Counted from the stretch's first letter, positions 1 to 64,000 are shown. The stretch is 64,000 nucleotides of DNA from Hyphomicrobiales bacterium (GCA_021775755.1 JAJFHE010000003.1:1-64000), one strand, 5' to 3'. Program-made: numbers and translations. The notes: generated by a model not told the origin, from the letters alone.

Positions 1-207
1 GAAACTCTTCGTGCAGCGGCAGGCAACGATGCCTGCAGCTCAAGCGCGGACTCTAAGGGCGGTTCAGGGGTGGGGGAGTAGATTGTGCGAATTATTTTTT
101 CGTGGTGGCGCGGCTGGACGCTCCGAGCGTTCGCAACCGCCACACCCCGGCCTCCGAGCCGGGGTGCGGTGCGATGGGGCAGGCCTGGCGGTGCTGTCCC
201 CCAACAG

Positions 208-292
208 CGTCATGCGCGGGCTTGATCCGCGCATCTCCATCGGAACGCTTGAACGGTGGCGGGAGATCACCGGGTCGATCCCGGTGATGACG
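208..292. repeat. REP/BIME-like mosaic palindromic element, copy 1
   Basis: The element is bounded by CGTCAT (208-213) and its inverse ATGACG (287-292). Inside are two hairpins: 8-bp arms at 212-219 and 227-234 around a 7-nt loop, and 9-bp arms at 266-274 and 280-288 around TCGAT. This architecture (inverted ends, each end itself a hairpin built on a 'GGGCTTGATCC'-like core) resembles intergenic palindromic repeats common in Hyphomicrobiales genomes. Family assignment is by resemblance only. Confidence 0.7.
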
Positions 293-346
293 ACTGAGAG
301 ACCCGGGATGTCACGCGTGGAAAGTAGCGCGACCTAACTCTCCACA

Positions 347-445
347 CGTCATCACCCTGCTCGACAGGGTGATCCAGTATCCGCCGTACCGGAAACGTTA
401 TGCGGCGGCGGTTACTGGATTACCCGATCAAGTCGGGTAATGACG
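347..445. repeat. REP/BIME-like mosaic palindromic element, copy 2
   Basis: A second element with the same boundaries: CGTCAT at 347-352 and ATGACG at 440-445. Its left hairpin has 8-bp arms at 351-358 and 366-373; its right hairpin has 8-bp arms at 420-427 and 433-440. The hairpin sequences differ from copy 1 but the overall plan is the same, 55 bp downstream of it. Two units side by side form a BIME-like cluster. Confidence 0.7.
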
Positions 446-460
446 AATGGAGGTAGGAGT

Positions 461-500
461 AATGACGCATGGGCGCGGGTAATGACGCATGAGCGCGGGC
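461..500. repeat. Tandem 20-bp direct repeat
   Basis: Two adjacent 20-bp units (461-480 and 481-500) differ at two positions only. Both begin AATGACGCATG and continue with a GCGCGGG core. The unit start overlaps in sequence with the ATGACG end of the neighbouring palindromic elements, which suggests decay or slippage of repeat ends. Confidence 0.75.
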
Positions 501-557
501 AACGACGACAGCAGGCAGCGGCGTGCATAATGACCGTGGACGCGTCGGGTCTTGAGA

Positions 558-2876
558 TCACCCCTGCAGCAACGCCCGCCACACTTTTTCCGGCGTCAGC
601 GGCATGTCGAGATGGCGCACGCCGTGCGGCTTGAGAGCATCGAGCACGGCGTTGACGATGGCGGCCGGGGCACCGGTGGCGCCGGCCTCGCCCGCGCCCT
701 TGACGCCGAGCGGGTTGGTGTCCGTGGGTGCCGCCTCGTTGAACCCGACAGGCAGGTCGGGCACGGTGTCGGCGCGCGGCAGGGCGTAGTCCATGAGGCT
801 GCCGGTGAAGAGCTGGCCCGAGCCCGGCTCGTAGACGACGCCTTCAAGCAGGGCCTGGCCGATGCCCTGCACCGCCCCGCCCCGGGCCTGACCGGCGGCA
901 ATCAGCGGATTGACGATGCGGCCGAAATCATCGGCGATGACATAGGCGAGAAGATCGACATCGCCGGTCTCGGGATCGACGTCGACCTCGGCAATGTGGC
1001 AGCCGTTGGGAAAGCTGTGGCGCTCGCGCTCGAACCGGCCCACGGTCGTGAGCGTCGGCGCGACGGTCTCCGGCAGGTCGCCGGCCTCGCGCACCGCGCG
1101 TTCAAGTTCAAACAGGCCGATGCGCCGGTTGGTGCCGCGCACGGCAAACAGTCCATCGGCGAATTCGATATCATCGGCAGCCGCATCGAGAATATGCACC
1201 GCCGCCGCCCGGCCCTTTTCGCGCACACTCTGCGCTGACCGCAGCAGCGTACTGCCGCCGATCTTGAGCGAGCGCGACCCGCCATGGCCGCCACCCACCG
1301 CGATCGCCGCCGTGTCGCCCTGGCGGAAACCGATCCGGTCGAACGGCACGCCGAGCGTCTCATGCACAATCTGTGCGTAGGCGGTCTCGTGGCCCTGGCC
1401 GGTCGAGTGCGTGCCGGCGAGAATGGTCACCGTGTCGTCACTCTCGAACCGCAGTTCCATGGCTTCGCTCGGCATGCCGAGCGTCACTTCGAGATAGCTT
1501 GAAAGCCCGATACCACGCGCGCGACCACGGGCCTCAGATGCCGCGCGGCGGCCATCGAAGCCGTCCAGGCCAATGGCTTCCGCTGCCGCCTCGAACGTGC
1601 CGGAAAAGTCGCCGCAGTCGATGGTCAGCCCGAGCGGCATTGAATAAGGATAGTCGCGCACGAAGTTGCGCCGCCGGATTTCCACCGGATCGATGCCGAG
1701 GTCGAAGGCCGCCGCGTCCACCAGCCGTTCCATGATATAGGCCGCCTCCGGGCGCCCGGCGCCGCGATAGGCATCGACCGGCATGGTGTTGGTGTAAGCG
1801 GCGCGTACCGACATATGGATGTTCGGCACGACATAGGTGCCGCCCATGGAGACCCAGCTTGCAGCCGTCGGGACGACCGGACCCATGGTCGAAAGACACG
1901 AACCCATATTGGCGATGGTGTCGACGCTGAGTGCAAGAAACCGGCCCTCCGCGTCGACGGCAAGTTCGGCGCGTGTCACGTGATCGCGCGCATGCACTTC
2001 GCTGAGGAACGCTTCGGAGCGCTCCGAGATCCATTTGACCGGACGCCCGGTGAGTTTCGCCGCCAGCATGACGAGAATGTTTTCCGGATAGACGAAATTC
2101 TTCGCCCCGAATCCGCCGCCGACATCTCCGGCCACGACACGCATGCTGTCCGGTTCGACCTTGAATACGGCAGCCGCCATCTGGTTGCGCTGGGCGTGCA
2201 CCGCCTGACCGGAGACATTGAGGGTCAGTGTTCCGCTTTCGGCGTCGTACTCGCCGACCACACCGCGCGGCTCGATGGCCATAGGTGCGATGCGGTTGTT
2301 GACGAGATCGAGCGTTACCCGGTGCGCCGCGCCTTCAAAGGCCGCCTCGACGCCCGCCGCATCGCCCTTTTCGAACCGGAAGGCGAGATTTGACCCTGCT
2401 TCCGGCCAGATCATCGGGCTGTCCGCATCGAGCGTGTGCGCGAGATCTACCACCGCGGGCAGTTCCTCATAGCCGACAGTCACAAGCTCGGCGGCGGCCA
2501 GCGCCTTGAATTTCGTCTCGGCGACGACAAACACCACCGGTTCCCCGACATAGCGCACCGTAGCGTCGGCCAGTGCGTGGCGCGGCGGATGGTTCAGCGT
2601 GCCTTCGACGATGCCGTCGATTGCCGTCATTGCCGGAATGGGGCCGAACCCTTGCGCGAAATAGACATCCGGCGTGATCACCGCCACCACGCCGGGCGCG
2701 GCTTCGGCCTCGCCCGTATCGATGGAGACGATGCGCGCATGGGCATGCGGCGAGCGCACGACCGCGCCATGCGTCAGGTTCGCGAAGTGCTGATCGTCAA
2801 TATAGCGCCCGGCACCGGTCAGGAACCGCTCGTCCTCACGCCGTCTGACCGCCTGGCCAATGCCAAATTTTTCCAT
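558..2876 (-). CDS. Xanthine dehydrogenase/CO dehydrogenase-family molybdopterin-binding large subunit (form II CoxL-like)
   Basis: A 772-residue large (molybdenum) subunit of the xanthine oxidase family, which hydroxylates or oxidises small substrates at a Mo-molybdopterin cytosine dinucleotide centre. Visible are the GGGFGAK segment near residue 253, the active-site loop AYRGAGR near 369-375 and the late GVKGAGEAG stretch holding the presumed catalytic Glu. AYRGAGR is the form II signature; the proven CO dehydrogenases carry AYRCSFR, so CO oxidation should not be assumed. The start at 2876 (protein begins [12 protein letters not shown]) is preferred over one 72 nt upstream because it matches family N-termini and avoids overlapping the preceding gene. 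No FAD (CoxM) or FeS (CoxS) subunit gene lies beside it in this window. Confidence 0.9.
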
Positions 2877-2910
2877 GCCGGGCCTTGTGTTCCCCTGTTT
2901 GCGCGCGACA

Positions 2911-4170
2911 TCAATCGCCGCGCCGGGCGAGTTCGTCAAGCCGGGCACGGAGCACCTCTTCCCGCATCGCGAAACCGGAGGCTTCCCACTCCTGCTTCAG
3001 GGCCTTGAGAATGGCACCGACCTCGGCGCCCGCCGGCACGCCCTTTGCGATCACGTCGCGGCCTTTCAGCGCAAACACCGGCACCGGCCACTCGCGCGGC
3101 AGGGCGAGTGCGGCGCTGAGGTTTTCCGCACCGCCCGGTGCGCCGGACGCTTCGAACAGCACAATGTCCGTGTAGCTTTCTTCGCCCTCGTCATAGAGCA
3201 GCCGTTTGAGCTGGCCGGCACCCGCACCCGCCACCGCGGGCCTGCGTGTCGCCGCCAACCGTTCGAGCCGCCCGGTCTCGCGGTTCGTCAGCACGAAACG
3301 GCGGCGCAGATGGTTAACGTCCCTCTCGCCTCTCAAGGCAAGTGCCGCCAGGCGAAGCAGGGCGTCGGGCTCGCGGCCTGACGCTGCTTCAAGTTCGGAC
3401 ATGCGCGCCACGCGGCTCACATTGCCCGGCACGGGGACAACCTCAGACAGCACGCCCGCGGCATCCATTTCGCCGAGCACGTCGAGCACCAGCGGCGCGG
3501 CAAGCAGGCGCATGAATTCCTGGCGGATGCGCTCCGACGACAGCCGGCTCATGCCATCGGCGTTTCGTGCACACGCCGCAAGCCCGTCAGCATCGAGCGC
3601 GCCGGCACCGTATTGCGCGTGGATGCGGAAGAACCGGAGAATGCGCAGATAGTCCTCGCGGATGCGCTGATCAGCATCGCCGACGAACCGCACACGGCGC
3701 GCCGCCAGATCCGCATAACCGTTCAGCGGATCGAAGAGCGTGCCCGATGCATCGCAGTAAAGGGCGTTGAGGGTAAAGTCGCGGCGCGACGCATCCGCCT
3801 CCCAGTCGTCGGTAAAGGCGACATCGGCATGGCGCCCGTGTGTTTCGACGTCGATGCGAAGCGTCGTAACCTCAAACGCGCTCGCGTCCGTTCCGCTGCC
3901 GGCGACGATTGTCACCGTGCCGTGCTCGACGCCGGTCGGCACTGCCTTGAGCCCGGCCTTGCGGCAACAGTCGAAAACATCGTCCGGCGTCAGGTCCGTT
4001 GCAATATCGACATCTTTGACCGCAACGCCCAGAAGCGCATTGCGCACCGCGCCGCCGGCAACGCGCGCCGTGCCGCCACACCGCTGCAGCGCGCCAAGCA
4101 CGCCCTGCAGCACCGGAGCGGTGAGCCACCCGGCACCCGCCAGCGTTGTCGGTATTCGTGCATTGCTCAT
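2911..4170 (-). CDS. cca: CCA tRNA nucleotidyltransferase
   Basis: Adds or repairs the CCA 3' end of tRNAs in the cytoplasm. The 419-residue protein has the class II poly(A) polymerase/CCA-adding head: GGAVRN near residue 40, the metal-binding DVDIATD near 53-59, then RRDFTLNAL, followed by the tRNA-nucleotidyltransferase RNA-binding region with IREDYLRILRFFR. It follows the NUDIX gene with no spacing (the NUDIX stop is adjacent to its start) and is very likely cotranscribed with it and the DUF1285 gene. This three-gene order is common in alphaproteobacteria. A GC-rich region encodes its degenerate C-terminal third. Confidence 0.95.
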   Translation of the reverse strand: MSNARIPTTLAGAGWLTAPVLQGVLGALQRCGGTARVAGGAVRNALLGVAVKDVDIATDLTPDDVFDCCRKAGLKAVPTGVEHGTVTIVAGSGTDASAFEVTTLRIDVETHGRHADVAFTDDWEADASRRDFTLNALYCDASGTLFDPLNGYADLAARRVRFVGDADQRIREDYLRILRFFRIHAQYGAGALDADGLAACARNADGMSRLSSERIRQEFMRLLAAPLVLDVLGEMDAAGVLSEVVPVPGNVSRVARMSELEAASGREPDALLRLAALALRGERDVNHLRRRFVLTNRETGRLERLAATRRPAVAGAGAGQLKRLLYDEGEESYTDIVLFEASGAPGGAENLSAALALPREWPVPVFALKGRDVIAKGVPAGAEVGAILKALKQEWEASGFAMREEVLRARLDELARRGD

Positions 4171-4836
4171 TCACGTGTCCAGATAGGCGCGTTCAAAAAG
4201 GTTGCGCAGGATACCCGCCGTCGCGCCCCAGATATAGCGCTCGCCATAGGGCATTGCATAATAGTGACGCCGCTTGCCGCGCCATACCATGGAGTCGGTG
4301 CGGTGATTGCCTGCATCCATCAGGAAGGCGAGCGGCACCTCGAAAATCTCCGCCACCTCGCCCGGTTCGGGAAGCAGCCTGAAGCCTTGCGACACGATCG
4401 CCACGACCGGGGTTATGCGGTAGCCGGTGCCGGTGCGGTAACCGTCGAGATAGCCGACCACATCGACAAAGCCCGGCGCGATGCCGGTTTCCTCGTGCGT
4501 CTCGCGCAACGCGGCGGCAACCGGCCCGGCATCGCGGTCGTCGATCTTGCCGCCGGGGAATGAGATCTGACCGGCATGCGTCGGCAATTCGTCGGTACGC
4601 TGGGTAAACAGCACGTGCAATTCGCTGCCCCTGTCGACCAGCGGCACCAGAACGGCGGCCTCGCGATAGGTCTCGCCGGGTGTTAGCCAGGAGCTCGCGG
4701 TCGGGTCGAGATCATGGTCGCCCCGGTCCACCAGACGCGCCGATGACGTGGTGTGCTGCGGCAGGTCCGCTTCCAGGCGCGGCACCGCGTTCGCACGAAA
4801 CGCCGCTGCGTCGAACGGTTTAGGGATTGGGCTCAT
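4171..4836 (-). CDS. CoA pyrophosphatase-type NUDIX hydrolase
   Basis: A 221-residue NUDIX hydrolase. The sequence GQISFPGGKIDDRD leads into a NUDIX box with ALRETHEETGI, giving the canonical GX5EX7REUXEEXGU pattern. The upstream FTQRTDELPTHAGQISFPGG context is characteristic of the CoA pyrophosphatase branch (NudL/PCD1-like), which cleaves CoA and derivatives to 3',5'-ADP and phosphopantetheine. It lies between the DUF1285 gene (24-bp gap) and cca (no gap), so the three genes read as one operon. Substrate assignment is from family resemblance. Confidence 0.88.
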   Translation of the reverse strand: MSPIPKPFDAAAFRANAVPRLEADLPQHTTSSARLVDRGDHDLDPTASSWLTPGETYREAAVLVPLVDRGSELHVLFTQRTDELPTHAGQISFPGGKIDDRDAGPVAAALRETHEETGIAPGFVDVVGYLDGYRTGTGYRITPVVAIVSQGFRLLPEPGEVAEIFEVPLAFLMDAGNHRTDSMVWRGKRRHYYAMPYGERYIWGATAGILRNLFERAYLDT

Positions 4837-4860
4837 GACTGCGATGTATGACGGCGCGCC

Positions 4861-5475
4861 TCACGCGTCAATCTCATCGGCACGCGCCATCTGAAAGAAT
4901 ACACCGTCGCTGTAGACACCGATCCAGTCGTGGCCATCCACGGTTCGCGGTTCGGCGAGGTTGGCGAGATCGAAGGCGATGGCGCGCGTCGCCAGCGCCT
5001 CAAGCCCGCCGCGAACCTCCACATAGGGCTTGAGGCCGCCTGTCTCATCGTCATGCACAAACCGGATCGGGTTGGCCGCTCCGGCCTTTACATAGTCGCC
5101 GACATTCGTGCGAAACCCGATGACGCGCCCGGCACCCTCGCCTGCCACATCCATGTGGACCGCCAGGAACGGCGCATCGTCGACCGTGATGCCGACCTTC
5201 TCGACCGGCGTCACGAGCACATACTGTCCGTCTTTCTCGCGCCTCAGCACCGATGCAAACAGTGAAACCAGCGCTTCGCGGCGGATCGCGCTGCCTTCGT
5301 GGTGCCACGTCCCGTCCGCCAGAATCCGTATATCGATCATGCCCCGAAACGGCGGATTCCAGTCATCTACAGGCCTTTGTTTGGGACTGTTCGCGATGGA
5401 ATCAGCAATCTGGGTCAAGTTTTGGTTATCCAGACCAACCGCTTCGCGCTTGCCGTGCCGACCCGATTCGCTCAT
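4861..5475 (-). CDS. DUF1285 domain-containing protein
   Basis: A 204-residue protein of the conserved alpha/gammaproteobacterial DUF1285 family, of unknown function. Typical features are the PVDDWNPPFRGMIDIRI start of the domain near residue 35-50, the WHHEGSAIRREALVSLFASVLRR stretch, and a C-terminal part with FRTNVGDYV and PYVEVRGGLEAL. No signal peptide or membrane segment is visible. It heads the minus-strand operon with the NUDIX and CCA-adding genes and is divergent from the MoxR gene, with about 124 bp of shared upstream DNA. The start is the first in-frame one; the first 30 residues are not clearly part of the domain. Confidence 0.85.
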   Translation of the reverse strand: MSESGRHGKREAVGLDNQNLTQIADSIANSPKQRPVDDWNPPFRGMIDIRILADGTWHHEGSAIRREALVSLFASVLRREKDGQYVLVTPVEKVGITVDDAPFLAVHMDVAGEGAGRVIGFRTNVGDYVKAGAANPIRFVHDDETGGLKPYVEVRGGLEALATRAIAFDLANLAEPRTVDGHDWIGVYSDGVFFQMARADEIDA

Positions 5476-5599
5476 GTTGCGCGCGTCCCATCGTCAAAGT
5501 TCGGTCATGATCCGGTGACAAGCCCGGTGTAATTGCCGTTCAATCGCGGTGAATTGACCTTAAACCGGCGGACGAAGTGCACCTGCGGCCTTCTGAAAT

Positions 5600-6625
5600 G
5601 TGCCTGGAGACACTATAATTACGCAAATGCATACCATCAATGAAGCCGACGACCGGATCGTCGAGGAGATTGAAGCGACAGGTGAAGCTCTGGGCAAGGT
5701 GCGCCAATCCATTGGCGAGGTCATCTTCGGCCAGAACCCGGTCATCGATCAGGCCCTCATCGCAGTCCTGAGTGGCGGCCATGCCCTTCTTGTGGGCGTG
5801 CCCGGCCTTGCCAAAACAAAACTCGTCGAGACCATGGCCCATGTGCTCGGTCTCGATGAGAAGCGCATTCAGTTCACGCCGGATCTGATGCCCGCCGATA
5901 TTGTCGGCTCGGAGGTGCTTGAGGAAAGCCAGACCGGCAAGCGCAGTTTCCGTTTCATTCGGGGTCCGGTGTTCTGCCAGCTCCTGATGGCCGACGAGAT
6001 CAACCGTGCCAGCCCGCGCACCCAGTCGGCGCTGCTGCAGGCGATGCAGGAAAAACATGTCACCGTTGCCGGCACGCGCTACGACCTGCCGAAGCCGTTC
6101 CATGTTCTTGCAACCCAGAACCCGCTGGAACAGGAAGGCACCTACCCGTTGCCCGAAGCGCAGCTTGACCGCTTTGTCATGCAGATCGACGTGCCCTACC
6201 CCGACCTCGAGGCGGAACGGCGCATGGTCTTTGCGACCACCGGCAATCTTGATCACGAGCCCGACGTCGTATTGTCGCCGGAACGTCTCATGGCCGCGCA
6301 GCGTCTGATCCGCCGTGTGCCGGTCGGCGATGGCGTCATCGACGCAATCCTTAAGCTCGTGCGCTCGGCGCGACCGGAATCGAGCGACCACGATTTCGTG
6401 CAGCAGAATGTGTCCTGGGGACCAGGGCCGCGCGCCTCGCAGGCGCTGATGCTCGGCATTCGCGCCAAGTGCCTGCTGGATGGCCGGCTCGCCCCCTCCA
6501 TCGACGACGTCATGGATCTCGCGGGCCCGGTCTTGCGTCATCGTATGGCACTCAGTTTCGCGGCTCGCGCCGATGGCCTGACAATGGACGATGTCATTGC
6601 AAAGCTTTGCGCGAAACTTGACTAG
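5600..6625 (+). CDS. MoxR-family AAA+ ATPase
   Basis: A 341-residue MoxR-type AAA+ ATPase, a family thought to act as chaperones that assemble or activate partner proteins, often VWA proteins. Walker A is GVPGLAKTK near residues 72-80, Walker B is LMADEINRA, with sensor residues in LATQNPLEQEGTYPLPEAQLDRF. It heads a four-gene operon with DUF58 and two large VWA/BatA-like membrane proteins, the classic MoxR arrangement. The GTG at 5600 is the outermost start; an ATG at 5627 gives a protein beginning MHTINEADDR and is a realistic alternative. Neither has a strong ribosome binding site. Confidence 0.93.
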   Translation: MPGDTIITQMHTINEADDRIVEEIEATGEALGKVRQSIGEVIFGQNPVIDQALIAVLSGGHALLVGVPGLAKTKLVETMAHVLGLDEKRIQFTPDLMPADIVGSEVLEESQTGKRSFRFIRGPVFCQLLMADEINRASPRTQSALLQAMQEKHVTVAGTRYDLPKPFHVLATQNPLEQEGTYPLPEAQLDRFVMQIDVPYPDLEAERRMVFATTGNLDHEPDVVLSPERLMAAQRLIRRVPVGDGVIDAILKLVRSARPESSDHDFVQQNVSWGPGPRASQALMLGIRAKCLLDGRLAPSIDDVMDLAGPVLRHRMALSFAARADGLTMDDVIAKLCAKLD

Positions 6626-6637
6626 GCCCTGAGCCCT

Positions 6638-7585
6638 ATGGCGTCGCGATTTTTCCAGCCCCCGCCTGATCAGCACGAACAGGCCCTGCAGTTCCGCGAC
6701 ACCGCGGAACGGCTGGCGGATGCATTTCCGTCGTTGCTTGTGGAAGCGGACCGCGTGGCGCACACCATCGCCCAGGGTCTGCACGGGCGCCGTCGCGCCG
6801 GCATGGGCGAGGCGTTCTGGCAGTTCCGGCGCTACCGTCCAGGCGATATGGCAGGCACCGTCGACTGGCGAAAATCCGCCCGCTCCGACCGGCTTTACGT
6901 GCGCGAGAACGAGTGGGAAGCGGCCAACACGATCTGGCTGTGGACCAATCCGACACCGACAATGGAGTTCAAGTCGCACCTGTCGGAGACGACGAAACGC
7001 GACCGGGCGATTGTTCTAGCGCTCGCGCTGGGCTCGCTTCTGATCACCGGCGGCGAGCGCATTGGCGCCTTCGGCACGGACCTGCCGGCCTCTTCCTACC
7101 GCAGTGCCTTGCACCGCCTCGCGGCCCGGCTTACCGAACACCATGCCCCGGCCGATGACGAGGGCGGCCTGCCACCGGCCGTAACGCTCAGCCGCTTTTC
7201 CAACATCGTCCTGTTCAGCGACTTTCTCGAGCCCGTCGATGCCATCGGCGACCGGCTCGCGACAATCGCATCACGCGACGTCCGCGGCCACCTTATCCAG
7301 GTCCTCGATCCGGCCGAAGAAACGCTTCCCTACGCGGGCCGCAAGGAGTTTGAGGAAATCGGCGGATCATTGCGCCTCACCATCGGCCGCATCGAAAATC
7401 TGCGCGGCGATTACCAAAAGCGCATGAGCGATCACCGCAACGAATTGCGGGAACTGGCACGCCGGCTTGGCTGGACCCTGACCGTGCACCACACCGACCA
7501 CTCGCCGCAGACGGCCCTTCTGGCGCTTTACGGCCTGCTTTCGGGACACCTGTCCCAGGCAGCCGCAACCGCGATCAACGGGTGA
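6638..7585 (+). CDS. DUF58 domain-containing protein (VWA-like)
   Basis: A 315-residue DUF58 protein, the usual second gene of MoxR operons. The diagnostic DUF58 stretch, RRAGMGEAFWQFRRYRPGD followed by the DWRKSARSD motif, is at residues 49-83. The central and C-terminal part resembles a VWA fold lacking an obvious intact metal site. No membrane segment is visible, so it is probably cytoplasmic or peripheral. It starts 12 bp after the MoxR stop and ends 4 bp before the DUF4159 gene, so translation is likely coupled. The role is inferred to be that of a MoxR client or adaptor; its biochemical function is unknown. Confidence 0.9.
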   Translation: MASRFFQPPPDQHEQALQFRDTAERLADAFPSLLVEADRVAHTIAQGLHGRRRAGMGEAFWQFRRYRPGDMAGTVDWRKSARSDRLYVRENEWEAANTIWLWTNPTPTMEFKSHLSETTKRDRAIVLALALGSLLITGGERIGAFGTDLPASSYRSALHRLAARLTEHHAPADDEGGLPPAVTLSRFSNIVLFSDFLEPVDAIGDRLATIASRDVRGHLIQVLDPAEETLPYAGRKEFEEIGGSLRLTIGRIENLRGDYQKRMSDHRNELRELARRLGWTLTVHHTDHSPQTALLALYGLLSGHLSQAAATAING

Positions 7586-7589
7586 TGCG

Positions 7590-10433
7590 ATGATCGCGAT
7601 TGGCCAGCTTGCCTTTCTTGCACCTGCCGCGCTCATCGCGCTGGCGGTCGTGCCGATCATCTGGTGGCTTTTGCGGTTCACGCCGCCGCGTCCCGACCGC
7701 ATCCGGTTTCCGCCAATCCGTTTTTTGCTCGGCCTCGTGTCGAGGGAAGAAACACCCCACAAGAGCCCGTGGTGGCTGACGGCCCTTCGCACACTGCTTG
7801 CCGTACTTGCCATTCTGGCTGCGGCCAATCCGGTCCTCAATCCCCGCGAGCGCGTGACGCAAGGTGCCGCAAACATCGTTGTCGTCGTCGATAGTGGCTG
7901 GGCTTCGGCGAAAACCTGGGACCGCCGGTCTGAAATCCTCAGCCAGATCGCCGATGAGGCACAGGGCCGCGTGCAACGCATCGCTATTGTCGAAACCAGC
8001 CCCGCATCCACCCAGGCGACGACGCAGTGGTTGTCGCCGGCTGAATTCGCCGACCGCATAGAAGCTATGCGGCCACAGCCCTTTGCCGCCGATCGCGCCG
8101 CGGCACTTGCTCAGCTGGAGGCTCTTGCCGCGGAAGACGAGGCCGTCGAAATCGTCTGGTTGTCGGACGGGCTCGATTATTCGGAGGACGCGATATTCAG
8201 TGAGAGCCTGGAACAGCTCTATGGCGGCCCGGCGAGCATAACCGTCTACCGGCCGCAGGACGTCGCGGGCATCGTTTCCCTCGGCCGTCCGGTGACGGCG
8301 GATGGCAGCATTGAAGTTCCCCTTACACGTCCCGAAGGCGCAACGGCCGGAGCCGGCGCCGTTCGCGCTCTGGCCCTCAATGGCCGCTCGCTTGGCGATG
8401 CCGGATTTAGTTTCGATGCCGGCGAAACCGCTGCAACGACACAGTTCGAGCTGCCGGTTGCCCTTCGCAATCAGGTCGCGCGCGTGGAAATAGTCGGCGC
8501 GAGAAGCGCCGCCGGTGTCTATCTTCTCGATGATAGCTGGCGCCGCAAGGCGGTGGGCCTGGTGAGTGGCGTTACTCAGGAAATCGCACAGCCGCTCCTA
8601 TCGCCGCTTTACTATCTCGAACGCGCACTCGAGCCCTTCGCCGACATTCGCCGCCCCACGCCCTCGGATGCCCGCAGCGCCATCCGCAGCGTCCTCGATC
8701 AGGGACTGTCTGCACTTGTTCTCGCCGATGTCGGGCACATTCTCCAGAACGATCTGGAAGCGCTGGAACAATGGGTCGAAGATGGCGGGATCGTCATCCG
8801 GTTTGCCGGGCCAAGACTTGCATCCGGCACCGAACAGCTCATTCCGGTCGCACTGCGTAAAGGCGACCGCGCTCTCGGCGGCGCACTGTCGTGGTCCGAA
8901 CCGCAACGGCTAAGCCCGTTTGAAACCGACAGCCCGTTCTTTTCACTGGACGCTCCTGAAGAGGTAATCGTCAACCGGCAAGTGCTGGCGCAGCCAAGCG
9001 CCGACCTCGCCGACCGCACATGGGCGAGACTCACCGACGGCACGCCGTTGGTTACCGCCGCCGCCAGGGGCAATGGTCTCCTGGTCCTCTTTCATGTGCC
9101 TGCGAACCCGGAGTGGTCGAACCTGCCGATCTCCGGACTGTTCGTTGAAATGCTGCGTCGCATCGTCGACCTTTCGCAAGGTGTCAGTGCGAGCGCTGCC
9201 CAGGCGCAGACGACATCGACGCTGGCGCTCACCTCTTACACGCCAATGCGCACACTCAATGGATTTGGCGAACTGACCGATCCGCCGCCCGATGCCTCCC
9301 CCATTGCCACAGAGCGCCTTGCGAGCACCCGTCCCCAGCCCTCCCATCCTCCAGGGCTCTACCGGCGCGGCGGCCACTTGCACGCGCTCAACGTGGCGGA
9401 TGAAAATGTCGTGCCGGTTGCCGCCGGCCCGCTGCCGGGAGGCGCCGAAGCGCGCAGCTACACCACCAATGGCCAGGAACCCCTGCGTGGTTATCTCTTC
9501 CTTGGTGCTCTGGTTCTTCTGCTGATTGACGGCCTCGCCGTACTCGCCTTGTCGGGACGCTTCTCCAGCCAGATAGCCGCCCGCGGTACGGCTGCCGCAC
9601 TTTTGCTTTTTGCCGCTACCGCAGCGGTGCCGCAGGCCCGGGCTCAGGATGCGGCGGAGAGTTTGAGCGCGGCTGACGAGTTTGCCCTCAACGCCGCCCT
9701 CGAAACGCGCCTCGGCTATGTGATCACCGGCAACACCACGATCGACCAGATCAGTCTGGCCGGGCTGACGGGCCTGAGCAGTATCCTTCTGGAGCGCACT
9801 GCGCTGGAACCTGGTGGCCCGGTCGGCCTCAACATCGAGCGCGACGACATCGTTTTCTTCCCTCTGATTTACTGGCCGGTACCCCCGGACGCCCCGCCTC
9901 TTTCGGAGCAGACGTCGGCCAAGATCGATGTCTATCTGAAGAACGGCGGGACAATATTTTTCGATACGCGTGACCATCAGGTCAACGTGCCCAACCTGCG
10001 CGCCGACGAACTTTCCGCCGCGCAGATGTCGCTGCGCCGCATCCTCTCCAATCTCGACATTCCCCCGCTCGAAGTCGTTCCAGCCGACCACGTATTGACC
10101 AAGGCGTTTTATCTTCTGCAGAGTTTTCCGGGCCGCTGGGAAGGCGGGCATCTGTGGGTCGAGGCCTCACGCACGGACGCGGAGGACATGCACCGGCGCG
10201 GTTCTTCAAACTTTGACGGTGTGTCGTCAATCATCATCGGCTCGAACGACTATGCGAGCGCCTGGGCCGTCGACCTGCGCGGGCAGCCGCTTTTCCCGGT
10301 TGTTCCAGGCGGCGCGCGCCAGCGCGAGATGTCCTTTCGCACCGGCATCAACATTGTCATGTATTCGCTGACCGGCAACTACAAGGCCGATCAGGTGCAT
10401 GTTCCCGCTCTTCTTGAGCGGCTCGGACAGTAG
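7590..10433 (+). CDS. BatA/DUF4159 membrane protein
   Basis: A 947-residue membrane protein. The N-terminus has the BatA-type aerotolerance-regulator domain: a hydrophobic segment in residues 5-25 followed by WWLLRFTPPRPDRIRFPP, then a second membrane segment near 65-85. A long periplasmic VWA-like region follows. Two further hydrophobic segments lie near 640-655 and 665-685, where the second ends in an Ala-rich sequence resembling a signal peptide. The last about 230 residues form the DUF4159 domain (RLGYVITGN, YWPVPPDAPP, GGTIFFDTRD). The plan matches the alphaproteobacterial MoxR-operon partner. Function is unknown; a role in envelope integrity is inferred from the family. Confidence 0.88.
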   Translation: MIAIGQLAFLAPAALIALAVVPIIWWLLRFTPPRPDRIRFPPIRFLLGLVSREETPHKSPWWLTALRTLLAVLAILAAANPVLNPRERVTQGAANIVVVVDSGWASAKTWDRRSEILSQIADEAQGRVQRIAIVETSPASTQATTQWLSPAEFADRIEAMRPQPFAADRAAALAQLEALAAEDEAVEIVWLSDGLDYSEDAIFSESLEQLYGGPASITVYRPQDVAGIVSLGRPVTADGSIEVPLTRPEGATAGAGAVRALALNGRSLGDAGFSFDAGETAATTQFELPVALRNQVARVEIVGARSAAGVYLLDDSWRRKAVGLVSGVTQEIAQPLLSPLYYLERALEPFADIRRPTPSDARSAIRSVLDQGLSALVLADVGHILQNDLEALEQWVEDGGIVIRFAGPRLASGTEQLIPVALRKGDRALGGALSWSEPQRLSPFETDSPFFSLDAPEEVIVNRQVLAQPSADLADRTWARLTDGTPLVTAAARGNGLLVLFHVPANPEWSNLPISGLFVEMLRRIVDLSQGVSASAAQAQTTSTLALTSYTPMRTLNGFGELTDPPPDASPIATERLASTRPQPSHPPGLYRRGGHLHALNVADENVVPVAAGPLPGGAEARSYTTNGQEPLRGYLFLGALVLLLIDGLAVLALSGRFSSQIAARGTAAALLLFAATAAVPQARAQDAAESLSAADEFALNAALETRLGYVITGNTTIDQISLAGLTGLSSILLERTALEPGGPVGLNIERDDIVFFPLIYWPVPPDAPPLSEQTSAKIDVYLKNGGTIFFDTRDHQVNVPNLRADELSAAQMSLRRILSNLDIPPLEVVPADHVLTKAFYLLQSFPGRWEGGHLWVEASRTDAEDMHRRGSSNFDGVSSIIIGSNDYASAWAVDLRGQPLFPVVPGGARQREMSFRTGINIVMYSLTGNYKADQVHVPALLERLGQ

Positions 10434-10443
10434 GGCGCACCGC

Positions 10444-12522
10444 ATGGCCTGGTCAGTTCTCTTCGATCCTTTCATCCCGGTCTGGGCCATCGTCGCCCTG
10501 TCGCTCGTTGCTGCCCTGATTGTCGCGGTCGGCGTCGTGCTGCGCGCCCGCGGCGCTCTGATACGCGCGGCCGCCACGGCGGCGTTGCTGCTGGCGCTTG
10601 CCAATCCCGTAGTTCACGAAGAAGACCGCGAGCACCTGTCGAACATTGCCGTCGTCGTAGCCGATCACAGCCTCAGCCAGTCCCTTGGCGGCCGGCTCGA
10701 GCAAACCGAACTCGCAACCGCGCAGATCCGCCAGCAGCTTGATGGGGTCCCAAACCTTGACGTCAGATGGGTAACGTCGAACAGCGACATCGCCGCATCA
10801 ACCGGGGAAACGCGGCTGTTCTCCGATCTCTTTACGGCACTCTCCGATGTGCCGCCGGACCGTTTCGCCGGCGCCATAATGATCACCGATGGTCAGGTCC
10901 ATGACGTGCCGCCGACGCTGGCCGACAACGGCTATGACGGACCCGTGCACGGTCTCCTCACCGGCTTCCGCGATCAGCGCGACCGGCGCATTGTCTTGGA
11001 GCGCGCGCCACGCTTCGGCATTGTCGGCGAAACCCAGCCGGTCGAGTTCCGTGTCGACGATGACGGCGGCGCCCGCTTTATCGACGTCGACATCAGCGTC
11101 GATGGCGAGGTGGTACGTACAAAGCAGGTGACCGTAGGCAAGACAGCAACTTTCCAGCTTGAAGTAACGCACGGTGGCCACACGGTGACGGAAATCAGCG
11201 TGCCCGTTGCTGATGGCGAACTCACACCGCACAACAACCGCGCCGTCTTTACGACGGACGGCGTACGCGAACGCTTGCGGGTTTTGCTTGTATCCGGCGA
11301 GCCGCACCCGGGCGAGCGCACCTGGCGTAACCTTCTGAAAGCAGATGCCGCCGTCGATCTCGTGCATTTCACCATCCTGCGCCCGCCTGAGAAGCAGGAC
11401 GGCACGCCGATCCGCGAGCTGTCGCTCATCGCCTTCCCGACGCGCGAGCTGTTCTCCGTCAAGCTCAACGAATTCGATCTCATCATCTTCGACCGCTACC
11501 AGCGCCGGGGCGTACTGCCGATCCTTTATCTGTCGAACATCGCGCGCTATGTCGAACAGGGCGGCGCCGTTCTGGTGGCTGCGGGACCGGCATTCGCGAC
11601 CCCTTTGAGCCTGCACCGCACGCCGCTTGCAGAAGTTCTGCCCGGATCACCTACCGGCAATATTTCCATTGAGCCCTTCCGCCCGCTGCTGACCGAGGCT
11701 GGGCTGCGCCACCCCGTCACCCGCACCTTACCCGGCGGCGTTGCTTCACCGCCCGACTGGGGCCGCTGGTTCCGGTTGGTCGACGTTGTGCAGACATCCG
11801 GCGATGCGCTCATGGCGGGGCCGCGCGAGATGCCGCTCGTCATTCTCGACCGCCGGGGCGAGGGCCGCGTTGCGCAGCTTCTGTCCGATCATTCCTGGCT
11901 CTGGGCGCGTGGCTACGATGGTGGCGGCCCGCAGGCGGAACTGCTGCGCCGTCTCGCGCACTGGCTGATGAAGGAGCCGGACCTGGAAGAGGAATCCCTG
12001 CGAGCCGAGTTCGATGGCCAGCACCTCATCATCGAGCGCCAGACCATGGCCGATGAATCAGCGCCGGTGCGCATCACAACACCGACGGGCGAGGTTCACG
12101 AAGTGACGTTGAACGAGGCCTCGCAAGGGCTTTGGCGGGCCCAGTGGGCAGCCTCCGAGGTCGGCCTGCATCGCCTCGCCGATGGCAGGCTTACCGCGGT
12201 TGCCGCCGTCGGCAACGCCAACAACAAGGAACTGCGCGACATCGGGGCGACGGCCGAACTATTGCGGCCGATCGCCGGCAATACCGGCGGCGGGCTCTAC
12301 TGGTTGAGCGACGATAGCCGTGATCTCGCCTCGCCCCAGGTGCCGCGCGTGCGCATGGCGCTTGCGGGCCGGCGCATGACCGGCGGCAACTGGCTCGGAT
12401 TGCGCGACAACAATGCCTATGTGGTGCGCGCCCTGCGCTCCATCCCGCTGTTCTCAACGCTTCTCGGGCTGGCGGGACTTTTGTTCCTGCTCGGGGCTAC
12501 CTGGTTCCGCGAGGGCCGGTGA
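10444..12522 (+). CDS. Membrane-anchored VWA/glutamine-amidotransferase-like protein of the MoxR operon
   Basis: A 692-residue protein with two N-terminal membrane segments (about residues 10-30 and 38-52) and one at the extreme C-terminus (LFSTLLGLAGLLFLLGATWF). The first periplasmic domain resembles VWA, with a D-x-S-x-S metal-site motif (DHSLSQS) and MITDGQVHD. The middle region is like class I glutamine amidotransferase folds seen in this family. The start at 10444 (MAWSVLFDPF) follows the DUF4159 stop by 10 bp; an upstream in-frame start would overlap that gene. Its last 69 bp overlap the convergent GNAT gene. The function is not known. Confidence 0.85.
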   Translation: MAWSVLFDPFIPVWAIVALSLVAALIVAVGVVLRARGALIRAAATAALLLALANPVVHEEDREHLSNIAVVVADHSLSQSLGGRLEQTELATAQIRQQLDGVPNLDVRWVTSNSDIAASTGETRLFSDLFTALSDVPPDRFAGAIMITDGQVHDVPPTLADNGYDGPVHGLLTGFRDQRDRRIVLERAPRFGIVGETQPVEFRVDDDGGARFIDVDISVDGEVVRTKQVTVGKTATFQLEVTHGGHTVTEISVPVADGELTPHNNRAVFTTDGVRERLRVLLVSGEPHPGERTWRNLLKADAAVDLVHFTILRPPEKQDGTPIRELSLIAFPTRELFSVKLNEFDLIIFDRYQRRGVLPILYLSNIARYVEQGGAVLVAAGPAFATPLSLHRTPLAEVLPGSPTGNISIEPFRPLLTEAGLRHPVTRTLPGGVASPPDWGRWFRLVDVVQTSGDALMAGPREMPLVILDRRGEGRVAQLLSDHSWLWARGYDGGGPQAELLRRLAHWLMKEPDLEEESLRAEFDGQHLIIERQTMADESAPVRITTPTGEVHEVTLNEASQGLWRAQWAASEVGLHRLADGRLTAVAAVGNANNKELRDIGATAELLRPIAGNTGGGLYWLSDDSRDLASPQVPRVRMALAGRRMTGGNWLGLRDNNAYVVRALRSIPLFSTLLGLAGLLFLLGATWFREGR

Positions 12523-13026
12523 CCGGTCGAGCGATGACATCAACCCCTCACAGGCATCCAGCGCCCCGGGATTGAGCTCGCAATAAAGCAACCGCTCGGG
12601 ATCGACATATCCCGGCATAAGGAGCCGCTCCGGCGGCACACGCGAAAATCCCACTTTCGAATAGTAAGGCTCATCGCCGACCAGAATTACCAGCGGATGT
12701 CCCGCCTGCTTCGCTTCGCTGAGACCATGGCGCATCAGGGCAAGACCGCATCTGTGACCCCGGAACCGCGGCGATACCGCGAGCGGACCGAGCAGCAATG
12801 CACTCACCGACTGTGCGTTTACAACGGGCCAGAAGCGTATCGTCCCGACCAGCTCGGGCCCATGGCGCGCGACGAATGCCAGCTCCTGAATATGCGGGAC
12901 ACCCTCCCGGAAGCGGTATGAGGTTTTTACACGCCGGTCGAGACCGAAGGCTGCATCCAGCAGTTCTTCGACGGCGGCATCATCGCCTGGTTGTTCGGGT
13001 TGGATCGTGAAATTGGCGAATGACAT
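12454..13026 (-). CDS. GNAT-family N-acetyltransferase
   Basis: A 190-residue acyltransferase of the GNAT fold, similar to the YhbS-type group. The acetyl-CoA-binding region is LGPLAVSPRFRGHRCGLALM near residues 80-99, followed by LVILVGDEPYYSKVGFSRV, which is typical of these proteins. The substrate is unknown. Its 3' end overlaps the 3' end of the convergent VWA-type gene by 69 bp (12454-12522), so the polar C-terminal tail, rich in E, Q, R and K, is read antisense to that gene's last membrane helix. Confidence 0.85.
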   Translation of the reverse strand: MSFANFTIQPEQPGDDAAVEELLDAAFGLDRRVKTSYRFREGVPHIQELAFVARHGPELVGTIRFWPVVNAQSVSALLLGPLAVSPRFRGHRCGLALMRHGLSEAKQAGHPLVILVGDEPYYSKVGFSRVPPERLLMPGYVDPERLLYCELNPGALDACEGLMSSLDRSPALAEPGSPEQEQKSRQPEKR

Positions 13027-13278
13027 GGCACGCGGGCCTCAACTTCTGGCAGTGACGGAACAAGAACTCCGCGAGTGCCGAGGCCGTTTTGGGACTGCTT
13101 TTCTTAAGAAGTCTGTCGGCTCAACGAACGCGAAGCACAGGTGTGGCTGCGCCGGGGCGGCACAAGGCCCCACGTCGTCGTCGTTCAAATTGCAGTTGTG
13201 CAACCGACATTGTCATTCCGCTCCAACAGAGCGGCGCATGTAGCACGTTCGATATCGCCCGTCCACACAGAAACCCGC

Positions 13279-14280
13279 TCACAGACTGGCAAACATCGCG
13301 AGCGCCCGCGCCGGCGCACCGAGATAAAGCCCCACGACATAGACGAAGTAGCACGCCAGGAACACCATGCCCTCGACCCGGCTGACTTTCCGGCCCGTAA
13401 CCAGAACCGGGATCAGCACGATCGTTGCCGCCATCATGACCCATATGTCGAAAAACTGGATCTGCGCGGCAGCCGGGATCGGTGTGATCAGCGAAGTGAT
13501 GCCGAGGATCACCAGTATGTTTGAAAGGTTGCTGCCGATGATATTTCCGAGCGCCACGTCGCTGTGACCTCTGAGCGCCGCCAGCACAGAAATCGCAAGT
13601 TCGGGAAGCGATGTGCCGATCGCAACGACCGTCAGGCCGATCACCGCATCGGAGACGCCGAGTGTCTTGGCGATGTTTATGGCCGCTTCCACCATGAGGT
13701 CCGCACCGACAATGATGCAGGCGCAGCCGGCAACGAACACGGCAACGCAGCCAACGACGCCGGCGGTGAGACCGCGATGCGCCTCGACTTCTTCCGAGGC
13801 CAGTTCCGCCGCCGTGTCATGTGCCAGACGCCGCGCCTCAAGCCGCTCGCGCCAATAGGAGTAACCGGTGTAGACGACAAATCCGGCCATCATGACGATG
13901 CCCATCGCCGCGGTCAGCACACCGAAAAGCACGATCGCGGCAAGTACGCTGCTCGCAACAAGCAACACGAAGCCATCGCGATGCACCACCTTAAGCATGG
14001 CGCGCACCGGCTGGATCACCGCCGCGGCGCCAAGCACCAGCAGGATGTTTGCGATATTGGAGCCGACCACTCCGCCGAGCACGATATCGGGCGCGCCCTT
14101 CAGCGCCGCGCCGATGGAAACCGTCAATTCGGGCGCCGACGTGCCGAGCGCCACCACTGTCAGACCGACAAGCATGGGCGGGATCTTCAGTCTGTCCGAA
14201 ATCGCCACAGCACCGAGCACGAGAGACTCTCCGCCGGCAAACAGCAGGAAAAGACCGATCAGAAGAAAGAGAATATCCAT
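13279..14280 (-). CDS. Calcium/sodium antiporter (CaCA family, YrbG-like)
   Basis: A 333-residue inner-membrane cation/Ca2+ exchanger with ten to eleven hydrophobic segments. The two inverted alpha repeats are clear: GLTVVALGTSAPELTVS near residues 39-55 and GLTVVAIGTSLPELAIS near 203-219, each containing the conserved G(T)SxPE core, with GSNIANILL and GSNLSNILV in the partner helices. It exchanges Ca2+ for Na+ or another cation. Upstream of it is the NUDIX gene on the same strand but nearly 190 bp away, so it probably has its own promoter. The 252 bp beyond its stop hold no recognisable gene. Confidence 0.95.
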   Translation of the reverse strand: MDILFLLIGLFLLFAGGESLVLGAVAISDRLKIPPMLVGLTVVALGTSAPELTVSIGAALKGAPDIVLGGVVGSNIANILLVLGAAAVIQPVRAMLKVVHRDGFVLLVASSVLAAIVLFGVLTAAMGIVMMAGFVVYTGYSYWRERLEARRLAHDTAAELASEEVEAHRGLTAGVVGCVAVFVAGCACIIVGADLMVEAAINIAKTLGVSDAVIGLTVVAIGTSLPELAISVLAALRGHSDVALGNIIGSNLSNILVILGITSLITPIPAAAQIQFFDIWVMMAATIVLIPVLVTGRKVSRVEGMVFLACYFVYVVGLYLGAPARALAMFASL

Positions 14281-14469
14281 GCGTTCTGCAACCTACAGAC
14301 CATTTAATGAATTCCGAGCCACTTTAACCGGGTTGTCTTGTCGCGTGGTCAGGCGCGCTTCGCAATGCGATGCGGGACATCTCATAACAAGCGCCGCGCC
14401 TTACCGGTAGAACTGATTTGGTCCATCAAAGTGACTCCAAATTCATTAAGGGGGCTCTAGGTCGTGTAT

Positions 14470-14937
14470 TCACCAGACCGGATCGGGCGAACTGCCCTCG
14501 ACAATCTCCGCAATGCGCCGTTGTGTGCCCCGCATCACTGTATCCGGCAGGTCCGTTGCGGCAAAGAACCTGTATTCGGCAATTTCCAGAGAGCGCACCG
14601 GCTCCTGCTCCCAGTCGTCGATGAGGAAAAGCGCAATGTGATCGCCCTTGAACTTGGCGCCGTTGGCAAAGACGCCCAGTAGCTGCGGCCGTCGCGCATA
14701 ACTCACACCGACCTCTTCCCCAAGTTCACGGCGCAATGCATCTTCCAGCGTTTCATCGCGCTCAACGCCGCCGCCGGGGAAAATCCACCCCGGCGCATAG
14801 GTGTGGCGCACCAGCAGGAAGGCGCCAGACGCATCGCGCACAACACCACGCACGCCAAGCGTCTGCCCGCGCGTCAGCCTGAAATAAGGATGCAGCACGG
14901 TGCGTGACAAAAGCCGGAAAGCGGTCTGGAACAACAT
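14470..14937 (-). CDS. NUDIX hydrolase
   Basis: A 155-residue NUDIX protein with a clean NUDIX box: FPGGGVERDETLEDALRRE followed by LGEEVG, near residues 53-77. It should hydrolyse a nucleoside diphosphate linked to another moiety, but substrate cannot be told from sequence. The N-terminus (LFQTAFRLLSRTVLHPYFR) is amphipathic, typical of a group often found near lipid and polysaccharide genes. It sits at the edge of the sphingolipid island, 64 bp downstream of the aminotransferase gene on the same strand, so it may be cotranscribed and act as a housecleaning enzyme there. Confidence 0.85.
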   Translation of the reverse strand: MLFQTAFRLLSRTVLHPYFRLTRGQTLGVRGVVRDASGAFLLVRHTYAPGWIFPGGGVERDETLEDALRRELGEEVGVSYARRPQLLGVFANGAKFKGDHIALFLIDDWEQEPVRSLEIAEYRFFAATDLPDTVMRGTQRRIAEIVEGSSPDPVW

Positions 14938-15001
14938 GCCTTTAGTTTAATTGAAAGGCATTGCGAGAGTATTATTCGAATGGGCAGGCACAATTTGGCC
15001 G

Positions 15002-16258
15002 TCAGGCCGCATCCGCGGCAGATTTGCTGTCCGACACGAGGCGCCGCGCGCGCCCGGTGCCGGTTTCCTCGGCGATTTTTCTGATCGCCTCGGCCTCGCG
15101 TCTCAGTTCCTCGTCCGACATGTCGGGATAACATGGCACGACGATCATGTCCGCCAGCGCCTCGGTGGCGCGATGTGGCTCAAGCTCTTCACGGCCCTCC
15201 GGCGCCGCAACCGCCTGCGAACGCGGCAGTCCGGAACTGTCAAACCCGAGCTTTCTCAGCCCCGCGACAAAGGCGGCAGGCTTGTCCACCAGAACCGGAA
15301 ACACCCAGTAATTGTGATGCGCGTTCGCCTGGCCCGGCAGAGCCACGGCATCGCCCAGCAGATCGCGAAGCAGTTCGCCCTTGGCCGTGCGGACGTCCAG
15401 ACTGCCTTCCTTGAAGCCGTAGATGCGGCGGCACAAGAGCCCCAGCAGGCCCGCCGAGGGCTGATACCGCAGCCGTTTCGCCGAGCCGAGTTTCGCGACC
15501 CCGCGCACCCGGTCGGTTACCGCGTCTTCATAGTCGCGTCCGAAAAGCTTGAACCCGAAGTAGATCGCCGACAGCACATAGCGGCTCGCCACCAGTCGCA
15601 AGGCGGAAAACTGCAGGCAGCGCTTCAACTGCGCCTTGTTCTTCTGCATCGGATATGCCGACTGGATCTCCCGCATCCGGGCACAGAGGTCGCCATCGCG
15701 CACCCGGATAAGAGCGCCGCCCATGGCCGTTGACGTCTTCAGCGGCCCGAAACTGAACAGCGACAGGTCGGCCAGCGCATGTCCAGGATAGGCGCGCCCG
15801 TCGAAAGCCTGTGCGCAGTCCTCGACAATGATCAGACCGTGGCGCTTCGCGCAGGCGAACAGCGGCTCGAGATCGATCATCGAGCCGAACAGATGCGCAA
15901 CGACGAGCACCTTCGATTTCGGCGTGATCGCGGCCTCAAGTTGCTCCGCGGTCGGTGCCATATGCGAGATATCGAGATCGAGCGGCACGGCTGTGAAGCC
16001 TTCGCGCCGGACAATCTTGATCATTCCCTTCACGTTGAGTGCGGAAAATATGATTTCATCTTCCGCCTCAAGCTCAAGTGCCTGCAGGAGAAGATCGAAA
16101 CCCGAGCGCACCGAGAACGCGGCAATGGTATGCACATCGTCGTCCCAATACGCCTCGGCGCGCGCTGCAAGCGCATCGTGGTCGCCGGGAAACAGACAGG
16201 CGAAAGCGCCGGACATAAGGTCGCGCCAGCCGATCTTGAGTTGAGTTCTTGCCCACAT
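15002..16258 (-). CDS. DegT/DnrJ/EryC1/StrS-family aminotransferase
   Basis: A 418-residue PLP enzyme of the DegT family, usually sugar 3- or 4-aminotransferases. The cofactor-binding Asp is in IIVEDCAQAFDG near residue 147, and the Schiff-base Lys is K174 in SFGPLKTSTAMGG. AHLFGSMIDLEPL is another family hallmark. The start at 16258 (MWARTQLKIGW) is chosen because residues upstream are not conserved-looking and the family begins shortly before GDHDALAARAEAYW. It is divergent from the AspH-type hydroxylase gene (173 bp between starts). Its place at the edge of a sphingolipid locus suggests it makes an amino group on a lipid or head group; this is inference. Confidence 0.88.
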   Translation of the reverse strand: MWARTQLKIGWRDLMSGAFACLFPGDHDALAARAEAYWDDDVHTIAAFSVRSGFDLLLQALELEAEDEIIFSALNVKGMIKIVRREGFTAVPLDLDISHMAPTAEQLEAAITPKSKVLVVAHLFGSMIDLEPLFACAKRHGLIIVEDCAQAFDGRAYPGHALADLSLFSFGPLKTSTAMGGALIRVRDGDLCARMREIQSAYPMQKNKAQLKRCLQFSALRLVASRYVLSAIYFGFKLFGRDYEDAVTDRVRGVAKLGSAKRLRYQPSAGLLGLLCRRIYGFKEGSLDVRTAKGELLRDLLGDAVALPGQANAHHNYWVFPVLVDKPAAFVAGLRKLGFDSSGLPRSQAVAAPEGREELEPHRATEALADMIVVPCYPDMSDEELRREAEAIRKIAEETGTGRARRLVSDSKSAADAA

Positions 16259-16431
16259 TTTCGCTAAGACCGTTGCATATGCTGAAGCCCTCTGGCAGCG
16301 TGCAAAATGACGCGCCCGCCAGTTGATCTGGATCATAACAGTTCCAGACCGATGGGATTATCGCGTATCATAAGTCTTGGACCGCAAAAAGAGAATTCAA
16401 GACGCAACGTGTACCGACAGGGGTTCCCGGG

Positions 16432-17253
16432 ATGTCGACCACCACCGAACAAGCATCGCAAACGTGGGCTGAGCGTTTCAGGTATCAGCGGCGCAAGCGC
16501 ATCAAGCGTTTCGGCAAGAACTTCATCCGCGGCCTGTCCAGTTTCCTCGGCCGCCAGTCCCTCGTCGGTGACACCCCAGTGCTCGACAAAGAGTTGTTTC
16601 CACACGTTAAGCCGCTTGAAGCGAACTGGAAGACAATCCGTGCCGAGCTTGATGAAATTCTCAAGCATCGCGACGCCGTGCCGCTGTTTCAGGAACTGTC
16701 GCGGGATCAGAAAAAAATTTCCAAGGGCGCTAACTGGCGCACTTTCGTGCTCTACGGGTTCGGTCTGAAATGCGAGAAGAACTGCCGCCAGGCTCCTGAA
16801 ACCTCGCGTCTTCTCGAACAGGTTCCCAACCTGCAGACAGCATGGTTTTCAATACTGTCGCCACGCTTCCACATTCCAGCGCACCGCGGCGTTACCAAAT
16901 CCATCATCCGCTGCCATCTTGGGCTCATCGTGCCCAAGGATCGCGAAAACTGCACCATCCGTATCGAAGACCAGATCGTGCAGTGGAAAGAAGGTGAAGC
17001 CTTCGTGTTCGACGACACCTATGACCACGAGGTCCTGAACGACACGGATGAGGACCGCGTCGTCCTGCTGTTCGACTTCAATCGGCCGATGAAACTGCCA
17101 GGCCGCGTGCTCAACTGGGTCTTCGTCAGGCTTTTGAAGCTGACGGCCTATTATCAAGAGCCGAAAAAGAAGATGCAGTCCTACGAAGACCAGTTCGAAG
17201 CGGCCGTACGCCGCGCCGAAGCCAATCTCGAAGCACTCAGCACCGACAACTGA
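16432..17253 (+). CDS. Aspartyl/asparaginyl beta-hydroxylase-family dioxygenase (LpxO/AspH-like)
   Basis: A 273-residue Fe(II)/2-oxoglutarate dioxygenase of the Asp/Asn hydroxylase family. The metal ligands are H151 (PAHRGVTKSIIRCH) and H199 (DDTYDHEVLND), and the 2-oxoglutarate-binding Arg is R209 (DEDRVVLLFD). The bacterial branch includes LpxO, which 2-hydroxylates a lipid A acyl chain. The basic N-terminus (RRKRIKRFGKN) suits membrane association. It is followed after 224 bp by the ABC exporter and ceramide-synthase-like genes on the same strand. I infer hydroxylation of a sphingolipid or lipid A acyl chain; a protein substrate cannot be excluded. Confidence 0.88.
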   Translation: MSTTTEQASQTWAERFRYQRRKRIKRFGKNFIRGLSSFLGRQSLVGDTPVLDKELFPHVKPLEANWKTIRAELDEILKHRDAVPLFQELSRDQKKISKGANWRTFVLYGFGLKCEKNCRQAPETSRLLEQVPNLQTAWFSILSPRFHIPAHRGVTKSIIRCHLGLIVPKDRENCTIRIEDQIVQWKEGEAFVFDDTYDHEVLNDTDEDRVVLLFDFNRPMKLPGRVLNWVFVRLLKLTAYYQEPKKKMQSYEDQFEAAVRRAEANLEALSTDN

Positions 17254-17477
17254 ACACCCCCTCCAGGCACGCTCCGGCATTGCTGCTGCCGGTTGACTTC
17301 GCACGCGCGCCATCGCACTTTGCCATCAAATCGTAGGCGCTTTTCAGACATTGAGTTAGAAGCTCCATCGCAAACGCTCGACACTGCGGGCGAGCCGCCA
17401 AGAGGTGTTTCCGGTCCAAAAATGGAAGCAATATTTCCAGAGTGTGATCGGTTTATTTCGAAAGACGACACTCTTAG

Positions 17478-19196
17478 ATGAAGAGCATCTTTCACATTTT
17501 CTTCAAGGTGGAAAACACGCGTCCATCGCTTGTGTTGATCTGCCTTGTGTTTGCGGGCCTTGCCGAAGCCATCGGCATGTCATCGCTCATGCCGATCATG
17601 ACGGAGCTCTCCGGCGGTCCACAGGAAGGCTCATCCGACCTTAATCGCATGATTGTGAGCGTACTTGGCGAGGTCGGCATCGCACCAACAATCACCAATC
17701 TGTTGATCCTGATCGTTACTGTGCTTGCAATTCGCACCATCCTGTCTTTCACCGCGCTCACCTATGTCGGCTACTCCGTTGCAAAGGTGACAACCAACCT
17801 GCAAAGGAAACTGATCGAAGGTCTGCTCAGCGCGCGCTGGGGATATTTCGCCAGCCAGAAAGTCGGCCGTGTGGCGAATTCGATCAGCAACGACACAAAC
17901 CGTGCCGGCAAGGCCTATCTCACCTCCGCCCGCGTTGTCGCTTACCTCCTGCAGGGGCTCGTCTATGTCACCATCGCCATTCTGATCTCGTGGAAGCTGG
18001 CGCTTGCCGGCATCACGGTCGGCGCCACGATGGCCGGAGCGCTCAGCGTATTGACACGCATTTCCCGGCGCGCCGGATACCGCCAGACCGACCGGACATC
18101 TGAACTTGTTACCTATGTCACCGACGCCCTGAACAACATCAAGCCGCTCAAGACGATGGAGCGCAAGACCGCGTTCACGGCAATGTTCGCCAAGAAGCTG
18201 ATGTCCCTGAAGCGCGCGCTCCAGCGTCAGGTCGTCGCCAAACAGGCGATGACCTACGGTGAAGAGCTCATCCTCTTCGTCTCTCTTGGCATTGGACTCT
18301 ACTTCACCGCCATCGTCCTGAAAATCCCGCTGCCCGAACTCCTGGTCATGGCGGTGGTGTTCTACAATGTCGTCAATGTCGTGGGCAAAATTCAACTCTA
18401 CCTTCAGCACGCTTCAGAACTTGAAAGCGCCTACTGGCGCGTCTACGAGCTCACCGACGAGATAATGCTCAACGAAGAGATTAATCCCGGCAAAAAGGAG
18501 CCGGCGCTGACAGCCGCCTGCCGGTTTGACAATGTCAGTTTCGGCTACGACAACGGTGCCGTAATTTCCAACGCCATGATCGACATTCCGGTTGGAGAGA
18601 TAACGGTATTGCGCGGGCCATCGGGCGCCGGCAAAACGACCCTCATCGACCTGCTCACCGGGCTCTATCAACCCGATGAAGGACAGATCCTGATTGACGG
18701 CGTACCGCTCGTCGAAACCGACCTCCACCTCTGGCGCCGCATGATCGGCTATGTGCCGCAGGAACTTTCGCTGTTTCACGACACCATCCGGCTTAACGTC
18801 ACGCTGGGTGATGAAGAACTGAGCGACGGCGACGTCCTGAGCGCCCTCGAACAGGCAGGCGCGCTGCAGTTCATCGAGGCGCTGCCGGAAGGCCTCGATA
18901 CGGTCGTCGGCGAAAGGGGCACACGATTCTCCGGCGGCGAGCGCCAGCGCATCGCACTTGCCCGCGCGCTGGTGACAAAGCCGAAGCTTCTGATCCTCGA
19001 TGAAGTGACAAGCGCGCTTGACCCTGGAACGGAACGCGCCATCTGCGACAATGTCTGCGCACTGGCGGAGCGTTTCACAATCGTCTCCATCACGCACCGT
19101 CCGATCTGGAGCAATATTGCCGACAATCTTTATGTCGTCGAAAAGGGAACCATCACCCGTGCCGAACACCCCGCTCCCGTTACCGAGACCGTCTAG
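17478..19196 (+). CDS. MsbA-like ABC exporter (fused permease/ATPase)
   Basis: A 572-residue ABC half-transporter. Residues 1-300 form the membrane domain with about six helices. The ATPase follows: Walker A GPSGAGKTTL near 375-384, signature FSGGERQRIALARAL near 478-492, Walker B LLILDEVTSAL, and SITHRP. It resembles the lipid and glycoconjugate flippase group (MsbA/PglK). The stop is 3 bp before the ceramide-synthase-like gene, so they form one operon (ABC, bCerS-like, nucleotidyltransferase). The likely role is flipping a sphingolipid or its precursor across the inner membrane, inferred from context. A weakly acidic N-terminal region precedes the first helix. Confidence 0.92.
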   Translation: MKSIFHIFFKVENTRPSLVLICLVFAGLAEAIGMSSLMPIMTELSGGPQEGSSDLNRMIVSVLGEVGIAPTITNLLILIVTVLAIRTILSFTALTYVGYSVAKVTTNLQRKLIEGLLSARWGYFASQKVGRVANSISNDTNRAGKAYLTSARVVAYLLQGLVYVTIAILISWKLALAGITVGATMAGALSVLTRISRRAGYRQTDRTSELVTYVTDALNNIKPLKTMERKTAFTAMFAKKLMSLKRALQRQVVAKQAMTYGEELILFVSLGIGLYFTAIVLKIPLPELLVMAVVFYNVVNVVGKIQLYLQHASELESAYWRVYELTDEIMLNEEINPGKKEPALTAACRFDNVSFGYDNGAVISNAMIDIPVGEITVLRGPSGAGKTTLIDLLTGLYQPDEGQILIDGVPLVETDLHLWRRMIGYVPQELSLFHDTIRLNVTLGDEELSDGDVLSALEQAGALQFIEALPEGLDTVVGERGTRFSGGERQRIALARALVTKPKLLILDEVTSALDPGTERAICDNVCALAERFTIVSITHRPIWSNIADNLYVVEKGTITRAEHPAPVTETV

Positions 19197-19199
19197 CGC

Positions 19200-20366
19200 A
19201 TGACCGCATCAAATGAACAGGGGCTGGAAATCCGGCCGGTGGTAACGGCTGAGGACCATGACCACTTCCTTGAGGTACCCTTCCGGCTGTACGGGCCCGG
19301 CGACAACTGGGTGCCGCCGCTCTATTTTGAGCGCCGCGAGCATCTGAGCGAGAAGAAAAACCCTTACTTTCGGCACGCCAAGGTCGAGCGGTGGATCGCC
19401 TTGCGGGGCGGCAAACCCGTGGGACGCATAACCGCGCAGCGGTGTAAGCTGTTTCAAGAGCGCTTCGGCAAGGACAAGGGGCAGTTCGGATTTCTCGAAG
19501 CGGAGAACAACGACGAGACCTTCGACGCTCTCATCATGACCGCTTGCCTGTGGCTTGCCGAACGCGGTGTGGAAACCCTGTCGGGTCCCTTCAGTTTCTC
19601 CATCAATGACGAGACCGGCGTTTTGGTCGACGGCTTCGACACGCCGCCATCGATGATGATGAACCACGCCCTTCCCTACTATGCAACGCAGCTGGAACGT
19701 CTCGGCTTCCAAAAGGCAAGAGACCTTTACGCCTATGATTATGCGCTCGATACCGAGTTGCCGAAATCGCTGACCGCAATGCTCGACCGCGTGCGGGCAT
19801 CGGGCGATTTGATGCTGCGCAATATCGACATGTCCAATCTCGACAAGGACGTGGACACCATCATTTCAATCTTCAACGATGCCTGGCGCGACAACTGGGG
19901 CTTCGTGCCTATGACGTTCGAAGAGATCAAGGCGCTCAGCAACAATCTGAAGATGCTGGTGCGCTCGGAGTACGGCGCCATCGCCTATTACAAGGGCGAG
20001 CCCGCCGCAATGTGCATCACGCTGCCTAATATCAACGACGCCATTGCGGATCTTAATGGCCGCCTACTGCCGTTCGGTTGGGCAAAGCTTCTGTGGCGGC
20101 TCAAGCTGCTCCCGCCGCGCACCTTGCGCATGCCTCTGCTCGGTGTGCGACAGAAATACAAGTCCGACTTTGTCGGCTCGGCACTCGTTGCGGCGGTCAT
20201 GGAGAATGTCCAGTCCTATCACAAGGCGCGCGGCACCACCCATTGCGAACTGTCCTGGATCCTTGAAGACAACAGGCCGGTCCGCAAGCTCATCGATTTC
20301 ATGGGTGGCAGGCACTACAAGACCTACCGTGTTTACGAACGCTCCGTCGCAAGAGCGGGCACGTGA
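19200..20366 (+). CDS. bcerS: GNAT-fold protein, bacterial ceramide synthase (bCerS) candidate
   Basis: A 388-residue protein of the large GNAT-like family to which the Caulobacter ceramide synthase belongs. That enzyme N-acylates the long-chain base made by serine palmitoyltransferase and is unrelated to eukaryotic ceramide synthases. Visible features: FRLYGPGDNWVPPL near residues 28-41, VGRITAQ, GPFSFSINDETGVLVDGFD near 125-143, and a C-terminal GNAT-like segment with CELSWILEDNRPVRKLID, typical of the double-GNAT architecture. It lies between the ABC exporter (3 bp) and a nucleotidyltransferase (4-bp overlap), in a locus with spt, acpR, cerR and aasR homologues. The name is by family and context. 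Confidence 0.8.
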   Translation: MTASNEQGLEIRPVVTAEDHDHFLEVPFRLYGPGDNWVPPLYFERREHLSEKKNPYFRHAKVERWIALRGGKPVGRITAQRCKLFQERFGKDKGQFGFLEAENNDETFDALIMTACLWLAERGVETLSGPFSFSINDETGVLVDGFDTPPSMMMNHALPYYATQLERLGFQKARDLYAYDYALDTELPKSLTAMLDRVRASGDLMLRNIDMSNLDKDVDTIISIFNDAWRDNWGFVPMTFEEIKALSNNLKMLVRSEYGAIAYYKGEPAAMCITLPNINDAIADLNGRLLPFGWAKLLWRLKLLPPRTLRMPLLGVRQKYKSDFVGSALVAAVMENVQSYHKARGTTHCELSWILEDNRPVRKLIDFMGGRHYKTYRVYERSVARAGT

Positions 20367-21154
20367 GCGGCGAGCGCTATTCGGCACTCGTACTGGCCGC
20401 GGGCCGCGGCAGCTCCGACCCCATGGTGCAGGCCTACGGAATTGCCCACAAATGCCTTCTCGACGTCGGCGGAGAACCGATGATCATGCGGGTGCTGAAA
20501 GCGCTAGCCGCCTCTGACCGCATCTCAGGGATTGCAATCTCCATAGACGATGCATCAGCGCTCGAGGCTGCCGCCGGATTCGCCCAACTCGCCGCGAATG
20601 CATCCATTGCCGTTGTTGCAAGCGCCGATCAGGCAAGCTCAAGCGTCGCACAAGCAATCGCGTCCGGTGCGGTTTCCTATCCGGTTCTGGTCACCACCGC
20701 CGATCACGCCCTGCTAACGCCGGACATCGTCGAAGAATTCTGTACCGGATCCCTCGCCACCGGTGCCGATCTCACGGTCGGCCTGGCGCGCGAGCGTACG
20801 ATCCTGGATGCCTATCCCGATTCCGTCCGTACCTTTCTAAGGTTCGCCGACGGCAATTATTCAGGCTGCAATCTCTTTTCATTCGCGACGAACAAGGCTG
20901 AGCGTGCCGTCGCGTTTTGGCAGAAGGTCGAGCGCAACCGCAAAACGCCCTGGAAACTGATTGGAGCGTTCGGACTTGTGCCACTCGTGCGCTATGTCAC
21001 CGGCACTTTGTCATTGAAGGCAGCGTTTGAAGGCGGTTCGCGCAAGCTGAACCTGAAAGCCTGTCCTGTCGAACTAAGCGCCGCGGAAGCCGCAATCGAT
21101 GTCGACAAACCAGCCGATCTGGAGCTTGTGAACGCGATACTTTCGCGCAAATAG
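20363..21154 (+). CDS. MobA-like NTP transferase
   Basis: A 263-residue nucleotidyltransferase of the MobA/GT-A-like fold. The N-terminal loop LVLAAGRGSSDPM (residues 9-21) occupies the place of the canonical LAGGxGxRMG loop but lacks its Arg, and TTADHAL near residue 111 is the expected metal-binding Asp region. The start is GTG, overlapping the preceding stop by 4 bp (GTGA), so translation is coupled to the ceramide-synthase-like gene. It probably activates a head-group alcohol or sugar with CTP or GTP, or has become a scaffold. Similar genes accompany Caulobacter-type ceramide loci. It ends 4 bp from the convergent LicC-like gene. Confidence 0.82.
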   Translation: MSGERYSALVLAAGRGSSDPMVQAYGIAHKCLLDVGGEPMIMRVLKALAASDRISGIAISIDDASALEAAAGFAQLAANASIAVVASADQASSSVAQAIASGAVSYPVLVTTADHALLTPDIVEEFCTGSLATGADLTVGLARERTILDAYPDSVRTFLRFADGNYSGCNLFSFATNKAERAVAFWQKVERNRKTPWKLIGAFGLVPLVRYVTGTLSLKAAFEGGSRKLNLKACPVELSAAEAAIDVDKPADLELVNAILSRK

Positions 21155-21158
21155 CCGG

Positions 21159-21896
21159 CTATTCTACCCAGCCGGCCACCATCTGGCGGGCCTGCTGAAG
21201 GTCGACGGGAAAATCGACTTCGCACCACTCATGATCGCTGACGGCGCAAACGCTCACATCGGTCAACTTGGCGAGCGTCCCAACAGCCGAGGGAAACCAT
21301 TGCCTGAGGCCCGTTGGATCGAGCATGGCCTTTTCAAGAACATCGCGGTAGAGCGCCGCCCCTTCGCCCCGGAACACATAAATGCCGATCGCCTCGGCCG
21401 TGACCGCCTCAAGCGGCAGCGTCTTGCCGATTTCGGTCAGCCGCTCTCCGTCGAGCATGACCTTCATGTCGTCGTTATCGTATTTTTCTTTGTGATTGAT
21501 CGCAACCGTCACCGGCAAATGTGGGGCGTCGAGCAGATCCTTCACCATCGCGGCGCGAAACAGGTTGTCGCCGTTGACCTGGATAAAATCGTCATCCATT
21601 TCGCCACGCGCCATCCAGCAGCTTGCCAGATTGTCTGCCACTGAGAAAAACGGATTGTAGACCGTGCGTATGGAAATGCCGTCGTTGCGCCCTTCAATCT
21701 GCCGCAGCATGTCGGTCATCATGCTGCTTCCGTAGCCGGTGATGACGACAAATTCCGTAACCCCGCATGCCACAAACGCATCGATCTGACGTTCGATCAA
21801 TGTGCGGCCATGAATGTCGAGGAGAGCTTTTGGAACCTCTTCGGTGAGCGGCAGCAGACGTTTCCCCTGGCCAGCCCCCAGGATCAGCACTTTCAC
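21159..21896 (-). CDS. LicC-like phosphocholine/sugar-phosphate cytidylyltransferase
   Basis: A 245-residue nucleotidyltransferase. The signature loop LILGAGQGKRLLPLTEEVPK (residues 4-23) and VNGDNLF (about 110) are intact, unlike the neighbouring MobA-like protein. VYNPFFSVADNLASCW is typical of the LicC branch, which makes CDP-choline or related CDP-alcohols from CTP; sugar-phosphate nucleotidyltransferases are close relatives. It is the only minus-strand gene in the middle of the island, convergent with the MobA-like gene and divergent from the phosphoesterase gene, sharing about 100 bp of upstream DNA. I infer it supplies an activated head group; the substrate is open. Confidence 0.82.
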   Translation of the reverse strand: MKVLILGAGQGKRLLPLTEEVPKALLDIHGRTLIERQIDAFVACGVTEFVVITGYGSSMMTDMLRQIEGRNDGISIRTVYNPFFSVADNLASCWMARGEMDDDFIQVNGDNLFRAAMVKDLLDAPHLPVTVAINHKEKYDNDDMKVMLDGERLTEIGKTLPLEAVTAEAIGIYVFRGEGAALYRDVLEKAMLDPTGLRQWFPSAVGTLAKLTDVSVCAVSDHEWCEVDFPVDLQQARQMVAGWVE

Positions 21897-21997
21897 TTTA
21901 TTATGACCTTTACCAGCAAACCCTGATAGAACACGCCACTCAATGGCACCTGGCCTAGGTCAAGTCAACGTCGGCACGAAAAACTGCGTCAATTTGC

Positions 21998-22918
21998 ATG
22001 GTAACGATCGCGCATCTGTCAGATCCCCATCTCGCTCCCCTGCCCCGCCCCGGTGTGAGGCGCCTGATGAGCAAACGGGTTCTCGGCTACGCGAACTGGC
22101 TGCGCGGGCGGCGGGATTTTCATCGCCGCGAGGTCGTCGATCTCATGATCGCCGACCTCAACGCACATGCGCCCGACCATACGGTGGTCACGGGCGACCT
22201 GGTGAACCTCTCGTTGGAAGAGGAGTTTCCCGCAGCGCGCCAGTGGCTGGAGACGATCGGATCACCACCGCGTGTAACCGTTGTTCCGGGCAATCACGAT
22301 GCCTATGTAAAGGTACCGTGGTCGAAGAGCCTGGCGCTGTGGCAGGACTACATGCAAAGCGACGCCGACGGCGCGTCTTTCGTCAAAAGCAACGAGCCCT
22401 TCCCGTTCGTACGCCGGTTGGGTTCCGTGGCGGTAGTGGGACTGTCGTCGGCCGTACCGATGCCGCCGCTGATCGCCGGCGGCAAGCTGGGCGATGTGCA
22501 ATTACGGTCTCTGGCGAATATTCTGAAACGCCTCGGAGAAAGCGGACTTTTCCGCATTGTCCTCATTCATCACCCGCCTCTTCCAGGGCAGAACATCACT
22601 CGCAAGGCCTTGTTCGATTCCGCCGAAATGCGCAACGTCCTCGCGGGCGAAGGCGCGGAACTCGTGCTGCATGGCCACAATCATCGCGACATGCTGACAA
22701 TGATCGATACGCCACACGGGACCGCGAACGTGATCGGCGTGCCCTCGGCATCCGCCGCCATCAACGGCCACCGCCCCGCCGCTCAGTACAATCTTTATCA
22801 TGTGAGCGGAACCGCGGGCGCCTGGCAATGCGAGGTCGAGATCAGAGGGTACGATCCCGCGGCAGCCACCTTTGGCCCGGTCCGCAGCTTTTCGCTGGAC
22901 ACCGGCCAGACCGCTTGA
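21998..22918 (+). CDS. Calcineurin-like metallophosphoesterase
   Basis: A 306-residue metallophosphoesterase. All metal-binding motifs are present in order: HLSDPHL near residues 6-12, TGDLVN near 63-68, PGNHDA near 94-99, LIHHPP near 190 and LHGHNHRD near 220. Members hydrolyse nucleotides, phospholipid head groups or UDP-diacylglucosamine-type substrates (LpxH, CpdA). No signal peptide is visible, so it acts in the cytoplasm. It opens the plus-strand run that continues with HIT, lptF, lptG and the head-group genes, separated from the HIT gene by 56 bp. A role in trimming a nucleotide-activated lipid intermediate is plausible inference. Confidence 0.88.
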   Translation: MVTIAHLSDPHLAPLPRPGVRRLMSKRVLGYANWLRGRRDFHRREVVDLMIADLNAHAPDHTVVTGDLVNLSLEEEFPAARQWLETIGSPPRVTVVPGNHDAYVKVPWSKSLALWQDYMQSDADGASFVKSNEPFPFVRRLGSVAVVGLSSAVPMPPLIAGGKLGDVQLRSLANILKRLGESGLFRIVLIHHPPLPGQNITRKALFDSAEMRNVLAGEGAELVLHGHNHRDMLTMIDTPHGTANVIGVPSASAAINGHRPAAQYNLYHVSGTAGAWQCEVEIRGYDPAAATFGPVRSFSLDTGQTA

Positions 22919-22974
22919 CGTTGCCGGACAGGCGCCGCCGTGCGAGACCACTATCCTGAATTGGGAGTTGTCAG

Positions 22975-23412
22975 ATGACTGAAAACGCCACCATGCAGAA
23001 GTTCGGCTATCCGCAAACGCTTGTCCGCGACTACGCGCACTGGTGTGTGCTGGCACGCCCGGCACAGGCGACGCTCGGCGCCCTGGTGCTGGTCTGCAAG
23101 GATGAGGCGGAAGCCTTCTCTGACATCTCCGCTGCGGCCTTCGCCGAGCTCGCGCAGGTAACGCGCGAGCTTGAATCGTCACTCGCCACATTTCGGCCTT
23201 ATCAGAAAATCAATTATCTGATGTTGATGATGGTCGACAAGGACGTACACTTCCACGTCCTGCCACGTTATGACGCCACGCAGAACTTCGGTGGCGAAAA
23301 CTATCCCGACCCCGGCTGGCCGGCGGTACCCGACCTTTCCAGTTCGGTTACGCCGGCCGATATGGCCGGCCTTGTAACCGCGTTGCGCGATGTCTGGGTC
23401 GCCACCGGTTAA
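22975..23412 (+). CDS. HIT-family nucleotide hydrolase/transferase
   Basis: A 145-residue HIT protein. The family motif is H-x-H-x-H-x-x; here it reads DVHFHVLPR at residues 90-98, so the first His is replaced by Asp (D90) while the catalytic middle His (H92) and the last His (H94) remain. NYLMLMMVDKD precedes it as in other HIT proteins. Family members hydrolyse dinucleoside polyphosphates or nucleoside phosphoramidates. A good Shine-Dalgarno (GGGAG) precedes the ATG by 8 nt. It lies between the metallophosphoesterase and lptF; a 26-bp gap to lptF suggests cotranscription. Confidence 0.88.
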   Translation: MTENATMQKFGYPQTLVRDYAHWCVLARPAQATLGALVLVCKDEAEAFSDISAAAFAELAQVTRELESSLATFRPYQKINYLMLMMVDKDVHFHVLPRYDATQNFGGENYPDPGWPAVPDLSSSVTPADMAGLVTALRDVWVATG

Positions 23413-23438
23413 ACGGAACGAAAAGGCATTCGGACGCG

Positions 23439-24662
23439 ATGCTCGGACGTATAACTTCCATCGGCTCGGCCTATGTGATCAGGCAGATCCTGCGTCCGCT
23501 GGTTGCCGCCATGGCGATCGGTCTTCTGGTTCTGCTCGCCGAACGTCTGGTACGCCTGCTCGACATTACGCTCGGCAAGATGAACTCCTTTACGCTCGTT
23601 TTCGAGATGCTCGCCTATCTCGTGCCCCACTATCTGGGGCTGGCTCTGCCGGCGGCATTTTTTCTGGGGCTTCTGTTCGGCTTCAACAAACTGAGCAAGG
23701 GAAGCGAGATCGATGCCTTCATGGCATCCGGTGTCGGATTGCACCAGCTCACCAAGCCCGTACTTGCCGTGGCGATCTGTTTTACACTGTTGTCCACATT
23801 GATCTTCGGCTTCGTGCAACCGCACACGCGCTATGCCTACCGCTCGCTTGTACACACCGTAAAGAACGTTGAGATCTTCTACCTCGCCGAAGAAGGCGTC
23901 TTCATGCAGGCGGTGTCGCGCACCTTTATCCTCGACAAGCTGTCGCGCACCGACAACCGGTTTGAGCGTATTTTTCTGTTCGAGGACAAGGGCGACAAAG
24001 GCAGCGAAACCCTCACGTCCGCAAGCGGTTCATTGATCGAGCTGCCGAACGATACGCGCCCCGTATTGCGGTTGCGCCAGGGTCACCGCCTGAGCCTCGA
24101 CAGCTGGCCGGTAACAGACCAGAACGTGCAGCTGCCACGCCACCTTGTCGGCGAGTTCACCGAGGTCGACACGCCGCTTGGCCGCGACACGGACAGCCTG
24201 TTCCGCTCGCGCGGCGACGACGAACGCGAACTGACACTGCCGGAACTGATCACGCAATATAATGCGCCTCCTCAAGGCGCCTCCATCGACGACATGCGCG
24301 CGGAACTGCACCGCAGGCTGATCGGCATCGCGACGATCATGGTATTACCGATCCTCGCGATCCCGTTTGCGCTCGGTCGGCGGCGCGGTCAGCGCGCCTA
24401 CCGGTTTGCCGTCGCTCTGGTGATCCTCGTCGTCTATAACGAGCTGATCGAGCAGGGCGCACTCGCCGTGCGGGTGCAGGGCGCATCGCCCTACTTCGCC
24501 ATGTGGTTGCCGGTTGCTTTGCTCGTCGCATTCTCCTTGTGGCGCTACTACCGCGTTTGCTTCACGTTGCGCCCGGACGGGCTTGATCCCGTATTCGATC
24601 GGATCAGCGACATTGCAAGCTGGCTGCGCCGTCAGGTTCTGCACCTTGTGGGACAAACATGA
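23439..24662 (+). CDS. lptF: LptF/LptG-family permease (LptF-like)
   Basis: A 407-residue inner-membrane protein of the YjgP/YjgQ family. It has three N-terminal membrane helices (about residues 15-35, 55-80, 100-120), a periplasmic beta-jellyroll domain from about 135 to 270, and three C-terminal helices (from about 290). LptF and LptG form the membrane part of the LptB2FG transporter that extracts LPS. Here the pair sits between a HIT gene and a CDP-alcohol phosphotransferase within a ceramide locus, not beside lptD/surA. I therefore infer a paralogue dedicated to sphingolipid export. Its stop overlaps the lptG start by 4 bp. Confidence 0.88.
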   Translation: MLGRITSIGSAYVIRQILRPLVAAMAIGLLVLLAERLVRLLDITLGKMNSFTLVFEMLAYLVPHYLGLALPAAFFLGLLFGFNKLSKGSEIDAFMASGVGLHQLTKPVLAVAICFTLLSTLIFGFVQPHTRYAYRSLVHTVKNVEIFYLAEEGVFMQAVSRTFILDKLSRTDNRFERIFLFEDKGDKGSETLTSASGSLIELPNDTRPVLRLRQGHRLSLDSWPVTDQNVQLPRHLVGEFTEVDTPLGRDTDSLFRSRGDDERELTLPELITQYNAPPQGASIDDMRAELHRRLIGIATIMVLPILAIPFALGRRRGQRAYRFAVALVILVVYNELIEQGALAVRVQGASPYFAMWLPVALLVAFSLWRYYRVCFTLRPDGLDPVFDRISDIASWLRRQVLHLVGQT

Positions 24663-25735
24663 TGTGGACGCTCGGCCTCTTGTTGTCCCGCATGCTGCTC
24701 TCCAGGTTTGTGATGATCCTGTTGGGTGTGAGCGCCTTTGTCCTCAGCCTTGATGTGGTGACCTACGCGGACGACATCCTGAAGCTTCACAATGACGACC
24801 TCTCGGCAGTCGCTGAATATGCCGTCCTGCGTGCGCCAGGCATTCTGTCGAGTTTCCTCGGCTTAAGCGTCCTGCTTGCAGCCCTCATCATGCTGACGGA
24901 AATCAGCCACCACAGCGAACTCGTTGCCATCTGGGGTGCCGGGGTGTCGCCGGTGCGCATGATGATCATGCTGCTGCCGCTCGCCCTGCTGATCGGCGTG
25001 GTTCAGTTCGTCTTGAGCGACCGCGCTATTCCAAGCGCCGCGCCGGTTCTGCACGAATGGGGTATTGGCGACTACAGCAACAAGCAACTCAGCGTCGGCG
25101 AACAGGATCCAATCTGGATGCGTTCCGGCGACGACGTGTTGCGTGCCGGTTACAGCAACGCCAAAGCAACCTCTTTGCGCGATGTCATTATTTTCCGGCG
25201 CGATCCGTCCGGGTTACTGGTTGAGCAGATCATGGCGCAGACGGCGGAACTTATCGACGGGCGCTGGGAACTACGCGACGTCGCCATCTACTACCGCGAC
25301 AACGTCCCGCCAAGCCGCGTCGGACGGCTTATCTATTCCGGGCTGATGCGACCTGCCGATGTCGGCACCCGGTCGGGCGACCCGGAAGAAATGTCGATGG
25401 GAGACCTGAGTTACTTTGTTGACAATGCAGGCTTCGGCATCAGGCCCCTGCACGTCTACACGACCTGGTTCCACAAGCGTATTTCGCTTTTTCTCACCGG
25501 CGCCCTGATGATCGCCATCGCGGTGCCGCTGGCCGGCCGTTACCGGCGCGGCGGGGGTCTTGGAGCATTGTTCGCCGCCGGCGTCGGTCTCGGTTTTGCG
25601 TTCTTCGTGCTCGACGGCATATCCATGACACTTGGCGAGCTTGGCGTGCTGCCGGGCTGGATGGCCGCCTGGATGCCGATGGCAGTGTTCGCCACGGCCG
25701 CGACCACAATTGCATTCCGTCACGAAACGCTTTAG
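24659..25735 (+). CDS. lptG: LptF/LptG-family permease (LptG-like)
   Basis: A 358-residue partner of the preceding LptF-like protein. Two or three N-terminal helices (LSRFVMILLGVSAFVLSLDVV near residues 14-34, then SSFLGLSVLLAALIMLTEI near 63-81 with GVSPVRMMIMLLPLALLIG after it), a periplasmic beta-rich domain near 125-255, and three C-terminal helices. The coupling helix region includes ELVAIWGAGVSPVR, the contact site for an LptB-like ATPase. Translational coupling (ATGA overlap) with lptF implies stoichiometric production. No lptB, lptA or lptC gene is visible nearby, so the ATPase would be shared or encoded elsewhere. Confidence 0.87.
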   Translation: MMWTLGLLLSRMLLSRFVMILLGVSAFVLSLDVVTYADDILKLHNDDLSAVAEYAVLRAPGILSSFLGLSVLLAALIMLTEISHHSELVAIWGAGVSPVRMMIMLLPLALLIGVVQFVLSDRAIPSAAPVLHEWGIGDYSNKQLSVGEQDPIWMRSGDDVLRAGYSNAKATSLRDVIIFRRDPSGLLVEQIMAQTAELIDGRWELRDVAIYYRDNVPPSRVGRLIYSGLMRPADVGTRSGDPEEMSMGDLSYFVDNAGFGIRPLHVYTTWFHKRISLFLTGALMIAIAVPLAGRYRRGGGLGALFAAGVGLGFAFFVLDGISMTLGELGVLPGWMAAWMPMAVFATAATTIAFRHETL

Positions 25736-25766
25736 GTAACGCGGGCGCTTTGACCCCCTGTCCGGT

Positions 25767-26993
25767 TTGAGTAAGCTCTCAGTGACTGATCGTTCCAAGA
25801 ACCCTTCAACGGCAAAACCCCACATGCCGCACGAGCCGGCGCCGTGCGTGTGTTTCATCGGCATGTCCGATGTAAAGCTCTGGGGCATGACGCCGGCGGA
25901 ACGGATGTTGAAGCTGCTCGCGCCGCACGGCATCGGAAACGTCGTATCGGAAGACGATCTGAAAGGTTCCGGACCATCGGTCATCCTGATCCGTGCCGAT
26001 GCCGTTCTCGATGTGCCGATTGTGCCTCTGCTGATCGGCGATGTCGGTCTGGTTCTTCTGGGCGAAGAGACAGCCACCGAAAGGCCGGTCGCGGTTCATT
26101 CCCCACCCGAACATGCCGCCGAGGCGGCAAAGATACTGGTCGATGGCAATGATCGTGTACCCGTCTACTTCAGGGCGAAGATGAAGCGCCCGGGCGAACT
26201 CGATGCCTCCTACTGGAAGGCTCTGCGCAAGCGCGAAAATCCTTATGCGCTGACCATCGGCCGCGACAACGCCCGCAGCGTTGAATGGCGCAGTTTCATG
26301 GGAACATATAAGGGGGCGACCGATGTCGTCACCAAACACCTTTGGCCCTGGCCCGCGTTCCACGTCACCCGCTGGATCGCTCCCACCGCGATTACGCCGA
26401 ACCTTGTCACGGCTTTGAGCGCGGTCTGTGTCGTGCTCGCATTCTGGCTCTTCATGGAAGCGCACTGGGCGCTTGGGCTGGCCGCGGCCTGGGCCATGAC
26501 CTTTCTCGACACCGTCGACGGCAAGCTCGCGCGCGTCACGTTGACGTCAAGCAAATGGGGCAATGTGTTCGATCACGGCATCGACCTCGTTCACCCGCCC
26601 TTCTGGTACGCCGCATGGGCGGTGGGCCTCGGTGCGACTGAGTACGCGCTCGAGGCGGAGTATTCCCTGTGGATACTCGGCGCCATAATTGCAGGCTACA
26701 TTCTTCAGCGCCTCATGGAAGGCGCCGCCATAGCCTGGCTCGGCCTGGAAATTCACATCTGGCGCAGGATCGACACTCTGTTCCGCCAGATCACCGCGCG
26801 GCGCAATCCCAATCTCGTCATCATGACCGTCAGCGCCATCATAGGCCGGCCCGATTGGGGCCTCATCGCGGTGGCGGCATGGACAGTACTTTGTCTTGTT
26901 CTGCACGGGCTGCAGCTGCTTCAGGCATTTGTCGCGAAGAGCCGCGGTGGAAACCTGCAGTCGTGGATGAATCAGCAGGCGGGCACATCATGA
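25767..26993 (+). CDS. CDP-alcohol phosphatidyltransferase with N-terminal extension (CpgA-like)
   Basis: A 408-residue membrane enzyme. The CDP-alcohol phosphotransferase motif is perfect at residues 248-273: D248, D251, G252, A255, R256, G265, D269 and D273, in a membrane domain of about six helices. It should transfer a phospho-alcohol between a CDP-linked donor and an acceptor. The first about 150 residues are an extra soluble domain (VILIRADAVLDVPIVPLLIG) resembling a degenerate nucleotidyltransferase without the GxGxR loop. The TTG at 25767 is the outermost start; ATG at 25824 is possible. It overlaps the kinase gene by 4 bp. Position and order match the Caulobacter head-group (cpg) genes. 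Confidence 0.85.
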   Translation: MSKLSVTDRSKNPSTAKPHMPHEPAPCVCFIGMSDVKLWGMTPAERMLKLLAPHGIGNVVSEDDLKGSGPSVILIRADAVLDVPIVPLLIGDVGLVLLGEETATERPVAVHSPPEHAAEAAKILVDGNDRVPVYFRAKMKRPGELDASYWKALRKRENPYALTIGRDNARSVEWRSFMGTYKGATDVVTKHLWPWPAFHVTRWIAPTAITPNLVTALSAVCVVLAFWLFMEAHWALGLAAAWAMTFLDTVDGKLARVTLTSSKWGNVFDHGIDLVHPPFWYAAWAVGLGATEYALEAEYSLWILGAIIAGYILQRLMEGAAIAWLGLEIHIWRRIDTLFRQITARRNPNLVIMTVSAIIGRPDWGLIAVAAWTVLCLVLHGLQLLQAFVAKSRGGNLQSWMNQQAGTS

Positions 26994-27961
26994 AGTCCGG
27001 CGTCATCATCAATCCGAAGTCCGCCAAAACAGGCCGCAAGGGTCGCGCACTTTCGCAGGCACTTGCTGCAACGCCCGATGTGTTGACCTCAACGCTCGAT
27101 GATTTTTCACTGCTTCCGGAAATTCTGAAATCATATGCCGAGCAAGGTGTGGAAGTATTGGCGGTCAGCGGCGGTGATGGCACCGTGCAATCGGTCCAGA
27201 CACACCTTATTGAAGGCAAGATTTTCAAGAACCTGCCCAGATTGGCGGTTCTGCCGCATGGCACGACGAACATGACGGCAGCCGATGTCGGGCTGAGAGT
27301 TACTGCACCCCAGCAAGTCGCCGCTCTGTTGAACCGGCCCGGCTACCTTGCCCGCGCCACCAACGTTCGCACCCGGCGCACGGTCAAGGTGCAAAATCTT
27401 GGCGGCGTCTCAACCCAGCATGGGATGTTTTTCGGCACCGGTGCGATCTACCGCGCTGTTCTGCTGTGCCAGCGAGACATTCACGGGCTCGGCCTCAAGG
27501 GTGAAATTGCCAACGGCGTTACCTTGATCACCACCCTTGCCCGGTCGATCTTTGCGCGCGCTTCCGACCAGGGCGATGCCGATCGCATCGATCGCGGCTA
27601 CGCCATGACAATTACGGCCGATGGCGAGCTCAAGGCATCCTACGATCAGCTGCTTTTTCTCGCCACGACACTCGATCGCCTGATCCTCGGCATGCGGCCG
27701 TTCTGGAATGTCGAGCGCAACAAACTGCGAGCCACCGCCATCGCCTATCCGCATCCCAACATCTTCAGATATCTCCTGCCGGTGATGTATGGTGGCGATG
27801 AACGCCGGCTGCCGGAACCCGATTTCACCAGTTTTTCCGCCGAGCGCATCGGCCTTGCGACGGAAGCGAGCATGGTTATCGACGGAGAGATATTCGAGCC
27901 GCCCGAACGCGGCGAAATCAAGGTGAGCACCGGCCCGCAGTTTGAGTATTTTTGCGGCTGA
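26990..27961 (+). CDS. Diacylglycerol/ceramide kinase-family lipid kinase (CpgB-like)
   Basis: A 323-residue lipid kinase of the DAGK catalytic family. The nucleotide-binding GGDGT is at residues 61-65 (AVSGGDGTVQSV), with the N-terminal GVIINPKSAKTG and LPHGTTNMTA, which corresponds to the family PxGTxND stretch though with NM in place of ND. The start at 26990 overlaps the preceding stop (ATGA), which fixes it against several upstream in-frame codons. In Caulobacter the homologous kinase beside spt phosphorylates ceramide; I infer the same here. It is followed 14 bp later by a nucleotidyltransferase-like gene, giving a coupled three-gene head-group module. Confidence 0.87.
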   Translation: MKSGVIINPKSAKTGRKGRALSQALAATPDVLTSTLDDFSLLPEILKSYAEQGVEVLAVSGGDGTVQSVQTHLIEGKIFKNLPRLAVLPHGTTNMTAADVGLRVTAPQQVAALLNRPGYLARATNVRTRRTVKVQNLGGVSTQHGMFFGTGAIYRAVLLCQRDIHGLGLKGEIANGVTLITTLARSIFARASDQGDADRIDRGYAMTITADGELKASYDQLLFLATTLDRLILGMRPFWNVERNKLRATAIAYPHPNIFRYLLPVMYGGDERRLPEPDFTSFSAERIGLATEASMVIDGEIFEPPERGEIKVSTGPQFEYFCG

Positions 27962-27975
27962 CAGCAGCACATTCC

Positions 27976-28878
27976 ATGACAGACGCCAATCAGAGCGACA
28001 TGCGAAAGATAATCGAGCGGCAATGTTCGCGCGATCTCGATCCGGCCGTCGTCGCGTTGGCGGACGCTGCACGGGCGCAGCTTGGCGGATCCGTCGCGGC
28101 GGTTCTCGCTTATGGGTCATGCCTGCGCGGTGTGAGCACCCGGGAAAGTCTGGTCGATCTCTACGTCCTGGTAACCTCCTACGGCGATGCACATGCCTCG
28201 CGCGCGGCACAGATTGCCAACAGGATCCTGCCACCGAACGTCTATTATCTCGAGGCTGATCACCTCGGTGACACGCTGCGGGCGAAGGTTGCAGTTGTGT
28301 CGCTGGATCAGTTCGCCTCGAAAGTCCGGAACACCACGCAAAACCCCTACTTCTGGGCACGCTTCGCGCAGCCTTGCACCATCGCATTTGCAAACGACGA
28401 GACCACCCGTGAGCAGGTCGTGGACGCCCTGTGCCGCGCCGTCGAGACGTTCCTTGAAAGCGCATCCGGACTGTCATCCGAGCCACTGGATATTTCCGAT
28501 TTGTGGGTCACCGGACTGCGCGCAACCTATGCCACGGAGCTTCGGCCCGAAGATACATCGCGCGCGCAAAGCATCGTTGCCGCCGACCCCGGCCACTACC
28601 GTGAACTGGGAGAGGCGTGGCGCCGCGCCGGCGGGACCTTGAATGCTGGAGGGGCTGCGCGCTCATGGTTCTGGCGCCGCCTGACGGGGAAGACCTTGAC
28701 CGTCCTGCGCCTCATCAAGGCAGCCTTCACCTTCCAGGGCGGTGCCGACTACATCGCCTGGAAAATCGCCCGCCATTCAAATGTCACGATCGACGTCAAG
28801 CCGTGGCATCGCCGCCACCCCATATTGGCGGCGATTGCGCTTTCACCACACCTCTACCGCAAGGGCGGGTTCCGCTGA
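27976..28878 (+). CDS. Nucleotidyltransferase-fold protein of the ceramide head-group module (CpgC-like)
   Basis: A 300-residue protein whose N-terminal part resembles a polymerase-beta-type nucleotidyltransferase: VLAYGSCLRGVSTRESLVDL near residues 42-61 matches the GSxxxG...D pattern, with DLYVL as the likely metal-binding element. The C-terminal half is basic and partly hydrophobic (KTLTVLRLIKAAFTFQGG, then HPILAAIALSPHLYRKGGF), suggesting membrane contact. It follows the kinase by 14 bp and ends 7 bp from the convergent spt gene. In Caulobacter a gene of this type stands in the same position and is needed for the anionic ceramide head group. The enzymatic step is not established from sequence. 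Confidence 0.78.
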   Translation: MTDANQSDMRKIIERQCSRDLDPAVVALADAARAQLGGSVAAVLAYGSCLRGVSTRESLVDLYVLVTSYGDAHASRAAQIANRILPPNVYYLEADHLGDTLRAKVAVVSLDQFASKVRNTTQNPYFWARFAQPCTIAFANDETTREQVVDALCRAVETFLESASGLSSEPLDISDLWVTGLRATYATELRPEDTSRAQSIVAADPGHYRELGEAWRRAGGTLNAGGAARSWFWRRLTGKTLTVLRLIKAAFTFQGGADYIAWKIARHSNVTIDVKPWHRRHPILAAIALSPHLYRKGGFR

Positions 28879-28885
28879 TCGCGCT

Positions 28886-30091
28886 CTACTCTGCGGCGCG
28901 TGTCTCGCGGTGCGCGACGACATTTCCGAAAAGCTCGATAATCTTGTCGATATCCGCGTCGGAATGCGCAGCCGATACGCTGCAGCGCAGAAGGCATGAG
29001 TTGTTCGGCGTTCCCGGCGGCAGCGCCAGATTTACATATACGCCTTCCTGCAAAAGCGCGTTCCACATGGCAACCGTGGAGGCTTCGTCCTCGACATGCA
29101 CCGCCACCACCGGGCTGACCACATCGCAGCACATCTTGAGGCCGAGATCCTTGAACCCCTCATGCAGCCGCTTTGAGTTGTAGCGCAGCCGGTCGCGAAA
29201 CTCGGGGTGCTGAGCCAGTTCGCGCACGGCCGCCGTCGACGTTGCGATGGTCGAAGGCGAAGGTGAGGCGGTGAACATGTAGGCCCGTGTCGCATAACGG
29301 ATGAGATCGAACAGAGGATGGTCGCTGGCGCCGAACCCGCCGATCGACCCTATGCTCTTTGAGAATGTGCCGACGATGAAGTCGACCTCGTCCTCAAGCC
29401 CGGCCTCTTCGGCAACACCGCGCCCGTTCTCGCCGAGCACACCAAAAGAATGCGCCTCGTCAAGCAGCAGCGTGTAACCGTACTCGCGCTTCACATCGAT
29501 GAATTCCTTGAGCGGCGGGCGGTCGCCATACATGGAGTAAATGCCCTCAAGAATGACCAGACGGCCACCCTCGCCTTCATCGTTCGCCCGGGCCAGACGC
29601 TTCGCCAGATTGTCGGGATCGTTGTGGCGAAAACGCACCAGCTGGGCGCCTGACACCGCGCAACCATCATAGATGCTCGCATGCGAATCCGCATCGAGAT
29701 AGACGGTATCATTTGCGCCGGCGAGGCCGGCGATCATACCGAGATTTGCCTGATAGCCCGTAGTGAACACGATGACGCTGCGCCGGTTCAGAAACTTCGC
29801 CAGTTCCTCTTCAAGTTCGCGATGCATCGCATAAGTGCCATTGGCAACGCGCGAACCCGTTGTACCGGTACCAAAATCGTCCAGCGCCCGCTTGCCCGCT
29901 TCGATGCAACTCTCCGCAAACGTGATCCCCATGTAGTTGTTGGTCCCGGCAAGAACCGTCTCGCGGCCGTTTATGATCGCATGGGTCGGCGACAGAATAC
30001 GGTCGATGCACACGACAACTTCGTCGAGGCCGGCCTGAAGCATCTTCTGCTGCCGTTCGAGCAGATGCGCATGTTTCTGCATCAGATCCAT
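28886..30091 (-). CDS. spt: Serine palmitoyltransferase (AONS-family PLP enzyme)
   Basis: A 401-residue alpha-oxoamine synthase. It condenses serine with an acyl thioester to give a 3-keto long-chain base. Visible: ANGTYAMHRELEE near residues 83-95, LDEAHSFGVLG with D211 and H214, and the PLP lysine K245 in GTFSKSIGSIGGFG, followed by FTASPSP. The family also includes 8-amino-7-oxononanoate and 5-aminolevulinate synthases. The dedicated ACP gene ends 4 bp upstream, and cerR and aasR lie further upstream on the same strand, which supports the sphingolipid function. The start at 30091 (MDLMQKHAHL) is preferred because a longer frame would overlap the ACP gene. Confidence 0.9.
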   Translation of the reverse strand: MDLMQKHAHLLERQQKMLQAGLDEVVVCIDRILSPTHAIINGRETVLAGTNNYMGITFAESCIEAGKRALDDFGTGTTGSRVANGTYAMHRELEEELAKFLNRRSVIVFTTGYQANLGMIAGLAGANDTVYLDADSHASIYDGCAVSGAQLVRFRHNDPDNLAKRLARANDEGEGGRLVILEGIYSMYGDRPPLKEFIDVKREYGYTLLLDEAHSFGVLGENGRGVAEEAGLEDEVDFIVGTFSKSIGSIGGFGASDHPLFDLIRYATRAYMFTASPSPSTIATSTAAVRELAQHPEFRDRLRYNSKRLHEGFKDLGLKMCCDVVSPVVAVHVEDEASTVAMWNALLQEGVYVNLALPPGTPNNSCLLRCSVSAAHSDADIDKIIELFGNVVAHRETRAAE

Positions 30092-30095
30092 TGGC

Positions 30096-30347
30096 TCAGG
30101 CTCCTTCAACGCGTGCACGCACCACGGCCACAAGGTCTTTCAAGGTGCGGGTTTCCGACAGAACATTGAGCGGAATATCGATATCGTACTTGTCTTCGAC
30201 CTCCATCACGAAATCCATCACCGATACGGAATCGATGTTGAGATCGGCGGAGATATCGGTTTCAAGCGAAAGCTCGACCTTCTCGGTATTGAACGGTTGC
30301 ATCAGCGTGCACAGTTCCTCGAAAATGTCTGCGTCACTCGTCGTCAT
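30096..30347 (-). CDS. acpR: Dedicated acyl carrier protein for ceramide synthesis
   Basis: An 83-residue acyl carrier protein. The phosphopantetheine attachment serine is S40 in DLNIDSVSVMDFVMEVED. Acidic composition and length are usual for ACPs. In the Caulobacter pathway a dedicated ACP carries the acyl chain activated by the neighbouring acyl-ACP synthetase and delivers it to Spt. Its stop lies 4 bp before the spt start, so both are probably translated from the same message in coupled fashion. The gap upstream to cerR is 98 bp. It is distinct from the housekeeping AcpP, which would sit in the fab cluster. Confidence 0.9.
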   Translation of the reverse strand: MTTSDADIFEELCTLMQPFNTEKVELSLETDISADLNIDSVSVMDFVMEVEDKYDIDIPLNVLSETRTLKDLVAVVRARVEGA

Positions 30348-30445
30348 GTCTCGTCTCCTTGGGGCCTCGCGGGCCGCGAGAATTCCATGCCCACATTTAT
30401 CGCCTTCAACCGCCGTTGTCAGCGGTCAATATTCGCTCGCCCGTT

Positions 30446-31384
30446 TCAGATCCAGCCGGCATCGCGGTACCACGCAACGGTTTCCTCAAATCCCTGCTCG
30501 AATCCTATCTGCGCCGACCATCCGCTGTGATCGCGCAGCAGGTTGTTGCGGCAGACCCAGTCTTCAAAATAGAGCTCAGAAACCTTTTCAGGTGTCAGCT
30601 CCGGCATTCTGTCCCCCCATTTGGCGAACCTGACCTCGACCCGCCCGACAATTCTCAGCGCCGCCTTCGGCAGAAACACGCAACGGATCCGGCGTCCCTG
30701 CAGCCGCCCGGCGATTTCAGCCATCTCTTCCCACGAATATCCATCGGGGCGTCCGTCATCGAGTTCGAAAACATCACCGGCGACATTTTCACCCGATGCC
30801 AGCTTGACGAGCGCATCGGCGAGATCGCGGGCGTGGATGAGCGAAACCCGGGCCGCACGGCTCCCCGGTATGAACGCCACGGGCCGCAATAACTGGCGCA
30901 GCAACGGCAGCGTCGCCCAGTCGCCCGGTCCATAAACAGCCGCGGGCCGCAATATCGTCCAATGAAACGCGTCGCCGGCCTGGCGCACCAGATCCTCGCC
31001 GCCGCGCTTCGTTGCGGCATAGTGAGAGATGTCGGGTTTGCGGGCAGCAAGAGACGACAGGTAGACAAAGCGTTTCACTCCGGCCTTTTGCGCCTCGGCA
31101 ACGATATTCCGCGTTCCCTCGACGTTGACGTCTGCAAACCTTTCCGCACTCGTTGCGGAGATAAGCCCGGCACAGTGCAGTACGCAGGGCGCGCCGTCGC
31201 ACAGCTCCGCAAGCGCCGGCCCTTGCGAGAGATCGCCCTGGACAATCTCAGCATCGCCAAGATCATGATCACCGGGCTTGCGAACCAGAAGCCGCGCCTT
31301 CAGCCCCTTCAGGTTCAAGCGTTCAATTAGGTGCTTGCCGACAAACCCGGTCGCACCGGTGACGGCGACATCAACTTTCGACAT
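30446..31384 (-). CDS. cerR: NAD(P)-dependent epimerase/reductase, ceramide reductase (CerR) candidate
   Basis: A 312-residue extended SDR. The Rossmann motif is VTGATGFVGKHL at residues 8-19 and the catalytic Tyr/Lys pair is in SHYAATKRGGE near 138-142. LHCAGLIS and LRPAAVYGPGDW are typical of the epimerase/3-beta-HSD-like branch. In Caulobacter the homologous enzyme reduces the 3-keto group after N-acylation, which is the reverse of the eukaryotic order. It is the second gene of the minus-strand set, 132 bp downstream of the acyl-ACP synthetase gene and 98 bp before the ACP gene. No signal peptide or membrane segment is visible. Confidence 0.87.
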   Translation of the reverse strand: MSKVDVAVTGATGFVGKHLIERLNLKGLKARLLVRKPGDHDLGDAEIVQGDLSQGPALAELCDGAPCVLHCAGLISATSAERFADVNVEGTRNIVAEAQKAGVKRFVYLSSLAARKPDISHYAATKRGGEDLVRQAGDAFHWTILRPAAVYGPGDWATLPLLRQLLRPVAFIPGSRAARVSLIHARDLADALVKLASGENVAGDVFELDDGRPDGYSWEEMAEIAGRLQGRRIRCVFLPKAALRIVGRVEVRFAKWGDRMPELTPEKVSELYFEDWVCRNNLLRDHSGWSAQIGFEQGFEETVAWYRDAGWI

Positions 31385-31516
31385 GCCGTTTCACATTCTC
31401 AATTTCCCGTCCGGCAACCGGCACGCAAACCTGTTGCTGCCGGGCCCGCCCATAAGTGCGTCAGGCGCCAATCGTCCAAGTCATTCAATCTGAAAGAGAC
31501 GCTAAATTACGGCGTT

Positions 31517-33331
31517 CTATTTTGCGCCCTGCACTGCGTGCATCGGCTCCGCGTCCACGCCGATACCAGCGAAGGTTTCCGGCACAAATTCCTGAATATC
31601 GCCCGACACGTACCGCACTTTTGCGCCTGCACGGGAAAGTTTGCCGGAAGAAGTAAACGGCAGACTCTTTGGCGGCACCAGCGCGATATGACATTCAACA
31701 CCGGCGGTCTGGTGAACGACCGCCGCCACTTCGCGGCGCAGCACTTCGCGCTCTTCCTCGTCATGCAGCCGACATTGCACGAGCACCACGACATCGTCGT
31801 CCCCGCCATCGCCCTCGACCGCAATCGCCGCCACATCACCACCGCGCAGGGGTTCGACCCGTTCAGCAGCCCACTCGATATCCTGTGGCCAGATATTGCG
31901 GCCGTTGTGCAGGATCAGATCCTTGCTGCGACCAGTGATCACGATTTCACCGTCAAGCAGGTAGCCCATATCGCCGGTCGCAAGCCAGTCATCTTCAAGC
32001 ATGACTGCCTCGGTCGCTTCATCGTTTTCGAAGTAACCGGTCATCAGGCTCGGGCCCTTGATCATGATGTGGCCGATATCGCGTTCGCCCAGCGTCTCGC
32101 CGGCATCGTTGCGCACTTCCACTTCATGGCCTGGAATCGGCCGCCCGCAGGTCACGAAATAACGCACACGGTCGGGATTTCGCTTCACCTCTTCGGTGGC
32201 CGGAACCGCCTTGCGCGTCAGTTTGCACTGTGCCCGGTCGACGCAATCGACACGGAACGTGTCATCGCGGTCGGTAAAGGTCACAGCAAGCGTAGCCTCC
32301 GCCATGCCGTAACTCGGCATGAACGCCTTGGGATCGAATTTTGCCGGCGCCATCTTCTCCGCGAAATACTGCAGAACGTCGGGGCGCACCATGTCACCGC
32401 CAATGCCCGCCACACGCACGCATGACAGATCATAGTCACCTGCCGAACCGTTGACGCGGCGCGCCGCAAGGTCGTATCCGAACGACGGGCTGAACGTGGT
32501 GGTGCAGCGGTTCTCCGACATGATTTTCAGCCACAGTGCCGGCCGCCGTGCAAAGGCCGTCGTCGGCAGGTAGTCAACCGTGTGCTGTCCCAGCACCGGC
32601 GACAGACAGAACCCGACCAGTCCCATATCGTGATAGAGAGGCAACCACGACATGGCCCGGTCATCGTGCGTCGTCTTCGTGCCTTCGCGCAGAATGCCGT
32701 TGGCATTCGTCATGATTGCGCGCTGCGAGATGAGGACGCCCTTGGGGTTACTGGTGGATCCTGAGGAATACTGAATGTAGGCGATGTCATCGCGGCCGAA
32801 CGGCACGAGATCGACACCGCCATCGGGTGCACCGGCAAGTTCGCTGTGGGTCAGAAGATTGCTGACGCCGACCATTGCCGCCGCATCGGAAATCTGGCCG
32901 CGCATTTCATCGGTCGCGACAACCGCTGATGCGCGCGCGCTCATCATCATGCCGGCAATCCGCTCGACATAGGCATCGCGTCCGCCGATATACATGCTGT
33001 AAGGCATCGGACACGGAACTAAGCCGGCATACTGACAGCCGAAAAACACTTCGAGAAACTCACGGCTCGTTTCGCCGACAACGGCAACCCGTTCACCGCG
33101 TTTGAGACCGGTTTTGATCAGCCGCCGCCCCGTGGCGATGGCTGCATCGCGAAGATCGCGATAGCTCAGAACATCTTCGAGATTTCCGCGCCCGGAATAA
33201 AAGTTAAACCCGGTGCGTCCCCGTGCGGCATAATCGAGCCCTTCTGCGAGGGTATCGAACCCGCCAGCACGATGCGCAAGATCCGTGTTGGATGCTTCAA
33301 GTAGCCGAAGTTCTGGGAGAGAAAATGTCAT
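31517..33331 (-). CDS. aasR: Fatty acyl-AMP ligase/acyl-ACP synthetase (AasR-like)
   Basis: A 604-residue ANL-superfamily enzyme of the fatty acyl-AMP ligase type. The AMP-binding motif is YIQYSSGSTSNPKGVLIS near residues 168-185, with WLPLYHDMGLVGF following, and the C-terminal catalytic lysine is K564 in FTSSGKLSRAG. It activates a fatty acid with ATP and loads it on the ACP encoded two genes downstream. The gene heads the minus-strand operon aasR-cerR-acpR-spt, so the 324 bp upstream of it should hold the operon promoter. It overlaps none of its neighbours, and its length is usual for the family. Confidence 0.9.
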   Translation of the reverse strand: MTFSLPELRLLEASNTDLAHRAGGFDTLAEGLDYAARGRTGFNFYSGRGNLEDVLSYRDLRDAAIATGRRLIKTGLKRGERVAVVGETSREFLEVFFGCQYAGLVPCPMPYSMYIGGRDAYVERIAGMMMSARASAVVATDEMRGQISDAAAMVGVSNLLTHSELAGAPDGGVDLVPFGRDDIAYIQYSSGSTSNPKGVLISQRAIMTNANGILREGTKTTHDDRAMSWLPLYHDMGLVGFCLSPVLGQHTVDYLPTTAFARRPALWLKIMSENRCTTTFSPSFGYDLAARRVNGSAGDYDLSCVRVAGIGGDMVRPDVLQYFAEKMAPAKFDPKAFMPSYGMAEATLAVTFTDRDDTFRVDCVDRAQCKLTRKAVPATEEVKRNPDRVRYFVTCGRPIPGHEVEVRNDAGETLGERDIGHIMIKGPSLMTGYFENDEATEAVMLEDDWLATGDMGYLLDGEIVITGRSKDLILHNGRNIWPQDIEWAAERVEPLRGGDVAAIAVEGDGGDDDVVVLVQCRLHDEEEREVLRREVAAVVHQTAGVECHIALVPPKSLPFTSSGKLSRAGAKVRYVSGDIQEFVPETFAGIGVDAEPMHAVQGAK

Positions 33332-33655
33332 GTGGATGCAACAAACCGCTCGTTATTATTGCCAGACCCGTTGGTCATTTGTGCGGCCCGCTTTGCATAC
33401 GTCCGGGACGCGTCCCCATCGTGTCCCCTTTGATATGCCTTGGCTCACCGCATATCGCGCGATAGTCCCGGCACCCGGTCTTTGGCAAACGAGATCGAAT
33501 TGTCATGCTGGTTCAGCCCCCCAGCCCTCTTTCAATTACGACCCACTCCGCCTCTGACTCTCAGGGAATCTTATTAACACTCTAGTAACAAGCGTCTCCG
33601 CCGAAACCAAATCAAATGGTGTTTCAGAATGTAACGGTTGGCGGCCGTGGAGGCC
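33332..33655. other. Intergenic region upstream of the ceramide operon
   Basis: This 324-bp stretch separates the aasR start from the stop of the small membrane protein gene, both on the minus strand. It must hold the promoter for aasR-cerR-acpR-spt. It is less GC-rich than its surroundings, notably around 33560-33625. I see no convincing -35/-10 pair, hairpin or short gene in it. Confidence 0.5.
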
Positions 33656-34210
33656 TCAGACGCCGGCCCCGCCGGCGATGATGGCGCCGATGACGAAAAG
33701 CGTCAGTACGCCGACACTGAAGCCGCAGATCCAGGCAAGCAGCAGGGCGATGCCCGAATAACCGCCTTCGGGGCGGTTAAACACTTGCGCAAGACGAGCT
33801 TCTGCCTCGCGTTCGCGGTCGATCAGCCGGTGTGCGATATAGTCCGTAACCTGACCGGCCATCTCGTTGCGGTCCAGGGTTTCGTAAAGCGTAATCCGGC
33901 CTGCGGTGGTTGTCTGCAGGAGCCGGTAGGTGCGACCGTCCTCGCCCATCGCCACATAGGCCAGCATGTCAATCCACAGGCGCGGCGGATTGCCCGGAAC
34001 CACCACACACTGCACCTGCTCGTTGTCGTCGGGGAGGCTTTGGACGACGGGATACAGCTCGTCGGCAAGAGCCTGAAGTCTGGCCGTCTCCGCCAACCGC
34101 ACTTCTTCAACGGCGTCGAAATGATCGGCCTGGTCAGACCGGGCACGATGCAAGGCCGCGCGCAGACTGCCGTCTGCACCGCCGGGCTTGTTGCTTTTCG
34201 ACTCCGTCAA
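33656..34210 (-). CDS. Hypothetical protein with C-terminal membrane anchor
   Basis: A 184-residue protein I do not recognise as a named family. The N-terminal 30 residues are polar; a helical, charged region (FDAVEEVRLAETARLQALADE) follows, then a mixed alpha/beta domain with VVPGNPPRLWIDMLAYVAMGEDG near residues 70-92, a motif pattern found in conserved alphaproteobacterial proteins. A Gly-rich hydrophobic helix occupies residues 153-183 (IALLLAWICGFSVGVLTLFV). This suggests a tail-anchored protein with its domain in the cytoplasm. It is divergent from the ybaK-type gene and is not obviously part of the ceramide operon. Confidence 0.75.
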   Translation of the reverse strand: MTESKSNKPGGADGSLRAALHRARSDQADHFDAVEEVRLAETARLQALADELYPVVQSLPDDNEQVQCVVVPGNPPRLWIDMLAYVAMGEDGRTYRLLQTTTAGRITLYETLDRNEMAGQVTDYIAHRLIDREREAEARLAQVFNRPEGGYSGIALLLAWICGFSVGVLTLFVIGAIIAGGAGV

Positions 34211-34405
34211 GGCAACACACTCCGTGCCTCACATGTTCCAGAAGTTCCGCCGCGAAACGAATTTAACTCATTTTTCGCCCTGATACAGACCATTCGCGCA
34301 GGTTCGTTAAGCGAACGCCGTAACCGGTCAGGGCTGTCTGCCCTCAACGCACCTGGAGACGGTTAACTATTGCTCGGATCGCACACGCCAGTGTAAGCAA
34401 CGCAC

Positions 34406-34882
34406 ATGAGTGAACTTCCGAAAAGCGCACGCAAGGTGCAAGACGCGGCCGACGGACTGAATCTTGAAATCCACGTCCTGGAAATGCCCGAAAGCACGCG
34501 CACAGCGCCCGAAGCAGCAGCCGCATGCGGATGCGAGCTGGCGCAGATCGTAAAATCGCTGGTGTTCAAGGGCACCGACACAGGCAAGCCCTACCTGTTC
34601 CTGGTGTCGGGAGCCAATCGTGTCGACACGGAAAAGGTCGCAGCTAGTGCGGGCGAACCGCTTGGCCGCGCCGATGCGGACTACGTGCGCGATGTTACCG
34701 GCTATGCCATCGGTGGCATTCCGCCCTTCGGCCATGCACGGGAACTGCCGACATTCATCGACACAGGTCTCCTGACGCATGACACGATCTGGGCAGCTGC
34801 CGGCACGCCGAAATGCCTGTTTTCAGTCCGCCCGAAAGCGCTGCAACAGGCAATCGGCGCCGAAATCCTGGAAGTCTGCTGA
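34406..34882 (+). CDS. YbaK/ProX-type aminoacyl-tRNA deacylase
   Basis: A 158-residue protein of the YbaK/aminoacyl-tRNA deacylase family, which hydrolyses mischarged tRNAs, often Cys-tRNA(Pro) or Ala-tRNA(Pro). The conserved lysine is in QIVKSLVFKG near residues 47-56, and the substrate-pocket motif GGIPPFGH is near 108-115, followed by AGTPKCLFSV. No fusion or extension is present. It ends 10 bp before the stop of the convergent L,D-transpeptidase gene, so the two transcripts must overlap. Its own promoter would lie in the 195 bp upstream, shared with the divergent hypothetical gene. Confidence 0.9.
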   Translation: MSELPKSARKVQDAADGLNLEIHVLEMPESTRTAPEAAAACGCELAQIVKSLVFKGTDTGKPYLFLVSGANRVDTEKVAASAGEPLGRADADYVRDVTGYAIGGIPPFGHARELPTFIDTGLLTHDTIWAAAGTPKCLFSVRPKALQQAIGAEILEVC

Positions 34883-34892
34883 GCGCCGCCGT

Positions 34893-35318
34893 CTAGTGAC
34901 GGATGACGATCCGGGTGTTGCGCCGTCCGAACCGCTTCACCAATCTGAAGAACACGGACGCATTACGGGGGTGCAGACGCACGCAGCCGTGCGATGCCGG
35001 CCGGCCGAGCCTGGAAACCTGATCGGTGCCGTGTATCGCGTATCCGCGGTAGAAAAATACCGAGAAAGGCATCGGCGCGTTGTTGTAACGGCGCGAGCGA
35101 TGATGGCGGCTCAGGAATGTCGGGCGCCACGAACCGGTCGGCGTGCGATAGCGCCCGCGACCGCTCGAAATGCGCCACGAATGCCGCGCAACGCCGTTCA
35201 CATAGACTTTCATGGTCTGCGATGAAATATCGATCCGCGCCTCGACGCCAGCCAGTACAACCGACGGTGTTGCAGCAACTAGAAAAATAGCGACGAGCCC
35301 TGCAAGAATAAATCTCAT
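34893..35318 (-). CDS. L,D-transpeptidase (YkuD domain)
   Basis: A 141-residue exported enzyme that forms 3-3 peptidoglycan cross-links or attaches proteins to peptidoglycan. A signal peptide covers about residues 1-23 (LAGLVAIFLVAATPSVVLAG). The YkuD motif is intact: HGTDQVSRLGRPASHGCVRL near residues 98-117, with the catalytic Cys in SHGCVR. The protein is short, holding little beyond the catalytic domain, as in many Hyphomicrobiales paralogues, which often exist in a dozen copies. A Shine-Dalgarno AAGGGG precedes the start. The 264 bp upstream contain no visible gene. Confidence 0.92.
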   Translation of the reverse strand: MRFILAGLVAIFLVAATPSVVLAGVEARIDISSQTMKVYVNGVARHSWRISSGRGRYRTPTGSWRPTFLSRHHRSRRYNNAPMPFSVFFYRGYAIHGTDQVSRLGRPASHGCVRLHPRNASVFFRLVKRFGRRNTRIVIRH

Positions 35319-35582
35319 AATCTCAACCCCTTACACCACTAAGTTACAAACAGGTAAGCCGCCGCCACTAACCAGCCTAACCTAGGGCGGAAATGTGGAC
35401 AATTCACAATTAAGTTTGGCCTTAACGCCGCACTCTTTCTCGATCGGAATGTTATCGGACTTGTTACCCGGGACGATACTCAATGCCGCTGGCTGAAAAT
35501 CAACGGCGCGATCCCGGGCGCACGCGCAAACGTGCTTCAAATGCGCATATGCGACAGATCGCCGGTATCCGTACGGTGCTGC

Positions 35583-36176
35583 TCACTGGCCATTGAAGCT
35601 GCCACCGATAATTCGCCCCAGAAGCACTTCTGCATATTTCGCAGCTTCGTCCGGCGGCGGTTTGCTGTCACTCAGAGCCCAGCGGATCCACAATCCATCG
35701 ATCAAGGCCGCCGCGCCTTCCGAGAGCCTGATCGCCTCCTTGCGCGGCATGCGCTGGCCGAGGGCGTAGCAGAAATTGCTGCGCAGCCGGCGTGCGTAAA
35801 TGCGCAGCAGGTGACGCGAGCTCGGTCCGGTTTGCGCCTGCATATAGAAAGCAAGCCAGGCCGAAATCGTCACCGGTTGAAATTGCCCCGGCGCAAAGCT
35901 TGCCAGAATGATTGCCCGAACCCGGTCTTCAGGCGTTTTCGCGTGCGCAAGTTGTGAACGGAATTCTTCTCCCAGCGACCTCAGGAGGTGCCGCATGGTG
36001 GCGGTGAGAAGTTGATCCTTGCTGCCGAAATAGTGGTGCGCCAGCCCATACGACACGCCCGCGCGTTTGGCGATTTCGCTGACCGTGACCTCGCAAAAGC
36101 CACGATCATGGATCGCCTCCATCGTCGCGTCGATCAATTGCCGCTTCCGGGTAGATTCAACCCGCCTTCGCGCCAT
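35583..36176 (-). CDS. betI: TetR-family regulator BetI
   Basis: A 197-residue TetR-family repressor. The helix-turn-helix region is VTVSEIAKRAGVSYGLAHHY near residues 29-48, with the BetI-typical GSKDQLLTATMRHLLR next to it and EAIRLSEGAAALIDGLWIRW in the ligand domain. BetI represses choline/glycine betaine genes and responds to choline. The start at 36176 (MARRRVESTRKRQ) is chosen over an upstream ATG at 36230, which would lie inside the palindromic operator. It is divergent from the betaine ABC transporter, with 120 bp between starts, so it probably represses both itself and the transporter. Confidence 0.9.
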   Translation of the reverse strand: MARRRVESTRKRQLIDATMEAIHDRGFCEVTVSEIAKRAGVSYGLAHHYFGSKDQLLTATMRHLLRSLGEEFRSQLAHAKTPEDRVRAIILASFAPGQFQPVTISAWLAFYMQAQTGPSSRHLLRIYARRLRSNFCYALGQRMPRKEAIRLSEGAAALIDGLWIRWALSDSKPPPDEAAKYAEVLLGRIIGGSFNGQ

Positions 36177-36206
36177 CTGGCATCTCCTGAAATCCAAGCG
36201 CACTTT

Positions 36207-36234
36207 AGAATTGATTGATTGATCAATCAATTCT
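36207..36234. promoter_or_regulatory. Palindromic BetI operator
   Basis: A perfect inverted repeat of two 13-bp arms (36207-36219 and 36222-36234) around a TG dinucleotide. The arm is AGAATTGATTGAT, with repeated TTGAT units like known bet operators. It lies 30 bp upstream of the betI start and 62 bp upstream of the transporter start, in an AT-rich patch unlike the GC-rich surroundings. Both promoters would be within reach of a bound BetI dimer or tetramer. Confidence 0.88.
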
Positions 36235-36296
36235 ATTATCCTGCCCGGATGGCAAACGTCAATGAAACGCCATCGGCAATTTTTGGGAGGAAATTG

Positions 36297-37265
36297 ATGA
36301 GGACGAAACTGTTTGGCGCGGCGCTGGCTGCATCATTGAGCATCGCCGGCTTCGGCTATTCGGCAAGCGCCGCCGATATGGGCGACGTATCCGAGCCGAT
36401 CAAACTGGCAATGAACGAGTGGACCGGCCAGCACATCACCACCAAGGTCGCAGGCGCAATCCTGGAACGTGCCGGATATACGGTAGAATACGTAACCGCC
36501 GGCTATTATCCGCAAATGACCGCGATCCGCGATAACACGATCTCCGCGACGCTGGAAATCTGGAGCTCCAATATCGGCGAGCACTACTCCGAAGCGCTCG
36601 CTTCCGGTCAGGCAGTGCACATTGGCGATCTTGGGCTCATTCCGCAGGAGACCTGGTTCTATAACAACGCCGCCGCTGAAGCGTGTCCGGGCCTGCCCGC
36701 ATGGGATGCTCTCAAGGAATGCGCCAAAGCCTTTGCGAACGCGGAAACGTTTCCGAATGGGAGGCTGCTCGATTATCCAGCCGACTGGGGAACATCCAAT
36801 GTACAGCGTCTCGAAGCGCTTAGCCTGCCCGTAACTTCGGTTCCCGCGGGTTCCGAAGGCGCGCTGGTAGCCGAAATTCAGGCAGCTGAAAGCAGCAGCG
36901 AGCCGCTTTTGGTGATGTTCTGGAGCCCGCACTGGGTGCACGCTTCGGTCGAACTTCACATGCTCGGATTGCCGGCTTATGAAGACGGCTGCTACGAAGA
37001 TGCCTCCGTGGGCGTCAATCCGGATTCGACCTATGACTGCGATTGGCTGCGTGGCCGGATTGATAAGGTCGCCTGGGTTGGGATGGAAGATAAATGGCCG
37101 GCGGCCTTTGAACTGCTCTCTGCTTATCAGCTCAGCAATGAGCACCAGATCCCCATGATGGCGGCTGTCGACGTCGACGGTAAGGATATCGACGAGGTCG
37201 TTTCAGCCTGGGTAGATGCAAATGAGTCTGTCTGGCGCGGTTGGGTTGACGCGGCAACACAATAG
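36297..37265 (+). CDS. Glycine betaine/choline ABC transporter substrate-binding protein
   Basis: A 322-residue periplasmic binding protein of the OpuAC family. A signal peptide ends near residue 23 (LSIAGFGYSASAAD). The domain starts PIKLAMNEWTGQHITTKVAG, with a Trp-containing ligand site as expected for quaternary ammonium ligands, and continues with LEIWSSNIGEHY and LLVMFWSPHWVHA. The start at 36297 has a strong Shine-Dalgarno (GGGAGGA) 5 nt upstream and yields the signal peptide directly. It is the first gene of a three-gene transporter controlled by the BetI operator, followed by a hairpin before the ATPase gene. Confidence 0.92.
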   Translation: MRTKLFGAALAASLSIAGFGYSASAADMGDVSEPIKLAMNEWTGQHITTKVAGAILERAGYTVEYVTAGYYPQMTAIRDNTISATLEIWSSNIGEHYSEALASGQAVHIGDLGLIPQETWFYNNAAAEACPGLPAWDALKECAKAFANAETFPNGRLLDYPADWGTSNVQRLEALSLPVTSVPAGSEGALVAEIQAAESSSEPLLVMFWSPHWVHASVELHMLGLPAYEDGCYEDASVGVNPDSTYDCDWLRGRIDKVAWVGMEDKWPAAFELLSAYQLSNEHQIPMMAAVDVDGKDIDEVVSAWVDANESVWRGWVDAATQ

Positions 37266-37299
37266 GATCGTCTGCGTATTGCAAACAACGATCAGGTTC

Positions 37300-37329
37300 T
37301 TGGGGCTGCGCGGCATCGTGCGGCCCCAA
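37300..37329 (+). terminator. Intercistronic hairpin after the binding-protein gene
   Basis: Ten-bp arms at 37300-37309 and 37320-37329 (TTGGGGCTGC / GCGGCCCCAA, one G-T pair) enclose a 10-nt loop. It lies 35 bp after the binding-protein stop and 140 bp before the ATPase start, with no long T-run. Such hairpins usually stabilise or partly terminate the message so that binding protein exceeds ATPase and permease. Confidence 0.6.
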
Positions 37330-37471
37330 AGCTTTCGCGGCCGGTTAACGTCAGGTGCTGTTGGACAACGCACGCACCTCTAACGTACAGTTTCGGGAAA
37401 ATTGAACGCCGCACCAAGCGGCGACCAGAGGGGAGGACGCCTGTGTCCAACAAGTGCCGGAGTGTGCGCTC

Positions 37472-38527
37472 ATGAGCGAGACGCAGCCTCTCCTTAAGTG
37501 CCGCCATTTATGGAAGGTGTACGGTCCGGACGCTGAAAAGTCCGTGCCGGCAGCCAACGGCCAGGTCGATGACACAGAGGCGCTGATCGCCCAAATGCGC
37601 GATGACGACCAGATCGTCGCTGTGGGAGACGTCAGCTTCGACGTCCAGCGCGGCGAAACATTTGTCATCATGGGCCTTTCAGGGTCCGGCAAATCAACGG
37701 TGATCCGGTGCCTCTCGCGGCTCACGGAGCCGACCGCGGGCGAAGTGCTGCTTGATGGTGAAGACCTCCTCACGGTAACGCCCAGCCAGTTGATCGACAT
37801 CAGGCGCCATAAGATGGGCATGGTGTTTCAGAACTTCGGGCTGCTCCCGCATATGACGGTTCTGGAGAATGTCGCATTTCCCCTGACGCTGCAAAAGCAG
37901 CCGCTGCAAGCGGCGCACGAGCGCGCCCTGCAGATGGTTGAGTTGGTTGGCCTGAAGGGCCGCGAAGAAGCATTTCCCCGCGAGCTCTCAGGTGGCCAGC
38001 AACAACGCGTCGGCATCGCCCGCTCGCTTGCCGTCGATCCGGAACTGTGGTTCCTCGATGAACCGTTTTCCGCACTCGATCCGCTTATCCGCCGGCAGAT
38101 GCAGGACGAGTTCATGCGGCTACAGGAGCAACTTCACAAGACAATCGTCTTCATCACACATGACTTTCTCGAGGCGTTGCGTGTCGGCGACCGCGTCGCG
38201 ATCATGAAGGAGGGCCGCTTCATTCAGGTTGGTACGCCTTCCGAAATCGTGCTCAAGCCCGCCAGCGATTATGTGCGCGATTTCGTGCAGGACGTACCGC
38301 GCATCCGCGTCGTCAAGGCGAGCGATGTGATGTTGCCGGTCGGCAAGGTTGACGACGATTGCCACCATGTATTGCCGGACACGCCGCTTGAAGAATTGCT
38401 CGTCCCCCTCGCCGCCTCCGCCAAGCCGGTCGCGGTACGCAACGAAGGTGGCGACGTCGTTGGGCTGGTCGACTCGACATCGATCGTGGCCGGCCTCGCC
38501 TCGCTTCAGGACGATGGCAATGGCTGA
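37472..38527 (+). CDS. Glycine betaine/proline ABC transporter ATP-binding protein
   Basis: A 351-residue ATPase of the ProV/OpuAA type. Walker A is GLSGSGKST near residues 68-76, the signature is ELSGGQQQRVGIARSLA near 171-187 and Walker B is LWFLDEPFSALD. The extra N-terminal segment before VGDVSFDVQ is usual in this family. The C-terminus (DTPLEELLVPLAASAKPVAV, then GLVDSTSIVAGL) is a single CBS-like element of the sort that senses ionic strength in OpuA. The ATG at 37472 is preferred over a GTG 18 nt upstream. It overlaps the permease gene by 8 to 14 bp. Confidence 0.93.
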   Translation: MSETQPLLKCRHLWKVYGPDAEKSVPAANGQVDDTEALIAQMRDDDQIVAVGDVSFDVQRGETFVIMGLSGSGKSTVIRCLSRLTEPTAGEVLLDGEDLLTVTPSQLIDIRRHKMGMVFQNFGLLPHMTVLENVAFPLTLQKQPLQAAHERALQMVELVGLKGREEAFPRELSGGQQQRVGIARSLAVDPELWFLDEPFSALDPLIRRQMQDEFMRLQEQLHKTIVFITHDFLEALRVGDRVAIMKEGRFIQVGTPSEIVLKPASDYVRDFVQDVPRIRVVKASDVMLPVGKVDDDCHHVLPDTPLEELLVPLAASAKPVAVRNEGGDVVGLVDSTSIVAGLASLQDDGNG

Positions 38528-40613
38528 GTTGCAGAGCAAATTGCAGTCGGCAATTGCAGACAGGATATTCCTGATCTGGGTCGCGGTGATAGCGGCAACG
38601 CTGGTTGTAACCGCCATACAACCTTCCGCCGCATGGCTCATCGACTACCCCAAAGCCTGGCAGATCCCGCTTGCCGATGTCGTAAATATCGGCGCCGACT
38701 GGTTCATCGACAGCTTCAAGTTCATATTCCGTTTTCTGGCGGACGTGCTCGAATATCCCATGCGCGCGCTGCAATGGGTGCTGCACGCTCTGCCCTGGGC
38801 GGCAACGCTCGCGCTGTTCAGCGCCGTTGCCTATTTCAGCAGCGGCTGGCGCCTTGCGGCATTTACTGCAGCAGCCCTGTTTTATATGGCACTCACCGGC
38901 TACTGGAATGAAAGCATGAACACGTTGGCGCTTGTCGGCATCTCGGTGCCCGGCGCCATTGCTCTTGGGTTTGCGCTCGGTGTTTCCGGCCATGCATCGC
39001 CCAGGTGGCGGCGTACGCTGATGCCTATACTCGACCTTATGCAGACAGTGCCTGCCTTCGCCTATCTCATTCCGATCCTGCTGCTGTTTGGCTTCGGTCC
39101 GGTGGTCGGCATGATCGCCAGCCTGATCTTTGCAACGCCGGCAATGGTGCGAAATGTGCTGCTCGGGCTCGACACCATCCCCGAAACCATTGTTGAGGCG
39201 GGACGCATGTGCGGCGCCAGCGCCCGCCAGTTGTTCTGGCGCGTCAAGGTGCCCTCGGCAATGCACCAGTTCCTCATTGGCGTGAACCAGACGACCATGG
39301 CCGGCCTTTCCATGGTAATCATCGCCGCCATCATCGGCGGATTTGACGATATCGGGTGGGAGGTTCTCTCTCAGATGCGCAAGGCGCGCTTCGGCGAAAG
39401 CCTCATGTCGGGCCTCGTCATCGCATTCCTTGCCATGGTCATGGACCGCATTTCATACGGGTTTGCCGACCGCAGCACCGGCGTATCGGCCAGCCACGTG
39501 CCCTGGTGGATGCAACGACGCTACTGGATCGGTCTGATTGCGGTGCCGGCCGTCTTTATTGCACTTTCGTTCGCCTTCGAGTGGCTCGCAAGCTACCCGA
39601 AGGACTGGATCTGGGATCCGGCCGCATGGTTGAACCAGTTGATCAAGGATTTCACCCGCGACTACAGGGGTCTGACAACGTCGATCAAGAACAACACTCT
39701 GTTTTTTTTCATGCTGCCCCTCAAAATCGGCCTGCAGCAAACCATCTCGCCATTCTCTTGGGGCTTTGAGTTCACACCCGTTCTGAAGGCGCTCTACTGG
39801 GCCCTGCTCGCCGCTGTCTCGGCATATGCGTTCGTGCGCAGAAACTGGCCCATCGCGGTTTGTTTCGCGATTGTCGGGATCGTATTGTTCTTCGGTTTGA
39901 CGGGCCTGCCATGGCCGACATTCATTGTTGCGGTAGGGCTCATCGCGTGGATCGCGGGCGGGCGTAACCTGGCAATCTTTGCGGTATTGTCGCTGTTGTT
40001 CGTTTTGACGATGGGACTGTGGAAGCCCGCCATGCTGTCGCTTTATCTCGTCAGCGTGGCCATTCTCCTCTGTCTCGTCATCGGCGGCACTCTCGGCATT
40101 CTTGCCGCCAACAATCAGTGGGCGTCCTGGATCATCCGGCCGATCAACGATACGCTGCAGACGATGCCGCAGTTCGTCTTCCTGATCCCGATCCTCATGG
40201 TGTTTCAGGTCGGCGACTTCACGGCCCTGCTCGCCATCATCGCCTATGCGATCGTTCCCATCACACGCTACACCGAACATGGCATTCGCCAGGTTTCCCA
40301 CGACGTCGTCGAGGCCGGGCGAATGATGGGCTGCACAAAGCTGCAGCTTCTGTTCCAGGTACAACTGCCGATGGCGGTGCCGCAGATCCTGCTCGGACTC
40401 AATCAGACGGTGCTCTACGGCATTGGCATGCTGGTGATTGCGGCGCTGGTGGGAACCACTGGACTTGGTCAGCGCATTTACATTGCACTGAGCGATGCCG
40501 ATGCCGGCCGGGGCATCGTTGCCGGCCTTGCCATGGCCCTTGTCGCCATGATCATCGACCGTATTCTCCAGGGCTTCAGCGAGCAGCGCAAGGCGGCCCT
40601 CGGGCTCTCCTGA
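38514..40613 (+). CDS. Fused double permease of the glycine betaine ABC transporter
   Basis: A 699-residue permease carrying two complete binding-protein-dependent transport domains in one chain. The two EAA loops are VEAGRMCGASARQLFWRVKV (about residue 225) and VEAGRMMGCTKLQLLFQVQL (about 600). Each is preceded by ILDLMQTVPAFAYLIPILLL or the matching DTLQTMPQFVFLIPILMV. ProW-type permeases are normally about 300-400 residues and form homodimers; here the dimer is covalent. Start is ATG 38514 or 38520, both inside the end of the ATPase gene. Extra helices lie between the halves (about 340-520). Confidence 0.9.
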   Translation: MAMAELQSKLQSAIADRIFLIWVAVIAATLVVTAIQPSAAWLIDYPKAWQIPLADVVNIGADWFIDSFKFIFRFLADVLEYPMRALQWVLHALPWAATLALFSAVAYFSSGWRLAAFTAAALFYMALTGYWNESMNTLALVGISVPGAIALGFALGVSGHASPRWRRTLMPILDLMQTVPAFAYLIPILLLFGFGPVVGMIASLIFATPAMVRNVLLGLDTIPETIVEAGRMCGASARQLFWRVKVPSAMHQFLIGVNQTTMAGLSMVIIAAIIGGFDDIGWEVLSQMRKARFGESLMSGLVIAFLAMVMDRISYGFADRSTGVSASHVPWWMQRRYWIGLIAVPAVFIALSFAFEWLASYPKDWIWDPAAWLNQLIKDFTRDYRGLTTSIKNNTLFFFMLPLKIGLQQTISPFSWGFEFTPVLKALYWALLAAVSAYAFVRRNWPIAVCFAIVGIVLFFGLTGLPWPTFIVAVGLIAWIAGGRNLAIFAVLSLLFVLTMGLWKPAMLSLYLVSVAILLCLVIGGTLGILAANNQWASWIIRPINDTLQTMPQFVFLIPILMVFQVGDFTALLAIIAYAIVPITRYTEHGIRQVSHDVVEAGRMMGCTKLQLLFQVQLPMAVPQILLGLNQTVLYGIGMLVIAALVGTTGLGQRIYIALSDADAGRGIVAGLAMALVAMIIDRILQGFSEQRKAALGLS

Positions 40614-40769
40614 TCCGTCTCTGCGCACTCACGCGGTCCGGCGCCGCACAAGGCTACGCAGTTGAGTAAAGGGGCCGTTATGTGCACATTGGCACTATTC
40701 ACGGCGGCGCGGCGCGGTGGCAATTCTGGGCGCCGTTGTTGAACGGTCCGGCATAGAGGTGCGCCGAGA

Positions 40770-41804
40770 ATGCGATCGGAAACGGTACGGCTGCTTGGAG
40801 AAAAGCTCGGCCCCGTCAGTGCCGCCATCGGCACCATCGGGTTTGAACAGGCACTCGCCGCGCTGATCGGCGACCTGCTGCCGCACGATATGATGACGGT
40901 GGCGCGCTACTCCGACCACCACGCGTCGGAAATTGTCGCCCACAGCGCAAGCTTTCCCGAACACATGCTGGAGAAATACGGCAAACTCTACGGCACCCAT
41001 GACCCCTATGCGGCCTACTGGCGCGAGCATGGACCGCTGCAGGTCGTAACGCTCAACGATGTCGCCACTGCTCAAAAGAAATTCGAGCGTTACATACGCG
41101 AGTTCCTTTTCGACAATGGCATCCGCGATGAAATCGGCGTGTTCCTTCCACCTCTTGCTGGCTCGAGTCTGGCAATTTTCTGTGAAAGTGCGCAAAGGCG
41201 CTACGGCAAGCGCGAAAAGCTCTTGCTGCAGGACATCTATCCCCTGCTTGCCAATCTCTACCGTGCCCATTTGATTGCGCTTTTTGCATCACCGCCCGAA
41301 ACCCTTGAACCGTCGTCCGCCGCCAATGATGCCCTGCTGGTGACCACCGCGCAGGGTGAGCCGGTCTGGTCAACGCGGGCCTGGCAGCGTTTGGCGCCAT
41401 CGACCCGCAAAAACATTCGCGAACACATCGCCGCACCCGGCCCGGAGCGCACGGCAAATGTGCCCGTGGACGGCGGCGGCATGCTTGTGGCGGACAATCT
41501 CGGTGGCAGCGGAGACCGCATTGTATGGGCACTGCGCGCGCCGCAACCCTCCGGCCCGGCCGAAAATGCCCTCGACGTCGGCACCTGGACATTCGATCAG
41601 AACCTCACGCCGCGCGAGCGCGATGTTGTCACGCTCATTCTTCAGGGTTACCCGACCTCCCTGATCGCCGACCGGCTGGGCCTGTCGCGCGGCACGGTCA
41701 AGAACCACCGACGGCGCATTTACGAGCGCCTCGACATCACGACCGAGCGTGAACTGTTTCTCATGTATATCGAAGCGGCCATCGGGCCGGCCGGCGCTTC
41801 GTGA
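40770..41804 (+). CDS. LuxR-family transcriptional regulator
   Basis: A 344-residue regulator. The C-terminal LuxR helix-turn-helix is clear: LTPRERDVVTLILQG then LIADRLGLSRGTVKNHRRRI near residues 277-316. The N-terminal two thirds are a GAF-like or unnamed sensor region (FEQALAALIGDLLPHDMMTV, THDPYAAYWREHG) with no phospho-acceptor domain. The same family is seen again at 57489-58319. It starts 156 bp after the betaine permease gene, and 65 bp before the GFA gene. It may regulate the adjacent transporter or the GFA/AhpD pair; neither is shown. Ligand unknown. Confidence 0.85.
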   Translation: MRSETVRLLGEKLGPVSAAIGTIGFEQALAALIGDLLPHDMMTVARYSDHHASEIVAHSASFPEHMLEKYGKLYGTHDPYAAYWREHGPLQVVTLNDVATAQKKFERYIREFLFDNGIRDEIGVFLPPLAGSSLAIFCESAQRRYGKREKLLLQDIYPLLANLYRAHLIALFASPPETLEPSSAANDALLVTTAQGEPVWSTRAWQRLAPSTRKNIREHIAAPGPERTANVPVDGGGMLVADNLGGSGDRIVWALRAPQPSGPAENALDVGTWTFDQNLTPRERDVVTLILQGYPTSLIADRLGLSRGTVKNHRRRIYERLDITTERELFLMYIEAAIGPAGAS

Positions 41805-41869
41805 GCAGCATCGGAACGCTCGGGTCGACGCGAGAATTAGACTGTTGGGAATTTTCGGAAGGAACGTTC

Positions 41870-42340
41870 ATGAACAATGGTGAGCATGTGTTGAGTGGCG
41901 GTTGCCGGTGCGGCGCCATCCGGTACGAAGCGACATCCGCGCCCGTTTCCGTGTCGCACTGTCACTGCGACAGCTGTCGCCGCTCAACCGGCGCCCCCGC
42001 GGTAACATTTGTCATGTTGCGCAGGGCCGATTTCCGCTTCCTAGCGGCGGAACCGAAATTCCATGAATCATCGCCCGGCGTGCACCGCGGATTTTGTCCC
42101 GAATGCGGAACGCCGCTTTCCTGGCACGGCGATGCACAACGCCACGCGGACGTCATCGAACTTTATGTCGGGACCTTCGACGAACCGGCAACGCTGGTTC
42201 CTGAATTTCACATCTACTACGGCGAGCGCGTTGCCTGGTACGACACGGCCGACCACCTGCCGCGTTACGGTGAGTTGACGTCAAACGCCGAACCGGTGAG
42301 CAGCGCACCCAAATTCCTGGACGGAGACGCACACCAATGA
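41870..42340 (+). CDS. GFA-family (glutathione-dependent formaldehyde-activating-like) zinc protein
   Basis: A 156-residue GFA/CENP-V-fold protein. The zinc ligands are in GGCRCGAIRYE (residues 10-20), CHCDSCRRSTGAPA (about 34-47) and GFCPECGTPLSW (about 77-88). Family members bind zinc and sometimes glutathione adducts; most are not formaldehyde-activating. The start at 41870 has a Shine-Dalgarno GGAAGGA 7 nt upstream, favouring it over an in-frame ATG 69 nt earlier. It overlaps the next gene by 4 bp (ATGA), implying they work together. Confidence 0.9.
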   Translation: MNNGEHVLSGGCRCGAIRYEATSAPVSVSHCHCDSCRRSTGAPAVTFVMLRRADFRFLAAEPKFHESSPGVHRGFCPECGTPLSWHGDAQRHADVIELYVGTFDEPATLVPEFHIYYGERVAWYDTADHLPRYGELTSNAEPVSSAPKFLDGDAHQ

Positions 42341-42882
42341 CCTTCATTCGAACACTTGGCAATGACGAGGCCGAAGGCACGGTCGCCAAGGCCTTTGCCG
42401 CGTCAATCGAGGCAACCGGTGGCGTTTTCGAGACAACCCGCCTCCTGAGCATATGGCCGGAACTTCTGCTTGCCGAACAGCGGCGTTACAACACGGTGAT
42501 GCTGGAAGAAACGGCACTCACGCGGGCCGAAAAGGAAATGATCGCCTGCGCAGTTTCAGCGGCCAACCGTTGCCGCTACTGCATCGCGCATCACACTGCC
42601 ATGCTGATTGAGGCGGGCACCGACGCCGGCCTCGCAAATGCCATTGCGGACGATTACCCGGCCGCAGACCTGCCCGCGCGCCAGAGGGCAATGCTCGATT
42701 TTGCAACAACCGACCGGCCTGATCAGTCGAATGCCGACACTATTGAAGCCATGCGCCGGCTCGGGTTCGACGACCGCCAACTGCTGGAGATCGTCATCGT
42801 CGCCGGCTTCTTCCACGATTATAACCTGCGCGTCTCGATGTTCGGTCTCGAGCTTGAGGACTGGGCCGGACAGCGGGTATAA
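42337..42882 (+). CDS. AhpD-like carboxymuconolactone decarboxylase-family protein
   Basis: A 181-residue peroxidase-related protein of the alkylhydroperoxidase AhpD fold. The redox motif CxxCxxxH is present as CRYCIAHH near residues 76-83, following LTRAEKEMIACAVSAANR, so thiol-dependent peroxidase activity is plausible. The C-terminal half with DDRQLLEIVIVAGFFHDYNLR is typical of the group. It is translationally coupled to the GFA gene. A hairpin between its stop and the convergent cyclase gene should terminate both transcripts. Confidence 0.9.
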   Translation: MTFIRTLGNDEAEGTVAKAFAASIEATGGVFETTRLLSIWPELLLAEQRRYNTVMLEETALTRAEKEMIACAVSAANRCRYCIAHHTAMLIEAGTDAGLANAIADDYPAADLPARQRAMLDFATTDRPDQSNADTIEAMRRLGFDDRQLLEIVIVAGFFHDYNLRVSMFGLELEDWAGQRV

Positions 42883-42890
42883 ATCAAAAC

Positions 42891-42912
42891 GGCGGCCACT
42901 TTCGTGACCGCC
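42891..42912. terminator. Bidirectional hairpin terminator
   Basis: Nine-bp arms at 42891-42899 (GGCGGCCAC) and 42904-42912 (GTGACCGCC), with one mismatch, enclose TTTC. An A-run (AAATCAAAAC) precedes and a short T-rich stretch (TTCAATTT) follows. It lies between the convergent AhpD-like and cyclase genes and could terminate in both directions. Confidence 0.7.
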
Positions 42913-42936
42913 GCCGGTTCAATTTGAGAACCTATA

Positions 42937-43770
42937 TCAGACCATAGCAAAAATGCGGCTGGGCCCGCCGGTTCCGCCGCGATGCTTGGGCGCGCCCACC
43001 ACGAGAGTCGCACCCTTTGCCGGCACGTTATCGAGATTGGACAGATTTTCGAGCCCCCAGCGATTGGTCGGCAGCCATGCGTAATGTGTTGCAAAATCGC
43101 CCGACTGTCCGAAATCGAGCGACAGCGTGTCGACCGCGAGACCGATGGCGCCGCTGTCTTCCATCAGCATTTGAGTGGCTTCTACGTGAAAACCGGGGAA
43201 GTGCATTTTTTCATCCGCTCCAACATTGCGGAACTTGTCGGAGTTGACGTGCGCGTCCCAGCCTGAGTTCATCGCCACGCAGGCTTTGTCGGGGATTGGA
43301 CCGTTGGCGGCGACCCATGCCTTGACATCGTCAACCGTAACCTGTGCGTCGGCGTTTTCTGCGGCACGCGCCTTGATATCGATAACGCATAGCGGCACCA
43401 CCAGATTATCTACCGGAATCTCGGCGACGGACTGGCCGTTTTCGGAAAAATGCAGCGGCGCATCCATATGCGTTCCGGTATGCTCGTTCACTTTCAGCTC
43501 AAACAGATTGAAACTGTGTTCGGCGTAGTTGAACTTTTGGTCTTTAAAAAATTGCTGTGCGCCAAAATAGGTTGGAAAACCCTCATGCAGCTCGTGGGTC
43601 ATGTCGAGTACTGTGCTGTGTCCGTCGGCCAGCGCAGCGGGCACGCCGGCCCCTGCCGTCACCGCAACCGCAGCGGCGCCCGCAGCAGCGGTGCGAAACA
43701 GGTCGCGGCGCGAGAGCATTTTTTCCTTAACCGAATTGATTACACATACATCACACATGGGCTGTTTCAC
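42937..43770 (-). CDS. Cyclase-family protein (kynurenine formamidase-like), Tat-exported
   Basis: A 277-residue metal-dependent hydrolase of the cyclase family. The family motif HTGTHMDAPLHF is near residues 97-108. A twin-arginine signal, SRRDLFRTAAAGAAAVAVTA, occupies residues 20-39 and is cleaved near VPAALADG, so the enzyme is exported folded to the periplasm. The n-region before the twin arginine is unusual: it holds CDVC at residues 6-9. The ATG at 43719 just before SRRDLF is an alternative that removes it. The substrate is unknown; kynurenine formamidase is only the best-studied relative. It is divergent from the DMT transporter gene. Confidence 0.88.
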   Translation of the reverse strand: MKQPMCDVCVINSVKEKMLSRRDLFRTAAAGAAAVAVTAGAGVPAALADGHSTVLDMTHELHEGFPTYFGAQQFFKDQKFNYAEHSFNLFELKVNEHTGTHMDAPLHFSENGQSVAEIPVDNLVVPLCVIDIKARAAENADAQVTVDDVKAWVAANGPIPDKACVAMNSGWDAHVNSDKFRNVGADEKMHFPGFHVEATQMLMEDSGAIGLAVDTLSLDFGQSGDFATHYAWLPTNRWGLENLSNLDNVPAKGATLVVGAPKHRGGTGGPSRIFAMV

Positions 43771-43929
43771 CTCCGGGTTTTCCGGTCTTCCACCGGTTCG
43801 TTGATCGAAAGAAGTTGAATGCTACCAACCGGCAGGCCCGTTGACCAGCAGACTTCCCGGAGACTGAAAAGCTGCCGCCGCCACGGATGGAAACCACGCC
43901 AATCTTTAGCCGCGCTGATATAAAGCGCC

Positions 43930-44850
43930 ATGACCTCTCCCGTGCCCGCGCCGCCCACCAGTTCGCCGTTGCCGACCATGGGATTTGTGCTGCTTGCCGG
44001 CCTTTCTCTGTTTTGGGGGCTGAATTGGCCCGGCCTGAAGATCATACTCTCCGAAGTTCCGGTGTGGTGGTTCCGCTCTTCGTGCCTGATTGTCGGTGGG
44101 ACCGCCCTCCTGGCGATCTCTTTTGCTTCCGGCAACCGGGTGGCGATCCGGCGCGCTGAAATTCCACCGGTTTTATTGTGTGCACTCTTCAACATATGCG
44201 GCTGGCACATGCTGTCGGCCTATGGCGTTTCGCACATGGCGGCGGGCCGCGCCTCAATCATTGCGTTCACCATGCCGGTCTGGGCGGCTTTGTTCTCGAG
44301 CATCATTCTCGGTGAACGGTTTAACGGCGCAAAGATCGGCGGGCTGGCGCTTGGGGTCGCCGGCCTCGCGGTTTTGATCGGTCCCGACCTCGTGGCACTT
44401 CAAAAGGCGCCGCTCGGCGCGGCTTTCATGCTCGGGGCCGCCATATCGTGGGGTCTTGGTACAACCCTCTTCAAGCGCGGTGGGTGGGAACTGCCCGTGG
44501 CGAGCCATGTAGGATGGCAGCTCCTGCTGAGCGCCATACCGGTAACGATAGGCGCCGCAATCCGCGAACCGTTCCCGGACATCTCCGGACTGTCGCGCGA
44601 AGCAATTATCGCATTGATTTACATCTACGGCTTCCCCATGACGTTCTGTCAGTGGGCTTACTTTAAGACCGTGCATCTGTTCCCGGCATCAATTGCCGCG
44701 ATTGGCACGCTGATGGTACCGGTTGTCGGCGTCTATTCGAGCGCCCTCATCCTGTCAGAACCGGTGGGCTGGCGCGAACTCCTGGCACTTGTTCTGATCT
44801 GCTCGGCGCTCGCCTGTGTGCTCGTCATTCCCAGCCTGCGAAAACGGTGA
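43930..44850 (+). CDS. DMT-superfamily transporter (EamA)
   Basis: A 306-residue drug/metabolite transporter with ten hydrophobic segments in two EamA repeats (roughly residues 15-145 and 155-300). GLNWPGLKIILSEVPVWWFR near residues 30-49 is typical of the first repeat, and SIAAIGTLMVPVVGVYSSAL of the end of the second. Such proteins export amino acids, nucleosides or other metabolites by proton exchange. It is divergent from the cyclase gene across 159 bp, so the two may share regulation. No substrate can be assigned. Confidence 0.93.
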   Translation: MTSPVPAPPTSSPLPTMGFVLLAGLSLFWGLNWPGLKIILSEVPVWWFRSSCLIVGGTALLAISFASGNRVAIRRAEIPPVLLCALFNICGWHMLSAYGVSHMAAGRASIIAFTMPVWAALFSSIILGERFNGAKIGGLALGVAGLAVLIGPDLVALQKAPLGAAFMLGAAISWGLGTTLFKRGGWELPVASHVGWQLLLSAIPVTIGAAIREPFPDISGLSREAIIALIYIYGFPMTFCQWAYFKTVHLFPASIAAIGTLMVPVVGVYSSALILSEPVGWRELLALVLICSALACVLVIPSLRKR

Positions 44851-45006
44851 AACGGGTCAATAATTGCCACCCTTGGTATTACCTTGAATTGCACCGCCTT
44901 CAAACGAATTTGACGCCGAACGCCGCAAATATTTTAACCACAAACCCGGGCGGAGTTAGGACTCTGCTAGGTATTCGCAGTTACCCTTGGGCGTTGCAAA
45001 GACTTT

Positions 45007-46671
45007 GTGACGCACGCAGACAACGAAAAGCTGCAACAGTCTGCCATCAATGCATACTGCAATTCTCCGGGGATTACCGTGAACGATCAGAACACCAAAA
45101 GTTCCAAGGGCGCGGAAATCGGCGCCATTGCGGCACTTGTCGCTGTGTTTGTGTTCATCGAATTACAACTCGGCATTTTCGAACGCACCGCGGAAACCAT
45201 CGCCGTCGCATTCCCTCTGGCGGCCAAGTACGGTATCGCCCTTCTCACCGGTGGCTGGATCGGCCTCACGGTCTACAGCCTCAAGCGCCGCGGCGACCTG
45301 CGCACGGAGAAACTTGCCCGAACCGCAGCGGAAGAACGCGTAAAGCTGCACAAAATTGTTGATCCGGTTACCGGATTGCCAAATAGAAGCGGTCTCGGTT
45401 TTGTCCTCAACGAGCAGGTGCGCCAGGAGACCGCCGGTGACTACACGCTGCTCGGCATCGAGATCTGCAACCTCGACGCCGTAATCAGCGTGCATGGCGT
45501 CGCCGTCGCGGAGCGCCTCGAGATCTCCTTCGCAGATTATCTGATCGCCCACTGCGGGCGCGACGACATGCTGGCCTGCGGCGACCGGTCGACCTTCTAC
45601 ATCCTCACCACCGGTGGCACGCCCGATGAGCGCAGTCTTCGCATCGACGCCATCATCGAAACCGTATCCGCATTCTGCGACGCCGGCATTCAGGCCGATC
45701 ACCTTAAACTTCAGGCATACGTCCACTTTGCAATTCTCGACATCGGCCAAACGACACCGGAGAAATCCGCATTCAAGGCCGCGGACATCCTGCGCCGGCT
45801 CGATTTTGTGCTGCACAATGCGCGCGCTCACGGTCACAAGGCCGTACGGTCCTACAGCGCGGAGATGGAGCACGCCCTCAATCGGCAGGCGCTGGTGGAA
45901 AGCTCTCTCGGCAATGCAATCGAAACTGGCCAGATCATCCCCTTTTTCCAGCCCTTTATCGACCTGCAAACCAATTCCGTAACGGGCCTTGAAGTTCTGG
46001 CAAGGTGGAACCACCCGCAAGAAGGCGCCATTCCGCCGGGAGTGTTCATTCCGATCGCCGAGAGCACCGGCGTGCTGCGCACGCTGACGCTTTCTATTTT
46101 GCGCCAGGCCTGTGAGGCGGCGCGAGAGTGGCCATACGACATCAAGCTTGCAGTCAACATATCGCCTACCGATCTGAGCGATCCTGTCGTGATGGACCGC
46201 TTCGTAAACATTCTGCACGAGACAAGCATCGACCCGCGCCGTATTGAAATCGAGATTACCGAAAACGCGTTCATTGAAGAAACCGCGGCCATATCCCAGG
46301 CCATCGTCAAACTTAAGGAAGTCGGGGTTTCCATATCGATCGACGATTTCGGCACCGGCTACTCAAGCCTGCATCACCTACGCGTGCTGCCTTTCGACAA
46401 GATCAAAATCGACCAGTCTTTCATCAAGGATATGGATACCAATGCCGATAGCCGGGCAATCGTCCAAAGCGTTATCGCACTTGGGCGCAGCCTTGGCCTG
46501 CCGACAACAGCCGAAGGGATCGAGGCCGGCGGCAATCTGGAACTCCTGCAGGAACTTGGCTGCGCACTCGGTCAGGGCTACCTGTTCGCAAAGGCTCTGC
46601 CGGCAGATGAAGTCGGTCCGTTCCTTGAAAACTACAAGAAGCAGACCACACAGATTGCTCACGTCGCCTGA
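45007..46671 (+). CDS. Membrane GGDEF (degenerate)-EAL protein, cyclic-di-GMP phosphodiesterase
   Basis: A 554-residue protein with two membrane segments (about residues 38-57 and 67-90), a degenerate GGDEF domain and an EAL domain. At the GGDEF site the sequence is CGDRSTF (191-197), so cyclase activity is lost. The EAL domain reads EVL (329-331) and keeps NISPTDL, EITENAF, IDDFGTGYSS, KIDQSFIKD and TTAEGIE, so phosphodiesterase activity is likely. It degrades cyclic-di-GMP and so favours motility over biofilm. The start is GTG 45007; a GTG at 45079 preceded by GGGG is possible. Confidence 0.92.
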   Translation: MTHADNEKLQQSAINAYCNSPGITVNDQNTKSSKGAEIGAIAALVAVFVFIELQLGIFERTAETIAVAFPLAAKYGIALLTGGWIGLTVYSLKRRGDLRTEKLARTAAEERVKLHKIVDPVTGLPNRSGLGFVLNEQVRQETAGDYTLLGIEICNLDAVISVHGVAVAERLEISFADYLIAHCGRDDMLACGDRSTFYILTTGGTPDERSLRIDAIIETVSAFCDAGIQADHLKLQAYVHFAILDIGQTTPEKSAFKAADILRRLDFVLHNARAHGHKAVRSYSAEMEHALNRQALVESSLGNAIETGQIIPFFQPFIDLQTNSVTGLEVLARWNHPQEGAIPPGVFIPIAESTGVLRTLTLSILRQACEAAREWPYDIKLAVNISPTDLSDPVVMDRFVNILHETSIDPRRIEIEITENAFIEETAAISQAIVKLKEVGVSISIDDFGTGYSSLHHLRVLPFDKIKIDQSFIKDMDTNADSRAIVQSVIALGRSLGLPTTAEGIEAGGNLELLQELGCALGQGYLFAKALPADEVGPFLENYKKQTTQIAHVA

Positions 46672-46680
46672 GCGCGGCGT

Positions 46681-47607
46681 TCACCCCTGTCCGTCAAACA
46701 GCACGTGTTCATCGCGTTCGGCAAGCAGCCACTCGCACACCTGATCACCGACCCCGTTGCGCCCGCTATTGGTACGCCTCGTCAGCCAGTAACTCGAATG
46801 CGTCGTGACGATCTCGGGCATCGGCCGCACCAGCCGCCCGGTATTGAGGTCGGCATCGACCAGATGGCGCCATCCAAGTCCCACGCCCAGTCCGTCGCGG
46901 GCAGCCTCTATGACCAGAGGATAACTGTTCATGAGCAGCCGGCGGCCACCATCGTACACCGCCGCGTTAGCCTCGGTCAGCCATATGCTCCAGTTCATCC
47001 AGTTCCACTGCTCGTACTCAAGGTCGAGCAGAAATGCACTGCTCAGCCCACCAACGGCACAAAGCTCCGGGTGATCCTGCGCATAGGTCGGCGCGCACAC
47101 GGGAAAGATCTCATCGCCGAAGAAGTGCCTGCATTCGTAGCCCGGCCACTGCCCCTCTCCATGCACGACCGCAAGATCGACCGCCTCGGCAAAACTGTCG
47201 TCGCGGCGGTCCGAGGCAACAATGCGAAAGTCGGTATCCGGCCATGCGGCCAGGAGCCGGGACAGGCGCGGCATCAGCCACATGGCGATAAACGATTGAT
47301 CCGCAGCGATGGTCACGCGGTCCACCCCCGGAGCCGCCACCCGTCTCGAGGCGCCCGCAAGATGCGCCAGCGCAGCTGAAACGCTTTGCTGAAACTCAAC
47401 GCCCTCCGGCAACAGGCGCACGGACTTGTGAGACCGCTGAAACAGACGGGAACCAAGGTGCCGCTCAAGCGCGCGGATCTGCTGTGACACCGCCGATTGC
47501 GTGACATTCAGTTCATTCGCCGCGCGCGTGAAACTGCCTAGGCGCGCCGCCGCTTCGAACGACACCAGGAGATCCAGTGGTGGCAATTGTTGCCGATAAC
47601 TTAGCAT
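46681..47607 (-). CDS. LysR-family transcriptional regulator (GcvA-like)
   Basis: A 308-residue LysR regulator. The winged helix is at residues 10-70, with FTRAANELNVTQSAVSQQIR near 26-45, and the effector domain follows. The GcvA-like branch is suggested by LPPLDLLVSFEAAARLGSFT and SFIAMWLMPRLSRL. It is divergent from a small membrane protein gene, with 139 AT-rich bp between, the usual LysR target layout. I see several AT-rich candidate sites there but no clear T-N11-A palindrome. The ligand is unknown. Confidence 0.92.
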   Translation of the reverse strand: MLSYRQQLPPLDLLVSFEAAARLGSFTRAANELNVTQSAVSQQIRALERHLGSRLFQRSHKSVRLLPEGVEFQQSVSAALAHLAGASRRVAAPGVDRVTIAADQSFIAMWLMPRLSRLLAAWPDTDFRIVASDRRDDSFAEAVDLAVVHGEGQWPGYECRHFFGDEIFPVCAPTYAQDHPELCAVGGLSSAFLLDLEYEQWNWMNWSIWLTEANAAVYDGGRRLLMNSYPLVIEAARDGLGVGLGWRHLVDADLNTGRLVRPMPEIVTTHSSYWLTRRTNSGRNGVGDQVCEWLLAERDEHVLFDGQG

Positions 47608-47746
47608 TAGATATGCTTACTCAAATAGGCAAGATACTATCGTTTGAGCAAGATATTGGATCATATTATCTTATGCAAATCGCAAACTGTACAGCAGGCT
47701 ACGGCAGCACCTGCTCGCCGCTGAAATTTCCGGAGAATGACAGGTC

Positions 47747-47932
47747 ATGAGCACGCGCCGAAAACATTACTTCGAGATCATCGGCTGGACGCTTTTCACC
47801 CTGTCAGCCATGTGTTTTATGTTGTCGGGCCTCATGGCAGGCGACCCGGCGGCCACCGCCGGCAGCGTGTTGTTCTTCATCGCGTGCTTTTTCTTCATGC
47901 GCCCTTTGCTGGCAAGGACGAGCGCGGATTAG
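47747..47932 (+). CDS. Small two-helix membrane protein
   Basis: A 61-residue inner-membrane protein with two helices, at about residues 9-30 (EIIGWTLFTLSAMCFMLSGL) and 36-54 (TAGSVLFFIACFFFMRPLL). The termini are basic or polar. Similar small proteins are widespread in alphaproteobacteria with no known role. It lies divergent from the LysR gene, so it may be its target. The TAG stop (47930-47932) forms the first three bases of an inverted repeat. Confidence 0.8.
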   Translation: MSTRRKHYFEIIGWTLFTLSAMCFMLSGLMAGDPAATAGSVLFFIACFFFMRPLLARTSAD

Positions 47933-47962
47933 ACCGTTTCAGGCTCATATGGAAACGGTCTA
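47930..47962. terminator. Inverted repeat spanning a stop codon, likely terminator
   Basis: Perfect 11-bp arms, TAGACCGTTTC (47930-47940) and GAAACGGTCTA (47952-47962), enclose an 11-nt loop. The first three bases are the stop of the small membrane protein gene. It lies between convergent genes. A very similar hairpin sequence is a common dispersed element in rhizobial genomes, so it is probably a repeat reused as a terminator. Confidence 0.75.
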
Positions 47963-47977
47963 GGGTCACAGCCCGCT

Positions 47978-48967
47978 TTAGCTTTCTTGTTCTTCTGAAA
48001 GAAAACACCGGCTCATCCCGTCGGCGAAGTTCACTTCCGGCGGCACGTCCCGGTCACAGCGCCCCAGGCGAACCGGACAACGCGGATGATAGTGGCAGCC
48101 GGACGGCGGCCGCGCCGGCGAAGGCACATCCCCGAGCGCCGCAGGCTCGACACCACGATGTTCGGGATCGATCGATGGAGCGGATGCAAGCAACGCTCGC
48201 GTGTAGGGGTGCCGGGGTTCTGAAAATATTCGCTCCGCCGGTCCATCCTCAACGATGCGCCCGAGATACATAACCGCGACCCGGTCAGCGAAATACCGCA
48301 CCACACCGAGATCATGAGTGATGAACAGATAGGTCAGGTTGCGTTCCGCCTGTAGCCGTTCCAGAAGATTCAGGATCTGCGCCTGAATGGAAACATCGAG
48401 TGCCGAAACCGCCTCATCGCAAACGATCAGCTCGGGTTCGGGAGCAAGCGCGCGGGCAATACAGATGCGCTGGCGCTGACCGCCGGAGAACTCGTGCGGA
48501 TAGCGGTGCATGGTGTCGGAGTCGAGGCTGACGAGTTGCATCAGTTCGGCAACCTGCCGGGTCAGGTCTTCATCGTCCGACACCATACCGAAAGCGCGCA
48601 GGCCCTCGCCAATCGAGTCTCTCACCGTCATGCGTGGATCGAGCGACGATGCCGGGTCCTGCATGATGATCTGCAGACGTCGGCGGTAGTCATGGAAGGC
48701 GCCCGGCTCAAGCGCCATGAGATCGACATCGTCATAGAACGCGCGGCCCGACGTTGCTTCGACGAGACGCAGGATGGTTTTGCCAACCGTCGTCTTTCCG
48801 CAGCCGGATTCCCCGACAAGCGCCAGGGTCTCGCCGCGCCGGATCTTTATATTGACGCCGTCGGCGGCCCGCACATGACCGACCGTCTTGCGCAACAGGC
48901 CGCGACGGATCGGAAACCACGTGCTCAGTCCTTCGGTGCGCAGCAGCAAGGTGTCGTGCTTGTTCAT
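47978..48967 (-). CDS. Peptide-type ABC transporter ATP-binding protein (OppF-like)
   Basis: A 329-residue ATPase, the second of two ATPases of this peptide/nickel-type ABC transporter. Walker A is [10 protein letters not shown] near residues 49-58, the signature is [16 protein letters not shown] near 155-170, and Walker B is [12 protein letters not shown]. The C-terminal oligopeptide motif is present with [15 protein letters not shown], which may bind an FeS or zinc centre. The start at 48967 overlaps the OppD stop by 4 bp, which decides it over a GTG-type upstream extension. It is the last gene of the five-gene operon. Confidence 0.93.
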
Positions 48968-49947
48968 CGCCCGCTTGCCTTTGCCAGGGCGTGGCACCAT
49001 GCAACACCCGTGCCGGAGGTTTCAATACGTGGCGGCAACGTGCCTTCGCAGGGCTCAAATGCCTTTGGACACCTGTTCGTAAACCGGCAGCCCGCCGGCC
49101 ACAGAGCGGGCGGCGGCACAACACCTTCGATTTCGTTGAGTTCATGGCCACGCTGCGCGGCATGCGGGATCGCGCCGAGCAGCCCTTCCGTATAGGGATG
49201 CCGGGGCATTTTGAGGAGTTCGTACCGCGTCCCCTTTTCCACCATCTTGCCCGCATACATGACCGCCACCCGGTCCGCCAATTCGTTGACCACGGCGAAA
49301 TCATGCGTGATGAGAAGGATGGTGGTTCCAAGATCGCGTTGCAATTCCCGCAAAAGCTCAAGGATCTGCGCCTGCACGGTCACGTCGAGTGCCGTGGTCG
49401 GCTCATCGGCGATCAACAGCCTTGGCTTCGTCGCAACCGCCATGGAAATCATGACGCGCTGCTTGAGGCCGCCGGACAGCAGATGCGGATAGGTCGAGAA
49501 CCGTTGTTCGGCGTCCGGTATTCCAACCCTCTCGAAAAGCTCGATCGTCCGTTTGCGCGCTGCACCGTAAGATACGCTCTCGTGCAGTCTGATGGCCTCG
49601 ACCACCTGATCGCCGACCCGCACTACCGGATTGAGGCAGGTCATCGGGTCCTGAAATATCATCGAGAGGTCGTATCCGCGCAGCGCCCGCATGTCATCGA
49701 CCGACGCCGCCATGACGTCTTTACCGTCGAAGGTTATTCGGCTTGTCTTTTCGGCGCGGCCGGGTTTGGGGATCAGGCGCATAAGCGCCAGCGCCGCCAT
49801 CGTCTTGCCGCAGCCTGACTCGCCGACCAGCGCCAGCACTTCGCCTTCATCGAGACTGAAGGAAATCTCGTCCACCACCGCAACGCGTCCCGCGCCCGAC
49901 GGAAACGTCACGGAGACATTCTGCATCTCAAGGAGGGGTTTGCTCAT
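48964..49947 (-). CDS. Peptide-type ABC transporter ATP-binding protein (OppD-like)
   Basis: A 327-residue ATPase. Walker A is [14 protein letters not shown] near residues 38-51; signature LLSGGLKQRVMISMAVA near 153-169; Walker B LLIADEPTTALD. The signature has GGLKQR where most OppD proteins have GGMRQR. The C-terminal region has CRFTNRCPKAFEPC. Start at 49947 overlaps the OppC stop by 4 bp (ATGA), so translation is coupled. Its C-terminal end overlaps the OppF start similarly. Confidence 0.93.
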   Translation of the reverse strand: MSKPLLEMQNVSVTFPSGAGRVAVVDEISFSLDEGEVLALVGESGCGKTMAALALMRLIPKPGRAEKTSRITFDGKDVMAASVDDMRALRGYDLSMIFQDPMTCLNPVVRVGDQVVEAIRLHESVSYGAARKRTIELFERVGIPDAEQRFSTYPHLLSGGLKQRVMISMAVATKPRLLIADEPTTALDVTVQAQILELLRELQRDLGTTILLITHDFAVVNELADRVAVMYAGKMVEKGTRYELLKMPRHPYTEGLLGAIPHAAQRGHELNEIEGVVPPPALWPAGCRFTNRCPKAFEPCEGTLPPRIETSGTGVAWCHALAKASGR

Positions 49948-50972
49948 TGCTCCTCCCTTCGGGTTCTGGGATCGAGGATATCGCGCATCGCATCGGCGCA
50001 CAGGTTGACGCACAAAACGAGCGTGAAGAGTGCACAGGACGCTGCCGCCAGATTCCACCACACGATCGGATCGCGCGACAGCTCGTCACGTGCCTGATCG
50101 ATCATCTGTCCCCAGCTGCCGTCAAGTCCGATACCGAGATAGGAGAGGATCGTTTCGGCGAGCACGAGGCCGGTAAACTGCAGCGCAAAGGTGATGACGA
50201 TGAGGTGCGCTAGGTTGGGCAGGATGTGACGCAGTATGATGCCCGCGTGAGAGACGCCAAGCGCGCGGGCGGCCTGCACGTAATCCGCCTCGCGCAGCTT
50301 CAGCGTTTCGCCGCGCGACAGCCGGCAGAACCCGACCCAGCCGGTGACGCCCAATGCCACACACACTTGCACCGTCCCAATGCCAAGAACCATGATGAGC
50401 GCGATCAGCAGCAAGAGGCTCGGCACAGAGGCCAGGGTCGACATGACGAAGAAGACGACATCGTCTATGCGGCCGCCGAAATAGCCCGCCGCAACGCCGA
50501 AGGCGAGCGCGATGGGAATGACGATCAGGCTGGTAAGGCCGCCGATCAGGAGCGCCACACGCACACCTTTCAAAGCCCGGTAGAGAACATCCTGGCCGAG
50601 TATATCGGTACCGAGCACATGCGCGCCCGGATGGTTGAGAGGCGCATCGTCGTAAAAGCCTGCCTCGGCAAACGGTGCCGAATAGCTCAGTTCCTTGAAG
50701 GCTTCCGGCGCGATAATGCGGTCGATGATACTGCGCGGCTTGAAGGCCGCCACCGCATCGCTCACATCGCCCGATACCGTTCCGCCGACCCAGGCAATCG
50801 AATCGAGCAACGCGATAACCACATAAACGGCGATGATGACAAGCGAAATGCGCCGGCGGCGCCAGAGCGCTCGCAGGGCCTCGGACCACAATCGGTTGCG
50901 TCTGATCGTCCGCCACCCCAAGAACCCAAGAGCCACCAGGACAAGTACGGCAATGTTGGAGATCCACGGCAT
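49944..50972 (-). CDS. Peptide-type ABC transporter permease (OppC-like)
   Basis: A 342-residue permease. In addition to the usual N-terminal helix (ISLVIIAVYVVIALLDSIAW near residues 42-61) it has an extra one at the very start (ISNIAVLVLVALGFLGW, 4-20). The BPD transport domain has VLGTDILGQDVLYRALKG near 118-135 and the EAA loop DYVQAARALGVSHAGIILRH near 228-247. It resembles the YejE length class. Spacing to oppB is 6 bp, and it overlaps oppD by 4 bp. Confidence 0.92.
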   Translation of the reverse strand: MPWISNIAVLVLVALGFLGWRTIRRNRLWSEALRALWRRRRISLVIIAVYVVIALLDSIAWVGGTVSGDVSDAVAAFKPRSIIDRIIAPEAFKELSYSAPFAEAGFYDDAPLNHPGAHVLGTDILGQDVLYRALKGVRVALLIGGLTSLIVIPIALAFGVAAGYFGGRIDDVVFFVMSTLASVPSLLLLIALIMVLGIGTVQVCVALGVTGWVGFCRLSRGETLKLREADYVQAARALGVSHAGIILRHILPNLAHLIVITFALQFTGLVLAETILSYLGIGLDGSWGQMIDQARDELSRDPIVWWNLAAASCALFTLVLCVNLCADAMRDILDPRTRREEQ

Positions 50973-50978
50973 ACCGCT

Positions 50979-51965
50979 CTACCTCAACCGGACCCGGGGG
51001 TCGGCCAGTGTGTAGCTCACATCGGTGAGAATCTGGCCGAGAATAAACAGCAGCGCACCGATATAGACCATGGTGCGCAGGGTTGAAAAATCGTTGCCAT
51101 GGATCGCCTCGACCGTCAGAGAGCCAAGGCCCGGAATGCCGAAGAAAGATTCCAGGAGCAGCGCGCCGGTGAACAGGAACGGAATGGCGAGCACGACATT
51201 GGTGAGGATCGGAATAAGCGCATTGCGCAACACATGCGCGGTCATCACCCGGATATCGCCGCACCCCTTCGCCCGCGCCGTGCGCACATAATCCCGGTTG
51301 GTTTCTTCAAGAAACACCGTGCGGTAAAGCCGGACGTCAGCACCGAACCCCGACACCACGCCGATCAGAACGGGAAGGGCGAGGAACCTGTAGGCGACGG
51401 TTGGATCGGGATCGAAACCTGAGATCGGAAACCAGCGCAACAGCATGCCAATGAGATACTGACCACCGATAATGTAAATCAGTGACGCGATACTCATCGC
51501 CAGCATGCACAGAACCAGTACCGAGCGGTCGACATAGGTGTCACGGAAAAACGCCACCAGCAGCGCGAAGAACACGCCGACGCCCAGACCGATTACGAAG
51601 AGAGGCACGGTCAGGCTCAGGCTCGGCACCGCTCCTGCCAGGATGCGCCCGGCGATCGGCGAATCGTCCGCATCGGAGCGTCCAAAATCGAAGGTCAGCA
51701 TGCGGCGGTAGTGATCGAAGAACAGCGTATCCGTGTAGCGCGCAAACTCCGCCGCGCCGTGATCGGTGTTTACAATTAGCGGCTTGTCGTAGCCGTGGTT
51801 TTTCTTCCACTGCTCATAGACTTCAGCCGACGCCCGCTCGCCGACCGCCTTGCGGGCGATATCGTCCGGATCGGCGATAGCGAAGAACAGCACGAAAAGC
51901 AGCATCAGCACGCCGAGCACGGTAACGAAACCATAGGCAATGCGCCGAACGAGGTAGGCAAACAT
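50979..51965 (-). CDS. Peptide-type ABC transporter permease (OppB-like)
   Basis: A 328-residue permease with six helices. The N-terminus is standard (AYLVRRIAYGFVTVLGVLML), and the EAA loop is DYVRTARAKGCGDIRVMTAH near residues 225-244. A periplasmic insertion near residues 35-100 carries charged, aromatic sequence (QWKKNHGYDKPLIVN and beyond). The start at 51965 overlaps the binding-protein stop by one base (TGATG), so a far longer upstream frame is not the real start. The permease partners OppC. Confidence 0.92.
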   Translation of the reverse strand: MFAYLVRRIAYGFVTVLGVLMLLFVLFFAIADPDDIARKAVGERASAEVYEQWKKNHGYDKPLIVNTDHGAAEFARYTDTLFFDHYRRMLTFDFGRSDADDSPIAGRILAGAVPSLSLTVPLFVIGLGVGVFFALLVAFFRDTYVDRSVLVLCMLAMSIASLIYIIGGQYLIGMLLRWFPISGFDPDPTVAYRFLALPVLIGVVSGFGADVRLYRTVFLEETNRDYVRTARAKGCGDIRVMTAHVLRNALIPILTNVVLAIPFLFTGALLLESFFGIPGLGSLTVEAIHGNDFSTLRTMVYIGALLFILGQILTDVSYTLADPRVRLR

Positions 51966-53998
51966 CAGGTGCGCTCCCGGTATAGCGTTCGGATGGCGGG
52001 CAGCGTCGCCGCCACGATAAAAAGAATGAATGCATAGAGCGGCCACATAAGGGGCTTGTTCCACGCCAGGCGCCGTTCGGCCCGAAGGTCCGGATCGATA
52101 TCGCGGTACTTGAAGACGGGATAGGACAGTCCCATCGGTTTCGCGTTCAAGAGCCAGCTGTGACGCAGCGTGTAGGCTTCCGGATGAAACAACTCGATCC
52201 ACGGCCGTTCGGTCTCAAGGATGCCCGTAAGCTCGCGGATAATCTCAATGCGCCGCGTATCGTTCGCGCGGTTCTCCATAGCAGCGAACAGCTCGTCATA
52301 TCGCGCATCCATGAAGTTCGCCGTATTGGGGCCTTCGGTGGCGGACCGTGCGCTTGCGCTTTCAAGCAGAAACAGGAAGTTCTCCGGATCGGGATAGTCG
52401 GCAATCCATCCCCAGAAAAAAATCTGGTAGGCGCCGGAGCGAACCTTTTCCTGAAACTTGTTGTAGTTGGTCGCGGCGATTTCGACGTCAATGCCAAGTG
52501 TCCTCCAGGCGCTGACGAAGAACTGGTAGCGCAGGCGACCCTGGGCCGAGGTGTCGCCAGTGTCGAATGTCAGCTTCAAAGGGGCATTGGTTTCGAGATC
52601 GATGCCGCCAGGATAACCTGCTTCGGCCAACAGCGATCTGGCGCGATCCACATCGACGGACCGGTAGGGATTGCGATAATCGGGGTCATACCCGAACAGT
52701 CCCGGCGGCAGGGGCGAGTGCGCCGGCACACCGCGGCCGTTTAGAAATATCTCCAGATACTGGCCGACATCGACGACAAGGCTCATCGCCTGACGAAGTT
52801 TCCGGCTGCGGTCGCCTGCCGCGCGCCCAACGACGTCATCATCCATATTGAATCCGATATAGTAGACGCCGGGCTCAACAACTTTATCGAGCCGCATGCC
52901 AAGCTCCGCCATTTCCGGCGACAGGTCGTCATTCTCCACTACCGCATCGAAGCTCTCTTTAATGACGCCGCCATCGTCATAGTACCCCTGAAGAAGCTTG
53001 TTGAAGCGGGGGATGCTCTCGCGTTCGCGGCGAAATTCGATGCGCTCCAGGAACGGCAGAGCGCGGCCGGCATAGGCCGGCTCGATGCGGCCCGACGCAA
53101 TATCCTCATCGGAGATGTCCGATAGCGCGGGAAACGCCGCACCCGGCGCATCGCGATGTTCGCTCTGCGCGCCATACCACAGCGCATTGCGCTCAAGCAC
53201 GAACCGGAACTGCTTGTCGTAGACGGTAAGCGCGTAAGGGCCTGTGCCGACCGGATGGTCGGCAAACCGGTCGCGGCCCTCGTTACCGTCATAATAGGCG
53301 ACAGCCTCCCAGGGCACCGGCGTCGTGAACGGCATGGCAAACCAGTAAAGAATTTGCGGATTAGGCTGATCGAGGATGATCTCAAGCTCATTGTCGCCAT
53401 TCACGAGCACGCCCGGCACCCCGCCAAGCGCCATGTACTGTTGATCGGCACGCAGGGCGGCAAAGTCCGTATCGCCAGAGCGGCGCTCGCTCAACAGCGT
53501 GCGGAAAGCCCTGAGGCCCGTGATCGATGCAAAGTTCTCAAATACCGGGCTGTTGACAGCCGGGTCCGCCAACCGTGCGATCTGAAAGGCAAAGTCCTGC
53601 GCGGTCACGATGCGCGTATCGATCCCCTCACCGTTCAGTTCAAACGCACGGTCTCGCTGAAACGAAACGCCATCGCGCAACCGGAATAGAAGGCTTACAC
53701 GCCCGTCCGCCATTTCCCGCGGCTCCGGAACGTTTTCCGCAAGCGCCGGGATCAGTTCGTAGGGGCGTTTCAGATAGTGATACTCAAGCAGCGTATCGAA
53801 AACGTTGGCGGTAATCACATGAGCGGATGTGGTGTAGGCGACGGCAGGGTCGAGCGTGCGCGGCGCCTCGGCAAAGGAAGAGTAGAACACCCGGGTTTCA
53901 CCGCCTTCGTTCGGGTAAGGATTATTGGTGCAGGCCGGAACAAGGAGCGCAACTGCCAGGCAGCAAAAAGATGCAAAACCAATTGGGCTAAGCTTCAT
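51965..53998 (-). CDS. Family 5 extracellular solute-binding lipoprotein with C-terminal membrane helix
   Basis: A 677-residue binding protein of the peptide/oligosaccharide family (SBP_bac_5). A lipoprotein signal ends LLVPAC with the lipidated Cys at residue 23. The fold is clear from APRTLDPAVAYTTSAHVI, VGTGPYALTVYD near 260 and FEAKVRSG-like FQEKVRSGAYQIFFWGWIAD near 530. The last about 30 residues hold a hydrophobic segment, LMWPLYAFILFIVAATLPAI, which is unusual for this family, followed by RTLYRERT. The gene is first in the operon SBP-B-C-D-F and is divergent from mlaC-like. Length is greater than typical (about 540). Confidence 0.9.
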   Translation of the reverse strand: MKLSPIGFASFCCLAVALLVPACTNNPYPNEGGETRVFYSSFAEAPRTLDPAVAYTTSAHVITANVFDTLLEYHYLKRPYELIPALAENVPEPREMADGRVSLLFRLRDGVSFQRDRAFELNGEGIDTRIVTAQDFAFQIARLADPAVNSPVFENFASITGLRAFRTLLSERRSGDTDFAALRADQQYMALGGVPGVLVNGDNELEIILDQPNPQILYWFAMPFTTPVPWEAVAYYDGNEGRDRFADHPVGTGPYALTVYDKQFRFVLERNALWYGAQSEHRDAPGAAFPALSDISDEDIASGRIEPAYAGRALPFLERIEFRRERESIPRFNKLLQGYYDDGGVIKESFDAVVENDDLSPEMAELGMRLDKVVEPGVYYIGFNMDDDVVGRAAGDRSRKLRQAMSLVVDVGQYLEIFLNGRGVPAHSPLPPGLFGYDPDYRNPYRSVDVDRARSLLAEAGYPGGIDLETNAPLKLTFDTGDTSAQGRLRYQFFVSAWRTLGIDVEIAATNYNKFQEKVRSGAYQIFFWGWIADYPDPENFLFLLESASARSATEGPNTANFMDARYDELFAAMENRANDTRRIEIIRELTGILETERPWIELFHPEAYTLRHSWLLNAKPMGLSYPVFKYRDIDPDLRAERRLAWNKPLMWPLYAFILFIVAATLPAIRTLYRERT

Positions 53999-54311
53999 CT
54001 GGCGGTTTCCAAATCCTCAAGCGTGGCAGCTCGCGCCGGGGCCGGCCCTTCGGCGATCTGCCCGGGAATGCTAACTTGTGCACCCCGCCCGGGCAATGCA
54101 TGCCCGCGTCCTTTTCATTGTCCCCAATATACCTGCCGGGAATGGAACGTCCCCGTTCAGTGCACTGTTCATTAAATTCTCATTACATTTCTCTAAAAGC
54201 CTTGATCCCGCGCGCAGACGGTTACACACTACGGCTGGGTTATGAAGACCCCTCGCAATCTTGAATTGAACGATTGCGGTGTGTTGACGATAAGCGACAG
54301 CGGAGAGGCCT
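53999..54311. other. Divergent promoter region of the peptide-transporter operon and mlaC-like gene
   Basis: A 313-bp gap between divergent genes. It must hold both promoters. The stretch is richer in A+T around 54165-54210. I see no clear palindrome or hairpin in it, and no convincing short gene. Confidence 0.5.
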
Positions 54312-54953
54312 ATGAGGACCACACCCCCGGCCGTGACACGTCTTTCCAGAAGGCATGTATTAGGCGGTATTTGCGCAGCGGCCCTGAGTGCGGCCGGTAG
54401 CGCACAAGGAATTTCCATTGCTCAGGCGGCATGGCCTGGAGAGGCATTTGTAACCCGAGCGGGCAATGACCTCATCGCTGCGGCGAAGAACGGCTCAGTT
54501 GGCGCCTTCACCCGGCTGCTCAACAAATATGTCGACATGAACAAGGTCGCGCGCTTCGCCCTTGGCCGATACCGGTCAAGTTTTCCGGAAGCGAACTGGG
54601 GTGAGTACACGGAGCTGCTTACCAAGTTCATGGCGCAGACCATGTTCAACTATCGCGACAAGTTCAAAGGCGAAAAGTTCCAGGTAATGGGCTCGCGCCA
54701 AACCAATACCGGTTTGTTGATCCGGACGAAACTCAAATTTATCGGCGGCCGCAACGCCCAACCGGTGGACTGGAAGGTGGTCGGCAGTTCCGGCAATTTC
54801 CGTGTCTTCGACATCAACTTTCAGCAGGTCTGGCTGGCGGTTCTGCTCCGTGACACCTTCACCACGCAGATACAGCAGGGCGGCAGCCCTTCAGCGGTCA
54901 TGACCTATCTGCGCAACGCGGTGCGTTCGGGCACCGGCGCCACAGTCGAATAG
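54312..54953 (+). CDS. MlaC/Ttg2D-family phospholipid-binding protein
   Basis: A 213-residue periplasmic protein of the ABC-transporter auxiliary family MlaC/Ttg2D, which carries phospholipid between membranes. A signal peptide spans about residues 1-39 and carries SRRHVLGG, a twin-arginine-like motif, so Tat export is possible. The mature domain has DMNKVARFALGRYRSSF near 74-91 and VDWKVVGSSGNFRVFDINF near 152-170, which fit the family. No mlaD, mlaE or mlaF gene is adjacent, so it is an orphan locus or pairs with a distant Mla system. A hairpin terminator follows the stop. Confidence 0.88.
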   Translation: MRTTPPAVTRLSRRHVLGGICAAALSAAGSAQGISIAQAAWPGEAFVTRAGNDLIAAAKNGSVGAFTRLLNKYVDMNKVARFALGRYRSSFPEANWGEYTELLTKFMAQTMFNYRDKFKGEKFQVMGSRQTNTGLLIRTKLKFIGGRNAQPVDWKVVGSSGNFRVFDINFQQVWLAVLLRDTFTTQIQQGGSPSAVMTYLRNAVRSGTGATVE

Positions 54954-54972
54954 ACTAAGCGGAATACAAGAC

Positions 54973-55006
54973 AATGGGCCGGGCTCAAGCGTCCGGCCCA
55001 TTTCAT
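54973..55006 (+). terminator. Rho-independent terminator of the mlaC-like gene
   Basis: A perfect 10-bp stem, AATGGGCCGG (54973-54982) and CCGGCCCATT (54993-55002), encloses a 10-nt loop. The right arm runs into TTTCATTT. It lies 20 bp after the stop of the MlaC-like gene. Confidence 0.85.
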
Positions 55007-55100
55007 TTATCACGCGAAAAGGCGGGAATTTCCTCACAACTTCAAATACTTGGTGGGCGAACGTGAATCTTGCTCCGACGCGCCATGGGCGCTTGTTGAT

Positions 55101-55946
55101 TCAATCTGTCAGCTCCGCATCGCCCGCGCATCTGAACCCGACCATATCGAGCCCGATGGACGGCCGGTTGCCGTGACGATAGGCGGCACGCAGGCAATAC
55201 GGGTTGTTGCCCCAGCCGCCGCCTTTGATGACAAACCATTCCTCACGGCCTGGAAACAGGCTTGATGTGCGCTCCCAGACATTGCCTGCCATATCGATAA
55301 GCCCGAACGGCGACGCCCCGCCGGTGTAGCTGCCAACCGGTGCGGTCGTGGTCCAGCCATCCTCATCGTCGGCGGCGCAGCACGTCACGGTTCCGAAGTT
55401 GGCGCGCCGCGACGGAGAGCTCCCAGGCTCCTCATCGCCCCAGGGATAGCGGCGGCCCTCGCGCCCACGCGCGGCATATTCCCATTCGTCCTCGCTCGGC
55501 AACCGTAGCCCGTAGTGGGTGCAGAAAGCTTCCGCATCACGCTGCGAGACCTGCGTCACCGGATGCAAGGAGCGGCCATCGATTGATGTTTCCGGGCCGC
55601 GCGGGTGACGCCATTGAGCGCCATCAACCAGCCCCCAGCGTCCGGTCCAAACATAGCCGCGTCCCAACTCTTCGGCTTCCGTGACATACTCCGTCTGCGA
55701 GACGAAGTCCGCAAACTGCGCGACTGTCACTTCATGGCGCATGAGCTGAAAGGTTCCGATTTCGATGCGGCGGGCAATCTCGTTTTCATCACCGCGCGTA
55801 TCGCCCAGGCCTGCAACGCCGCCATCGATCACCACAAGGTCGAGGGTTTGGGCATGCGAAGTGCTTCCCGCCAAAGCGGCAAACGGTGCACAGACAAGCG
55901 CTGGCAAATACCTCACCGGACCCACACGACGGATAATTCGGAGCAA
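55101..55946 (-). CDS. FGE-sulfatase (SUMF1)-domain protein, exported
   Basis: A 281-residue formylglycine-generating-enzyme-like protein with a signal peptide (residues 1-33). Conserved parts are HEVTVAQFADFVSQT near 71, GLRLPSEDEWEYAARG near 146-161, GNVWERTSS and VIKGGGWGNNPYCLRAAYRHG near 239-259, ending in VGFRC. True FGEs use two cysteines five residues apart. Here only the first (C251) is present; residue 256 is Tyr. Classical copper-dependent formylglycine formation is thus unlikely, and a binding or structural role is more likely. The SDR gene lies 11 bp upstream on the same strand. Confidence 0.87.
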   Translation of the reverse strand: MLRIIRRVGPVRYLPALVCAPFAALAGSTSHAQTLDLVVIDGGVAGLGDTRGDENEIARRIEIGTFQLMRHEVTVAQFADFVSQTEYVTEAEELGRGYVWTGRWGLVDGAQWRHPRGPETSIDGRSLHPVTQVSQRDAEAFCTHYGLRLPSEDEWEYAARGREGRRYPWGDEEPGSSPSRRANFGTVTCCAADDEDGWTTTAPVGSYTGGASPFGLIDMAGNVWERTSSLFPGREEWFVIKGGGWGNNPYCLRAAYRHGNRPSIGLDMVGFRCAGDAELTD

Positions 55947-55957
55947 TCGTCAGCCTA

Positions 55958-56701
55958 TCACGGCAGCGCCATCAGCCCGCCATCAACAATAAGTTCGGTT
56001 CCCGTGATGAAACTCGCCTGGTCCGACAGCAAAAACAGACAGGCATTGGATACATCGGCGGCCTGACCGACGCGCCCCAGCGGTACGGCGGCCGCGGTGC
56101 CCGCCTGGAGCTCCGGGTTTTCCTGCCAGCGCTCCTGCATCGGGCTTTCGACCGGGCCAGGAAGAATGCAGTTCGAACGGACGCCATCGGCGGCAAACTG
56201 GACGGCGATTGATTTCGATAGCGCGATGAGACCGGCCTTGCTTGCCTGATACGCATCTTGTGGTTTGAAGTCGCCGCGCAGCGCTCCGATGGATGAGATA
56301 TGAACCATGGCGCCGCCCCGGGCTTTGAGGTGTGGCAGCGCTGCCTGCGCGAGGGCGGCGGAGCCTGTGAGATTGATCGCCAGGACCTTGTTCCAGACAT
56401 CGAATGAGACGTCCGCCACGGACACGTCGGTCTTGAACCAGAGAACACCTGCGGCGTTCACGAGGTAGTCAATGCGGCCGAAGTGGGTCGCTATGCTTTC
56501 TACCGTGGCGTTCACAAAGTCATGATCCGTGATGTCGCCGCGGTAGAACTGCCCGCGGTCCACCGTTTGTTCCGGTGGCTCTGCCATATCAATCATGCCC
56601 ACGCCGGCCCCGCGCGCCAGTAGGTCCTCGGCGATGCGCCCGCCCATGCCGCCAGCCGCTCCGGTAACGATTGCCACCTTGTTCTCGAAGTTTTCGTCCA
56701 T
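55958..56701 (-). CDS. SDR-family oxidoreductase
   Basis: A 247-residue classical short-chain dehydrogenase/reductase. The cofactor motif is TGAAGGMGGRIAEDL near residues 12-26, NAAG near 82-85, and the catalytic Ser, Tyr and Lys are in HISSIGALRGD and AYQASKAG. An Asp at the end of strand 2 (MIDMAEPPEQ) favours NAD(H). The C-terminal SFITGTELIVDGGLMALP is typical. The start at 56701 (MDENFENKVAIVTG) is chosen; an upstream extension to 56803 is not supported by the family. Substrate unknown. It is upstream of the FGE-like gene in one unit. Confidence 0.9.
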   Translation of the reverse strand: MDENFENKVAIVTGAAGGMGGRIAEDLLARGAGVGMIDMAEPPEQTVDRGQFYRGDITDHDFVNATVESIATHFGRIDYLVNAAGVLWFKTDVSVADVSFDVWNKVLAINLTGSAALAQAALPHLKARGGAMVHISSIGALRGDFKPQDAYQASKAGLIALSKSIAVQFAADGVRSNCILPGPVESPMQERWQENPELQAGTAAAVPLGRVGQAADVSNACLFLLSDQASFITGTELIVDGGLMALP

Positions 56702-57197
56702 AGCTGTTCCGTTTAAGCTGCTTTTGAAACCACTTGGTAAGCCTTCTGTATATACAACCATATACATCTTTATGTTCAGAGGTGCGCGGTGACACGAAAG
56801 CAAAAAACCCGCTCACGCCGCGAATGCAGAACGCCGGAGGTTATAAGCCAACAATGACCGGTATGCACGGAAGTTCGCAAGCCCTAAGCCCGCACGCACC
56901 TTGACATTGCCTGCTCCAAAGCACATCTCTTGCGCGGTGGTGCTTCATATGAGACCGGCGGCGGCCTTACTAAAAGTGCAAGGCACGCAAAGTCAGGCGC
57001 TTGCTGCGGTTGTTCGATGGCCCCGCGGTCTGCGCCTTAAGCAGTCAAGCTTCCCGCCTCCGCAATGCTGCAGACACATGCTGAAAACTCTGTTCTGGCC
57101 TGCACGGGCCCGAAGGGGCTATAAGCACTAGCGCGGTAATCGGGAAATGATCGGCTGAAGGGCCACCGGCACACACAATTGAAAGAGGAGAACACCG
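56702..57197. other. Intergenic region upstream of infA and the SDR gene
   Basis: A 496-bp stretch between divergent genes. It should hold the promoter of the SDR gene and that of the IF-1 gene. A possible -35 TTGACA lies at 56902, without a good -10. Short open frames occur, none with coding character. I see no tRNA or strong hairpin. Confidence 0.5.
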
Positions 57198-57470
57198 TTG
57201 TCGAAAGAAGAAGTTCTGGAATTTGAAGGCGTGGTTACCGACGTCCTGCCCGACGCGAAGTTCCGCGTCAAACTCGAAAATGAACACGAAATCATCGCCT
57301 ACATGGCAGGACGCATGAAGAAAAACCGCATTCGCACGCTTGTCGGCGACCGCGTTACCATCGAGATGACCCCGTACGATCTCGACAAGGGCCGCGTTGT
57401 CTACCGCCACAAGGACGAAGCCGGCCCCGCAACGCGCGGCCAGGCGCGGCGCAACTTCCGCCGCCGCTGA
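57198..57470 (+). CDS. infA: Translation initiation factor IF-1 with C-terminal extension
   Basis: A 90-residue IF-1. Residues 1-72 match the OB-fold core throughout: [40 protein letters not shown] and [20 protein letters not shown]-1 binds the ribosomal A site during initiation. The usual length is about 72; here an extra 18 residues hold six arginines. The start is TTG at 57198 with a strong Shine-Dalgarno (GAGGAG) 8 nt upstream. The gene stands alone, 19 bp from the convergent LuxR gene. It may be a second copy or the only one; the window cannot tell. Confidence 0.9.
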
Positions 57471-57488
57471 CACGTTTTCCGCTGACAC

Positions 57489-58319
57489 CTAGACTTGCCG
57501 AGGCGGCTGGGTGAACGCCGCCATGATCGGCAGCATCATCGCAAACAGCTCTGCCTGCGAAGAGATCCTGCATCTGGCATAGAGCAACTTGCGATGCACC
57601 TTCACGGTCTGCGGCGAGATCCCGAGCCTCAGGGCGATCGAGGTCGACGAGTGCCCCTGCAGTATGAGCAGCGCCACCTCTGCCTGCCGCATACTAAGCT
57701 CAATGTCGCGCGACATACGAAGTTGATTTATCAGCCGGTCGGCATGTGATCCATCGCCTCCGCCTGTCGGCCCGTTTTCGCCGGCCCGTGCATCGAGATT
57801 GCGCCAGTTTCGCTCCAGCAGCGAGCAGATCACACTTTCATAGGCCTTCAGGGAAGCCAGCGCCCGTCTCGAAAACGGATGCCCGCTTGATTTGTCGGTT
57901 CCCATCGAAACCTGCACGGAGTACCCGCCGGCCGTATAGGCAAGGGCGCAGATCTCGTCGACAATCGTCGTTTTCTTGTAGTAGGAGCGATAGTAGGCGC
58001 TGCGCTTGAACTGATCGGGCGCGACATCGCGCAAAGTGTATATACCGGTCGGAACGCGCGCGAGATGCGCGCGAAAGAACGGGTCAAGCAAATATGCCCC
58101 TTCGACATACTCGTCGAGCCATGCATAAACCGTGGCGGTCCGGTAGGCGCTGTGCAGGATGATCGGCTTGGCTTCGCCTCTATAAGCAATTACGGCGATG
58201 TTGTCGAAACTGCAGCAGCCTTTAAGAAATTCGCTCAGGCGTTCCGCAAATGCCGGACTGTCGAGCGCCGCAATTGCGTCCCCGAGCTTGTCCAGCAATT
58301 GTGACCCGGCCGACGCCAT
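57489..58319 (-). CDS. LuxR-family transcriptional regulator
   Basis: A 276-residue regulator. The C-terminal LuxR helix-turn-helix is MRQAEVALLILQGHSSTSIA then LRLGISPQTVKVHRKLLYAR near residues 213-252. The N-terminal part (FAERLSEFLKGCCSFDNIAV and GAYLLDPFFRAH) resembles that of the regulator at 40770-41804. It is divergent from the PotABCD operon. An imperfect palindrome (58369-58395) in the shared region is a candidate binding site, so it may regulate the polyamine transporter. Ligand unknown. Confidence 0.87.
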   Translation of the reverse strand: MASAGSQLLDKLGDAIAALDSPAFAERLSEFLKGCCSFDNIAVIAYRGEAKPIILHSAYRTATVYAWLDEYVEGAYLLDPFFRAHLARVPTGIYTLRDVAPDQFKRSAYYRSYYKKTTIVDEICALAYTAGGYSVQVSMGTDKSSGHPFSRRALASLKAYESVICSLLERNWRNLDARAGENGPTGGGDGSHADRLINQLRMSRDIELSMRQAEVALLILQGHSSTSIALRLGISPQTVKVHRKLLYARCRISSQAELFAMMLPIMAAFTQPPRQV

Positions 58320-58650
58320 CGGTCTCCCCGCATACGAAATCTGAAGCCGCTTTATACCACCTAAACCATTGAAATTCCAACAAATGGAATATCAAGGGGG
58401 TAGACCTCAGGGAGCGTTTTTGTTTGCGACCCGGGCCATCTCTCGTCATTGTTCCAGCACTTTACCTCCTTGGGGGTATGTACCCCCGCCAAGCCGCGAT
58501 CCATAATTGGTCATCGTTTGAGGGGGAGATGCCGGGGACCCACTGCGAAACGCATAAGCTGCGAGAATCTTGTGCAGCAGGCGTGTGTTTAGGCTGGCCA
58601 GAATCCGGGAACGCAGGGTTGTCGATGCGAAAGGCCCGATGGGAAAAACT
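58320..58650. other. Divergent regulatory region of LuxR gene and potABCD
   Basis: A 331-bp region between the LuxR gene and the potA start. It holds the palindrome at 58369-58395 described separately. The rest shows no clear gene. In-frame starts upstream of potA (from 58570) do not match the family N-terminus. Confidence 0.5.
58369..58395. promoter_or_regulatory. Imperfect palindrome, candidate LuxR-type operator
   Basis: Ten-base arms, TTGAAATTCC (58369-58378) and GGAATATCAA (58386-58395), with one mismatch, enclose a 7-nt centre. It is AT-rich against a GC-rich background and lies 50 bp upstream of the LuxR start and about 255 bp upstream of potA. It is a candidate operator for the adjacent regulator; no direct evidence. 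Confidence 0.5.
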
Positions 58651-59757
58651 ATGGGTGTGAACGAACCTGGCAGCAGCACCGCGGTTGCGATCACGAATAT
58701 TGTCAAACGATACGGCATCGGCGACGCCTCCGTACTCGCGCTCAATGATGTGAGCCTCGAAATCCAGGACAATGAGTTCTTCACCCTGCTCGGGCCGTCC
58801 GGCTGCGGCAAAACCACTCTTTTGCGTATCATCGCAGGATTTGAGCAGGTAACCGCGGGCGTCGTGCATCTCTACGGCGAAGAGATCGAGCAACTGCCGG
58901 CAAACAAGCGCCCGGTAAACACGGTATTTCAGCAGTATGCCCTGTTTCCGCACATGAGCGTGCTGGAGAATATCGCCTTCGGTCTGCGCATGCTCGGCAA
59001 AGGCAAGGCCGAAATTGAGTCCCGTGCGAAACAGATGCTCGATCTTGTGCAGCTTGGCGGTTTCGCCGACCGGCGACCGGCGCAACTGTCAGGTGGACAG
59101 CAACAGCGCGTGGCGCTCGCCCGCGCCCTCGCCCCCGCCCCGAAGGTTCTGCTTCTCGATGAGCCGCTTTCGGCATTGGATCTCAAACTGCGCCAGGCGA
59201 TGCGCGTGGAGCTTAAGCAAATTCAGGAAGATACCGGCATCACGTTCGTGTTCGTAACGCACGATCAGGAGGAAGCGCTCACGATGTCTGATCGTATTGC
59301 GGTCATGTCGTCGGGCGAGTTGCAGCAAATCGGCACGGCACATGAAGTCTATGAAGAGCCCAGGAACAAGTTCGTCGCGGGCTTTATTGGCGAGACAAAC
59401 CTTCTCGATGTCACCGTCGAAGAGGTTCGCGCCGATGCAGCCATGTGCAGGGTTGGCGACGGCGCACCGATCGCGTGCAGCGTTGCAGGCAACACCACAA
59501 AGGGCGCAAGGGGACACATTTCGATACGCCCCGAGCGCATGTCGGTTAGCAAACCGAAACGAGGCGACAAGCTGACGGGTATCGTCGACCGGCTTGTCTA
59601 TCTGGGAACCGACACGCAATGCCTCCTGCATCTTGATAACGGGACGGAGATTACCGTACGTGCTCAGAACGCCCATGAGTCAACGCTTGGCGTCGGACCG
59701 GGAGACCGGGCTGCCTTGAACATCGATGCCGGCGCAGCGCGCCTGTTGGTAGACTGA
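58651..59757 (+). CDS. potA: Spermidine/putrescine-type ABC transporter ATPase (PotA-like)
   Basis: A 368-residue ATPase of the PotA/FbpC class. Walker A is GPSGCGKTTL near residues 50-59, the signature LSGGQQQRVALARALA near 147-162 and Walker B VLLLDEPLSALD. The C-terminal TOBE domain follows, with ISIRPERMSVSK near 290-301. The start is ATG 58651, preceded by GGGAAAA; an ATG at 58639 is possible. It overlaps the potB start by one base (TGATG), so A-B-C-D form one operon. Polyamine specificity rests on the whole cassette. Confidence 0.92.
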   Translation: MGVNEPGSSTAVAITNIVKRYGIGDASVLALNDVSLEIQDNEFFTLLGPSGCGKTTLLRIIAGFEQVTAGVVHLYGEEIEQLPANKRPVNTVFQQYALFPHMSVLENIAFGLRMLGKGKAEIESRAKQMLDLVQLGGFADRRPAQLSGGQQQRVALARALAPAPKVLLLDEPLSALDLKLRQAMRVELKQIQEDTGITFVFVTHDQEEALTMSDRIAVMSSGELQQIGTAHEVYEEPRNKFVAGFIGETNLLDVTVEEVRADAAMCRVGDGAPIACSVAGNTTKGARGHISIRPERMSVSKPKRGDKLTGIVDRLVYLGTDTQCLLHLDNGTEITVRAQNAHESTLGVGPGDRAALNIDAGAARLLVD

Positions 59758-60689
59758 TGGCCGGCGCCCTCAACCCCGGCGGCGGTGGTGCCGCGTCCGG
59801 TGTGTTCGGTGCACTGCGCGGCTGGTTGCTCGCACCCTCGCTCATCGTCATCGGGTTCTTCCTGCTGGCGCCAGTCTGCATGATGTTGATCTATTCGTTC
59901 CTCACCAAGGATTTCCGCGGCGGAGTGATTTGGGAATTTTCGCTTGCAGCCTACGACCAGTTCATTTTCGACAGAGGACTGTTCGGTGACGAGCCTCCCA
60001 AGATCGAATGGATCTACATCACCATATTCTGGCGCTCGATCTGGCAGGCGGCCATTGCCACCATCCTTTGTCTGGTGATCGGCTTTCCCACCGCCTATTT
60101 CATCGCAACCAGACCGGCCGCCACGCGTACGGTATGGCTGTTCCTCGTAACGATCCCTTATTGGGTGAACCTTCTTATCCGCACCGTATCGATGAAGTTC
60201 CTTATTCGCGACACGGGACCGCTCAATGAATGGCTGATCCAGTTCGGTGTGATCGACACACCCATACACGTCATCAACACAAACATCGCGGTGCAGCTCG
60301 GTCTGTTCTATTCCTACCTGCCATTCATGGTGCTGCCCATCTACGCGTCCGTCGAGCGCTACAACTTCGCCCTGTCGGAAGCTGCCCGGGATCTTTACGC
60401 CAGTCGCTGGACCACTTTGAGGGAAGTGCTCCTCCCAACTGTCAAACCCGGCATCGTGGCCGGCTGCATACTTGTATTTGTGCCCAGCCTTGGCGCCTTC
60501 CTCGCACCCGATCTGCTGGGCGGCGCCAAAACATTCATGATCGGATCGCTGATTGAGGAACAATTCAAGGGCAACGCGGGCAATTGGCCATTCGGCGCCG
60601 CGGCATCGATGATCCTGTTGACCGTGGTTCTGATCGTCCTGATGATCTATGCGCGTCAGCAGTCGCGGGCGGAAGAGAGAGGACACTGA
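59757..60689 (+). CDS. potB: Polyamine-type ABC transporter permease (PotB-like)
   Basis: A 310-residue inner-membrane permease with six helices. A hydrophobic start ([21 protein letters not shown]) is followed by the transport domain; the EAA-loop equivalent is [20 protein letters not shown] near residues 201-220. It has the AlgU-like length of PotB. The next gene, potC, starts 1 bp after its stop. Together they form the membrane pore. Confidence 0.92.
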
Positions 60690-60690
60690 C

Positions 60691-61506
60691 GTGGCAGCTC
60701 CCGGTTCAGACATCCGGCGCTATCCAGGCTTTTTGCCGATCACGATCCTGTGCCTTGTGATGCTGTATGCCCCATTGATCATTGTGATGATCTACAGTTT
60801 TAACGACTCGCGGTCGATCACATCATGGGGCGGTTTCAGTCTGCGCTGGTATGAAGAAGTCTTCTTCGGCCTGGAGGCGGCAAAGTTCAAGGTTGCCGCA
60901 TTGAACTCGCTGTTCATAGCCGTGATGGCGGGCATCACCTCCACCGTATTGGCGACAGCCGCCGCGCTGGCAATGATCCGGGGCGGTTCATTCCGCGGCA
61001 AACCGGCGAGTTTCGCCCTCATCAATCTGCCGCTCATGGTGCCGGAGATTGTCACTGCTGTGGCGACGCTCATTTTCTTCTCCACGATCGGCTTCACGCG
61101 CGGCGTGGCGACAATCCTCGTCGCCCACATCGTGTTCTGTATTCCTTTTGCCTATCTTCCGATCGCGGCACGGCTTCAGGGAATTGAAAGCGTTTACGAG
61201 CAGGCCGCCATGGACCTCTACGCCAGCCGAGCACAGGCCTTCTGGCAGGTACTCATGCCGTTGATGCTGCCCGGAATAATTTCCGGCTTCCTGCTCGCTT
61301 TCATCATTTCCCTCGATGACTTCATCATCACGAATTTTGTCAAAGGTGCCGGCGTGGAAACACTGCCGACAGCCATATTCGGGGCGGTGAAACAGGGCAT
61401 AAAACCCAACATCATGGCCCTGTCGACTTTGATGCTTCTTATCTCCGTAATCTTCGTCACGATCTCCTACTTTGTCGGGAAGAGCGGGGCGAAATCCAGC
61501 CAGTAA
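60691..61506 (+). CDS. potC: Polyamine-type ABC transporter permease (PotC-like)
   Basis: A 271-residue permease with six helices; the EAA loop is [20 protein letters not shown] near residues 170-189 and the C-terminal [20 protein letters not shown] is typical of PotC. The start is the GTG at 60691, one base after the potB stop; an upstream in-frame GTG would lie inside potB. Followed by 60 bp before potD containing a small 6-bp hairpin. Confidence 0.92.
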
Positions 61507-61566
61507 TGGCGCAACCTTGCGGGGCTCCAGACCTTGGCCCCGATCGCATACCCAGGGAGAAAACAC

Positions 61567-62604
61567 ATGAAAACACTACTGAAACTTGGCGTCGCGGGCT
61601 TGGCCCTGGCGCTCGCCTCGGGCGCCGCGCAGGCAGCCGACAAGCTCTCCATTTATCACTGGTTTGAGTACATTCCCCAGGAACTCCTCGATAAGTTCTC
61701 TTCTGAGACCGGTATTGAAGTGACAATGGACACGTTCGATTCCAACGAATCGATGCTGGCAACGCTCAAGGCCGGTGGCATGGGTTCCTACGATGTGGCC
61801 GTGCCGGGCGACTACATGGTCGAGATCATGATCAACGAGGGCTTGCTTGACACGTTTGAACGCTCCGAGCTGCAGAACTTCGACAACATCCAGGATCAGT
61901 GGGTCGACGTTTCGTTCGATCCCGGCCGCCGCCACTCGATACCCTACCAGTGGGGCAGCACCAGCTTTGCGGTCAATCGTGACATGTTCAGCGGCAACAT
62001 CCGCACGACTGACATCCTGTTTAATCCGCCCGAGGAGCTGCGCGGCAAGATCAACATGCTCGACAGCCAGGGTGAGGTCATCTTGATGGCGCAACTTCAC
62101 CTCGGCATCCCGCAGTGCTCGACCGATCGCGACCAGCTGCGCGCGCTTGATGCGCTGCTGCAGGAAGCCAAGGCACACTGGGCATCGTTCGGTTCCGACA
62201 CGGCCAAGGACGTTCTCGTCTCCGGTGACGCAGCCGTCGGCCAGATCTGGAACGGCTTCTCCGCCAAGGCTCGCGAAGAAGGTGCTAATATCGAATACTC
62301 GTACCCGGCCCAGGGATATGTCGCATGGATGGACAATGTCGTCCTTCTGAGAGATGCCCCGAACCGGGCTTCGGCCATCAAGTTCATGGACTTCCTGCTC
62401 GAAGCGGACAATGCGGCGGCCGTCACGAATTTTGCGCAGTACACGTCGGGAGTGGAAGGTGTGACGCCGCTTCTGACCGAAGCACTGCAGAATTCGCCGG
62501 AGGCCAATCCGCCGGCAGATGCACCGACAGGAACCTTCATCGCCGTATGTGATGAAGAAACCCAGGCGCTCTATGACGCGGTCTGGACGCGCCTGAAAAA
62601 GTAA
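61567..62604 (+). CDS. potD: Spermidine/putrescine-type periplasmic binding protein (PotD-like)
   Basis: A 345-residue periplasmic binding protein. The signal peptide covers about residues 1-22 (LGVAGLALALASGAAQAAD). The PotD fold begins LSIYHWFEYIPQELLDKF, then GGMGSYDVAVPGDYMV near 69-84 and IPYQWGSTSFAVNRD near 126-140. The Trp in YQWG and Tyr/Asp residues match the ligand site. The start at 61567 has GGGAGAAAA upstream. A strong terminator follows 96 bp after the stop, closing the operon. Confidence 0.92.
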   Translation: MKTLLKLGVAGLALALASGAAQAADKLSIYHWFEYIPQELLDKFSSETGIEVTMDTFDSNESMLATLKAGGMGSYDVAVPGDYMVEIMINEGLLDTFERSELQNFDNIQDQWVDVSFDPGRRHSIPYQWGSTSFAVNRDMFSGNIRTTDILFNPPEELRGKINMLDSQGEVILMAQLHLGIPQCSTDRDQLRALDALLQEAKAHWASFGSDTAKDVLVSGDAAVGQIWNGFSAKAREEGANIEYSYPAQGYVAWMDNVVLLRDAPNRASAIKFMDFLLEADNAAAVTNFAQYTSGVEGVTPLLTEALQNSPEANPPADAPTGTFIAVCDEETQALYDAVWTRLKK

Positions 62605-62699
62605 GCCTGCACCTTTGGCGGCATGGCGGGTTCACCGTCGTGCCGCAGGGTGAATGCGGCAGCCGGCGCGTTCCGGTGCAACCCTTTGAGATACCCTCC

Positions 62700-62738
62700 G
62701 GCACCGGCGCCCCAGCGGCGCCGGTGCCGCGCCTTTTA
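62700..62738 (+). terminator. Strong rho-independent terminator of potABCD
   Basis: A perfect 12-bp GC-rich stem (62700-62711 and 62717-62728, GGCACCGGCGCC / GGCGCCGGTGCC) encloses CCAGC and is followed by GCGCCTTTTAG. It lies 96 bp after the potD stop and 30 bp before the HAD gene. Confidence 0.88.
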
Positions 62739-62757
62739 GCCTTGGAACCACACCCAA

Positions 62758-63465
62758 ATGGAAAACCTGAAAACCTTGTTTTTCGATGTTTTTGGGACGG
62801 CAGTCGATTGGCGCACCAGCATTGTCCGCGAGCTTTCAACCTTTGGCGCCCGACGGGGCGTCGAAGCCGATTGGTCCGCGTTCGCAGATGCCTGGCGCGG
62901 GCTCTATCAGCCAGCCATGGAAGAAGTGCGCAGTGGCCGGCGCCAGTGGACCATTCTCGACGAATTGCACCGCGAAAGCCTCACCGCACTGTTTGAGCGC
63001 TTCGAAATCTCCGGTGTCAGCGCCACGGATGCCGATGAACTGAACCGGGCATGGCACCGGCTCGACCCCTGGCCCGATGTGGTTGGCGGACTGACACGAT
63101 TGCGCGGGACGTACATCATCTCCACTCTCTCGAACGGCAACACGGCGCTTTTGGTAAACATGGCGAAACGTGCCGGATTGCCGTGGGATGTGGTGCTCGG
63201 CGGCGAAACCGCACACGCCTACAAACCTGTGCCGGAAGCCTATCTGCGAAACATCGCCCTGCTCGGCCTCGAAGCCGCGCAGTGCATGATGGTCGCAGCT
63301 CACAACGACGACCTCGTGGCGGCGGCAAAGCTTGGTATGCGCACTGCATTTGTACTGCGCCCCAACGAGTTCGGCCCGGGTCAGACAACCGATCTCCAAG
63401 CGCACGCGGACTGGGACGTGGTCACAGACACGATGACCGGACTTGCCGACGCGCTTGACTGCTGA
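62758..63465 (+). CDS. Haloacid dehalogenase type II (L-2-haloacid dehalogenase-like)
   Basis: A 235-residue HAD hydrolase. Motif I is FFDVFGTAVDWRTSI near residues 8-22, whose DxFGT form defines the L-2-haloacid dehalogenase branch, in place of the phosphatase DxD. Motif II is STLSNGN near 123-129, and motif III/IV has GGETAHAYKPVPEAY and MVAAHNDDLVAA near 180-190. The substrate may be a 2-haloacid or a related compound. It starts 18 bp downstream of the pot terminator and is followed by the amidase gene, 38 bp after its stop. Linkage with the polyamine transporter is by position only. Confidence 0.9.
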   Translation: MENLKTLFFDVFGTAVDWRTSIVRELSTFGARRGVEADWSAFADAWRGLYQPAMEEVRSGRRQWTILDELHRESLTALFERFEISGVSATDADELNRAWHRLDPWPDVVGGLTRLRGTYIISTLSNGNTALLVNMAKRAGLPWDVVLGGETAHAYKPVPEAYLRNIALLGLEAAQCMMVAAHNDDLVAAAKLGMRTAFVLRPNEFGPGQTTDLQAHADWDVVTDTMTGLADALDC

Positions 63466-63503
63466 TATCGGGCATACCTTCACTCATACGACAGGTGGCG
63501 AAA

Positions 63504-64000
63504 ATGACAGGGCATCTTTGTGACAATACGGCGAGCGAACTTGCTCGCCTCATCCGGGACAAGGAGGTATCGCCGGTCGATGTGATGGCGTCGTCGCTTG
63601 AACGGATCGCAAAGATCCAGCCTGTATTGAACCCGTTCTGTTTTGTTTTCGAGGACGAGGCCCGCGCGCTTGCGCAAAAAGCCGAAGATGCCGTCATGCG
63701 GGGCGACGTACTGGGACCGCTGCACGGTGTTCCTATCGCCATCAAGGACTTCACACCTACCAAGGGAAAGCGCACGACGCGCGGCTCATACGCGTTTGAA
63801 AACTGGGTGCCCGACTGGGACCCGGCAATCGTAACCCGGCTGCGCGCCGCCGGCTCCATCATGGTCGGCAAGACAACGACACCGGAATTTGCCCATTCAA
63901 GCTTCACGCGCAGCCCTTTGTGGGGTCACACGCGTAACCCCTGGAACCCGGCACGCACGACAGGCGGCTCGTCCGGCGGTTCAGGCGCCGCCGTGGCGAC
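63504..64000 (+). CDS. Amidase (amidase-signature family), truncated by window end
   Basis: The first 165 residues of an amidase-signature enzyme. The start ATG at 63504 follows AGGTGG by 8 nt. The protein has PLHGVPIAIKDFTPTKG with the catalytic Lys in IAIKD near residue 80, and RTTGGSSGGSGAAVA near the right edge with two of the three Ser-cisSer-Lys residues. Family members hydrolyse amides and include GatA and fatty-amide or malonamide hydrolases. It continues beyond base 64000. It may act on an amide imported by the PotABCD system; this is inference. Confidence 0.9.
   Translation, partial: MTGHLCDNTASELARLIRDKEVSPVDVMASSLERIAKIQPVLNPFCFVFEDEARALAQKAEDAVMRGDVLGPLHGVPIAIKDFTPTKGKRTTRGSYAFENWVPDWDPAIVTRLRAAGSIMVGKTTTPEFAHSSFTRSPLWGHTRNPWNPARTTGGSSGGSGAAVA

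Follow-up and report, generated by a model that had tools for sequence, protein, structure and literature searches.

A Caulobacter-type sphingolipid island with a candidate hydroxylase-aminotransferase pair in a Hyphomicrobiales genome lacking LpxC and LpxB

Introduction

Which lipid could be built and exported by a compact block of seventeen genes in a Hyphomicrobiales bacterium, and do any of these genes go beyond what is known from Caulobacter? In C. crescentus the region CC_1168-CC_1152 likewise comprises seventeen genes, among them five for ceramide synthesis, six for the head groups of CPG and CPG2, an additional copy each of LptC, LptF and LptG and one for a putative flippase (PMC11324152). 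Within this region CpgB was described as a ceramide kinase (PMC10331486) and CpgD as a phosphoglycerate cytidylyltransferase (PMC12275187). The route by which sphingolipids reach the outer membrane was stated to be unknown (PMC11324152).

The window analysed here, i.e. the whole stretch of 64,000 nucleotides, corresponds to contig C13:1-64000 of a draft genome (G000) of 5.47 Mb in 77 contigs with a completeness of 99.45%. For comparison we used 61 relatives, mostly one species per family, and 240 genomes drawn across the class. Many of them are MAGs, and the genome counts given below are not phylogenetically independent events. The set includes species represented by one complete contig (G057 and G363).

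Results

Composition and conservation of the island

The original prediction had read positions 15002-33331 as a Caulobacter-type sphingolipid island, and this reading proved right. Every gene that it named is present as an intact open reading frame with family support, seventeen genes in all, and aasR, acpR, spt, cerR and cerS are among them. The gene order is degT (minus strand), hyd, the ABC exporter gene, cerS, a cofC-like gene, cpgD (minus strand), a phosphoesterase gene, a HIT gene, lptF2, lptG2, cpgA, cpgB and cpgC, followed on the minus strand by spt, acpR, cerR and aasR. The same order is kept in nine relatives from several families as well as in G330, G363 and G332, so that the grouping is not due to chance. 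Conservation extends slightly beyond this interval, as two flanking genes keep their positions in many relatives. One encodes a NUDIX hydrolase (14470..14937, minus strand; PF00293, 1.6e-19) that occupies the same position in about ten relatives and whose membership of the island is uncertain. The other is an ORF of 184 amino acids with a C-terminal hydrophobic stretch (33656..34210, minus strand), which had no NCBIfam match and adjoins aasR in G001, G007, G057, G039, G049 and G025. A further ORF at 21943-22959 was rejected as a gene, as it is a shadow of the phosphoesterase gene.

About 15 of the 17 genes match the Caulobacter ceramide/CPG2 cluster CC_1168-CC_1152 in kind and order. One-to-one orthology with the CC_ genes rests on domains, order, motifs and the island on plasmid p1 of Roseomonas mucosa (NZ_CP147881.1, L239), which has the core, head-group, LptFG, HIT, cerS and cofC genes in common with ours but carries a flippase of another family and also glycosyltransferases. 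Since most of the genes match in this way, the head-group genes, both nucleotidyltransferases, the phosphoesterase and LptFG are already known and not new. The claim that only part of the set has a known role thus has to be narrowed: most of the additional genes have C. crescentus counterparts whose roles are backed by genetics or biochemistry (PMC11324152, PMC12275187, PMC10331486), and it holds for the hydroxylase and the aminotransferase, which are without a counterpart in the cluster. The new elements of the island are therefore the PF05118 hydroxylase and the DegT-fold PLP enzyme. The proposed comparison across genomes was carried out, and the additional genes do accompany spt elsewhere; the original prediction had named the opposite outcome as one that would speak against it.

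Ceramide core and head-group genes

Spt (28886..30091, minus strand) scored 589.8 bits with the serine palmitoyltransferase model NF047599 (cut-off 500), whereas the BioF, Kbl and ALAS models stayed below their own cut-offs, and its nearest PDB chains are serine palmitoyltransferases (2x8u, 4e-129; 2jg2, 9e-123). Model scores and PDB matches together rule out BioF, Kbl or ALAS and mark the enzyme as a genuine serine palmitoyltransferase. AasR (31517..33331, minus strand) belongs to the fatty acyl-AMP ligases/acyl-ACP synthetases (NF006624, 753 bits), AcpR (30096..30347, minus strand) is recognized by acyl carrier protein models and has a DSV site, and CerR (30446..31384, minus strand) is an NAD-binding reductase (PF01370, 2.2e-28) with YxxxK at 122. 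CerS (19200..20366, plus strand) had neither a Pfam nor an NCBIfam match. AlphaFold predicts a tandem GNAT fold (Z-score of 22.1 across 302 residues), and the protein is 36-56% identical to CerS of other islands and 44% to that of R. mucosa, which identifies it as the tandem-GNAT ceramide synthase.

For each of the five ceramide and six head-group genes the island holds an intact candidate. CpgB (26990..27961, plus strand; PF00781, 9.5e-13), the CC_1160 counterpart, contains GGDG and lacks CxxxCxxC, in agreement with the description of ceramide kinases in PMC10331486. In CpgD (21159..21896, minus strand; PF00483), the CC_1152 counterpart, R13, K23 and D110 occupy positions equivalent to the active-site residues R16, K26 and D112 (PMC12275187). 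CpgA (25824..26993, plus strand; PF01066, 4.2e-12), the counterpart of CC_1159, is a CDP-alcohol phosphotransferase with an additional N-terminal domain; its motif DTVDGKLARVTLTSSKWGNVFDHGID is intact, and it shows 54-63% identity in most relatives. CpgC (27976..28878, plus strand) had no Pfam match and was assigned as the CC_1161 counterpart by position, length and conservation. The CC_1153-like gene (20363..21154, plus strand) encodes a MobA/CofC-like nucleotidyltransferase (PF12804, 2.8e-12) and was placed by its position after cerS. The CC_1158-like metallophosphoesterase (21998..22918, plus strand) matches NCBIfam phosphoesterase models and has a syntenic metallophosphoesterase in R. mucosa, where an ORF annotated as HIT family is also syntenic with the HIT gene (22975..23412, plus strand), the probable CC_1157 counterpart. 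The island and CC_1168-CC_1152 thus have in common the five ceramide genes, ceramide kinase, CpgA, CpgC, CpgD, the CofC-like transferase, the phosphoesterase and LptF2/LptG2 in similar blocks. The hydroxylase and DegT pair is found in the island only, and LptC2 was not found among the island genes.

Export genes and the absence of lipid A genes

The ABC exporter (17478..19196, plus strand; PF00664 and PF00005) is of the MsbA type and a candidate inner-membrane flippase, possibly the counterpart of CC_1166. Its gene adjoins hyd and cerS in relatives and aasR in G037. LptF2 (23439..24662, plus strand; PF03739, 1.4e-61) and LptG2 (24659..25735, plus strand; PF03739, 9.6e-58) fall into clades distinct from canonical LptF/G in the tree. 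A canonical LptF/G pair is lacking in G000, where the island pair is accompanied only by a strongly divergent pair on contig C38; LptD is present.

Lipid A is the anchor of LPS. In G000 no candidates for LpxC and LpxB were detected, even at a loose first look in a genome that is 99.45% complete, whereas Caulobacter vibrioides has both. The original prediction had overlooked this, and also that the genome has no LptF/G pair of the usual type besides that of the island. The absence extends to other genomes: LpxC was missing in 10 of 12 Spt-positive relatives (G000 included) compared to 2 of 49 Spt-negative ones, and LpxB in 30 of 44 Spt-positive compared to 1 of 31 Spt-negative genomes (Fisher p about 3e-9, not corrected for relatedness). 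G057, a single contig with 100% completeness, has neither gene. G009 has LpxC and no LpxB, and G017 lacks both and keeps a canonical-type LptG. Twelve Spt-positive genomes of the class retain LpxB; the presence of sphingolipids therefore does not mean that lipid A has been lost.

The median number of LptF/G copies was four where both lipids are predicted and two where only one is, with mostly two copies in LPS-only and mostly two in sphingolipid-only genomes. LptD was kept in 18 of 20 LpxB-less Spt-positive genomes. In G053, where lipid A genes and spt are both missing, LptFG and LptD have been lost too. In G126 spt is present without lipid A genes, LptFG or LptD, and no head-group kinase or LptFG lies near spt; a role of Lpt is therefore not universal.

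A PF05118 hydroxylase linked to sphingolipid genes

OlsC hydroxylates the ester-linked acyl chain of ornithine lipids at position 2, and OlsC and LpxO both introduce the hydroxyl group at C-2 of acyl chains in membrane lipids. The island hydroxylase (16432..17253, plus strand), an Fe(II)/2-oxoglutarate enzyme and candidate ceramide acyl hydroxylase, is a relative of both. It belongs to the same family (PF05118, 1.3e-51; 175 bits, cut-off 22.6) and has kept the same His/His/Arg active site, with H151, H199 and R209 invariant across 51 sequences; however, it is linked to spt and lies on a branch of its own. With 243 bits it did not reach the cut-off of 450 of the OlsC model NF052565, and with 111 bits it stayed below that of 500 of the LpxO model NF033391. 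True OlsC forms a separate branch in the tree, and G154 carries one of each. Taken together, both scores and the branching rule out a plain OlsC or LpxO.

All genomes that carry a member of the strict hydroxylase clade were positive for sphingolipid genes, 10 of 10 among the relatives and 9 of 9 across the class, with G059, whose contig stops before spt, counted as positive by its island. With a looser cut the proportions were 10 of 12 and 11 of 12. Among the genomes tested for spt the strict clade occurred only in sphingolipid-positive ones, even where the hydroxylase gene is on a different contig. In G384 the gene lies between cpgC and cpgB. Searching the genome contigs with the hydroxylase as query returned three loci only. 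For Caulobacter, N-acyl hydroxylation was assigned to a DesA-type enzyme, CC_0202, encoded outside the cluster (PMC11324152). In place of the PF05118 enzyme, R. mucosa has a fatty-acid hydroxylase of the PF04116 family that adjoins cerS. Three unrelated families (PF05118, PF04116 and DesA-type) thus appear to fill one role. Our search of open-licence papers returned none that links an OlsC/LpxO-like enzyme to bacterial sphingolipids.

A DegT-fold enzyme that accompanies the hydroxylase

The DegT-fold PLP enzyme (15002..16336, minus strand; PF01041, 5.2e-33, 115 bits, cut-off 19.8) is a candidate aminotransferase and partner of the hydroxylase. Its model has the fold of sugar aminotransferases (Z about 30-31), with GDP-perosamine synthase and ArnB as top structural matches. 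It shares with these the fold, the PLP lysine (Lys200) and the aspartate (Asp173), but identity is about 20%, an extra helical segment is present near residues 233-264, and unlike them it always occurs with the hydroxylase. None of the NCBIfam equivalog models for ArnB, PseC, WecE, RfbH and DesI reached its cut-off, the best score being 85 bits compared to 631.

This subfamily was found in 16 genomes and in all 16 beside the hydroxylase, with one intervening ORF in G139 and G254. The adjacency also holds on contigs without spt (G154, G222, G254 and G039); in G039 the two genes overlap by 4 bp. Moreover, in G351 they form one uninterrupted fusion frame of 686 amino acids in which each of the two domains is present with its active site. 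The islands of G001, G003 and G009 lack degT, no genome was seen with degT and without hyd, and no DegT relatives were found on plasmids. An association of the pair with loss of lipid A was rejected, as 4 of the 6 DegT-positive genomes at class level (G000 excluded) keep LpxB. The nesting of degT within hyd-bearing and of hyd within spt-bearing genomes suggests that the DegT-fold enzyme may work on, or after, the hydroxylase product.

Discussion

The reading that we favour, at a probability of roughly 60%, is that the island makes a ceramide-phosphoglycerate of the CPG type which would be hydroxylated by the PF05118 enzyme, exported by Lpt and used as a stand-in for lipid A, and which the DegT-fold enzyme may modify. 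Taking the pathway roles from C. crescentus (PMC11324152, PMC12275187, PMC10331486), AasR would charge AcpR with a fatty acid and Spt would condense the acyl group with serine; N-acylation by CerS and reduction by CerR would then yield ceramide. The PF05118 enzyme would hydroxylate the lipid, most likely at C-2 of the N-acyl chain as OlsC and LpxO do, and the DegT-fold enzyme, where present, would modify the same lipid, probably by adding an amine. CpgB is predicted to phosphorylate the ceramide, and CpgC, CpgA, CpgD, the CofC-like transferase and the phosphoesterase would attach glycerate phosphates. The predicted product is an anionic lipid of the CPG/CPG2 type. For its export the ABC exporter would flip it, and LptF2 and LptG2 would pass it on to the housekeeping LptD. 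LPS transport (LptB2FGC-A-DE) offers the model here, since the island encodes LptF and LptG homologues and the genome LptD; the island pair, however, forms a separate clade, and judging by its genes the organism does not make lipid A, which is normally transported. The simplest reading would be that the sphingolipid is the cargo of Lpt. As the lipid A genes are lacking, the sphingolipid probably serves as the main outer-leaflet lipid of this organism. Sphingomonads are known to have lost LPS, as stated for Sphingomonas koreensis in PMC11324152. The open-licence papers searched gave neither a connection between sphingolipids and the loss of LpxC in these bacteria nor the extent of LPS loss in Hyphomicrobiales.

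It is very improbable that the missing lipid A genes are an artefact of assembly gaps or divergent Lpx proteins. The genome is a draft, and among the relatives G003 and some others are incomplete; however, completeness is high, two independent genes are absent without a candidate at a loose first look, the single-contig genome of G057 repeats the finding, and the same LpxC model was positive in 47 of 49 Spt-negative relatives. The new pair could also consist of mere neighbours in an ordinary CPG2 island, acting on ornithine lipids, a surface glycan or the like. This is suggested by OlsC as the best-named relative of the hydroxylase, by the preference of most DegT enzymes for nucleotide sugars, in line with the top structures, and by the islands without degT. 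We consider it unlikely, given the restriction of the strict hydroxylase clade to sphingolipid-positive genomes wherever spt was tested, other-contig cases included, its place inside the cpg operon of G384 and the separate branch of true OlsC. In addition, the DegT gene always adjoins or is fused to that of the hydroxylase, and no glycosyltransferase accompanies the pair.

The main rival for the DegT-fold enzyme is that it supplies the amino sugar of a glycosylated head group on the sphingolipid, while the hydroxylase would modify the acyl chain on its own. Glycosphingolipids are formed by C. crescentus when phosphate is limiting (PMC11324152), and fold, active site and PLP lysine are those of sugar aminotransferases. 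Still, we regard this as rather doubtful, as the fusion and the invariant adjacency tie the enzyme to the hydroxylase and not to the head-group genes, all named sugar-aminotransferase models are missed by a wide margin, and neither a sugar dehydratase nor a glycosyltransferase adjoins the pair. In the favoured reading the hydroxylase and the candidate aminotransferase, a pair not previously described, probably modify the sphingolipid. Amination of hydroxylated ceramide or of a keto intermediate would be our guess for the DegT step. The boldest version, which we put forward tentatively, is that in this Hyphomicrobiales lineage lipid A was replaced by a hydroxylated phosphosphingolipid delivered via LptF2/G2 and LptD, and that a two-enzyme module, in some cases fused into one protein, hydroxylates and then aminates ceramide to give an amino-ceramide not yet described.

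The hydroxylase-DegT pair, including its fusion, is small and tractable as a target in the search for a new lipid modification. Natural experiments are provided by genomes in which LpxC and LpxB are absent but LptD and an island LptFG present; there the idea that Lpt carries the sphingolipid is directly testable. Caulobacter depends on sphingolipid after laboratory removal of LPS; here the same change seems to have occurred naturally, in a different order.

Genes flanking the island are also conserved. Beside the acyl-ACP synthetase gene aasR (31517..33331), a 184-aa ORF of unknown family (33656-34210) is retained in six relatives, among them G025, whose island is split. On the other side, a NUDIX hydrolase (14470-14937) is kept alongside the island in about ten relatives; it could act on the CDP-activated intermediates.

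The window genome carries a second cluster at approximately 18000-34800 of contig C38 (loci L233 and L234), which includes a BioF/SPT-like synthase that shares 32% identity with the island serine palmitoyltransferase Spt (28886..30091) and falls under every named model cut-off. Its other members comprise an SDR, an inositol-phosphate synthase, a PgpA-like phosphatase, a CTP_transf_1 protein and a GT4 glycosyltransferase, together with a divergent LptF/G pair. Similar gene sets were found in G043 and, in part, in G022 and G040. The product may be an inositol-type amino lipid.

Genes of the spt type were also observed in E. coli, where spt, acp, cerR-like and fatty acyl-AMP ligase genes and an additional LptF/LptG pair adjoin yghO; the four-gene stretch was matched in 4107 of 5426 complete E. 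coli genomes. A comparable set is located on a conjugative plasmid of Klebsiella michiganensis. Besides the E. coli genomes, the records concerned are NZ_MG591698.1 (L240) and NZ_CP106839.1 (L241).

In the relative G053 (98% complete), a genome search found no LpxC, LpxB, LptF/G, LptD or close Spt. The entire LPS system appears to have been lost there in the absence of an island-type sphingolipid pathway.

Counterparts of the DegT-fold enzyme (15002..16336) and the adjoining PF05118 hydroxylase (16432..17253) are fused in one reading frame in G351 (L222:9184-11241). G001, G040, G039 and G351 each encode two to four hydroxylase copies, some of them distant from the island, which suggests variants with differing substrates.
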